Source of the DNA: an uncultured Microbacterium sp. | GTDB taxonomy: Bacteria; Actinomycetota; Actinomycetes; Actinomycetales; Microbacteriaceae | NCBI GenBank assembly: GCA_913774845.1 | Contig: CAJYJO010000025.1 | Location: 1 to 38,712, forward strand | DNA length: 38,712 nucleotides | Direction: 5' to 3' | In this document: in pieces, positions 1 through 38,712 of the stretch | Layout: each line of letters starts with the position of its first letter | Numbering within the stretch: the stretch's first letter is position 1 | The notes under the pieces: model-generated | What the model was told of the DNA's origin: nothing | The model's input: only the letters and a program-made list of their open reading frames with translations | Databases searched by the model: none | Program-made: the position numbers and the translations under genes

Positions 1-105
1 CCCCGCCCCGCCCCTGGCGCCCCGCCCCTGGCGTCCCCGCCCCGCCCCTGGCGCCCCCGCCCCGGCCCCGGCGCCCCGCCCTGCACCCGGCGGACCGCCC
101 CACCC
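1..105. repeat. C-rich degenerate tandem repeat
   Basis: Low-complexity stretch made of short units resembling CCCCGCCCCTGGCG(T/C), repeated imperfectly several times before decaying into CCCCGCCCTGC. No reading frame with gene-like content is visible. It lies just upstream of hisE and probably continues left of the window. Its role is unknown; slippage-prone spacer DNA is the simplest reading. Confidence 0.75.
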
Positions 106-117
106 CCGCCGACCCGA

Positions 118-123
118 TACCCT
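118..123 (+). promoter_or_regulatory. -10 element of hisE, leaderless
   Basis: TACCCT ends exactly 6 bases before the GTG of hisE. This TANNNT-N6-start layout recurs in the window, so transcription probably begins at the start codon. No convincing -35 box is visible. Confidence 0.5.
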
Positions 124-129
124 GGAACC

Positions 130-393
130 GTGAAGACCTTCGACGACCTGTTCGCGGAACTCAGCGCCAAGGCCGTCGAGCGGCCCGAAGGGTCCGGCAC
201 CGTCGCGCAACTCGACGCGGGCGTGCACGCGATCGGCAAGAAGATCGTCGAAGAGGCCGCCGAGGTGTGGATGGCTGCCGAGTACGAGTCCGACGCGGCC
301 GCGGCCGAGGAGATCTCGCAGCTTCTGTACCACCTGCAGACGCTCATGCTCGCCAAGGGTCTGTCGCTCGAAGACGTCTACCGACATCTCTGA
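130..393 (+). CDS. hisE: Phosphoribosyl-ATP pyrophosphatase
   Basis: Hydrolyses phosphoribosyl-ATP to phosphoribosyl-AMP and pyrophosphate, the second step of histidine synthesis, in the cytoplasm. The 87-residue protein is normal length for a stand-alone HisE. The metal-binding EExxE motif lies at residues 41-45 within [12 protein letters not shown], followed by [10 protein letters not shown] in the second conserved helix; actinobacterial HisE proteins typically carry this Q-containing form. HisI is encoded separately downstream, so this is not the fused HisIE type. The GTG start is supported by a TACCCT hexamer 6 bases upstream and the lack of a Shine-Dalgarno sequence, which fits a leaderless message. 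hisG follows after 46 bases. Confidence 0.95.
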
Positions 394-439
394 GCCGCGC
401 TCTCGACCCCCAGCTCCCTTCAACACGAAAGCCCCCGAC

Positions 440-1282
440 ATGCTGCGCATCGCCGTGCCGAACAAGGGGTCGCTCGCCGAGACCGCCGCCGAGATGCTCT
501 CGGAGGCCGGGTACACCGGACGACGCGATTCCAAGGACCTCTACACCGTCGACCCCGTCAACGAGGTCGAGTTCTTCTACCTCCGCCCCCGTGACATCGC
601 GACCTACGTCGGCTCGGGTGCGCTCGACGTCGGCATCACCGGCCGCGACCTCCTGCTCGACGCCCGCATGCCGGGCGCGCGCGAGGTCGAGTCGCTCGGC
701 TTCGCCGGCTCGACCTTCCGCTTCGCCGGGCGCCCCGGCCGCTTCACCGACGTCGGAGACCTGCAGGGCCTCCGGGTCGCGACGGCGTACCCGGGCCTCG
801 TCGACGCGTTCCTCGACGAGCGCGGCATCGCCGTCGACATCGTGCCGCTCGACGGCGCGGTCGAGTCCGCCGTGCAGCTCGGAGTGGCGGATGCCGTGGC
901 CGACGTCGTCTCGACCGGCACAACGCTGCGCCAGGCCGGGCTCGAGATCTTCGGGCCGGTCCTCCTCGAGAGCGACGCCGTGCTGATCTCGGGTCCGACC
1001 GAGGTCGAGGGCACCGAGACGCTCTTGCGTCGTCTGCGGGGCGTGCTCGCGGCGCGCACCTACGTGCTGATCGATTACGACCTGCCCGCTCACCTGATCG
1101 AGCAGGCCGTCGCCGTGGCCCCGGGCCTGGAGTCGCCCACGATCTCGCCGCTGCGCGACCCCGAATGGGTCGCCGTGCGCGTCATGAGCCCGCGCCGCGA
1201 CGTCAACCGCGTGATGGACGAGCTCTACGCGATCGGTGCGCGCGCGATCCTCGTCACCGAGATCCTCGCCGCGAGGCTCTGA
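440..1282 (+). CDS. hisG: ATP phosphoribosyltransferase, long form
   Basis: Catalyses the committed step of histidine synthesis, joining ATP and PRPP to give phosphoribosyl-ATP. The 280-residue length and the tail after residue about 205 match the long form with its own C-terminal regulatory domain, so it should not need HisZ and is probably feedback inhibited by histidine (family knowledge). The N-terminus [12 protein letters not shown] and the PRPP-binding loop around [14 protein letters not shown] (residues 155-168) are visible. Its TGA shares one base with the ATG of hisF, indicating translational coupling. Confidence 0.96.
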
Positions 1283-2046
1283 TGACCCTCGCGCGTCGCG
1301 TGATCCCGTGCCTCGACGTCGCCGCGGGGCGCGTCGTGAAGGGCGTGAACTTCCTCGACCTGCGCGACATGGGCGACCCCGTCGAACTGGCGAAGCTGTA
1401 CTTCGACCAGGGGGCCGACGAGGTCACCTTCCTCGACGTCACCGCGACGGTCGACGAGCGCTCCACGACCTACGACGTCGTGCGCCGCACGGCCGAGCAG
1501 GTCTTCATCCCGCTCACCGTGGGCGGGGGAGTGCGCTCCGCCGAGGACGTCGCCCGCCTTCTCGCCGTCGGCGCCGACAAGATCGGCGTCAACTCCGCGG
1601 CCATCGCCCGGCCCGCGCTGATCGACGAGATCGCCGACCGCTTCGGCGCGCAGGTCATCGTGCTCTCGCTCGACGTGAAGCGCTCGGCATCCACGGCCTC
1701 CGGGTTCGTCGTGACCACGCACGGCGGCCGTGCCGAGACCACGCTCGACGCTCTGGAATGGGCACGCGAGGCGGTCGAGCGCGGAGCGGGCGAACTGCTC
1801 GTCAACTCCATCGACGCCGACGGAACGAAGCAGGGCTTCGACCTCGAACTCGTCCGTCTCATGCGGCAGGTCGCCGCGGTCCCGGTCATCGCCTCGGGCG
1901 GCGCGGGGGAGCTCGAGCACTTCGCGCCCGCCATCCAGGCCGGCGCCGACGCCGTGCTCGCGGCATCCGTGTTCCACTCCGGCCAGCTCACCGTGGGACA
2001 GGTCAAAGACGCCATGGCCGCCGAGGGGATCGAGGTACGCCGATGA
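1282..2046 (+). CDS. hisF: Imidazole glycerol phosphate synthase, cyclase subunit
   Basis: Cyclase half of IGP synthase. It uses ammonia supplied by HisH to convert PRFAR to imidazole glycerol phosphate and AICAR. The 254-residue (beta/alpha)8 barrel has the two expected catalytic aspartates, D12 in RVIPCLDV and D131 in VLSLDVK, and phosphate-binding glycines in LTVGGGVRS. The ATG at 1282 was chosen over longer in-frame starts because it overlaps the hisG stop and gives the canonical N-terminus. HisH is not encoded here and must be elsewhere. It ends in an ATGA overlap with hisI. Confidence 0.97.
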
Positions 2047-2381
2047 GCGTCGACCGTGTGACCTACAACGCCGACGGACTCGTCCCCGCTGTCATCCAGC
2101 AGTTCGACTCGCGTGAGGTGCTGATGATGGGGTGGATGGATGCCGAAGCCCTGAACCGTACGCTGACCTCCGGCCGCGTGACCTTCTGGTCGCGCTCCCG
2201 CCAGGAGTATTGGCGCAAGGGCGACACGTCGGGTCACATCCAGCTGGTCAAGGGCGCGCGCCTGGACTGCGACGGCGACACCCTTCTCATCGAGGTCGAC
2301 CAGATCGGCGCCGCGTGCCACACCGGCGACCACACCTGCTTCGACGCCGACGACCTGCATCCGGTCGTGGGGGAGCGCTGA
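2043..2381 (+). CDS. hisI: Phosphoribosyl-AMP cyclohydrolase
   Basis: Opens the adenine ring of phosphoribosyl-AMP, the third step of histidine synthesis. The 112-residue length is typical of single-domain HisI. Metal ligands are visible as the C76/D75/D77/D79 cluster in LDCDGDTLL and C92, H97 and C99 in ACHTGDHTC, consistent with the zinc and magnesium sites of the family. [17 protein letters not shown] is the classic signature. The start overlaps hisF by 4 bases (ATGA), and the stop overlaps the next gene by one base (TGATG). Confidence 0.97.
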
Positions 2382-2968
2382 TGCGGCGCGCCCGTTCGAC
2401 GGCGGTGCTCGGCATGCTCCTGGCCGGGGCGATCGGCGTCATCGCGTCGACCCAGACATGGATCGACGTCACCCTCGACGACGGCGCCCAGCAGACGCTC
2501 GCCGTGCCGGGCGCCGAGGCGCTTCCGGTGCTCACCCCCCTGAGCCTTGCGGCCCTCGCCCTCGGCGCGGCACTGTCGATCGTCGGTCCGGTGCTGCGCT
2601 ATGTCTTCGGTGCGCTGGGCGTGCTCATCGCGGCGTTCGTCGGTTTCGGGGCCGTTCAGATCCTCTTGTCGACTCCCGTCTCGGCGACAGCGGCGACGGT
2701 CACCGATGCCACGGGCATCTCGGGAACGGATGCCGTGGCCTCGCTCGTCTCGGGCCTGTCGCTCACCCCGTGGCCGGCGGTGACGCTCATCGCGCAGGTC
2801 GTGCTGTTCGCGGCATCCGTCTTCACTCTCGTCACCGCTCGTCGTTGGGCCTCCGGGGCGAGCCGCAAGTACCGCACGGCCGAAGAGGCGCGCATCGCCA
2901 CGGGTCGCCCGCACGACGCGATCGACTCGTGGGACGACCTCTCGCGCGGCGACGACCCCACCGCCTGA
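2381..2968 (+). CDS. Trp biosynthesis-associated membrane protein
   Basis: A 195-residue integral membrane protein of the actinobacterial Trp_oprn_chp type (TIGR02234-like), usually encoded between trpE and trpC. Hydrophobic segments are visible at about residues 5-25, 48-70, 74-100 and 135-158, with a charged cytoplasmic-looking tail after the last one. Biochemical function is unknown; the association with tryptophan genes is by conserved context. Here it follows hisI directly with a one-base overlap. trpE, normally found in this position, is missing (see findings). Confidence 0.85.
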   Translation: MRRARSTAVLGMLLAGAIGVIASTQTWIDVTLDDGAQQTLAVPGAEALPVLTPLSLAALALGAALSIVGPVLRYVFGALGVLIAAFVGFGAVQILLSTPVSATAATVTDATGISGTDAVASLVSGLSLTPWPAVTLIAQVVLFAASVFTLVTARRWASGASRKYRTAEEARIATGRPHDAIDSWDDLSRGDDPTA

Positions 2969-3257
2969 CGTAGCGGCTTACCCCACCGCCCGAACGTAGC
3001 GGCCTGACGGAGCGGCCCGTTCCACCGCCCGATCTCGCGGCACGACCCTGCGACCGCCCGACCTCGCGGCGAACCATCCTGCCCCGGCGCCCGCCGCACC
3101 CTCGCGGGCCCGGCGCTCAATCCGCCGCGACAAACGCTTTCGCGAGTGAAAAACGCTCTCGCGCGCCGTTTGCCACTCGCAGAGGCGTTTATCGGTGCAG
3201 AACACCGCGACACCCCGACATCGAGACGACCGCACCGGCACCCCACCTCGGCTTCGA
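2969..3257. other. Intergenic region before the trpC cluster
   Basis: 341 bases (2969-3309) separate the two membrane-protein genes. No convincing ORF is present. The region holds imperfect short repeats of the type ACCGCCCGA..TCGCGGC, the 67-bp palindromic element annotated separately, and a -10-like hexamer at 3258. No tandem Trp codons indicating a classical attenuator leader peptide were seen. Confidence 0.6.
3128..3194. repeat. Imperfect 67-bp palindromic element
   Basis: The outer arms are 21 bases each: CGACAAACGCTTTCGCGAGTG on the left, and a right arm that matches its reverse complement at 17 of 21 positions. A nested inverted repeat (AAACG..CGTTT) lies in the loop around CTCTCGCGCG. 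It lacks a T-tract, so a simple terminator is unlikely. It could be a REP-like dispersed element or a regulatory structure for the downstream trpCBA cluster. One copy is visible here. Confidence 0.6.
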
Positions 3258-3263
3258 TAGACT
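3258..3263 (+). promoter_or_regulatory. -10 element for the HGxxPAAW-trpCBA cluster
   Basis: TAGACT in the context TCGATAGACTGAG lies 46 bases before the ATG at 3310. The implied leader of about 40 bases includes an AGGAG Shine-Dalgarno sequence at 3301-3305. Confidence 0.45.
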
Positions 3264-3309
3264 GAGCGGACGCTTTCCCCCGCGCCCGCGCGCGACTGTT
3301 AGGAGCCCC

Positions 3310-3540
3310 ATGAGCAACCCCATCGGCGACCCCGGCCACGGACACTCGCCCGCCGCCTGGACGGCCGTGATCATCATGCTCGTCGCCTTCACGCTCGGCA
3401 CGCTGTTCTTCTGGCTCGACATGCCGGTACTCGTGTGGGCGTCGGTGGGTCTGCTCGTCGTCGGTGCGATCGTCGGTTGGGCCATGACCAAGGCCGGATA
3501 CGGCGCGAACGGCGCGAAGTCCAACCCGAAGGCCCACTGA
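3310..3540 (+). CDS. HGxxPAAW family small membrane protein
   Basis: A 76-residue protein with the N-terminal signature HGHSPAAW (residues 10-17), two hydrophobic helices (about 18-38 and 40-58) and a basic tail. It matches the actinobacterial HGxxPAAW/DUF6704 family found beside trpC. Function is unknown. The start is preceded by AGGAG four bases upstream. Its TGA shares one base with the trpC ATG (ACTGATGG), so the two are probably co-translated. Confidence 0.85.
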   Translation: MSNPIGDPGHGHSPAAWTAVIIMLVAFTLGTLFFWLDMPVLVWASVGLLVVGAIVGWAMTKAGYGANGAKSNPKAH

Positions 3541-4319
3541 TGGCGCTGGCCGATCTCACGGCCGGGGCGGTAGAAGACGCCGAGCAGCGCGCGCAGTCGC
3601 GTCCGCTCGCCGATGTCGAGCGCGACGCGCTCGCTCAGACGCCCGCTCGCGACGCGTTGGCGATGCTCGCCCCGGCGGACCGGGTCAAGATCATCGCCGA
3701 GGTCAAGCGCGCGAGCCCCTCGCGCGGCGACCTCGCGGCGATCCCCGATCCCGCTCGCCAGGCCCGCCTGTACGAAGAGGGCGGGGCCTCCGCCATCTCG
3801 GTGCTGACCGAGGGGCGCAAGTTCAAGGGCAGCCTGGCCGACCTCGAGGCGGTGCGCTCGGCCGTGAGCGTGCCGGTGCTGCGCAAAGACTTCATCGCCA
3901 CGCCCTACCAGGTGTTCGAGGCCCGCGCGTCCGGCGCCGACCTCGTGCTGCTGATCGTCGCCGCCCTCGACCAGAAGACGCTCACCGAGCTGTACGGCCT
4001 CGTCACCGAGCTGGGTATGACCGCCCTCGTCGAGACGCACTCGGCCGATGAGCTCGAGCGCGCCTCCGCTCTGGGCGCGAAGCTCATCGGTGTCAACGCG
4101 CGCAACCTCTCGACCTTCGAGCTCGACCGCGATCTGTTCGGCTCCCTCGCCGACCGCTTCCCGGCCGACGCGATCAAGATCGCCGAGTCCGCCGTCCTCG
4201 CCCCGGCCGACGTCGCGCACTACCGTTCCGCGGGTGCCGATGTGGTGCTCGTCGGCGAGGCCCTCGTCACCGGCGACCCCGTCGCCACTCTCCGCGCGTT
4301 CCTCCAGGAGACGACATGA
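3540..4319 (+). CDS. trpC: Indole-3-glycerol phosphate synthase
   Basis: Converts carboxyphenylamino-deoxyribulose phosphate to indole-3-glycerol phosphate. The 259-residue single-domain TIM barrel shows [13 protein letters not shown] (residues 51-63, with E53 and K56) and [13 protein letters not shown], carrying the second catalytic lysine; ESAV and LVGEALV lie near the C-terminus. It is not fused to TrpF. The ATG at 3540 overlaps the preceding stop, which favours it over upstream in-frame starts. It ends in an ATGA overlap with trpB. Confidence 0.97.
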
Positions 4320-5659
4320 CCACCGCTCCCGCCCACACGCTGCGCGACCAGAAGGGGCCGTTCTTCGGCGACTTCGGCGGTCGCTACATGCCCGAGTCGC
4401 TGATCGCGGCGATCGACGAGCTCACCGAGGTCTACGAGTCGGCCATGGCCGACCCCGAGTTCCACGCCGAGCTGCGCGCGCTGCTGCACGACTACGCGGG
4501 TCGTCCCTCGGTGCTCACCGAGGTGCCGCGCTTCGCCGAGCACGCGGGAGGGGCACGGGTCTTCCTCAAGCGCGAAGACCTCAATCACACCGGCTCGCAC
4601 AAGATCAACAACGTGCTCGGTCAGGCGCTGCTCACCAAGCGTCTGGGCAAGACCCGCGTGATCGCCGAGACCGGCGCGGGCCAGCACGGCGTGGCCACTG
4701 CGACCGCCGCAGCCCTGTTCGGTCTCGAGTGCGTCATCTACATGGGCGAGGTCGACACCGAGCGCCAGGCGCTCAACGTGGCCCGCATGCGCCTGCTCGG
4801 TGCGGAGGTCATCCCGGTCACGACCGGTTCGCGCACCCTGAAGGACGCCATCAACGAGGCGTACCGCGACTGGGTCGCCTCGGTCGAGACCACCAACTAC
4901 ATCTTCGGCACGGCCGCCGGCCCCCACCCGTTCCCGGCGATGGTCCGCGACTTCCAGAAGATCATCGGCGAGGAGACCCGCGCCGAGTTCCTCGACCGCC
5001 TCGGCCGTCTCCCCGACGCCGTCTTCGCCTGCGTCGGGGGCGGCTCGAACGCGATCGGCATGTTCGACGCGTTCCTCGACGACGAGGGTGTCGCGCTCTA
5101 CGGGGTGGAAGCGGCCGGCGACGGCGTCGACACCCCGAAGCACGCGGCATCCATCGGTCGGGGGCGCCCGGGCGTGCTGCACGGCGCGCGCACATACGTG
5201 CTGCAAGACGAAGACGGGCAGACGACCGAGTCGCACTCGATCTCCGCCGGCCTCGACTACCCCGGTGTCGGGCCCGAGCACGCCTGGCTCGCCGACATCG
5301 GCCGCGCCCAGTACATCCCGGCCACCGACGACGAGGCGATGCAGGCCCTGCGCCTGCTCTCGCGCACCGAGGGCATCATCCCGGCGATCGAGTCGGCGCA
5401 CGCCCTCGCGGGCGCCCTCCGCATCGGGCGCGAGCTGGGTCCGGATGCCGTGATCGCCATCAACCTCTCCGGTCGCGGCGACAAAGACATGGACACCGCG
5501 GCGCGCTACTTCGACCTCTACGACGCCGAGCACGCGCCGGAGACCGTCGAGGGCCGCGCGCAGACGCGGGCCGCCGAGGCCGTGGCATCCGCTCCCGGAT
5601 CGCCCGTCGACGTGACCGCTGCCCCGGATGCCGCCAGCGGAGCGGGAGTCGAGCTGTGA
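4316..5659 (+). CDS. trpB: Tryptophan synthase beta subunit
   Basis: PLP-dependent condensation of indole with serine to form tryptophan, working in a complex with TrpA. The PLP lysine is K96 in HTGSHKINN, the catalytic glutamate is E118 in ETGAGQHG, and the phosphate-binding loop GGGSNAIG is present. At 447 residues it is longer than the usual ~400. The extra ~40 residues form an Ala/Gly/Pro-rich C-terminal tail after [13 protein letters not shown], a low-complexity extension of unknown role. CAGGAG lies 5 bases before the start, and the stop overlaps the trpA GTG. Confidence 0.97.
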
Positions 5660-6447
5660 CCTCGCGCGTCGCCGCGGCGATCGAGGCCGCGCACGCCGAC
5701 GGTCGCGCCGCGTTCATCGGCTACCTGCCCGCCGGTTTCCCCGACGTCGCCACGAGCATCGAGGCGGCCGTCGCGCTGGCCGAGGCGGGCGCCGACGTCA
5801 TCGAGCTCGGCCCCCCGTACAGCGATCCGGTGATGGACGGCCTCATCATCCAAGAGGCCACGCAGACGGCCCTCGCCAACGGGTTCCGCATGCGCGACCT
5901 GTTCACGATCATCCGAGAGGTCACCGCGCGCACCGAGGTGCCGATCCTCGTCATGACCTACTGGAACCTCGTCGAGCAGTACGGCGTCGACCGCTACGCC
6001 GACGAGCTGGTCGCCGCCGGGGGAGCGGGGCTGATCACGCCCGACATCACCCCCGACGCCGGCGCCGCCTGGATCGCGGCGAGCGAGCGCGCGGGCCTGG
6101 ATCGCGTGTTCCTGGCCGCGCCGACCTCGTCCGACGAGCGTCTCGAGATGATCGTGGGCGCCTCCACCGGCTTCGTCTACACGGTCTCCACGATGGGCAT
6201 CACGGGCGAGCGTGCGCAGCTGGATGCCGCGGCTCGCGGTCTCGTGGAGCGGTTGCGGTCCTTCGGCGCGACGTACGCGTGCGTGGGCATCGGCATCTCC
6301 AACGCCGAGCAGGTCGCCGGTGTCGCAGCCTACGCCGACGGCGCGATCGTGGGCACGGCCCTCGTGAAGGCGCTTCGCGACGGCGGCGTCGGAGCTCTCT
6401 CCGACCTCGCCCGTGAGCTGTCCGCGGGCACCGCGCGGCGCGCCTAG
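5656..6447 (+). CDS. trpA: Tryptophan synthase alpha subunit
   Basis: Cleaves indole-3-glycerol phosphate to indole, which is channelled to TrpB. The 263-residue barrel has the catalytic pair E50 and D61 in [15 protein letters not shown]. The variant GPPYSDP replaces the commoner GIPFSDP. The flexible loop [10 protein letters not shown] is present. The GTG at 5656 forms a GTGA overlap with the trpB stop and gives the normal N-terminus; the reading frame also stays open far upstream, but only as a shadow of trpB. The stop codon is part of a TAGACT hexamer that may drive lgt. Confidence 0.96.
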
Positions 6448-6450
6448 ACT
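6445..6450 (+). promoter_or_regulatory. -10 element of lgt inside the trpA stop
   Basis: TAGACT contains the TAG stop of trpA and ends 7 bases before the lgt ATG. This fits the leaderless-start pattern seen elsewhere in the window and would give lgt its own promoter. Confidence 0.45.
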
Positions 6451-6457
6451 CGACAGC

Positions 6458-7462
6458 ATGACGTTCGCCCTCTCGAGCGCCGCCTCCGGCGTGCTCGCCA
6501 GCATCCCGAGCCCGACCATCTCGTACGTCGATCTCGGTCCGCTCCGCATCCACTTCTATGCCCTGTGCATCGTCGCGGGCATCATCGTGGCGCTCTTCCT
6601 CACGAACGCGCGTCTGACGCGTCGGGGCGCCGAGAAGTGGGTCGTCATCGACATCTGCCTCCTGGCGGTGCCGCTCGCCATCGTCGTGGCGCGCATCTAC
6701 CACGTCGTCACGCACCTCGGCTTCTACTTCGGACCGGGATCCAACCCCTGGAACATCACCCAGCCGGGCTCGGTGTGGGCGATCTGGGAGGGCGGCATCG
6801 CCATCTACGGCGCCCTCATCGGCGGCGCGATCGGCGCGATCCTCGGATGCCGCTGGACCGGCATCCGGTTCTGGACCTTCGCCGACGCGCTGGCACCGGG
6901 CCTCATCATCGCGCAGGCCATGGGACGCTTCGGCAACTGGTTCAACCAGGAGCTGTTCGGTCAGCCCACCGACCTGCCGTGGGGTCTCGAGATCGCCGCG
7001 GGCAACCCGGCCATCCCTGTCGGACTGCCAGCCGGCACTCTTTTCCAGCCGACTTTCCTCTACGAGGTGATCTGGAATCTGCTCGGCGCCGCGGTCATCC
7101 TGTACGTCGGCAAGCGCTTCACCCTGCAGTGGGGCAAGCAGTTCGCGATCTACCTCGTCTGGTACTCGGCGGGCCGAATCGTCTGGGAATCCATCCGAGT
7201 CGACCCCAGCGACATCATCCTGGGCCTGCGCACCAACGTCTGGGCGGCCATCTTCGGCGTGATCCTCGGCATCGTGATCTTCATCGTGCAGTCGCGTCGT
7301 CACCACGGCCTCGAGCCGTCGCCGTACGTGCCCGGGCGCGAGTCGAAGGCTCCGGGGGCTGTAGACTCAACCGACCCCTCTGACTTCGTCGACGTGAGCG
7401 AGCCGCCCGCGACGAAAGACACCGTCGGCACCAGCGCCACAAGCAGCCCCGCCACGAACTAA
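6458..7462 (+). CDS. lgt: Prolipoprotein diacylglyceryl transferase
   Basis: Inner-membrane enzyme that transfers diacylglycerol from phosphatidylglycerol to the lipobox cysteine of prolipoproteins. The signature [16 protein letters not shown] contains the conserved Arg, Asn and Glu, and about seven hydrophobic helices are visible. The 334 residues include a charged, disordered tail of about 40 residues after YVPGRESK, common in actinobacterial Lgt. The ATG at 6458 was preferred to an upstream in-frame start within trpA. lgt following trpA is a conserved actinobacterial arrangement. Confidence 0.95.
7362..7367 (+). promoter_or_regulatory. Possible -10 element for gltBD
   Basis: TAGACT in CTGTAGACTCAACC lies within the 3' end of lgt, 147 bases before the gltB ATG. 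It matches other -10 candidates in the window, but the long leader makes the assignment uncertain. Confidence 0.3.
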
Positions 7463-7514
7463 CACTCTGGGCCGACGTCGTCCCATTCGAAGCATCAACG
7501 TGAGGACGGTTGAT

Positions 7515-12084
<4,570 letters not shown>

Positions 12085-12092
<8 letters not shown>

Positions 12093-13551
12093 CCCGAAGG
12101 GCTTTCTCAAGACCACGGAGCGTGAGCTCCCGAAGCGTCGACCGGTGCCCGTGCGCATCATGGACTGGAAAGAGGTGTACGAGCCGGGTGATTCGGCCGT
12201 CATCAAGCGCCAGGCCGGCCGCTGCATGGACTGCGGCATCCCGTTCTGCCACAAGGGCTGCCCGCTCGGGAACCTCATCCCGGAGTGGAACGACCTGACG
12301 TGGCGCGGGGAGGGCCGCGCGGCGATCGAGCGTCTGCACGCGACGAACAACTTCCCGGAGTTCACCGGCCGCCTGTGCCCCGCGCCCTGCGAGAGCTCCT
12401 GCGTGCTCGGCATCAACCAGCCGGCCGTGACGATCAAGCAGGTCGAGGTCTCGATCATCGACGAGGCCTTCGGCAACGGCTGGGTCGAGCCCGAGCCGCC
12501 GGAGCGCCTGACGGGCAAGACGGTCGCGGTCGTGGGATCCGGTCCCGCCGGACTCGCCGCCGCCCAGCAGCTCACGCGCGCCGGTCACACGGTCGCCGTC
12601 TTCGAGCGCGACGATCGCATCGGCGGGCTGCTGCGCTACGGCATCCCGGACTTCAAGATGGAGAAGCGCCACCTCGAGCTGCGGTTGCGCCAGATGCAGG
12701 CCGAGGGCACGCGCTTCCGCGCCGGCGTCGAGATCGGCAAGGACGTGTCGTGGAGCGACCTGCGGGCCCGCTACGACGCGGTCGTGGTGGCCACCGGTTC
12801 CACGGTCCCGCGCGATCTCCCCATCCCGGGGCGCGACCTCGACGGCGTGCACTACGCCATGGAGTACCTCGTCGAGGGCAACAAGGCCGTCGCGGGCGAC
12901 CAGATCCCGCACCAGATCACGGCCGAGGGCAAGCACGTCGTCGTGATCGGCGGTGGCGACACCGGCGCCGACTGCATCGGCACCGCGCACCGCCAGGGCG
13001 CGCTGAGCGTCACCAACCTCGCGATCGGCAAGCAGCCCCCGTCGGAGCGCCCGGCGGAGCAGCCCTGGCCGATGATGCCGAACCTGTTCGAGATGGCCTC
13101 CGCCCACGAAGAGGGCGGGGAGCGCACGTTCCTCGCCTCGACCGTGGAGTTCCTCGGCAACGCCGCGGGCGAGGTGCGCGCGCTGCGCGTGGCCGAGACC
13201 GAGTACGTCGACGGTCGCCGTGTCCCCAAGAGCGGGACCGAGCGCGAGATCCCCGCCGACCTGGTGCTCATCGCGATGGGCTTCACCGGTCCCGAGCGCG
13301 ACCTGCTCGAGGACCAGCTCGGCACGCGGTTCACGAACCGCGGCAACGTGGAGCGCGACGCGACCTACGCCACGACCACCCCGGGGGTGTTCGTGGCCGG
13401 AGACGCCGGTCGCGGACAGTCCCTCATCGTGTGGGCCATCGCCGAGGGCCGTGCGGCCGCCGCCGAGGTCGACACCTTCCTCATGGGCGAGACGGTGCTT
13501 CCCGCGCCGGTGCGCCCGACCGATGTCGCCATCGGCCTCCTGCCCGCCTAA
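12085..13551 (+). CDS. gltD: Glutamate synthase small subunit
   Basis: Beta subunit of GOGAT, which passes electrons from NADPH through FAD and iron-sulfur clusters to the large subunit. N-terminal cluster cysteines appear from C47 ([17 protein letters not shown]) and again in [10 protein letters not shown]. The FAD-binding [13 protein letters not shown] and NADPH-binding [12 protein letters not shown] motifs follow, and a C-terminal [13 protein letters not shown] completes the FAD site. 488 residues is the usual length. The GTG start lies inside the end of gltB, with GGAGG 6 bases upstream, so the subunits are translationally coupled. Confidence 0.96.
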
Positions 13552-13554
13552 GCT
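13549..13554 (+). promoter_or_regulatory. Possible -10 element of pyk
   Basis: TAAGCT overlaps the gltD stop. Transcription from about 13561 would give a ~45-base leader that opens with the perfect 12-base palindrome GGCCGATCGGCC (13561-13572). GGAG lies at 13591. Confidence 0.35.
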
Positions 13555-13605
13555 GGCAAGGGCCGATCGGCCACTTCCCGAAATCCTCACGGAGCTTGAA
13601 AACGG

Positions 13606-15051
13606 ATGAGACGCGCCAAGATCGTCGCAACACTCGGGCCCGCCACGTCGTCGTATGAGATGGTTCGCGCCATCATCGACGCCGGGGTGGACGTCGCCCG
13701 CCTCAACCTGAGCCACGGAGACTACTCCGTGCACGACGCCAACTTCGCCAACGTGCGCAAGGCCGCGGAGGACGCCGGTCGTCCGGTCGCCGCGCTCGTC
13801 GACCTGCAGGGCCCGAAGATCCGCCTCGGCAAGTTCGAGAACGGTCCCCACGACCTGCTGCCCGGCGACATCTTCAAGATCACCATCGAGGACATCCTCG
13901 GTACGAAGGAGATCGTCGGCACGACGTTCAAGGGCCTCCCGCAGGACGTGCGGCCCGGCGACTTCCTGCTGATCGACGACGGCAAGGTGCGCGTCGAGGT
14001 CGTCGAGACCGACGGCACCGTCGTCACCACCAAGGTCGTCGTCGGCGGCCCGGTGTCCAACAACAAGGGCATCAACCTCCCCGGCGTCGCCGTCAACGTC
14101 CCCGCTCTGAGCGAGAAGGACGAGGCCGACCTCCGCTGGGGCCTGAACGCCGGTGCCGACCTCATCGCGCTGTCGTTCGTGCGGGATGCCAAAGACATCG
14201 AGCGCGTGCACGAGATCATGGCCGAGGAGGGACGCTACATCCCCGTCATCGCCAAGATCGAGAAGCCGCAGGCGGTCGACAACCTCGAGGAGATCATCGA
14301 CGCGTTCGACGGCATCATGGTCGCCCGCGGCGACCTGGGTGTCGAGCTCCCGCTCGAGGCCGTCCCGATCGTGCAGAAGCGCGCGGTCGAGCTCGCCCGC
14401 CGCATGGCAAAGCCGGTCATCGTCGCGACGCAGATGCTCGAGTCGATGATCAACAGCCCGGTGCCCACCCGCGCCGAGACCTCCGACGTCGCCAACGCCG
14501 TCCTCGACGGCGCGGACGCGGTGATGCTCTCGGGCGAGACCAGCGTCGGCGACTACCCGGTCGTGGTCGTCGAGACCATGGCGCGCATCGTCGCCTCGAC
14601 CGAGGAGCACGGTCTCGAGCGCATCGCGCCCCTGACCAACAAGCCGCGCACGCAAGGTGGAGCCATCACCCTCGCCGCCGTCGAGGTCGCCGACTTCGTC
14701 GAGGCGAAGTACCTCTGCGTCTTCACCGAGTCGGGTGACTCGGCGCGCCGCATGTCGCGTCTGCGCTCGACGATCCCCATGATCGCGTTCACGCCCGAGC
14801 CCGGCATCCGCCGTCGCCTGGCGCTGACGTGGGGCGTGCGGTCGACGCTGGTGGAGCACGTGCCGCACACCGACAAGATGTTCCTGCAGGTCGACGACTA
14901 CCTGCTCGCCAACGACCTGGCCAAGGTCGGTGACAAGGTCGTCGTGATCTCCGGTTCCCCTCCCGGAATCGCCGGCTCGACGAACGACCTGCGCGTGCAC
15001 CGCGTGGGCGACGCCGTGCACGGCGCGGCCCCGGGGTACCAGGAAGTCTGA
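13606..15051 (+). CDS. pyk: Pyruvate kinase
   Basis: Transfers phosphate from phosphoenolpyruvate to ADP, the last step of glycolysis. The N-terminus MRRAKIVATLGPATS, the barrel motif LVDLQGPKIRLG, the active-site block IAKIEKPQAVDNLEEI and the metal/substrate loop VARGDLGVELPLE are all canonical. The lid B domain lies between residues about 70 and 170, and an allosteric C domain ends the protein. 481 residues is normal. It ends just before a strong hairpin, which makes it a separate unit from the tRNA downstream. Confidence 0.97.
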   Translation: MRRAKIVATLGPATSSYEMVRAIIDAGVDVARLNLSHGDYSVHDANFANVRKAAEDAGRPVAALVDLQGPKIRLGKFENGPHDLLPGDIFKITIEDILGTKEIVGTTFKGLPQDVRPGDFLLIDDGKVRVEVVETDGTVVTTKVVVGGPVSNNKGINLPGVAVNVPALSEKDEADLRWGLNAGADLIALSFVRDAKDIERVHEIMAEEGRYIPVIAKIEKPQAVDNLEEIIDAFDGIMVARGDLGVELPLEAVPIVQKRAVELARRMAKPVIVATQMLESMINSPVPTRAETSDVANAVLDGADAVMLSGETSVGDYPVVVVETMARIVASTEEHGLERIAPLTNKPRTQGGAITLAAVEVADFVEAKYLCVFTESGDSARRMSRLRSTIPMIAFTPEPGIRRRLALTWGVRSTLVEHVPHTDKMFLQVDDYLLANDLAKVGDKVVVISGSPPGIAGSTNDLRVHRVGDAVHGAAPGYQEV

Positions 15052-15056
15052 CCCCT

Positions 15057-15092
15057 CACGACGCGCGCCGGTTCGTACCGGCGCGCGTCGTG
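15057..15092 (+). terminator. Hairpin terminator after pyk
   Basis: A perfect 16-bp stem (CACGACGCGCGCCGGT with its complement) closes a TCGT tetraloop 5 bases after the pyk stop. There is no real T-tract, as is common for actinobacterial terminators. Confidence 0.8.
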
Positions 15093-15106
15093 GCGTTCCC
15101 GCTCGA

Positions 15107-15112
15107 TAGGGT
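15107..15112 (+). promoter_or_regulatory. -10 element of tRNA-Leu
   Basis: TAGGGT in CTCGATAGGGTGGG lies 15 bases before the mature tRNA 5' end, leaving room for a short 5' leader. Confidence 0.5.
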
Positions 15113-15127
15113 GGGAGCGCAACACCT

Positions 15128-15208
15128 GCCGGTGTGGCGGAATGGCAGACGCGGGGCACTCAAAATGCTCTGTCGAAAGACGTGTGGGTTCGAGTCCCAC
15201 CACCGGTA
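15128..15208 (+). tRNA. tRNA-Leu (anticodon CAA)
   Basis: An 81-base class II tRNA. The acceptor stem is GCCGGTG with CACCGGT (first pair G-U) and discriminator A. The anticodon stem is GGGCA/TGCTC around the loop CTCAAAA, so the anticodon is CAA, reading UUG. The extra arm is TGTC-GAAA-GACG, and the T arm is GTGGG-TTCGAGT-CCCAC. CCA is not encoded. UUG is a rare leucine codon at this G+C content. Confidence 0.95.
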
Positions 15209-15215
15209 CCCGTGA

Positions 15216-15261
15216 CAGCCCTCCAGCGATGGGGGCTGCGATCCGGGGCTTCGCGGCCCCG
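15216..15261 (+). terminator. Two hairpins after the tRNA
   Basis: CAGCCC pairs with GGGCTG (15216-15238). CGGGGC pairs with GCCCCG around TTCGCG (15244-15261). Together they probably end the tRNA transcript just before the next promoter. Neither has a T-tract. Confidence 0.45.
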
Positions 15262-15267
15262 CAGACG

Positions 15268-15273
15268 TAGGAT
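15268..15273 (+). promoter_or_regulatory. -10 element of the ANTAR regulator, leaderless
   Basis: TAGGAT ends 6 bases before the GTG at 15280. No Shine-Dalgarno sequence is visible, so the message is probably leaderless. Confidence 0.55.
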
Positions 15274-15279
15274 GGTCCC

Positions 15280-15900
15280 GTGACTGATCAAGAAGCCGTT
15301 CCGGCCAGCGCTCCGGCCGCCCCCCGACGCGTCGTCGTCGCGGAGGACGAATCGCTCATCCGCCTCGACATCGTCGAGATCCTCCGGGACAACGGTTTCG
15401 ACGTCGTGGGCGAGGCCGGCGACGGCGAGACCGCGGTCCAGCTCGCCACGGAGCTGCGCCCCGACCTCGTCATCATGGACGTGAAGATGCCCCAGCTCGA
15501 CGGCATCAGCGCCGCCGAGAAGCTCAGCAAGAACCACATCGCTCCGGTCGTGCTCCTCACCGCCTTCAGCCAGAAGGAGCTCGTCGAGCGCGCCAGCGAG
15601 GCCGGTGCCCTGGCCTACGTGGTCAAGCCGTTCACGCCGAACGACCTGCTCCCGGCGATCGAGATCGCCCTCGCGCGGTACGAGCAGATCATCACGCTCG
15701 AGGCCGAGGTCGCCGACATGGTCGAGCGCTTCGAGACCCGCAAGCTCGTCGACCGCGCCAAGGGCCTCCTCAACGAGAAGATGGGCCTGTCCGAGCCCGA
15801 GGCCTTCCGCTGGATCCAGAAGGCGTCGATGGACCGCCGCCTCACCATGCAGGACGTCGCCAAGGCGATCATCGAGCAGCTGGCCCCCAAGAAGGCCTGA
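15280..15900 (+). CDS. pdtaR: ANTAR-domain response regulator, PdtaR-like
   Basis: Two-component response regulator acting on RNA by antitermination. The receiver domain (about 16-135) has the acidic pocket at E22-D23, phospho-acceptor D67 in LVIMDVKMPQ, T94 and K116 in VVKPF. The C-terminal ANTAR domain (about 140-200) contains RAKGLLNEKMGLSEPEAFRW, typical of RNA-binding regulators. In mycobacteria the orthologue Rv1626 is phosphorylated by PdtaS and also lies between pyk and polA, as here. No histidine kinase gene is adjacent, which also matches. The 206-residue length is normal. Confidence 0.9.
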   Translation: MTDQEAVPASAPAAPRRVVVAEDESLIRLDIVEILRDNGFDVVGEAGDGETAVQLATELRPDLVIMDVKMPQLDGISAAEKLSKNHIAPVVLLTAFSQKELVERASEAGALAYVVKPFTPNDLLPAIEIALARYEQIITLEAEVADMVERFETRKLVDRAKGLLNEKMGLSEPEAFRWIQKASMDRRLTMQDVAKAIIEQLAPKKA

Positions 15901-15915
15901 TCCCGACCTCTTCGT

Positions 15916-15947
15916 GAAATGGATGCCACCTCAGTGGCATCCATTTC
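15916..15947. terminator. Bidirectional hairpin terminator
   Basis: A perfect 14-bp stem (GAAATGGATGCCAC with its complement) closes a CTCA loop between convergent genes, with TCGTTT just after. The A/T-rich base of the stem supplies short T-runs in both directions. Each arm contains the dispersed GGATGCC word. Confidence 0.85.
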
Positions 15948-15974
15948 TCGTTTCCGCAGCGAAACCCGGCGCGC

Positions 15975-16406
15975 TCAGGCCGCGGGGGCGTCCTTGATCA
16001 TGTTCGTGATGCGGATGGTCGAGCAGCGGCGCCCCTGCTCGTCGGACACCGCGATCTCGTGCACGGTGAGCGAACGGCCCAGGTGGATCGGGGTGCACAC
16101 GCCCGTCACGATCCCCGAGGTGGCCGAGCGGGTGTGCGTGGCGTTGATGTCGATGCCGACGGCGATCTTGCCGGAGCCTGCGTAGAGGTTGGCCGCCATC
16201 GAGCCGAGCGACTCGCCCAGGACGACGTACGCGCCTCCGTGCAGCAGTCCGACCGGCTGCGTGTTTCCCTCGACGGGCATGGTGGCGACGCTGCGCTCGA
16301 CCGAGAACTCGACCCACTCGATGCCCATCTTCTCGGCGAGGGCGCCCATCCCGCGCGCCTTCGCCCAGTCGAGTCCGGAGGTCGTGTCGGGAGTCGTGGA
16401 GGTCAT
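15975..16406 (-). CDS. Hotdog-fold thioesterase (PaaI-like)
   Basis: A 143-residue single hotdog domain predicted to hydrolyse acyl-CoA thioesters. The segment PVGLLHGGAYVVLGESLGS holds the conserved HGG and the downstream acidic residue of the PaaI/EntH/DHNA-CoA-type active site, and GIDINATHTRSA is the matching mid-strand motif. The exact substrate cannot be assigned. Two adjacent ATGs exist (16409 and 16406); GAAGG spacing favours the second. The reading frame stays open for kilobases upstream as an antisense shadow of polA, and only this part is credible as protein. It is convergent with the ANTAR regulator. Confidence 0.88.
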   Translation of the reverse strand: MTSTTPDTTSGLDWAKARGMGALAEKMGIEWVEFSVERSVATMPVEGNTQPVGLLHGGAYVVLGESLGSMAANLYAGSGKIAVGIDINATHTRSATSGIVTGVCTPIHLGRSLTVHEIAVSDEQGRRCSTIRITNMIKDAPAA

Positions 16407-16454
16407 CATCGCCTTCGATCGGGCCGGGGCCGGGGGAGTGTCCGTGGTTCTCGT

Positions 16455-16460
16455 TACGCT
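16455..16460 (+). promoter_or_regulatory. -10 element of polA, leaderless
   Basis: TACGCT ends 6 bases before the polA GTG. The GGAGG directly after it is too close to the start for normal use as a ribosome-binding site. Confidence 0.5.
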
Positions 16461-16466
16461 GGAGGG

Positions 16467-19103
16467 GTGACGGATGCCGAAAAGCCTACTCTCCTCGTCG
16501 TCGACGGCCATTCGCTGGCGTACCGGGCGTTCTACGCCCTGCCGGTCGACAACTTCTCGACGAAAGACGGGCAGCACACCAACGGCATCTACGGGTTCCT
16601 GTCGATGTTCGTGAACCTCGTCAAGGCCGAGAAGCCGACGCACCTCGCGGTCGCCTTCGACACCTCGCGCCAGTCGTTCCGCACGCGCGAGTACGCCGAG
16701 TACAAGGCCAACCGCAGCGAGTCCCCGTCCGAGTTCAAGGGGCAGATCCCGCTCCTGCAGGACTGCCTCCGGGCCATGGGCGTGCCGGTCCTCTCCAAAG
16801 AAGACTTCGAGGCCGACGACATCCTCGCCACCCTCGCCACGCAGGGCGCGGAGCAGGGATTCGACGTGCTGGTGTGCTCGGGCGACCGCGACACGATCCA
16901 GCTCGTCACCGACGACATCACCCTGCTGTACCCCAACGTGCAGGGGGTGTCGCAGCTCAAGCGCTACGACACCGCCGCCGTGATCGAGAAGTACGGTCTG
17001 CCGCCCGAGCAATACCCCGACATCGCGGCCCTCGTCGGCGAGACGAGCGACAACCTGCCGGGCGTGCCCAAGGTGGGCGAGAAGACCGCGGTGAAGTGGC
17101 TCACTCAGTGGGGTTCGCTCGACGCCCTGCTCGAGAACGCCGACAAGATCACCGGCGTCGTCGGCGGCAACCTCCGCGAGCACCTCGACGGCGTGCGCCG
17201 TAACCGTTCGCTCAACCGTCTGCTGCGGGACGTCGAGCTCCCGGTGGGCCCCGGCGATCTCGAGATGCACCCGCTCGACGCGCAGGCCGTGCGCGACATC
17301 TTCGCCCGCCTCGAGTTCCGCACGCTCCTTCCGCGCGTCTTCGACGCCCTCGGCGGAGACGCGGGCGAGGTCGAAGAGAAGCGCCCCACCGCGACCGCCC
17401 CGACGCCCACCCGTCTCGACGCCGACGCCCTGGCATCCTGGGCCGCCGCGGCCGCGGGACCGGTCGGCGTCACCATCGCGCTCGAGGGTTCTCAGCCCAC
17501 GGCGATCGGCCTCGCCTCGGCCGACGCCGCGGTCGAGACCGAGTGGACGGATGCCGTGGGCGAGGCGCTCGCATCGTGGTTGGCATCCGATGCGCCGAAG
17601 GTGTTCGCCGATGCCAAGCCGCAGATCAAGGCGCTCGCCCGCCGCGGTCTCGCCGTCGACGGTCTCGCCTTCGACGTCGTGCTCGCCGGGTGGCTGGTGC
17701 GCCCAAGCTTCCCCGACAAGACGCTCGGCGACCTGGTCGAGCGCGTCCTCGACGAGAAGCTGCCCGTGGCCGACCCGACCCAGCTCGTGCCCGAGACCGA
17801 GGGCGCGACGCCGGGTCAGCTGTCGTGGTTCACGCGCCGGGTGGCCGAGGCGCAGCGCGCCGAACTGCCCGAACGGGTAGCGAGCGTGCTCGACGACATC
17901 GAGCTTCCCACGCTCACCGCTCTCGCCGACATGGAGCTCGCGGGCGTCGCCGTCTCGCACGAGAAGCTCTCCGGCTTCTCGAACGAGCTCGCCGCCCGGG
18001 CCGACGCCCTGGCGCGCGACGCCTACGCCGCAATCGGTCACGAGGTGAACCTCGGCTCGCCCAAGCAGTTGCAGGAGGTGCTCTTCGACGAGCTGCAGCT
18101 GCCGAAGACGCGCAAGACCAAGAGCGGGTATACGACAGATGCCGCTGCCCTCGCCGATCTGCAGGAGAGCGCCGACCACCCCTTCCTCGACCTGCTCCTG
18201 CGTCACCGCGAGGCGACGAAGCTCAAGCAGATCATCGACGCTCTGGACACCGCGACCGGCGCCGACGGCCGCATCCACACCACCTACGTGCAGACCGGCA
18301 GCCAGACGGGGCGCCTGTCGAGCACCGACCCGAACCTGCAGAACATCCCGATCCGCACCGAGGAGAGCCGCCGCATCCGCGCCGCGTTCGAGGTGGGCGA
18401 GGGCTACGAGACACTGCTGACGGCCGACTACTCGCAGATCGAGATGCGCATCATGGCGCACCTGTCCGGCGACCCGGGGCTCATCGAGGCCTTCAACTCG
18501 GGCGAAGACCTGCACCGCTTCGTCGGTGCGCGCGTCTTCGGTGTCGAGCCGGAGGACGTCACTCCGGCCATGCGCACCAAGGTCAAGGCGATGTCGTACG
18601 GCCTCGTCTACGGCCTCTCGGCGTTCGGCCTGTCGAAGCAGCTGCGCATCGAGCAGTCCGAGGCCAAGAAGCTCATGCTCGAGTACTTCGCGCGCTTCGG
18701 TGCCGTGCGCGACTACCTGCGCGGCTCGGTCGAGCAGGCGCGTCAAGACGGCTACACCGAGACGATCTTCGGTCGCCGGCGCCCGTTCCCCGACCTCACG
18801 AGCATGAACCGCGTCCTGCGTGAGAACGCCGAGCGCGCCGCGCTCAACGCCCCCATCCAGGGCAGCGCGGCCGACATCATGAAGGTCGCCCTGTTCCGCA
18901 TCCGCGACGAGCTGGCGTCGGCGGGGCTGCGTTCGCGCGTGCTTCTCCAGATCCACGACGAACTCGTCGTCGAGATCGCGGCGGGGGAGTGGAATGCCGT
19001 CGAGCAGATCGTCCGCTCGCGCATGGCCGACGCCGCCGACCTCTCGGTGCCCCTCGACGTGCAGATCGGACGAGGCGGCGACTGGGACGAGGCGGGCCAC
19101 TAG
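16467..19103 (+). CDS. polA: DNA polymerase I
   Basis: Gap-filling and repair polymerase. The 5'-nuclease domain (about 1-290) shows DGHSLAYRAFYALP, AVAFDTSR, FEADDILATLA and VCSGDRDT. The middle domain (about 310-490) keeps the exonuclease fold length, but the metal-binding D-x-E site is absent (the strand reads VGVTIALEG), so proofreading is probably lost, as in many actinobacterial Pol I. Polymerase motif A is DYSQIEMR (D654), motif B is KVKAMSYGLVYG and motif C is HDELVVE (H830, D831). 878 residues. The GTG start is placed by the -10 hexamer and the start of the conserved domain. Confidence 0.96.
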   Translation: MTDAEKPTLLVVDGHSLAYRAFYALPVDNFSTKDGQHTNGIYGFLSMFVNLVKAEKPTHLAVAFDTSRQSFRTREYAEYKANRSESPSEFKGQIPLLQDCLRAMGVPVLSKEDFEADDILATLATQGAEQGFDVLVCSGDRDTIQLVTDDITLLYPNVQGVSQLKRYDTAAVIEKYGLPPEQYPDIAALVGETSDNLPGVPKVGEKTAVKWLTQWGSLDALLENADKITGVVGGNLREHLDGVRRNRSLNRLLRDVELPVGPGDLEMHPLDAQAVRDIFARLEFRTLLPRVFDALGGDAGEVEEKRPTATAPTPTRLDADALASWAAAAAGPVGVTIALEGSQPTAIGLASADAAVETEWTDAVGEALASWLASDAPKVFADAKPQIKALARRGLAVDGLAFDVVLAGWLVRPSFPDKTLGDLVERVLDEKLPVADPTQLVPETEGATPGQLSWFTRRVAEAQRAELPERVASVLDDIELPTLTALADMELAGVAVSHEKLSGFSNELAARADALARDAYAAIGHEVNLGSPKQLQEVLFDELQLPKTRKTKSGYTTDAAALADLQESADHPFLDLLLRHREATKLKQIIDALDTATGADGRIHTTYVQTGSQTGRLSSTDPNLQNIPIRTEESRRIRAAFEVGEGYETLLTADYSQIEMRIMAHLSGDPGLIEAFNSGEDLHRFVGARVFGVEPEDVTPAMRTKVKAMSYGLVYGLSAFGLSKQLRIEQSEAKKLMLEYFARFGAVRDYLRGSVEQARQDGYTETIFGRRRPFPDLTSMNRVLRENAERAALNAPIQGSAADIMKVALFRIRDELASAGLRSRVLLQIHDELVVEIAAGEWNAVEQIVRSRMADAADLSVPLDVQIGRGGDWDEAGH

Positions 19104-19136
19104 CGCCAGGGGCGTGCGTCCCGGCCGCGGCTTCCC

Positions 19137-19142
19137 TAGGCT
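19137..19142 (+). promoter_or_regulatory. -10 element of the DUF885 gene, leaderless
   Basis: TAGGCT ends 6 bases before the ATG at 19149. Confidence 0.5.
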
Positions 19143-19148
19143 CGGAGG

Positions 19149-20825
19149 ATGACTGACGCACAACGCACCCCCACGCCGGTCGACACGATCGCCGACGCGT
19201 GGGTCGACACCCTGGCCGAGCGGGAGCCGACGCTCGCGACCTACATCGGGCGTTTCGAGCACAACGGGCGGTTCGGCGACTACAGCCCCGAGGGTGCTGA
19301 CGCTCTCATCGCCGAGGCGCGCGCGACGAGGGCCGCCCTCGACGCCGCCGACGCCGTCGACGCGATCGACACCGTCACCAAGATGGACCTGGGCCGCGAG
19401 CTCGACCTGATGATCGAGAAGCACGAGGCCAAGACGAACCTGCGCGACCTGAACGTCATCGCGTCTCCCGCGCAGGACATCCGCTCGACCTTCGACCTCA
19501 TGCCCACCGCGACGGTCGACGACTGGTCGACGATCTCGCAGCGGCTCAAGGCCCTGCCCGGCGCGATCGACGGGTACATCGCGACCCTCCGTCAGGGGAT
19601 CAGCGAGGACGTCGTCCCGGCTCGCCGCCAGGTCACCGAGGTCGTGACCCAGATCGCGCGGTACACCTCCGACACGGGGTTCTTCGCCGAGTTCGTGGGC
19701 GAGGCCGCTCCCGAGGAGGGGCAGCTGCCGGCATCCCTCGCTCGTGACCTGTCGACCAATGCCAACGCCGCGCGTGTGGCCTACGACGCGCTGGCGTCGT
19801 TCCTGTCGTCGGAGCTCGCCCCCGCGGCGGGCGAGATCGACGCGGTCGGGCGCGAGCTGTACGCCCTGCACTCCCGGCACTTCCTCGGCGCCGAGATCGA
19901 CCTCGACGAGACCTACGAGTGGGGCGTCGAGGAACTCGCGCGCATGGTCGCCGAGCAGGAGGCGATCGCGAACGAGATCCTGCCGGGTGCGAGCGTCGAG
20001 GAGGCGGTGGCGTTCCTCGAGAAGGACGAGTCCCGCAAGCTCCGCGGCACGAAGGCCCTGCAGGAATGGATGCAGCGCACGAGCGACAGGGCCGTCGAGG
20101 AGCTCGGTCGCACGCACTTCGACATCGCCGAGCCCATCCGCCACCTCGAGTGCATGATCGCGCCCACCAACGAGGGCGGGATCTACTACACCGGTCCGAC
20201 CGACGACTTCTCGCGGCCGGGGCGCATGTGGTGGTCGGTGCCCGAGGGCGTCGACACCTTCGACACCTGGCGTGAGCTGACGACCGTCTACCACGAGGGC
20301 GTTCCGGGCCACCACCTGCAGATCGCGCAGGCGGTGTACAACCGCGCCGAGCTCAACTCGTGGCGGCGCCTGCTCGCGGGCACGAGTGGTCACGCCGAGG
20401 GCTGGGCGCTGTACGCGGAGCGCCTCATGCAGCAACTCGGCTACCTCGACGACCCCGCCGACCGCCTCGGCATGCTCGACGGTCAGCGCATGCGCGCTGC
20501 TCGGGTCGTGCTCGACATCGGCGTGCACCTGCAGAAGCCGCGTCTCGACGGCACCGGGACGTGGGACCACGACTACGCCCTGGCGTTCATGCTGAAGAAC
20601 GTCAACATGAGCGAGGAGTTCGTGCGCTTCGAGGTCAACCGCTACCTCGGCTGGCCCGGACAGGCCCCGTCCTACAAGGTGGGGCAGCGCATCTGGGAGC
20701 AGGTGCGCGACGAGGAGCAGGAGCGTCGCGGCGCCGACTTCTCGATGAAGCAGTTCCACACCCGCGCGCTCGACATCGGGGGCGTCGGTCTCGACACGCT
20801 GCGCGCGGCTCTGGCATCCGCATGA
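19149..20825 (+). CDS. DUF885 family protein, likely metallopeptidase-like
   Basis: A 558-residue soluble protein of the DUF885 family. The conserved C-terminal half has VYHEGVPGHHLQ (H382, E383, H388, H389), resembling a zinc-binding HExxH-type helix. GTSGHAEGWALYAERL follows and may supply further ligands. These motifs suggest a metal-dependent peptidase or hydrolase, but the substrate is unknown. No signal peptide is visible, so the protein is probably cytoplasmic. It starts shortly after polA from its own promoter and ends before a strong hairpin, so it looks monocistronic. Confidence 0.88.
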   Translation: MTDAQRTPTPVDTIADAWVDTLAEREPTLATYIGRFEHNGRFGDYSPEGADALIAEARATRAALDAADAVDAIDTVTKMDLGRELDLMIEKHEAKTNLRDLNVIASPAQDIRSTFDLMPTATVDDWSTISQRLKALPGAIDGYIATLRQGISEDVVPARRQVTEVVTQIARYTSDTGFFAEFVGEAAPEEGQLPASLARDLSTNANAARVAYDALASFLSSELAPAAGEIDAVGRELYALHSRHFLGAEIDLDETYEWGVEELARMVAEQEAIANEILPGASVEEAVAFLEKDESRKLRGTKALQEWMQRTSDRAVEELGRTHFDIAEPIRHLECMIAPTNEGGIYYTGPTDDFSRPGRMWWSVPEGVDTFDTWRELTTVYHEGVPGHHLQIAQAVYNRAELNSWRRLLAGTSGHAEGWALYAERLMQQLGYLDDPADRLGMLDGQRMRAARVVLDIGVHLQKPRLDGTGTWDHDYALAFMLKNVNMSEEFVRFEVNRYLGWPGQAPSYKVGQRIWEQVRDEEQERRGADFSMKQFHTRALDIGGVGLDTLRAALASA

Positions 20826-20830
20826 TCTCC

Positions 20831-20862
20831 CCGAGGGGCGTCGCATCGGCGGCGCCCCTCGG
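20831..20862 (+). terminator. Hairpin terminator after the DUF885 gene
   Basis: CCGAGGGGCG pairs with CGCCCCTCGG and continues inward through four more pairs (one G-U) to an ATCG loop, giving a 14-bp stem that begins 5 bases after the stop. Confidence 0.8.
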
Positions 20863-20890
20863 CGATGCGGGGGAATACGCCGCGGTCGCG

Positions 20891-20896
20891 TAAAGT
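20891..20896 (+). promoter_or_regulatory. -10 element of the LLM oxidoreductase-MFS pair
   Basis: TAAAGT in GCGTAAAGTTCATTCATCC lies 27 bases before the ATG at 20924. The short leader contains AAGGAG. Confidence 0.45.
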
Positions 20897-20923
20897 TCAT
20901 TCATCCGAATGCAAGGAGACCCC

Positions 20924-21994
20924 ATGGACGTTCGTTCCCTCGAGCTCGGCCTCGACACCTTCGGAGACATCTCCCGCGCCCCCGACGGGTCGCTGCTGTC
21001 GGACGCGCAGACCATCCGCAACGTCGTCGACCAGGCGGTCCTGGCCGACGAGGTCGGTCTGTCGTTCTTCGGGGTGGGGGAGCACCACCGCAAGGACTTC
21101 GCGGTCACCAGCCCCGAGATCGTCCTGGCCGCGGCCGCCGCGCGCACGAAGGACATCCACCTCGGCACCGCGGTGACCGTGCTCTCGAGCGACGACCCGG
21201 TTCGCGTGTATGAGCGCTTCGCCACCCTGGATGCCATCTCGAACGGGCGCGCCGAGGTCATCCTGGGGCGCGGCTCGTTCATCGAGTCGTTCCCCCTCTT
21301 CGGCTACGACCTCGCCGACTACGAGCAGTTGTTCTCGGAGAAGCTCGAGCTGTTCTCGCACCTGCTGACCGAGAAGCCCGTGACCTGGTCGGGCCGTACG
21401 CGCGCCGCCCTCCAGGACGCCGACGTGTACCCCAAGACCGAGACCGGGCTGACCGCGTGGGTCGGGGTCGGCGGCTCTCCGGAGTCGGTGGTGCGCACGG
21501 CGCGCTACGGCTACGGTCTCGTGCTCGCGATCATCGGCGGCTCGGCGGCCCGCTTCCGCCCCTACGCCGATCTCTACCGCCGCTCGCTCGCGGAGCTCGG
21601 CAAGCCGCAGATGCCCATCTCGGTGCACTCGCCCGGCCACGTCGCCGCGACCGACGAGCAGGCGTGGGACGAAGCCTTCGAGGGCGTCGCCGAGCTCAAC
21701 AACACGATCGGCCGCGAGCGCGGCTGGCCCGAGTACAACCGCATGCGTTTCCAGCACGACGTCGGTCCCGAGGGGTCGATGTACGTCGGCTCGCCCGAGA
21801 CCGTCGCGCGCAAGATCGCGGCGACCGTGCGGGCGCTGGGCAACTCGCGCTTCCAGATGAAGATCGCGAGCGGGTCGATCTCGCACGAACGGCTCCTGTC
21901 GAGCATCGAGCTGTACGGCACGAAGGTGCGTCCCCTTGTCGAGGAGATGCTCGCCGACAGCTCCGCGCCGGCCGACGCTCCCGGCATCCGGTGA
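20924..21994 (+). CDS. LLM-class flavin-dependent oxidoreductase
   Basis: A 356-residue luciferase-like (beta/alpha)8 oxidoreductase expected to use reduced FMN or F420. Typical features are the N-terminal strand LELGLDTFGD, GVGEHHRKDFAVTSPEI, the alpha/beta core LGTAVTVLSSDDPVRVYERFA, and LGRGSFIESFPLFGYDL. It resembles the 2I7G-type LLM subgroup. The substrate is unknown. The ATG at 20924 with AAGGAG 5 bases upstream is preferred over an in-frame ATG at 20909. The stop overlaps the GTG of the MFS transporter (GTGA), suggesting that transport and oxidation of one compound are linked. Confidence 0.9.
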   Translation: MDVRSLELGLDTFGDISRAPDGSLLSDAQTIRNVVDQAVLADEVGLSFFGVGEHHRKDFAVTSPEIVLAAAAARTKDIHLGTAVTVLSSDDPVRVYERFATLDAISNGRAEVILGRGSFIESFPLFGYDLADYEQLFSEKLELFSHLLTEKPVTWSGRTRAALQDADVYPKTETGLTAWVGVGGSPESVVRTARYGYGLVLAIIGGSAARFRPYADLYRRSLAELGKPQMPISVHSPGHVAATDEQAWDEAFEGVAELNNTIGRERGWPEYNRMRFQHDVGPEGSMYVGSPETVARKIAATVRALGNSRFQMKIASGSISHERLLSSIELYGTKVRPLVEEMLADSSAPADAPGIR

Positions 21995-23325
21995 CCACGA
22001 CCACCGACACCATCCGGGTGTCCGAACGCCTCGACGCCCTGCCGTTCACCCGTCGGCACGGACGGATCCTCGGCGGCTCCGGTCTGGGCTGGGCCCTGGA
22101 TGCCATGGACGTCGGCCTCGTCTCGTTCATCATCGCGGCCCTCAGCGTGCAGTGGCAGCTCGCGCCGACGCAGGCGTCGTGGATCGCGTCGGTCGGCTTC
22201 GCCGGCATGGCGATCGGGGCGAGCGTGGGTGGGCTCCTGGCCGACCGGTTCGGGCGTCGGCACGTCTTCGCGCTGACCCTGCTCGTCTACGGTCTCGCGA
22301 CGGGGGCGAGCGCCCTCGTGGGCGGTCTCGCCGCGCTGCTCGTGCTGCGCTTCGTCGTGGGCCTCGGCCTCGGCGCCGAGCTGCCGGTCGCGTCGACCTA
22401 CGTGAGCGAGTTCGCTCCCGCGCGGATGCGAGGGCGGCTCATCGTCTTCCTCGAGGCATTCTGGGCTGTCGGGTGGACCGCCGCCGCGCTGATCGGCTAC
22501 CTCGTCGTGCCGTCCTCGGCCGACGGCTGGCGCTGGGCCTTCGCCCTCGGCGCGATCCCCGCGGTGTACGCGCTGATCGTCCGGTGGGGTCTGCCCGAGT
22601 CGCCGCGGTGGTTGGCCTCGCGCGGTCGAAACGCCGAGGCGATCGTGATCGTGCGCGATCTGGAGGCCGCGGCCGGTCGCATCGCGCTCGAGGCCTCGAC
22701 GGAGGGGGTCTCGGCATCCGTTCCCGCCCCGCGCCCTCGCGTGAGCGCGCTATGGGCGCCGGCGCTGCGGGCCCGCACGGCGGCGCTGTGGGTGCTGTGG
22801 TTCTGCGTGAACTTCTCGTACTACGGCGCGTTCATCTGGATCCCGACGATCCTCGTCGCCCAGGGCTACGACCTCGTGCGCTCGTTCGGCTTCACGCTCA
22901 TCATCACGCTCGCGCAGCTTCCCGGGTACGCCGTCGCGGCCTGGCTGATCGAGGCCTGGGGGCGCCGCGCGACGCTCGCGACGTTCCTCGCCGGTTCGGC
23001 GGTGTCCGCGGTGCTCTTCGGCACGGCGACCGGCGAGATCACGGTGATCGCCGCCGGGATGGCGCTGTCGTTCTTCAACCTCGGCGCCTGGGGCGCGCTG
23101 TACGCCGCAACGCCCGAGACGTACCCCACGGCGCTCCGGGCCACCGGCGCGGGGTGGGCGGCGGGTGTGGGGCGCATCGCGTCGATCCTCGCGCCCCTCG
23201 CGGTGCCGCCGCTGCTCGGCATCGGGGGAGCGCCGCTGCTGTTCGTGGTGTTCGCGGCGTTCTTCGCCGTGGCGGTGGTCGCCGCGCTCGTCCTGCGCGA
23301 GCAGCGCGGGCGGGCGCTGGCGTAG
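21991..23325 (+). CDS. MFS transporter, sugar/aromatic-acid type
   Basis: A 444-residue major facilitator with about 12 membrane helices and a cytoplasmic loop near residues 220-255. The loop 2-3 motif GGLLADRFGRRHVF and the loop 6 motif PESPRWL are those of the sugar porter and aromatic acid:H+ symporter subfamilies. The N-terminus has GWALDAMDVGLVSF, where the acidic residues suit proton-coupled uptake. The substrate is not predictable. Translational coupling to the LLM oxidoreductase suggests a shared catabolic task. Confidence 0.9.
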   Translation: MTTTTDTIRVSERLDALPFTRRHGRILGGSGLGWALDAMDVGLVSFIIAALSVQWQLAPTQASWIASVGFAGMAIGASVGGLLADRFGRRHVFALTLLVYGLATGASALVGGLAALLVLRFVVGLGLGAELPVASTYVSEFAPARMRGRLIVFLEAFWAVGWTAAALIGYLVVPSSADGWRWAFALGAIPAVYALIVRWGLPESPRWLASRGRNAEAIVIVRDLEAAAGRIALEASTEGVSASVPAPRPRVSALWAPALRARTAALWVLWFCVNFSYYGAFIWIPTILVAQGYDLVRSFGFTLIITLAQLPGYAVAAWLIEAWGRRATLATFLAGSAVSAVLFGTATGEITVIAAGMALSFFNLGAWGALYAATPETYPTALRATGAGWAAGVGRIASILAPLAVPPLLGIGGAPLLFVVFAAFFAVAVVAALVLREQRGRALA

Positions 23326-23353
23326 GTCTTTCCCTGCGGGTTTTGAGACCATT

Positions 23354-23407
23354 CAGCCGTTCGGGGCGGGTTCCTTCCGCCCCAGGCTGCAGGATTCGCC
23401 CCGAATC
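23354..23407. terminator. Paired hairpins after the MFS gene
   Basis: An extended stem forms from CAGCC..GGGGCGG with CCGCCCC..GGCTG (23354-23389). A second perfect hairpin, GATTCG-CCC-CGAATC, lies at 23393-23407. They probably terminate the upstream transcript before the SGNH promoter. Confidence 0.6.
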
Positions 23408-23447
23408 GGAGGGTGTGCCGGGGGACGGCCTGCACCGCCCGCGCGCG

Positions 23448-23453
23448 TAGGCT
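23448..23453 (+). promoter_or_regulatory. -10 element of the SGNH hydrolase gene, leaderless
   Basis: TAGGCT ends 6 bases before the ATG at 23460. Confidence 0.55.
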
Positions 23454-23459
23454 CGGGTC

Positions 23460-24224
23460 ATGGCATCCGTCCGCTACGTCGCGATCGGCGACTCGTTCAC
23501 CGAAGGCGTCGGCGACGAACTGCCCGACAGCACCGTCCGAGGGTGGGCCGACCTGGCCGCTCAGGGCTGGGCGGATGCCGCCGGCGAACCGATCCAGTAC
23601 GCCAACCTCGCGATCCGCGGCAAGCTCATCGAGCCGATCGTCGCGCAGCAGCTCGAGCCCGCGCTGGCGCTGAAGCCGACCCACCTGTCCTTCAACGGCG
23701 GGGGCAACGACATGCTGCGTCCCCGCACCGGGATCGACCGCATCGTCGACCTGTTCGACCACGTCGTCCGCCGCTGCGACGAGGAGGGCGTGCAGCTCAT
23801 CGTGCTCTCGGGGGCGAACCCCTCGGCGGGACTTCCGCTCGGCAAGATCATCGAGGCGCGCGGAGACCGTCTCTCCCACGCGGTCGAGAAGCGCCTCGAG
23901 GCGCGACCCGACGTCGTCACCGCCTACAACTGGTTCGATCGCGAGCTGGCGGGCGGGGAGTTCTGGTCGGTCGACCGACTGCACATGAACACGCGCGGTC
24001 ATCACCGCGTCGCGGCGCGCGTGATCGAGTCCGTCGGCCACACCCCGCCGGGGGAGTGGTGGCACCTGCGGGAGATCCCCGAGACCGAGCGGCTGAAGGG
24101 CTCGGCGTACTACCGCGAGCACGTCGCCCCGTGGGTGCGGCGCCGCCTCACCGGCACGTCGTCGGGCGACAACCGCCAGGCGAAGTTCGGCGGCGGGTGG
24201 GTGGAGCTCACGCCGCGCGGGTGA
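23460..24224 (+). CDS. SGNH/GDSL hydrolase
   Basis: A 254-residue esterase or lipase-like protein. Block I is AIGDSFTEG with nucleophile S12, block III is FNGGGNDM, and block V is DRLHMNTRGHH with the D172/H175 pair. It has no signal peptide, so it is presumably cytoplasmic. Substrates of this family range from acyl esters to acetylated sugars and cannot be narrowed here. It is monocistronic, between the MFS gene and an SDR gene. Confidence 0.92.
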   Translation: MASVRYVAIGDSFTEGVGDELPDSTVRGWADLAAQGWADAAGEPIQYANLAIRGKLIEPIVAQQLEPALALKPTHLSFNGGGNDMLRPRTGIDRIVDLFDHVVRRCDEEGVQLIVLSGANPSAGLPLGKIIEARGDRLSHAVEKRLEARPDVVTAYNWFDRELAGGEFWSVDRLHMNTRGHHRVAARVIESVGHTPPGEWWHLREIPETERLKGSAYYREHVAPWVRRRLTGTSSGDNRQAKFGGGWVELTPRG

Positions 24225-24321
24225 GCAGAGGCCGGGGGCGACGGCATTCATTCGCTCCCGTGACGACCCTGGCAGCGCCACCTGCGCGACCCCCGCACAC
24301 CGCGCCCATGGGTTCGAAGAG

Positions 24322-24327
24322 CAGACT
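24322..24327 (+). promoter_or_regulatory. Weak -10 candidate of the SDR gene
   Basis: CAGACT ends 6 bases before the ATG at 24334. The spacing fits the leaderless pattern, but the first base departs from TANNNT. Confidence 0.3.
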
Positions 24328-24333
24328 GGGCAC

Positions 24334-25143
24334 ATGACTCTCGCACTCGTCACCGGAACCTCCAGCGGCATCGGCCTGCACACCGCCATCGGGCTCGCTG
24401 CCCGCGGCATCCGGGTGATCGCCACCGTCCGCGACACCGGCCGCGCCGACGCGCTGCGCTCAGCGGCATCCGAGGCGGGTGTCGAGCTCGACATCCGGGC
24501 ATTGGATGTGACGGATGCCGAAGCCGCGCGCGCCCTGGTCGAGGCGGTGGGTCCGATCGACATCCTCGTGAACAACGCCGGACGCGGTGCCGTGGGCACC
24601 CTCGAGCAGATGAGCGATGCCGATCTGCAGGAGCAGCTCGAGACGAACTACCTCTCGGTCGCGCGGCTCACCCGTCTCGTGCTCCGCGGGATGAGGGAGC
24701 GGGGGAGCGGCCGCATCGTGACCGTGACGAGCGTCGGGGGAGCGGTGGGACAGCCCTTCTCGGACGCCTACTGCGCGGCCAAGTTCGCCGTCGAGGGTCT
24801 CATGCAGTCGCTCGCCCCGGTCGTCGCCCCTTTCGGAATCGACGTGTCGATCGTCGAGCCGGCCGCCGTCGCCTCGTCGTTCGTCGAGTCGGTGCACCGC
24901 GCTGCGCCCGGCCCCTACGCGGCGTTGCAGCAGGCGTACCTCGATCGCGCGGCCGCGTCGTTCGCCAGTGCGCAGGCGGCCGACGACGCCGCCGACACCG
25001 TCGTCGAGGCGGCGACCACTGACGACCCGCGGTTCCGGTGGCAGACCTCGGAGGCCGCCGTGCGCTTCGCGAGCCTGTCGCTCGGTGACCTGACCGGGTC
25101 GCGCGTGCTGGGCGTGACGTCGGGATGGCTGCGTCGCGACTGA
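24334..25143 (+). CDS. Short-chain dehydrogenase/reductase
   Basis: A 269-residue classical SDR. The NAD(P)-binding motif TGTSSGIG is at residues 7-14, NNAG at 80-83, and the catalytic SDAYCAAK places Tyr146 and Lys150, with Ser133 in TVTSVGG. R33 after the second strand (TVRD) suggests a preference for NADPH. The substrate is unknown. A 109-base gap separates it from the SGNH gene, in which I see no RNA or hairpin of note. The next gene starts 27 bases later. Confidence 0.92.
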   Translation: MTLALVTGTSSGIGLHTAIGLAARGIRVIATVRDTGRADALRSAASEAGVELDIRALDVTDAEAARALVEAVGPIDILVNNAGRGAVGTLEQMSDADLQEQLETNYLSVARLTRLVLRGMRERGSGRIVTVTSVGGAVGQPFSDAYCAAKFAVEGLMQSLAPVVAPFGIDVSIVEPAAVASSFVESVHRAAPGPYAALQQAYLDRAAASFASAQAADDAADTVVEAATTDDPRFRWQTSEAAVRFASLSLGDLTGSRVLGVTSGWLRRD

Positions 25144-25156
25144 GGAGTCTCGCCGT

Positions 25157-25162
25157 TAGCGT
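25157..25162 (+). promoter_or_regulatory. -10 element of the DUF6578-like gene, leaderless
   Basis: TAGCGT lies 7 bases before the ATG at 25170. Confidence 0.45.
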
Positions 25163-25169
25163 GGACGGC

Positions 25170-25727
25170 ATGACGCGCGTGTGGCTGGATGCGACGGACT
25201 GGGCGTGCTGCGGCGACCCGTTCGCCGTCGGCGACGAGGTGGACTTCGTGATCGAGGGGCGGATGCCCTCCGACCGTTTCGTCCGATACCTCGGTGCGGA
25301 GCTGGCCGCGACGGTCGACGCCTTCGAGGCGCGGCATCCGGAACACCCGACGGATGACCGCGTGCGCGGACGGGTCTCGGGCGTGCAGATCGTCGTCCAC
25401 GAGAGCGTCGACCGGTTCGTTCTTCGTCGTCCCGGATACGGTGCCCCTCCGGATGCCGAGATGCCCGCGGAGGGGGAGTTCTGGCCCTTCTCGGGGCGGG
25501 ACCTCGGCAACGGATTCCTCACCGGCACGCGCCCGACGAGGTGGATGCAGGTATCCGAGCGCGTGCCCGGGGCGGTCGAACTGGTGCCCAGCGACAGGGT
25601 GCCGGGGGAGCGCCCGGAGTCGGGCGATCGGGACACCGAGATCGACCTCGACGGGCCCGAGCCAGCCGAACGGCGGGTACGGGTGCGCACGGGGTGGCTC
25701 GTGGACGTCGAGGAGACGGATCTCTAG
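25170..25727 (+). CDS. DUF6578-like hypothetical protein
   Basis: A 185-residue acidic soluble protein starting MTRVWLDATDWACCGDPFAVGD. The W-x-CCG-x-PF-x-VGD pattern resembles what I recall of the actinobacterial DUF6578 family, but the match is from memory. No catalytic motif, signal peptide or membrane segment is visible. The ATG at 25170 is preferred over an upstream in-frame ATG inside the SDR gene because the recognisable protein begins there and a TAGCGT lies 7 bases before. Its TAG stop overlaps the convergent gene's stop within the shared CTAG (25724-25727). Confidence 0.7.
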   Translation: MTRVWLDATDWACCGDPFAVGDEVDFVIEGRMPSDRFVRYLGAELAATVDAFEARHPEHPTDDRVRGRVSGVQIVVHESVDRFVLRRPGYGAPPDAEMPAEGEFWPFSGRDLGNGFLTGTRPTRWMQVSERVPGAVELVPSDRVPGERPESGDRDTEIDLDGPEPAERRVRVRTGWLVDVEETDL

Positions 25728-26269
25728 GACGGTGCCGCGGCAGGCTTCCACGAGCACACGGCATCCACCAGTTCGCTCACCGTCGACCGACTGTCGAGGC
25801 GAAGGACGGGCTTGCCTGTCGTAGCCAACCACCTGTCGTGCTCGACGCGATTGCGACCGTCGAAAGCGGGATCGTCGTAGCCCTCGGCCCACGTCCTGAA
25901 CGCGCGCCAGGCGTCGTCATCGGGGACCGGCCCGCCGCGTCGAACGACCTCGCGGGCGTCGAGCCGCCGGAGCCTCTCGGAGGGATCCAGCGCGAGGAAG
26001 ACAATCGCATCGCACTCGGCGACGACCGACTCTCCCCACCCCAGCATCGACCCCGAGAGCACCCACGCGGGGCGCGCGGCGAAGATCTCGCGCATGAGGG
26101 CCACCCTCCGCCTTTCGTCGCGCTTTCGAATGAACGGGGGAGTGGTCGGCATCCAGAAATAGTCGTCGGCGTCGGCGTGCGGAACCGCCCAGCGCGCGGC
26201 CAACGCGTGACCCAGCGTGGTCGTCCCGCTGCCGCTCGCGCCGAGGATGTGCACGCGGGAGGGGCTCAT
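25724..26269 (-). CDS. P-loop NTPase, adenylate-kinase-like
   Basis: A 181-residue small-molecule-kinase-like P-loop protein. The N-terminal strand and loop read VHILGASGSGTTTLG, where the usual Walker A lysine is replaced by threonine (GSGTTT), a variant I recall in a group of proteins annotated as adenylate kinase or AAA_33. DADDYFW follows as the second conserved site, and an Arg-rich lid-like helix lies near RLRRLDAREVVRR. Activity is unproven. The ATG at 26269 has GAAGGG about 7 bases upstream; a GTG at 26287 overlapping the upstream SDR stop is the alternative. Confidence 0.8.
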   Translation of the reverse strand: MSPSRVHILGASGSGTTTLGHALAARWAVPHADADDYFWMPTTPPFIRKRDERRRVALMREIFAARPAWVLSGSMLGWGESVVAECDAIVFLALDPSERLRRLDAREVVRRGGPVPDDDAWRAFRTWAEGYDDPAFDGRNRVEHDRWLATTGKPVLRLDSRSTVSELVDAVCSWKPAAAPS

Positions 26270-26283
26270 CTCGCGGCCCTTCG

Positions 26284-27075
26284 TCACGGCAGGATGCTGT
26301 CGACGTACCCGCCGTCGACGCGGAGCGCACCGCCGGTGGTCGCCGAGGCCAGGGGAGAGGCGAGGTAGACGACCATGTTCGCGATCTCCTCCGGCTCGAT
26401 GAGTCGCTGGACGAGCGACTGCGGCCGCGCGGTCCGCATGAACTCGCGCTGCGCGTCATCCCACGGGAGGTCGTCGTCGACCATCTCGTAGACGAAGTCC
26501 TCGACACCCTCGGTGTGGGTGGGGCCGGCGATGACGGAATTGACGGTCACGCCGGTTCCGGCCGCTGCCTTCGCGAAGCCGCGTGACACCGCGAGCAGGG
26601 CGCTCTTCGAGGCGCCGTAGTGGATCATCTCCTCGGGGATGACGACGGCGGAGTCGCTGGCGATGTTCAGCACGCGGCCCCAGCCGCGCTGCGTCATCCC
26701 CGGAAGCAGCAGGCGGATGAGCCGCGCCGCCGAGACGACGTTGGTGTCGAGGAAGCGCTGCCATTGCTCGTCGTCGATCTCGAGGGCCGGCGTCGAGCCG
26801 AAGATCCCGAGGTTGTTCACGAGAACGTCGACCGGCCCCACGGTGTCGACGAGCTGCGCCGCGCCCTCCGCCGTCGTCACGTCGGCGGCGACGCCGCGTG
26901 CTCGATCGCCGAGACCGGCGACGGTCCGGTCGACGCGCTCGACGGAGCGACCGTTGACGACGACCTCGGCTCCCGCGTCGTGGAGGCGGCGCGCGATGGC
27001 CAGCCCGATGCCTTGCGTCGATCCGGTGACGACCGCGGTCTTCCCGGACAGGTCGATGGAGATGCTGCTGCTCAT
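26284..27075 (-). CDS. SDR family oxidoreductase
   Basis: A 263-residue short-chain dehydrogenase with TGSTQGIG at residues 18-25, VNNLGIFG, IASDSAV and the catalytic YGASKSALL (Tyr, Lys). VNSVIAGPTHTEG and the C-terminal VYLASPLASATTGGALRVDGG are typical of FabG-like SDRs. The substrate is unknown. The ATG at 27075 is preceded by AAGGA about 11 bases away. It appears to be transcribed with the P-loop gene, whose start lies at its stop. It contains no copy of the GGATGCC word that marks most genes here. Confidence 0.92.
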   Translation of the reverse strand: MSSSISIDLSGKTAVVTGSTQGIGLAIARRLHDAGAEVVVNGRSVERVDRTVAGLGDRARGVAADVTTAEGAAQLVDTVGPVDVLVNNLGIFGSTPALEIDDEQWQRFLDTNVVSAARLIRLLLPGMTQRGWGRVLNIASDSAVVIPEEMIHYGASKSALLAVSRGFAKAAAGTGVTVNSVIAGPTHTEGVEDFVYEMVDDDLPWDDAQREFMRTARPQSLVQRLIEPEEIANMVVYLASPLASATTGGALRVDGGYVDSILP

Positions 27076-27103
27076 TGTCTGCGCGTCCTTCCGTCGTGGT
27101 TCG

Positions 27104-27109
27104 ACGCTA
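27104..27109 (-). promoter_or_regulatory. -10 element of the minus-strand SDR-kinase pair
   Basis: TAGCGT on the minus strand lies 28 bases before the ATG at 27075, giving a short leader that includes GGAAGGA. Confidence 0.4.
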
Positions 27110-27205
27110 CGACGATGAGGCGCCTCGTCGCGCCTCCTCGCCGACGCGGTCTCGCCGGTGTAGGCGTCGTCCCTCACACGGGCGGGGAGGGCTGCTCCTC
27201 TTGCT

Positions 27206-27233
27206 AACTGACATAATGTGCATTATCGGCGTG
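27206..27233 (-). other. dif: Candidate chromosomal dif site (XerCD target)
   Basis: A 28-base site. On the plus strand it reads as arm AACTGACATAA, centre TGTGCA and arm TTATCGGCGTG. On the minus strand the order is XerC-like arm CACGCCGATAA, then centre TGCACA, then XerD-like arm TTATGTCAGTT. Against E. coli dif, 18 of 28 positions agree by hand alignment, including most of the inner 16. The GCCGATAA..TTATGTCA form is what I recall for actinobacterial dif. It is an A/T-rich island in noncoding DNA, and the polarity of GGGGGAG flips around it. Confidence 0.85.
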
Positions 27234-27246
27234 CGTGGGTGCTGGC

Positions 27247-28302
27247 TTACGCCTCCGCGGTGGGAATGGTTGAGTACTTCTGGATATACGCCGGGACGTT
27301 GAGAGTCGTCCGCCGCTTGATGGCGAACGCTTCACCACCCCATGAACCGATGGCACGCTGCATCGCGAACTCGGGTCCTGCGACGATCTCGCTCCCGTCT
27401 GCGGCGAATTCGATCCGTGCAAGCTCGTCGAGAGACCTCCCGGAACGCCCGTGGACACTCACGAGCACAATGCGCTCGCGAAGCGCCCCTCGAGTGCGGA
27501 CGACCGCTCGCGCCGCCCGGAAGACCGGATCCGGGGCGTGAGGTTCGATGTCGCGCTGCCGCTGGTACTCGGCCACCCAAGCCCCGACTCGCGCTTGGAT
27601 GTCCGACGCCCGGGGCTGGAAGGCGGTGTGGATATCGGCGCTCATCCCCGTCCTCCGTTCGTAGGCATGACTCGCGAGCGTCAGTACGTGCGCCGAGTTG
27701 TCGGTGCACCAAGATGGGTCGAATGCATCGGCGTTGCTCAGCACCTCGTCGAAAGCGCGTTGCCCTTTCCCGATGACGGCACCGATGGCGTGAATCTCGT
27801 CATGCGCCTCTGTTCCGGCCGCCTCGAGGACGTCAGCCAGAGCCAGCGCCTTGACAGCAGCTGTCTCGGCCCATCGCAGGATGAACTCCTCGGGCGCCTG
27901 CGCCAGAAGCCCTGCGGCGACCGAGAGGGTCCTGTCCCATAACCGCCCTTGCAGCGAGTCGATGACCGGCCAGAAATCCTCGTCAGACAGTGTCCGGAGA
28001 GCAGAGACGTCGATACGAACCGGCGGGGGCGGGTCTCGCACCTCATTCCCCGCGAACCACGTGATGGGGTCCGCGTGCCCAGCCGAGGGGACGTCGGAGT
28101 CCCACACGATGAATGCTTCGTCCGATGCGGCGGAGAACGTCTGCTCGCTCAGGACGCTGCCGGGAACGTCGCACCTCGATGCGGCGTTTCCCCGTCCCTG
28201 TTCTGCTGCCCAGATCACCGAGAACCACTCGGTTCGCGTACGAGCAGTCGTCTCTATGGACCGCACGGTCCGGCCGCCCCAGAGCCCGCGCATCATCTCC
28301 AC
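27247..28302 (-). CDS. DUF4240-like hypothetical protein
   Basis: A 351-residue soluble protein. The central part (about 100-215) resembles DUF4240: LSDEDFWPVIDSLQ at its start, then AIGAVIGKGQRAFDEVL and ASHAYERRTG. Flanking regions are unrecognised and the function is unknown. By sample line counts its G+C is about 66%, below neighbouring genes, and it has no GGATGCC/GGCATCC word; both hint at recent acquisition. Its 3' end lies 13 bases from the dif candidate. The GTG at 28302 is supported by TAGGGT 6 bases upstream; ATGs at 28296 and 28293 are alternatives. Confidence 0.65.
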   Translation of the reverse strand: MEMMRGLWGGRTVRSIETTARTRTEWFSVIWAAEQGRGNAASRCDVPGSVLSEQTFSAASDEAFIVWDSDVPSAGHADPITWFAGNEVRDPPPPVRIDVSALRTLSDEDFWPVIDSLQGRLWDRTLSVAAGLLAQAPEEFILRWAETAAVKALALADVLEAAGTEAHDEIHAIGAVIGKGQRAFDEVLSNADAFDPSWCTDNSAHVLTLASHAYERRTGMSADIHTAFQPRASDIQARVGAWVAEYQRQRDIEPHAPDPVFRAARAVVRTRGALRERIVLVSVHGRSGRSLDELARIEFAADGSEIVAGPEFAMQRAIGSWGGEAFAIKRRTTLNVPAYIQKYSTIPTAEA

Positions 28303-28485
28303 GAGTCGACCCTAGGGATTGTCGACACGACCACGGAATCCACACCGAGAGAAACGCCGTCAACGTGCGGGCCACCATCGCCCCTCAACGCAAGAGAGGG
28401 GGTGGGAGGCGCCCCGAAGACGTCGAGCAGGGCTACGCCCCGGGGTGAGCGGCGCCCTGAGACGGCGGCCGTCCCTCTCCCCCGC
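28303..28485. other. Divergent intergenic region
   Basis: Noncoding DNA between the divergent DUF4240-like and AEC transcription units. It contains one small hairpin (CCCCTC with GAGGGG, 28381-28401) and one copy of the leftward polar heptamer at 28477. No RNA gene or second dif-like site is visible. Confidence 0.5.
28309..28314 (-). promoter_or_regulatory. -10 element of the DUF4240-like gene, leaderless
   Basis: TAGGGT on the minus strand ends exactly 6 bases before the GTG at 28302. Confidence 0.5.
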
Positions 28486-28491
28486 TACGCT
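28486..28491 (+). promoter_or_regulatory. -10 element of the AEC leader ORF
   Basis: TACGCT lies 7 bases before the ATG at 28499, which would make that 14-codon ORF the leaderless 5' end of the transcript. Confidence 0.45.
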
Positions 28492-28498
28492 CGAATCG

Positions 28499-28543
28499 AT
28501 GACTCCCCCGCGCGCCTTCCTGTCTGACCGGTTGAGCGCGTGA
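28499..28543 (+). CDS. 14-codon leader ORF coupled to the AEC gene
   Basis: An ATG 7 bases after a TACGCT hexamer opens a 14-residue frame, MTPPRAFLSDRLSA, ending TGA. The stop overlaps the GTG of the AEC transporter (GTGA). The AEC GTG has no evident Shine-Dalgarno sequence, so translation of this mini-ORF may deliver ribosomes to it. No run of one amino acid suggests classical attenuation. It could simply be a chance frame. Confidence 0.4.
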   Translation: MTPPRAFLSDRLSA

Positions 28544-29457
28544 GCGGCATCCTGACCGGCTTCGCCGTCGTCGGCCTCGCGGTCGTGGTGGGATACATCA
28601 TCGCCCGCATCGATCTGCTGGGACCGCACGCGCGCCCGGTGCTGAGCCGGCTCACCTTCTTCGTTCTCTCGCCGTTCCTGCTGTTCACGGTGCTCGCGGA
28701 GGCCGATGTCGCGACGCTGTTCTCGGCGCTGCTCCCGGTGTCGATGATCACGGCCGCGGTCATCATCGCGGTGTCGGCGCTCGTGTCGTTGCTGCTCCTG
28801 CGGCGACCCGTGGGCGAGTCGGTGATCGCCGCGCTGTCGGCCGGTCAGGTCAACAGCAACAACATCGGCATCCCGATCTCGCTCTACATGCTCGGCAACG
28901 CCGCGTTCTCGGCCCCCGTCATCCTCTTTCAACTGCTTGTGCTCATGCCGATCGCCCTGGCGATCCTGGATGCCGTGACCTCCGGGTCGCTATCGTTCCG
29001 GCGGATCCTCGCGCAGACGGCGAAGAACCCCATGCTCATCGGTTCGGCCCTCGGGGTGCTCGTCGCCCTGCTGGACATCGATCTGCCGCCGGTCGTCTTC
29101 GACCCGTTGCACCTCATCGCCGGCGCGTGCGTGCCGGTGCTGCTGATGTCGTACGGCATGTCGCTGTACGGGCAGCGGGTGCTGACCGAACCGGGGCGTC
29201 GTCTCGACGTCGTCATCGCGTCGGTGCTGAAGCTGCTGGCGATGCCGGCTCTCGCGTGGCTCGTGGCGACGCTGTTCGGTCTGCCCGCCGATCAGGTGTT
29301 CATCGTCGTCGTGCTGGCGGCGCTGCCGACGGCGCAGAACGTCTTCAACTTCGCCCAGAGGTACGGCGTCGGCGAGATCCTCTCGCGCGACGTCGTCTTC
29401 ATCTCGACGGTCGGCTGTCTTCCGGTGCTCTTCGGGGTCGCGCTGCTCCTGGGCTGA
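28540..29457 (+). CDS. AEC family transporter
   Basis: A 305-residue membrane protein with about 10 hydrophobic helices, related to auxin efflux carriers and bacterial malate or other organic-acid permeases. The N-terminal helix ILTGFAVVGLAVVVGYI, the segment GQVNSNNIGIPISLYMLG (the conserved NxxNxGxP crossover region) and LPTAQNVFNFAQRYGVG are typical. The substrate is unknown. The GTG start overlaps a preceding mini-ORF. Its stop codon and that of the convergent downstream gene both lie in one small hairpin. Confidence 0.9.
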   Translation: MSGILTGFAVVGLAVVVGYIIARIDLLGPHARPVLSRLTFFVLSPFLLFTVLAEADVATLFSALLPVSMITAAVIIAVSALVSLLLLRRPVGESVIAALSAGQVNSNNIGIPISLYMLGNAAFSAPVILFQLLVLMPIALAILDAVTSGSLSFRRILAQTAKNPMLIGSALGVLVALLDIDLPPVVFDPLHLIAGACVPVLLMSYGMSLYGQRVLTEPGRRLDVVIASVLKLLAMPALAWLVATLFGLPADQVFIVVVLAALPTAQNVFNFAQRYGVGEILSRDVVFISTVGCLPVLFGVALLLG

Positions 29458-29469
29458 CCGCCCGGTCAG
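29454..29469. terminator. Small hairpin between convergent genes
   Basis: CTGACC-GCCC-GGTCAG is a perfect 6-bp stem that contains both convergent stop codons (TGA of AEC, TCA of the opposite gene). It is short for a terminator. Confidence 0.35.
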
Positions 29470-30596
29470 GCGAACGCGCCGAGGCGCAGCAGAGGGACGG
29501 TGCGTTCCTCGTCCGTGAGCGAGCCGTGCTGCCCGATCATGCGCTGGGCGCGCTTGTCGGCCTCGCGGTCGTCGTAGAACGCGAAGCGCCCGCGCGCGGC
29601 GATCAGCACGTCACCGATGCGCGGCCGCACCTCGTCGTCGACCGGCGATCCGAACAGACCCGCGGCGATCGCCTCGTCGCGCGTCATCACCCAAGCTCGT
29701 GCGTCCTCGCTGTCGTGCCAGGTGCGGGCCACGGCATCCCCTCGTCCCTCGCTCGTGTAGAGGTGGAGCATGCGGGGCTCTCCCCCGATGAGCACGACGT
29801 CGTCGAGCAGGGCGTCGCCCTCGCGCAGCAGCACGTGCTTGTGCGCGGGGACGTCGACCATGCCGTGGTCGGCGGTCAGCAGCACGCCCGTGCTCGGGTG
29901 GATGGTCTGCGCCAGGCGGCGGGCGGCGTCGTCGAGCTGCTCGAGGGCGTCGGTCCACCGGTCGGACTCCCACCCGTCGCGGTGCCCGGCGGTGTCGAGC
30001 TCCGGGGCGTACAGGTAGGTGATGGACCCCGGATGCCGGGCGGCCAGATCGGCCGCGATGCGCACCCGTTCGTGGAGGTCGTCGGAGGGGAAGAATTCCG
30101 CACCTCGCAGCGTCGCCTCGGTGAACCCGGTCCCGGTGTAGCTCGGGCGCGAGACGACGAAGGCGCGACCGCCGGCGTTCGCGTGGGTCTCGAACAGCGG
30201 CGCGCGGCGCTGCCAGACGCGCGGGTCGAGGCCGTCGGTCTCCCAGCCGTGCAACTGGTTGGGCGCCAGGTCGGTACCGGGGATGCGCGCGCGGTAGCCG
30301 ACGATACCGTGCGCGCCGGTCTCGGTGCCGGTGAGCAGGCTCGTCAACGCGGCAGCGGTGGTGGAGGGGAAGACGGTGCGCGCGACGTCGCGCCGCCCGC
30401 CCGTCGCTCCGAGGAAGCGGGCGTGCCCGCGGCGCGCGGCGAGGTTGTGCGAACCGAGACCGTCGACGAGGAAGACGATGACGCTGCGCGCCGGCGCGAA
30501 CCAGTCGGACTCGCCCGTCAGGGCGCGCAGGGACTGCTCCACCACACCGGTGAGGCTGCGGGAACGCGGCGGGTCCGCCGGTAGGCTGAGGGACAT
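29466..30596 (-). CDS. Alkaline phosphatase superfamily / nucleotide pyrophosphatase
   Basis: A 376-residue member of the type I phosphodiesterase/nucleotide pyrophosphatase family. Metal and nucleophile motifs are visible: [13 protein letters not shown] (first Asp), [17 protein letters not shown] (nucleophile Thr), [10 protein letters not shown] and [10 protein letters not shown]. No signal peptide is seen, so it is probably cytoplasmic. The substrate is unknown. The ATG at 30596 was chosen over a longer in-frame start because the recognisable protein begins there and GGAAG lies upstream. It is divergent from parC. Confidence 0.88.
30582..30587 (+). promoter_or_regulatory. Possible -10 element of parC
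   Basis: TAGGCT in CCGGTAGGCTGAGG lies within the 5' end of the divergent phosphatase gene, giving parC a leader of about 75 bases that ends with GAGG at 30656. Confidence 0.35.
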
Positions 30597-30667
30597 CGGA
30601 GCAAGTCTTCCACACGGCTCCCGATCCCCGTCCTGACGCGACGCCCGCCCGACCCGAGGTCGCACTT

Positions 30668-33124
30668 ATGCCCGATTCCCGTTCCTCCTCTCCCGTCACC
30701 GAGCGCATCCACGATGTCGATGTCTCCACCGAGATGCAGGGGTCGTTCCTCGAGTACGCCTACTCGGTCATCTACTCGCGCGCGTTGCCCGACGCGCGTG
30801 ACGGCCTGAAACCCGTGCAACGGCGCATCCTCTACCAGATGGCGGAGATGGGCCTGCGCCCCGACCGGGGCCACGTCAAGAGCGCGCGTGTGGTCGGCGA
30901 AGTGATGGGAAAGCTCCACCCGCACGGGGACGCCCCGATCTACGACGCGCTGGTGCGTCTCGCTCAGCACTTCACGTTGCGGGTGCCGCTGGTCGACGGC
31001 CACGGCAACTTCGGCTCGCTCGACGACGGCCCCGCGGCCTCGCGCTACACCGAAGCGCGCCTGGCGCCCCCCGCGCTCGCGCTCACCGAGAACCTCGACG
31101 AAGACGTCGTCGACTTCATTCCCAACTACGACGGGCAGTTCCAACAGCCCGAGGTGCTCCCGGCCGCCTTCCCCAACCTGCTGGTCAACGGTGCGACCGG
31201 CATCGCTGTCGGCATGGCGACCAACATGGCGCCGCACAATCTGATCGAAGTGGTCGCGGCGGCGACCCATCTTCTGCAGCACCCGGATGCCACGGTCGAA
31301 GAGCTCATGGAGTTCGTTCCCGGCCCCGATCTGCCCACGGGCGGAATCATCGTCGGACTCGACGGCATCAAGGATGCCTACACGAACGGACGCGGCACCT
31401 TCCGCACGCGGGCGAAGGCATCGATCGAGTCCCTCGGTCCGCGGCGAACCGGCATCGTGATCACGGAACTGCCCTACCTCGTGGGGGCGGAGCGGGTCAT
31501 CGAGAAGATCAAAGACGCGGTGCAGAGCAAGAAGCTCGCCGGCATCGCCGATGTCACCGATCTCTCCGACCGTCACCATGGTCTGCGACTCGTCATCGGT
31601 ATCAAGACGGGGTTCGACCCGAAGGCAGTCCTCGAGCACCTCTACCGGCTGACGCCGCTCGAGGACTCATTCGGCATCAACAACGTCGCGCTCGTCGACG
31701 GCCAGCCCCAGACGCTCGGGCTCCGCGACCTGCTCCGCGTGTACCTCGAGCACCGCATCCGCGTGGTCACGCGGCGCAGCGAGTATCGCCTGGCGCGCAA
31801 GCGCGAACGCCTGCACCTCGTCGAGGGCCTGCTGATCGCGATCCTCGACATCGACGAGGTCATCCAGGTCATCCGTTCCTCCGACGACGGTGAACAGGCC
31901 CGCACCAAGCTGCAGGAGGTCTTCGATCTCTCGCACCCGCAGGCCGAGTACATCCTCGAACTGCGCCTGCGGCGCCTGACGAAGTTCTCGCGCATCGAAC
32001 TCGAGGCCGAGCGAGATCAGTTGAACGCCGAGATCGCTCACCTCATCGAGCTGCTGGGGAGTCAGACACTGCTCCGCCAGCAGGTGGCGAGAGAGCTGGA
32101 TGCCGCCGCCGAGGCGTACGGCACCCCCCGGCGCACGATGCTGCTGAACGGCGGTCCCGTGCAGCCGCGGTCGTCCCGGGCGGCGGCCGCTGCCGCCGAT
32201 CTGCAGATCGCTGATTCGCCGTGCCGTGTGTACCTCTCGGCGACCGGCCGCATGGTGCGCGCCGAACTCCTGGCCGACGCCCCCAACGGAGGCGTGGTGG
32301 CTCCGACCCGTCGATCGAAGCACGACGCGATCCGGTCCTCCGTCGACACCACCACGCGCGGCGACATCGGGGCGGTGACGTCGGCGGGTCGCATGGTGCG
32401 CTTCTCCCCCGTCGATCTGCCGTCGGTGCCCGCGAATTCCGTGCAGGTGGCGGCGGGCACGAAGGTGGAGCAGTACCTGGCTCTCGGTAAGGGAGAGGAG
32501 ATCGTCGCGCTGGTGCCGCTGGCCGACTCCCCCACCATCGCCCTCGGGACCGAGCAGGGCGTGGTGAAGCGTGTCGCGGCGACCGAGCTGGGCACCAAGG
32601 ATGAGATCGAGATCATCTCGCTGCGAGACGGTGACCGCGTCGTCGGTGCGGCCCCGGCGGGCGACAACGCTGAGCTGGTCTTCGTGGCGAGCGATGCGCA
32701 GCTGCTGCGCTTCGACGCGTCGTCGGTTCGCCCGCAGGGACGGTCAGCGAGCGGAATGGCCGGCATCCGTCTCTCCGACGGAGCGCGGGTCATCGCTTTC
32801 GCGGTTGTGGGAGCGTCGGCGTTCGACGCCGTGGTGGTCACCGTCGCGGGTTCCAGCGCAGCCTTGCCCGGTACCGATGCGGGAAGCGCAAAGGTATCGG
32901 CCTTCACCGAGTACCCCGCGAAGGGACGGGCGACCGGTGGCGTCCGTGCGCAGCGCCTGCTGCGCGGCGAGGACGCGCTCGTCCTCGCCTGGGTCGGCAC
33001 CGACCCGCGCGCCCTCGGCGCCGACGGTTCGGTGCGTGCGCTGCCCGAGGGCGGCGCGAAGCGCGACGCGTCGGGTCAGCCGCTGGACGCCGTCATCGGC
33101 GCGATCGGCACGGCGGTGCGCTGA
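30668..33124 (+). CDS. parC: DNA topoisomerase IV subunit A
   Basis: Breakage-rejoining subunit of a type IIA topoisomerase. 818 residues. The catalytic tyrosine is Y127 in [10 protein letters not shown], and the winged-helix region has [11 protein letters not shown] and [14 protein letters not shown]. At the site matching E. coli GyrA Ser83 there is Ala89, followed by Pro90, with Asp93 at the Asp87 position. The C-terminal beta-pinwheel lacks a GyrA box (QRRGGKG); the corresponding stretch reads [13 protein letters not shown]. That favours a topo IV-type decatenase over gyrase. parE follows in convergent orientation, 48 bases away, and the dif candidate lies about 3.4 kb to the left. Confidence 0.9.
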
Positions 33125-33138
33125 ACCGCGTGCATGCG

Positions 33139-33170
33139 GCGGGCCTCCCGGCCGGAACGGGGTGGCCCGC
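33139..33170. terminator. Bidirectional hairpin between parC and parE
   Basis: GCGGGCC (33139-33145) pairs with GGCCCGC (33164-33170), with further G/C pairing inside (CCC with GGG after a one-base bulge), between convergent stops. Confidence 0.6.
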
Positions 33171-33172
33171 GG

Positions 33173-35242
<2,070 letters not shown>

Positions 35243-35250
35243 GATTTCCC

Positions 35251-35256
35251 AGCGTA
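35251..35256 (-). promoter_or_regulatory. -10 element of parE
   Basis: TACGCT on the minus strand lies 8 bases before the GTG at 35242, close to the leaderless spacing used elsewhere in the window. Confidence 0.45.
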
Positions 35257-35364
35257 ATCGCGGGCACCGACATCGCCTGCCAGACACACAGCGGGGGCGG
35301 GCCACCGTACGCGCACAGCGAAATGTGATCAAGCCGCGGCATAGGGGAAACATCCGCGTGGTTG

Positions 35365-35370
35365 TATATG
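35365..35370 (+). promoter_or_regulatory. Possible -10 element of the DUF7455 gene
   Basis: An A/T-rich TTGTATATG lies 38 bases before the ATG at 35408. The leader carries GAGGAGG at about 35392-35398. Confidence 0.35.
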
Positions 35371-35407
35371 GAGACTCGCCCACGACCACCTGAGGAGGGC
35401 ACCCGAC

Positions 35408-35629
35408 ATGACCACCACGACTGCACCCGACGCGTCAGCCGTCCTCGATCACCGCCTGACCGCGGCCGATCGCTGCGACTCCTGTGGCGCACAGGCCTAC
35501 ATCGCCGCGACCGTCAACGGCAGCGAACTGCTCTTCTGCGCGCACCACGGCCGCAAGTACGAAGAGAAGCTCCGCAGCGTCGCCACCTCGTGGCACGACG
35601 AGACGGCTCGTCTGAACGCCCCCGAGTAA
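35408..35629 (+). CDS. DUF7455 family small zinc-ribbon-like protein
   Basis: A 73-residue protein. RCDSCGAQAY and LLFCAHHGRKYEEKL give a CxxC..CxHH arrangement that could bind one zinc ion. It matches the short actinobacterial DUF7455 proteins, whose function is unknown. A strong Shine-Dalgarno sequence (GAGGAGG) about 9 bases upstream and a strong terminator after the stop suggest a well-expressed single gene. It is divergent from parE. Confidence 0.85.
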   Translation: MTTTTAPDASAVLDHRLTAADRCDSCGAQAYIAATVNGSELLFCAHHGRKYEEKLRSVATSWHDETARLNAPE

Positions 35630-35640
35630 CCCTCCATCTA

Positions 35641-35676
35641 AACGGGCCCCGCGCACCTCGTGCGTCGGGGCCCGTT
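35641..35676. terminator. Strong bidirectional terminator
   Basis: AACGGGCCCCG pairs with CGGGGCCCGTT, and CGCAC pairs with GTGCG inside it with one bulged T, giving 16 bp around a CTC loop. It lies between the convergent DUF7455 and racemase genes, with CCGTTTG after. Confidence 0.88.
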
Positions 35677-35708
35677 CCGTTTGTCAGGCCTCCCCGCCTG
35701 CGGGCGTC

Positions 35709-36752
35709 TCAGGCGTTCGCGACGACGAAGGCCCGCGGGACGACGGGCGACACGCGCAGAGCGATCTCCTCACCGATCGTCCCGATGAGTTCGGCCAGGT
35801 CCGTGACGCCGTACAGGGCGCCCCTCCCGAACACGGCGATCTCGTCACCGGGGGCAGCACCGGTCCAGGGGGCGAGGACCGCGGCGGTCGGACCGATCGC
35901 CTCGACGCGCCGGGGGCCCTCGGGCGTATCCACGTCGAAGCGACCGCCCAGGCTGCTCGGCAGGCCGTGCAGGCTCCCGAGATCGAGGTGCACCCCGGCG
36001 GCATCCACCGCCGTGACGGTGGCGGTCAGACCCGCGATCGGCTCGATCCCGAGTTCGCCCTCGCTCGGGCCACCGGCGGGGCGGATGCCGTACGAGAACG
36101 CGCCCACCCGGACCAGGTCCTCGCGGAACTCCCCGCGCGCGAAACCGGCGGCGCTGGCGGCGAGGTGCGAGAAGCGCGGAGACAGATCCGCCTCATGCGC
36201 CGCCTCGCGCGCGGCGAGGAACAGCGCGCGGGCGGCGTCGTCGTCGGCATCCGAGGCTTCCGAGATGTGCGACCAGATGCCCTCGAGCTCCGCGCGACCC
36301 TCGGCGACCAGCGCCGCCGTTCGCTCGAGCGCCGCGTCCCACCGCTCGGGCCGGATGCCGTTGCGGTGCAGCCCGGTGTCGATCTTCAGGTGCACACGAG
36401 CGGGGCGATCGAGGCGGAGACCGGCCAGGTCGTGGAGCAGCGCCTCGTCTCCGATGCCGAGATCGAGGTCGGCTGCGACGCCGTCGAGGAGGTCGTCGCT
36501 CCCGCCGATGAGCCACACGAAGATGCGCGCGTCGGGTCCGGCGATCCTGCGGACCTCGGCTCCGGTCGCGACGTCGAACGCCCCGAACCAGTGCACGCCC
36601 TCCGCGACGGCGCGCGTCACGATCGGTTCCAAGCCGTGAGCATAGGCGTCGTCCTTGACGACCAGCATGTGGGCGGCCGGGGCGACGGCTTCTCGAACGC
36701 GGTGGAGGTTCCGGGCGAAGGCGTCGAGGTCGACGCGGTAGACGGCGCTCAC
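35709..36752 (-). CDS. alr: Alanine racemase-like protein with PLP lysine
   Basis: A 347-residue fold-type III PLP protein. VVKDDAYAHG (PLP Lys33) matches the alanine racemase VVKADAYGHG site. VHLKIDTGLHRNGI, the SHIS histidine, the SAAG serine and the VRVGAFSYG arginine are present. The C-terminal domain is divergent: the VSYG tyrosine motif and the CMD (Cys-Met-Asp) motif of Alr, which complete the partner subunit's active site, are not recognisable. The GTG start forms a GTGA overlap with the upstream gene, which carries exactly those motifs. It may work only as a heterodimer. Confidence 0.82.
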   Translation of the reverse strand: MSAVYRVDLDAFARNLHRVREAVAPAAHMLVVKDDAYAHGLEPIVTRAVAEGVHWFGAFDVATGAEVRRIAGPDARIFVWLIGGSDDLLDGVAADLDLGIGDEALLHDLAGLRLDRPARVHLKIDTGLHRNGIRPERWDAALERTAALVAEGRAELEGIWSHISEASDADDDAARALFLAAREAAHEADLSPRFSHLAASAAGFARGEFREDLVRVGAFSYGIRPAGGPSEGELGIEPIAGLTATVTAVDAAGVHLDLGSLHGLPSSLGGRFDVDTPEGPRRVEAIGPTAAVLAPWTGAAPGDEIAVFGRGALYGVTDLAELIGTIGEEIALRVSPVVPRAFVVANA

Positions 36753-37399
36753 GCGGTCACCCGCCGATCGGCGCGCACACCCACGACGGCGACGATCTCG
36801 GCGGCGCCGAGGCCCGTGGCATCCGTCCACTCCCCCAGCGAGGGGTGCCCGGCGTCGGGGTCGCCGAAGAAGACGACCTCCGCCCCACGCGGGACGGCCG
36901 CGTCGTCGACGTCGACGACGCAGACGTCCATCGCGACGCGACCGACGATGCGGTGACGCCGGCCGGCGATCGCGACCGTCGCGCTGTTGCCGAGCGATCG
37001 CACGACGCCCTGGGCGTACCCGCCGGTCACCAGGGCGACGGTGGTGTCCCGCGGCGCCCGGTGCGTGTAGCCGTACGACACGCCCTCTCCGCGCAGCAGG
37101 GGTTTGGTGCCCAGGGCCCGACCGCGCAGCGACAGCACGGGCTGCGCGTGGGAGCCGGGCAGGCCGAACAGGACCGCGGCGTCGAGGGGCGCGGCATCCA
37201 TCCCGAGGTCGGCGAGCACGGATGCCACCCATCCGGCGCCGTGACCCCACCCGTCGGCGGCGAGCACATCGTCGGCGTGCGAACCGGCACCGGCCGCGAG
37301 GGCGAGCGGCGCGTTGCGGCGCAGGGCGGACTCGGAGACGAGGGCCACGGGTGCCACTCTCCCGGCCGCGGGCGAGCGGGCAGGGAGCGTGGAGGTCAC
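36749..37399 (-). CDS. Alanine racemase C-terminal domain protein, lysine lost
   Basis: 216 residues. Positions about 86-170 match the Alr C-terminal domain: QPVLSLRGRALGTKP, GEGVSYGYTHRAPRDT (Y109 corresponds to the catalytic tyrosine supplied across the dimer) and VGRVAMDV (M157, D158). Before this, only a remnant of the PLP barrel remains: VLAADGWGHG at 45-54 aligns with VVKADAYGHG, with the lysine replaced by Ala47. Alone it cannot bind PLP in the usual way. The GTG at 37399 lies 6 bases after TAGTCT, so the mRNA is probably leaderless. It is translationally coupled to the lysine-bearing homologue downstream. Confidence 0.82.
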   Translation of the reverse strand: MTSTLPARSPAAGRVAPVALVSESALRRNAPLALAAGAGSHADDVLAADGWGHGAGWVASVLADLGMDAAPLDAAVLFGLPGSHAQPVLSLRGRALGTKPLLRGEGVSYGYTHRAPRDTTVALVTGGYAQGVVRSLGNSATVAIAGRRHRIVGRVAMDVCVVDVDDAAVPRGAEVVFFGDPDAGHPSLGEWTDATGLGAAEIVAVVGVRADRRVTA

Positions 37400-37404
37400 C
37401 GCTT

Positions 37405-37411
37405 TAGACTA
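37405..37411. promoter_or_regulatory. Overlapping divergent -10 elements
   Basis: TTAGACTAA contains TAGACT on the plus strand (37405-37410, for the ATP-grasp gene) and TAGTCT on the minus strand (37406-37411, exactly 6 bases before the GTG at 37399). One near-palindrome could serve both directions. Confidence 0.5.
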
Positions 37412-37443
37412 ACGGGGTCCTTCTTCCCCGACCCCGGAGCCAC

Positions 37444-38466
37444 ATGCCTCAGCAGGGATTCTCCCCCGTCACGCGCCTCCGCTACCTCGCCGGACGTGCC
37501 CGCCGCATCGACGTCGGATCCGTCATCGAACGCGCCAAAGAAGCCTCGGCCCAGCACGGCAAGGCCCTGCCGCTCGTCGTCGCCGACATGCTGTACCAGG
37601 CAGGCGTGAAGAACGTCGGCTTCCAGGACTACATCGACTACGACTTCGCGATCCTCACGCCCGCCGAGCGCGCGACGTACATGACGCACCCGGTGTCGAA
37701 CCAGATCTCGCAGAAGTACGACCACCCCGACTACCGGGGTCTCTTCCAGGACAAGGTGGAGTTCGACCGCAAATTCAGCGAGTTCCTCCGCCGCGACTGG
37801 ATGGTGGTGGATGCCGACAACGCCGACGAGCTGCGCGCCTTCACCGAGAAGCTGGGCACCATTGTCACCAAGGAGCCGGTCGGCCAGGCCGGCACCGGCG
37901 TGCACCGCTACCACGCGGCCGAGGTCGAGGACTGGCGCGCGTTCCACCGCGGACTGCTCGAGCGCGGCGAGATCCTCGTCGAAGAGGTCATCCGCCAGCA
38001 CGACGATCTCGCGGCCGTGTGCCCCGGCACCGTCAACACGACCCGCGTGACCGCCTTCTTCGACGGCGAGAAGACGCACATCCTCGCGATGGCGCAGAAG
38101 TTCGGCCGCGGCGCGGTCAGCGACCAGATGACGTTCGGCGGCTTCTATACGATGCTCGACGAGAACGGCCACGCCCTCGGCTCCGGCTACGACTCGCACG
38201 GCCACGTGCACGAGCTGCACCCCGACTCGGGCGTGCGCATCGCCGACTTCCAGCTGCCGATGATCGACGAGGTCAAGGCCTTCGTCGACCAGGTCGCCCG
38301 GGTCGTGCCGCAGGTGCAGTACGTCGGTTGGGACATCGTCGTCGGCCCCGACGGCCCCGTGCTCGTCGAGGGCAACTGGGGTGCCGGCGTGTACGAGAAC
38401 AAGCCGAGCGTTACGGGTATCCGCACCGGGCACAAGCCCCGCTATCAGGCCGCGATCGGGTTCTGA
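37444..38466 (+). CDS. ATP-grasp protein, sugar-transfer-associated type
   Basis: A 340-residue protein resembling the sugar-transfer-associated ATP-grasp family (PF14397-like, from memory). The ATP-grasp fold is suggested by TIVTKEPVGQAGTGVHRY (phosphate loop), EILVEEVIRQH, NTTRVTAFFDGEK and the metal-binding VGWDIVVGPDGPVLVEGNWGAG. Such proteins are often linked to cell-surface polymer synthesis; the reaction here is unknown. CGGAG lies 5 bases before the ATG. It is divergent from the racemase-like pair and shares its promoter region, which could imply use of a D-amino acid, but that is inference only. Confidence 0.8.
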   Translation: MPQQGFSPVTRLRYLAGRARRIDVGSVIERAKEASAQHGKALPLVVADMLYQAGVKNVGFQDYIDYDFAILTPAERATYMTHPVSNQISQKYDHPDYRGLFQDKVEFDRKFSEFLRRDWMVVDADNADELRAFTEKLGTIVTKEPVGQAGTGVHRYHAAEVEDWRAFHRGLLERGEILVEEVIRQHDDLAAVCPGTVNTTRVTAFFDGEKTHILAMAQKFGRGAVSDQMTFGGFYTMLDENGHALGSGYDSHGHVHELHPDSGVRIADFQLPMIDEVKAFVDQVARVVPQVQYVGWDIVVGPDGPVLVEGNWGAGVYENKPSVTGIRTGHKPRYQAAIGF

Positions 38467-38478
38467 TCCCGGATGCCG

Positions 38479-38516
38479 AGAGGCCCGCTCCCGTGAGGGG
38501 GGGGGGGCGGGCCTCT
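38479..38516 (+). terminator. Hairpin terminator with G11 loop
   Basis: AGAGGCCCGC pairs with GCGGGCCTCT and is followed by TCTG. The loop contains a run of 11 G. The homopolymer may be length-variable or mis-sequenced. Confidence 0.75.
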
Positions 38517-38523
38517 TCTGTGC

Positions 38524-38712
38524 GGTCCGGTGGCTTCGACGGGCTCAGCCACCTCGCGGGGAGGATCCTGAGCTTGTCGAAGGGTCCGGGAGGTCTGTGG
38601 GGTCCGGTGGCTTCGACGGGCTCAGCCACCTCGCGGGGAGGATCCTGAGCTTGTCGAAGGGTCCGGGGCTTCTGTGGGGTCCGGTGGCTTCGACGGGCTC
38701 AGCCACCTCGCG
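38524..38712. repeat. 77-bp tandem repeat, at least 2.4 copies
   Basis: Copies begin at 38524, 38601 and 38678, the last cut by the window end. Each unit holds CTTCGACGGGCTCAG and, about 20 bases later, CTGAGCTTGTCGAAG, which pair as a 15-bp stem with two G-U pairs. Copies 1 and 2 differ only near GGGAGGTC/GGGGCTTC. The core resembles the widespread TTCGAC..GCTCAG type of REP-like sequence. Confidence 0.88.

What the first reader, a model, noticed from the sequence alone, without database searches (positions are those of the whole stretch)
1525..37467. GGGGGAG switches strand perfectly at dif: candidate FtsK-orienting sequence
All 15 copies left of dif read rightward and all 7 copies right of it read leftward, so every copy points at dif. 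Direction does not follow the genes: 26136 lies in a minus-strand gene but points right, while 32404, 32527 and 37461 lie in plus-strand genes but point left. E. coli KOPS (GGGNAGGG) is also G-rich and points to dif. I know of no described orienting sequence for this genus.
Basis: partly seen in the sequence, partly recalled or inferred. Interest (0 to 1): 0.9.

Follow-up and report, generated by a model that had tools for sequence, protein, structure and literature searches.

The report
DNA arrows pointing to chromosome terminus
A seven-letter DNA word in this bacterium's chromosome nearly always points toward the spot where chromosome copies are separated, and it does so in relatives across its class too, so it is very likely a signpost for the DNA pump FtsK; strand-biased words of this kind were already reported in actinobacteria, but what reads them has not been shown here.

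Summary
In detail: 22 of 22 GGGGGAG copies point at dif. Gene strand, GC skew, composition and codon usage do not explain it. Polarity is total within 100 kb of dif and weaker farther out. The own genome has FtsK-gamma, a XerD match and one dif, so an FtsK-orienting motif (KOPS-like) is the best reading; binding is untested. Against strong novelty: Corynebacterium papers used (T/C)GGGGGAG, called an actinobacterial 'architecture imparting sequence', to find dif. New here: the exact word in Microbacterium, the selection tests, and persistence of the polarity in a dif-less chromosome, pointing from the centre to both ends (74:12). FtsK-gamma lacks one reported KOPS-reading residue, but so do gammas outside the class.

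The parts
27206..27233 (.). dif site, 28 bp (two 11-bp arms and a 6-bp centre; core pattern 27209-27231)
   Evidence: only match in own genome; 57 of 59 genus genomes have it with <=2 mismatches; arm limits set by eye against E. coli dif (recalled)
1525..1531 (+). GGGGGAG, points to dif; in + ORF with His_biosynth domain
1905..1911 (+). GGGGGAG, points to dif; in the same + ORF
2369..2375 (+). GGGGGAG, points to dif; end of + ORF with PRA-CH domain
6019..6025 (+). GGGGGAG, points to dif; in + ORF with Trp_syntA domain
7799..7805 (+). GGGGGAG, points to dif; in + glutamate synthase large subunit gene
16432..16438 (+). GGGGGAG, points to dif; in + DNA polymerase I ORF
18983..18989 (+). GGGGGAG, points to dif; in + DNA polymerase I ORF
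21076..21082 (+). GGGGGAG, points to dif; in + luciferase-like monooxygenase gene
23224..23230 (+). GGGGGAG, points to dif; gene not assigned
24050..24056 (+). GGGGGAG, points to dif; in + GDSL lipase-like gene
24701..24707 (+). GGGGGAG, points to dif; in + short-chain dehydrogenase gene
24736..24742 (+). GGGGGAG, points to dif; in the same + gene
25472..25478 (+). GGGGGAG, points to dif; in + DUF6578 gene
25604..25610 (+). GGGGGAG, points to dif; in + DUF6578 gene
26136..26142 (+). GGGGGAG, points to dif although inside a - strand ORF (weak AAA_18 match)
28477..28483 (-). GGGGGAG, points to dif; upstream of the Mem_trans gene 28540-29457
28503..28509 (-). GGGGGAG, points to dif; upstream of the Mem_trans gene
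29780..29786 (-). GGGGGAG, points to dif; in - strand phosphodiesterase gene
32404..32410 (-). GGGGGAG, points to dif although inside + strand gyrase/topoisomerase IV subunit A gene
32527..32533 (-). GGGGGAG, points to dif although inside the same + strand gene
36830..36836 (-). GGGGGAG, points to dif; in - strand alanine racemase ORF
37461..37467 (-). GGGGGAG, points to dif although inside + strand ATP-grasp gene

Best explanation
GGGGGAG is the Microbacterium form of a class-wide polar motif that orients the septal DNA pump FtsK. Proposed steps: gamma domains read the word on one strand (three per site in the E. coli model), the hexamer loads facing along the G-rich strand, and it pumps DNA toward dif, where gamma contacts XerD and dimers are resolved. 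Shown here: the polarity, its flip at dif, excess of the permissive and shortage of the non-permissive orientation beyond codon usage, orientation kept while sites turn over, and the presence of FtsK-gamma, a XerD match and dif.
For: Polarity: 22:0 in the window; 66:0 within 1.5 kb of dif in 30 of the 57 genus genomes with a site; 383:12 within about 10 kb in 40 of the 121 class genomes with a site, all 40 leaning the same way. In the own genome the first 100 of 1158 places (the only ones listed) read 12:0, 23:1 and 1:63 (plus:minus) on contigs 1-3. In a complete relative 318:25, first of the 7441 7-mers that lean toward dif; of 18 substitutions at positions 1-6, 15 fall to 47-59% toward, the others (G1A 59:28, G1T 33:57, A6G 52:22) rest on small counts. 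Selection: leading genes 115:8, lagging genes 115:7, other sequence 88:10; against 60 synonymous shuffles copies toward dif are 1.86x and 1.59x expectation, away 0.11x and 0.23x. Gradient: 75:0 within 100 kb, 80-97% beyond, total density 3.8 to 1.8 per 10 kb, Spearman -0.59 for toward copies. GC skew: the 10 class genomes with negative skew toward dif still give 114:6. Turnover: in 80 named loci around the topoisomerase gene 429:10 keep one strand, while window copies are shared in only 71 of 337 comparisons. Machinery: FtsK-gamma in the own genome and 127 of 127 good class genomes; XerD match over cut-off.
Against: No binding or translocation data. In a dif-less chromosome the polarity persists (74:12), so dif is not required and any process ordered from origin to terminus could share it. 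Every good class genome has gamma, so there is no gamma-less test. Related G-rich words are partly polar: in the class set GGGGAGG is 162:49 and GGGAGGG 102:41, in G059 GAGGGGG is 178:120. Outside the class the polarity is not specific: in 10 loci GGGGGAG is 33:1, but reversed GAGGGGG 28:3 and GGGNAGGG 28:4. The gamma change is not class-specific. Within 500 bp of dif the class set is 15:5, and family f20 holds several exceptions.
Confidence: 0.78

Rival explanations
1. Mutational or compositional strand bias: leading-strand G enrichment or gene orientation produces the polarity without selection on the word.
For: 7-mers with 5 or more G lean slightly the same way in the relative (52.5% toward); GGGGGA is 569:157; related orders are partly polar in the class set; 13 of 15 left copies in the window lie in + strand ORFs with a Pfam match.
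Against: In G059 the other six orders of the same seven letters are 54-65% toward against 93%. Lagging-strand genes are as polar as leading ones and synonymous shuffles do not reproduce it. Polarity holds against negative GC skew.
Confidence: 0.04
2. Chi-like recombination hotspot: an oriented stop signal for a break-processing nuclease, polar because broken forks are processed toward the origin.
For: Orientation from origin to terminus is what Chi would show (recalled for E. coli); copies are frequent, 1158 in 3.37 Mb; polarity persists in a dif-less chromosome.
Against: RecC is not found in the own genome and in only 37 of 148 class genomes. The polarity is alike without RecC (219:9, 22 genomes) and with it (164:3, 18 genomes). 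Density and bias are highest near dif, and between 0.5 and 1.5 kb from dif the class set is 55:0. The nuclease AdnAB was not examined.
Confidence: 0.08
3. A polar word for another origin-to-terminus process (fork restart, primase, SMC or topoisomerase guidance), with FtsK not involved: an architecture imparting sequence of unknown reader.
For: The functions of most such words are unknown (PMC5993296, passages); dif-less retention.
Against: Flip at dif, gradient toward dif, and ubiquity of gamma fit FtsK best.
Confidence: 0.1

Closest known systems
[quoted passage not shown]
   Same: Same core word, leading-strand bias, used to place dif; both octamer sets together have 856 leading and 61 lagging copies in C. 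aurimucosum (PMC2830990, passages); also plotted for C. ulcerans and C. variabile (PMC3164646, PMC3219685, passages).
   Different: Reported there as octamers and as a tool to find dif; the name FtsK occurs 0 times in each of the three texts. Here the unit is the 7-mer with free flanks, tested for codon and gene-strand effects in Microbacterium and traced through the class.
KOPS of E. coli, GGGNAGGG
   Same: G-rich, polar, flips at dif, densest near dif; contains GGGNAG, as GGGGGAG does with N=G. On 49 kb of K-12 my pipeline gave 9:0 for GGGNAGGG and 2:1 for GGGGGAG.
   Different: One base longer; GGGNAGGG itself is not polar in the window (3:3) and only 128:67 in the class set.
SRS of B. subtilis (GAGAAGGG) and KOPS of L. 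lactis
   Same: Other lineages where a different polar word is reported for an FtsK/SpoIIIE-type pump; the L. lactis word is also a heptamer (PMC5357621, passages; PMC9764985, passages).
   Different: Other letters (the L. lactis word is A-rich); their readers have been studied at the bench, not so here.

Membership tests
Architecture imparting sequences (AIMS) | More abundant on leading strands | tested here: met
   318:25 in the G059 sample
Architecture imparting sequences (AIMS) | Abundance and strand bias rise with proximity to the terminus | tested here: met
   density 3.8 to 1.8 per 10 kb; 100% within 100 kb, 80-97% beyond, not steady
Architecture imparting sequences (AIMS) | 8-bp word | tested here: inconclusive
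   The polar unit is a 7-mer; all eight one-base extensions are polar
KOPS (FtsK-orienting polar sequence) | Orientation flips at dif | tested here: met
KOPS (FtsK-orienting polar sequence) | FtsK with gamma domain, Xer recombinase and dif present | tested here: met
   (XerC not separately identified)
KOPS (FtsK-orienting polar sequence) | Gamma residues reported to read KOPS conserved (S766, Q769, N777 in PMC9764985) | tested here: inconclusive
   S and Q conserved, N replaced by A in 31 of 31 class gamma domains read; but N is also absent in 30 of 30 gammas from outside the class (A 15, S 13, T 2)
KOPS (FtsK-orienting polar sequence) | FtsK-gamma binds the word and translocation is oriented by it | not testable with these tools
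   needs biochemistry
KOPS (FtsK-orienting polar sequence) | Word is GGGNAGGG | tested here: not met
   GGGNAGGG 3:3 in window; known KOPS words differ among lineages, so this bars only 'E. coli-type KOPS'
Chi (RecBCD) | RecBCD present | tested here: not met
   no RecC match in own genome

The most novel reading that the evidence does not exclude
RGGGGAG is one conserved FtsK-orienting word for nearly the whole actinobacterial class, read by a gamma helix that lacks the asparagine reported to read KOPS elsewhere; in linear, dif-less chromosomes (family f21, Streptomyces-like by inference) it has been kept without dif, so FtsK there would use it only to pull chromosome arms through closing septa, separating orientation from dimer resolution.
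Probability: 0.5. Interest if true: 0.65.

Novelty: new member of a known kind. Interest (0 to 1): 0.48.

Why it matters
I found no actinobacterial FtsK-orienting sequence named in the papers I searched and opened; the passages I saw of recent C. glutamicum and mycobacterial FtsK papers speak of KOPS in general terms. A single exact word with matching controls makes the question testable in one gel-shift experiment, helps to place the terminus in draft genomes, and offers a natural case where the word outlives dif.

Tried and rejected
Rejected: gene-strand, GC-skew, composition and codon-usage explanations; RecBCD Chi. E. coli-type KOPS as the active word here.

Led nowhere or weak: a co-evolution test of gamma residue and motif outside the class. 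Conservation of single window copies is patchy: 1 of 79, 46 of 80, 6 of 80, 2 of 53 and 16 of 45 comparisons, 21% pooled against 16% for heptamers with runs of G or C. The expectation that dif lies near the topoisomerase gene in relatives failed: no match better than 6 mismatches in the 80 loci, some of which are short. Script faults: a wrong spacer gave 'nodif' for 30 loci, repeated correctly; the genus bin 1500-3000 is an indexing artefact and is not used.

Limits: the arm boundary near the origin of G059 (3.58-3.60 Mb) was set from the motif itself; leaving out the 10 stretches more than 1.6 Mb from dif (33:3) leaves 285:22. The 957-base piece left of dif in L146 was dropped from the distance bins. 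My gene caller is simple and covers 71% of the sample. I chose the 40 class genomes from 121 for long contigs and spread. The 30 class gamma loci are the best-scoring of 141 genomes with a match. Whole-genome positions in the own genome were not obtained beyond the first 100 of 1158.
Full report
WHAT WAS CLAIMED AND WHAT IS THERE. The window is contig 25 of a 3.37-Mb draft genome near Microbacterium testaceum: its gyrase/topoisomerase IV subunit A protein (called parC below, by inference) is 99% identical to that of M. testaceum NS220. The dif core at 27209-27231 is the only match in the own genome; 57 of 59 genus genomes (own included) have a site with at most two mismatches while the reversed control finds none. 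Within the window GGGGGAG has the highest polarity score among 7-mers and is the only one with 15 or more copies and no exception.

INDEPENDENT TESTS. Because the word was chosen after looking, I tested it elsewhere. Around dif in 30 of the 57 genus genomes with a site (3-kb loci, one shorter) it points toward dif 66 times and away 0 times; one locus has no copy. In the own genome, the first 100 of 1158 places, the only ones listed, read 12:0, 23:1 and 1:63 (plus:minus) on contigs 1, 2 and 3. In a complete relative, Microbacterium sp. SORGH_AS_1204 (G059), I sampled 60 stretches of 20 kb, 1.2 of 3.7 Mb: the strand flips at dif and again near 3.59 Mb, 318 toward and 25 away, first of the 7441 7-mers that lean toward dif. 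Of the 18 single-base changes at positions 1 to 6, 15 fall to 47-59% toward; G1A (59:28), A6G (52:22) and G1T (33:57) rest on small counts; changes at position 7 leave 63-69%; all one-base extensions stay polar. So the unit is the 7-mer. In 40 class genomes from 16 families, chosen from 121 with a site, it is 383:12, with all 40 leaning toward dif; there AGGGGAG is also polar, 110:10, giving RGGGGAG. A second set of 30 3-kb loci, partly overlapping the first, gives 56:6.

CONTROLS. In G059 lagging-strand genes (115:7) are as polar as leading-strand genes (115:8), other sequence 88:10. Sixty rounds of shuffling synonymous codons within each gene, which keep protein and codon usage, predict fewer toward copies (observed 1.86 and 1.59 times expectation in leading and lagging genes) and far more away copies (0.11 and 0.23 times), so both excess and avoidance are at work. 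The other six orders of six G and one A reach 54-65% toward in G059, and all other 7-mers with five or more G together 52.5%. In the class set some of these orders are more polar, GGGGAGG 162:49 and GGGAGGG 102:41, while GAGGGGG is 68:52. Ten class genomes in which C exceeds G toward dif still give 114:6. The E. coli control on 49 kb around dif gave 9:0 for GGGNAGGG, 2:1 for GGGGGAG and 3:0 for GAGGGGG.

GRADIENT AND SHARPNESS. In G059 the bias is 75:0 within 100 kb, 93% at 100-400 kb, 97% at 400-800 kb, 90% at 800-1200 kb, 80% at 1200-1600 kb and 92% beyond, with total density between 3.8 and 1.8 per 10 kb; toward copies thin out with distance (Spearman -0.59), away copies show no significant trend (0.17). 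In the class set the count is 55:0 between 500 and 1500 bp from dif; nearer than 500 bp it is 15:5, the five exceptions lying in L218, L219 (two), L243 and L249.

TURNOVER. In 80 named loci around parC, 76 of them titled Microbacterium, 429 copies lie on one strand relative to parC and 10 on the other; 79 loci lean one way and one has no copy. Individual window copies are shared in only 71 of 337 comparisons (21%), against 16% for heptamers with runs of G or C. Orientation, not each site, is what is kept. dif itself was not found near parC in these loci; in G059 parC is about 120 kb from dif and on the other side, which fits an inversion around the terminus that leaves orientation toward dif unchanged (inference).

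MACHINERY. The own genome encodes FtsK with a gamma domain, a XerD-family match over the curated cut-off plus two weaker ones, and one dif. Gamma is found in 127 of 127 good class genomes, 141 of 148 in all. Of three residues reported to read KOPS, S766, Q769 and N777 (PMC9764985, passages; placing them on the alignment is mine), serine and glutamine are kept and asparagine is alanine in 31 of 31 class gamma domains read. The same asparagine, N1296 of E. coli, is listed as a XerD contact with Q1288, R1289 and R1292 (PMC5052618, table seen in a passage); Q1288 and R1289 are kept in 31 of 31, R1292 in 28, lysine in three. However, 30 of 30 gammas from actinobacteria outside the class also lack the asparagine (15 A, 13 S, 2 T), so this change alone cannot explain a class-specific word. 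It fits a reader with changed specificity but is not proof.

OUTSIDE THE CLASS. In 10 loci around dif-like sites of other classes GGGGGAG is 33:1, but so nearly are GAGGGGG (28:3) and GGGNAGGG (28:4). Whether one exact word is a class trait stays open.

A DIF-LESS CHROMOSOME. Family f21 (10 genomes of 7-10 Mb) has no dif match in 10 of 10 yet has gamma in all 10. In 20 stretches of the 9.17-Mb single contig G077, one of the ten, the word points away from the centre toward both ends 74 times and the other way 12 times, split at the sequence midpoint; GAGGGGG is 47:43 and GGGNAGGG 49:64. So the polarity does not need dif. A review states that FtsK-like pumps move DNA through closing septa in S. 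coelicolor (PMC4255298, passage); I recall that ftsK mutants there lose chromosome ends. This suits FtsK without dif, and is also what any origin-to-end process would give.

RIVALS. A RecBCD Chi is unlikely: no RecC in the own genome and in 37 of 148 class genomes only, with polarity alike with it (164:3, 18 genomes) and without it (219:9, 22 genomes). AdnAB was not examined. An unknown reader remains possible.

PRIOR ART. Corynebacterium genome papers plot 'architecture imparting sequences G(A/T/C)GGGGGA and (T/C)GGGGGAG', citing Hendrickson and Lawrence 2006, with 856 leading and 61 lagging copies of both sets in C. aurimucosum; one paper calls them actinobacterial (PMC2830990, PMC3164646, PMC3219685; passages). 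The 2006 paper I did not see; Nolivos 2012 is not held. Searches combining KOPS or FtsK with actinobacteria, Mycobacterium, Streptomyces or Microbacterium and for the bare word (20 of 232 papers listed) showed no paper that I saw to name an actinobacterial FtsK word, but I opened only some of those listed. So the word and its strand bias are known in actinobacteria; its reader is not known to me, and I saw no report for this genus.

VERDICT.

Noticed in passing
window about 29430-29470 and leftward; L009-L088: Synteny with the 80 parC loci begins near 29.45 kb and was not seen to the left of it (alignments over 150 bases); none showed dif near parC, so the terminus region was rearranged between this lineage and the others.
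   Followed up: partly
window 27247-28302 (- strand ORF): ORF directly beside dif without Pfam match, in a stretch of lower GC (0.65-0.67); possible recent arrival at dif.
   Followed up: no
window 15917-15946: Perfect 11-bp inverted repeat with 8-bp loop before the DNA polymerase I ORF; terminator-like.
   Followed up: no
L217-L219 (family f20) and L236: Strongly negative GC skew toward dif (-0.10 to -0.22) with GGGGGAG still mainly toward dif; family f20 holds several of the exceptions closest to dif.
   Followed up: partly
L332-L341: In other actinobacterial classes several G-rich words, including the reversed control, point to dif (33:1 for GGGGGAG, 28:3 for GAGGGGG).
   Followed up: partly
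G059 sample (L120-L179): A second, weaker polar family (GGCAAG 409:223, CAAGGC 363:192, CAAGGG 239:123), perhaps codon bias of leading-strand genes.
   Followed up: no
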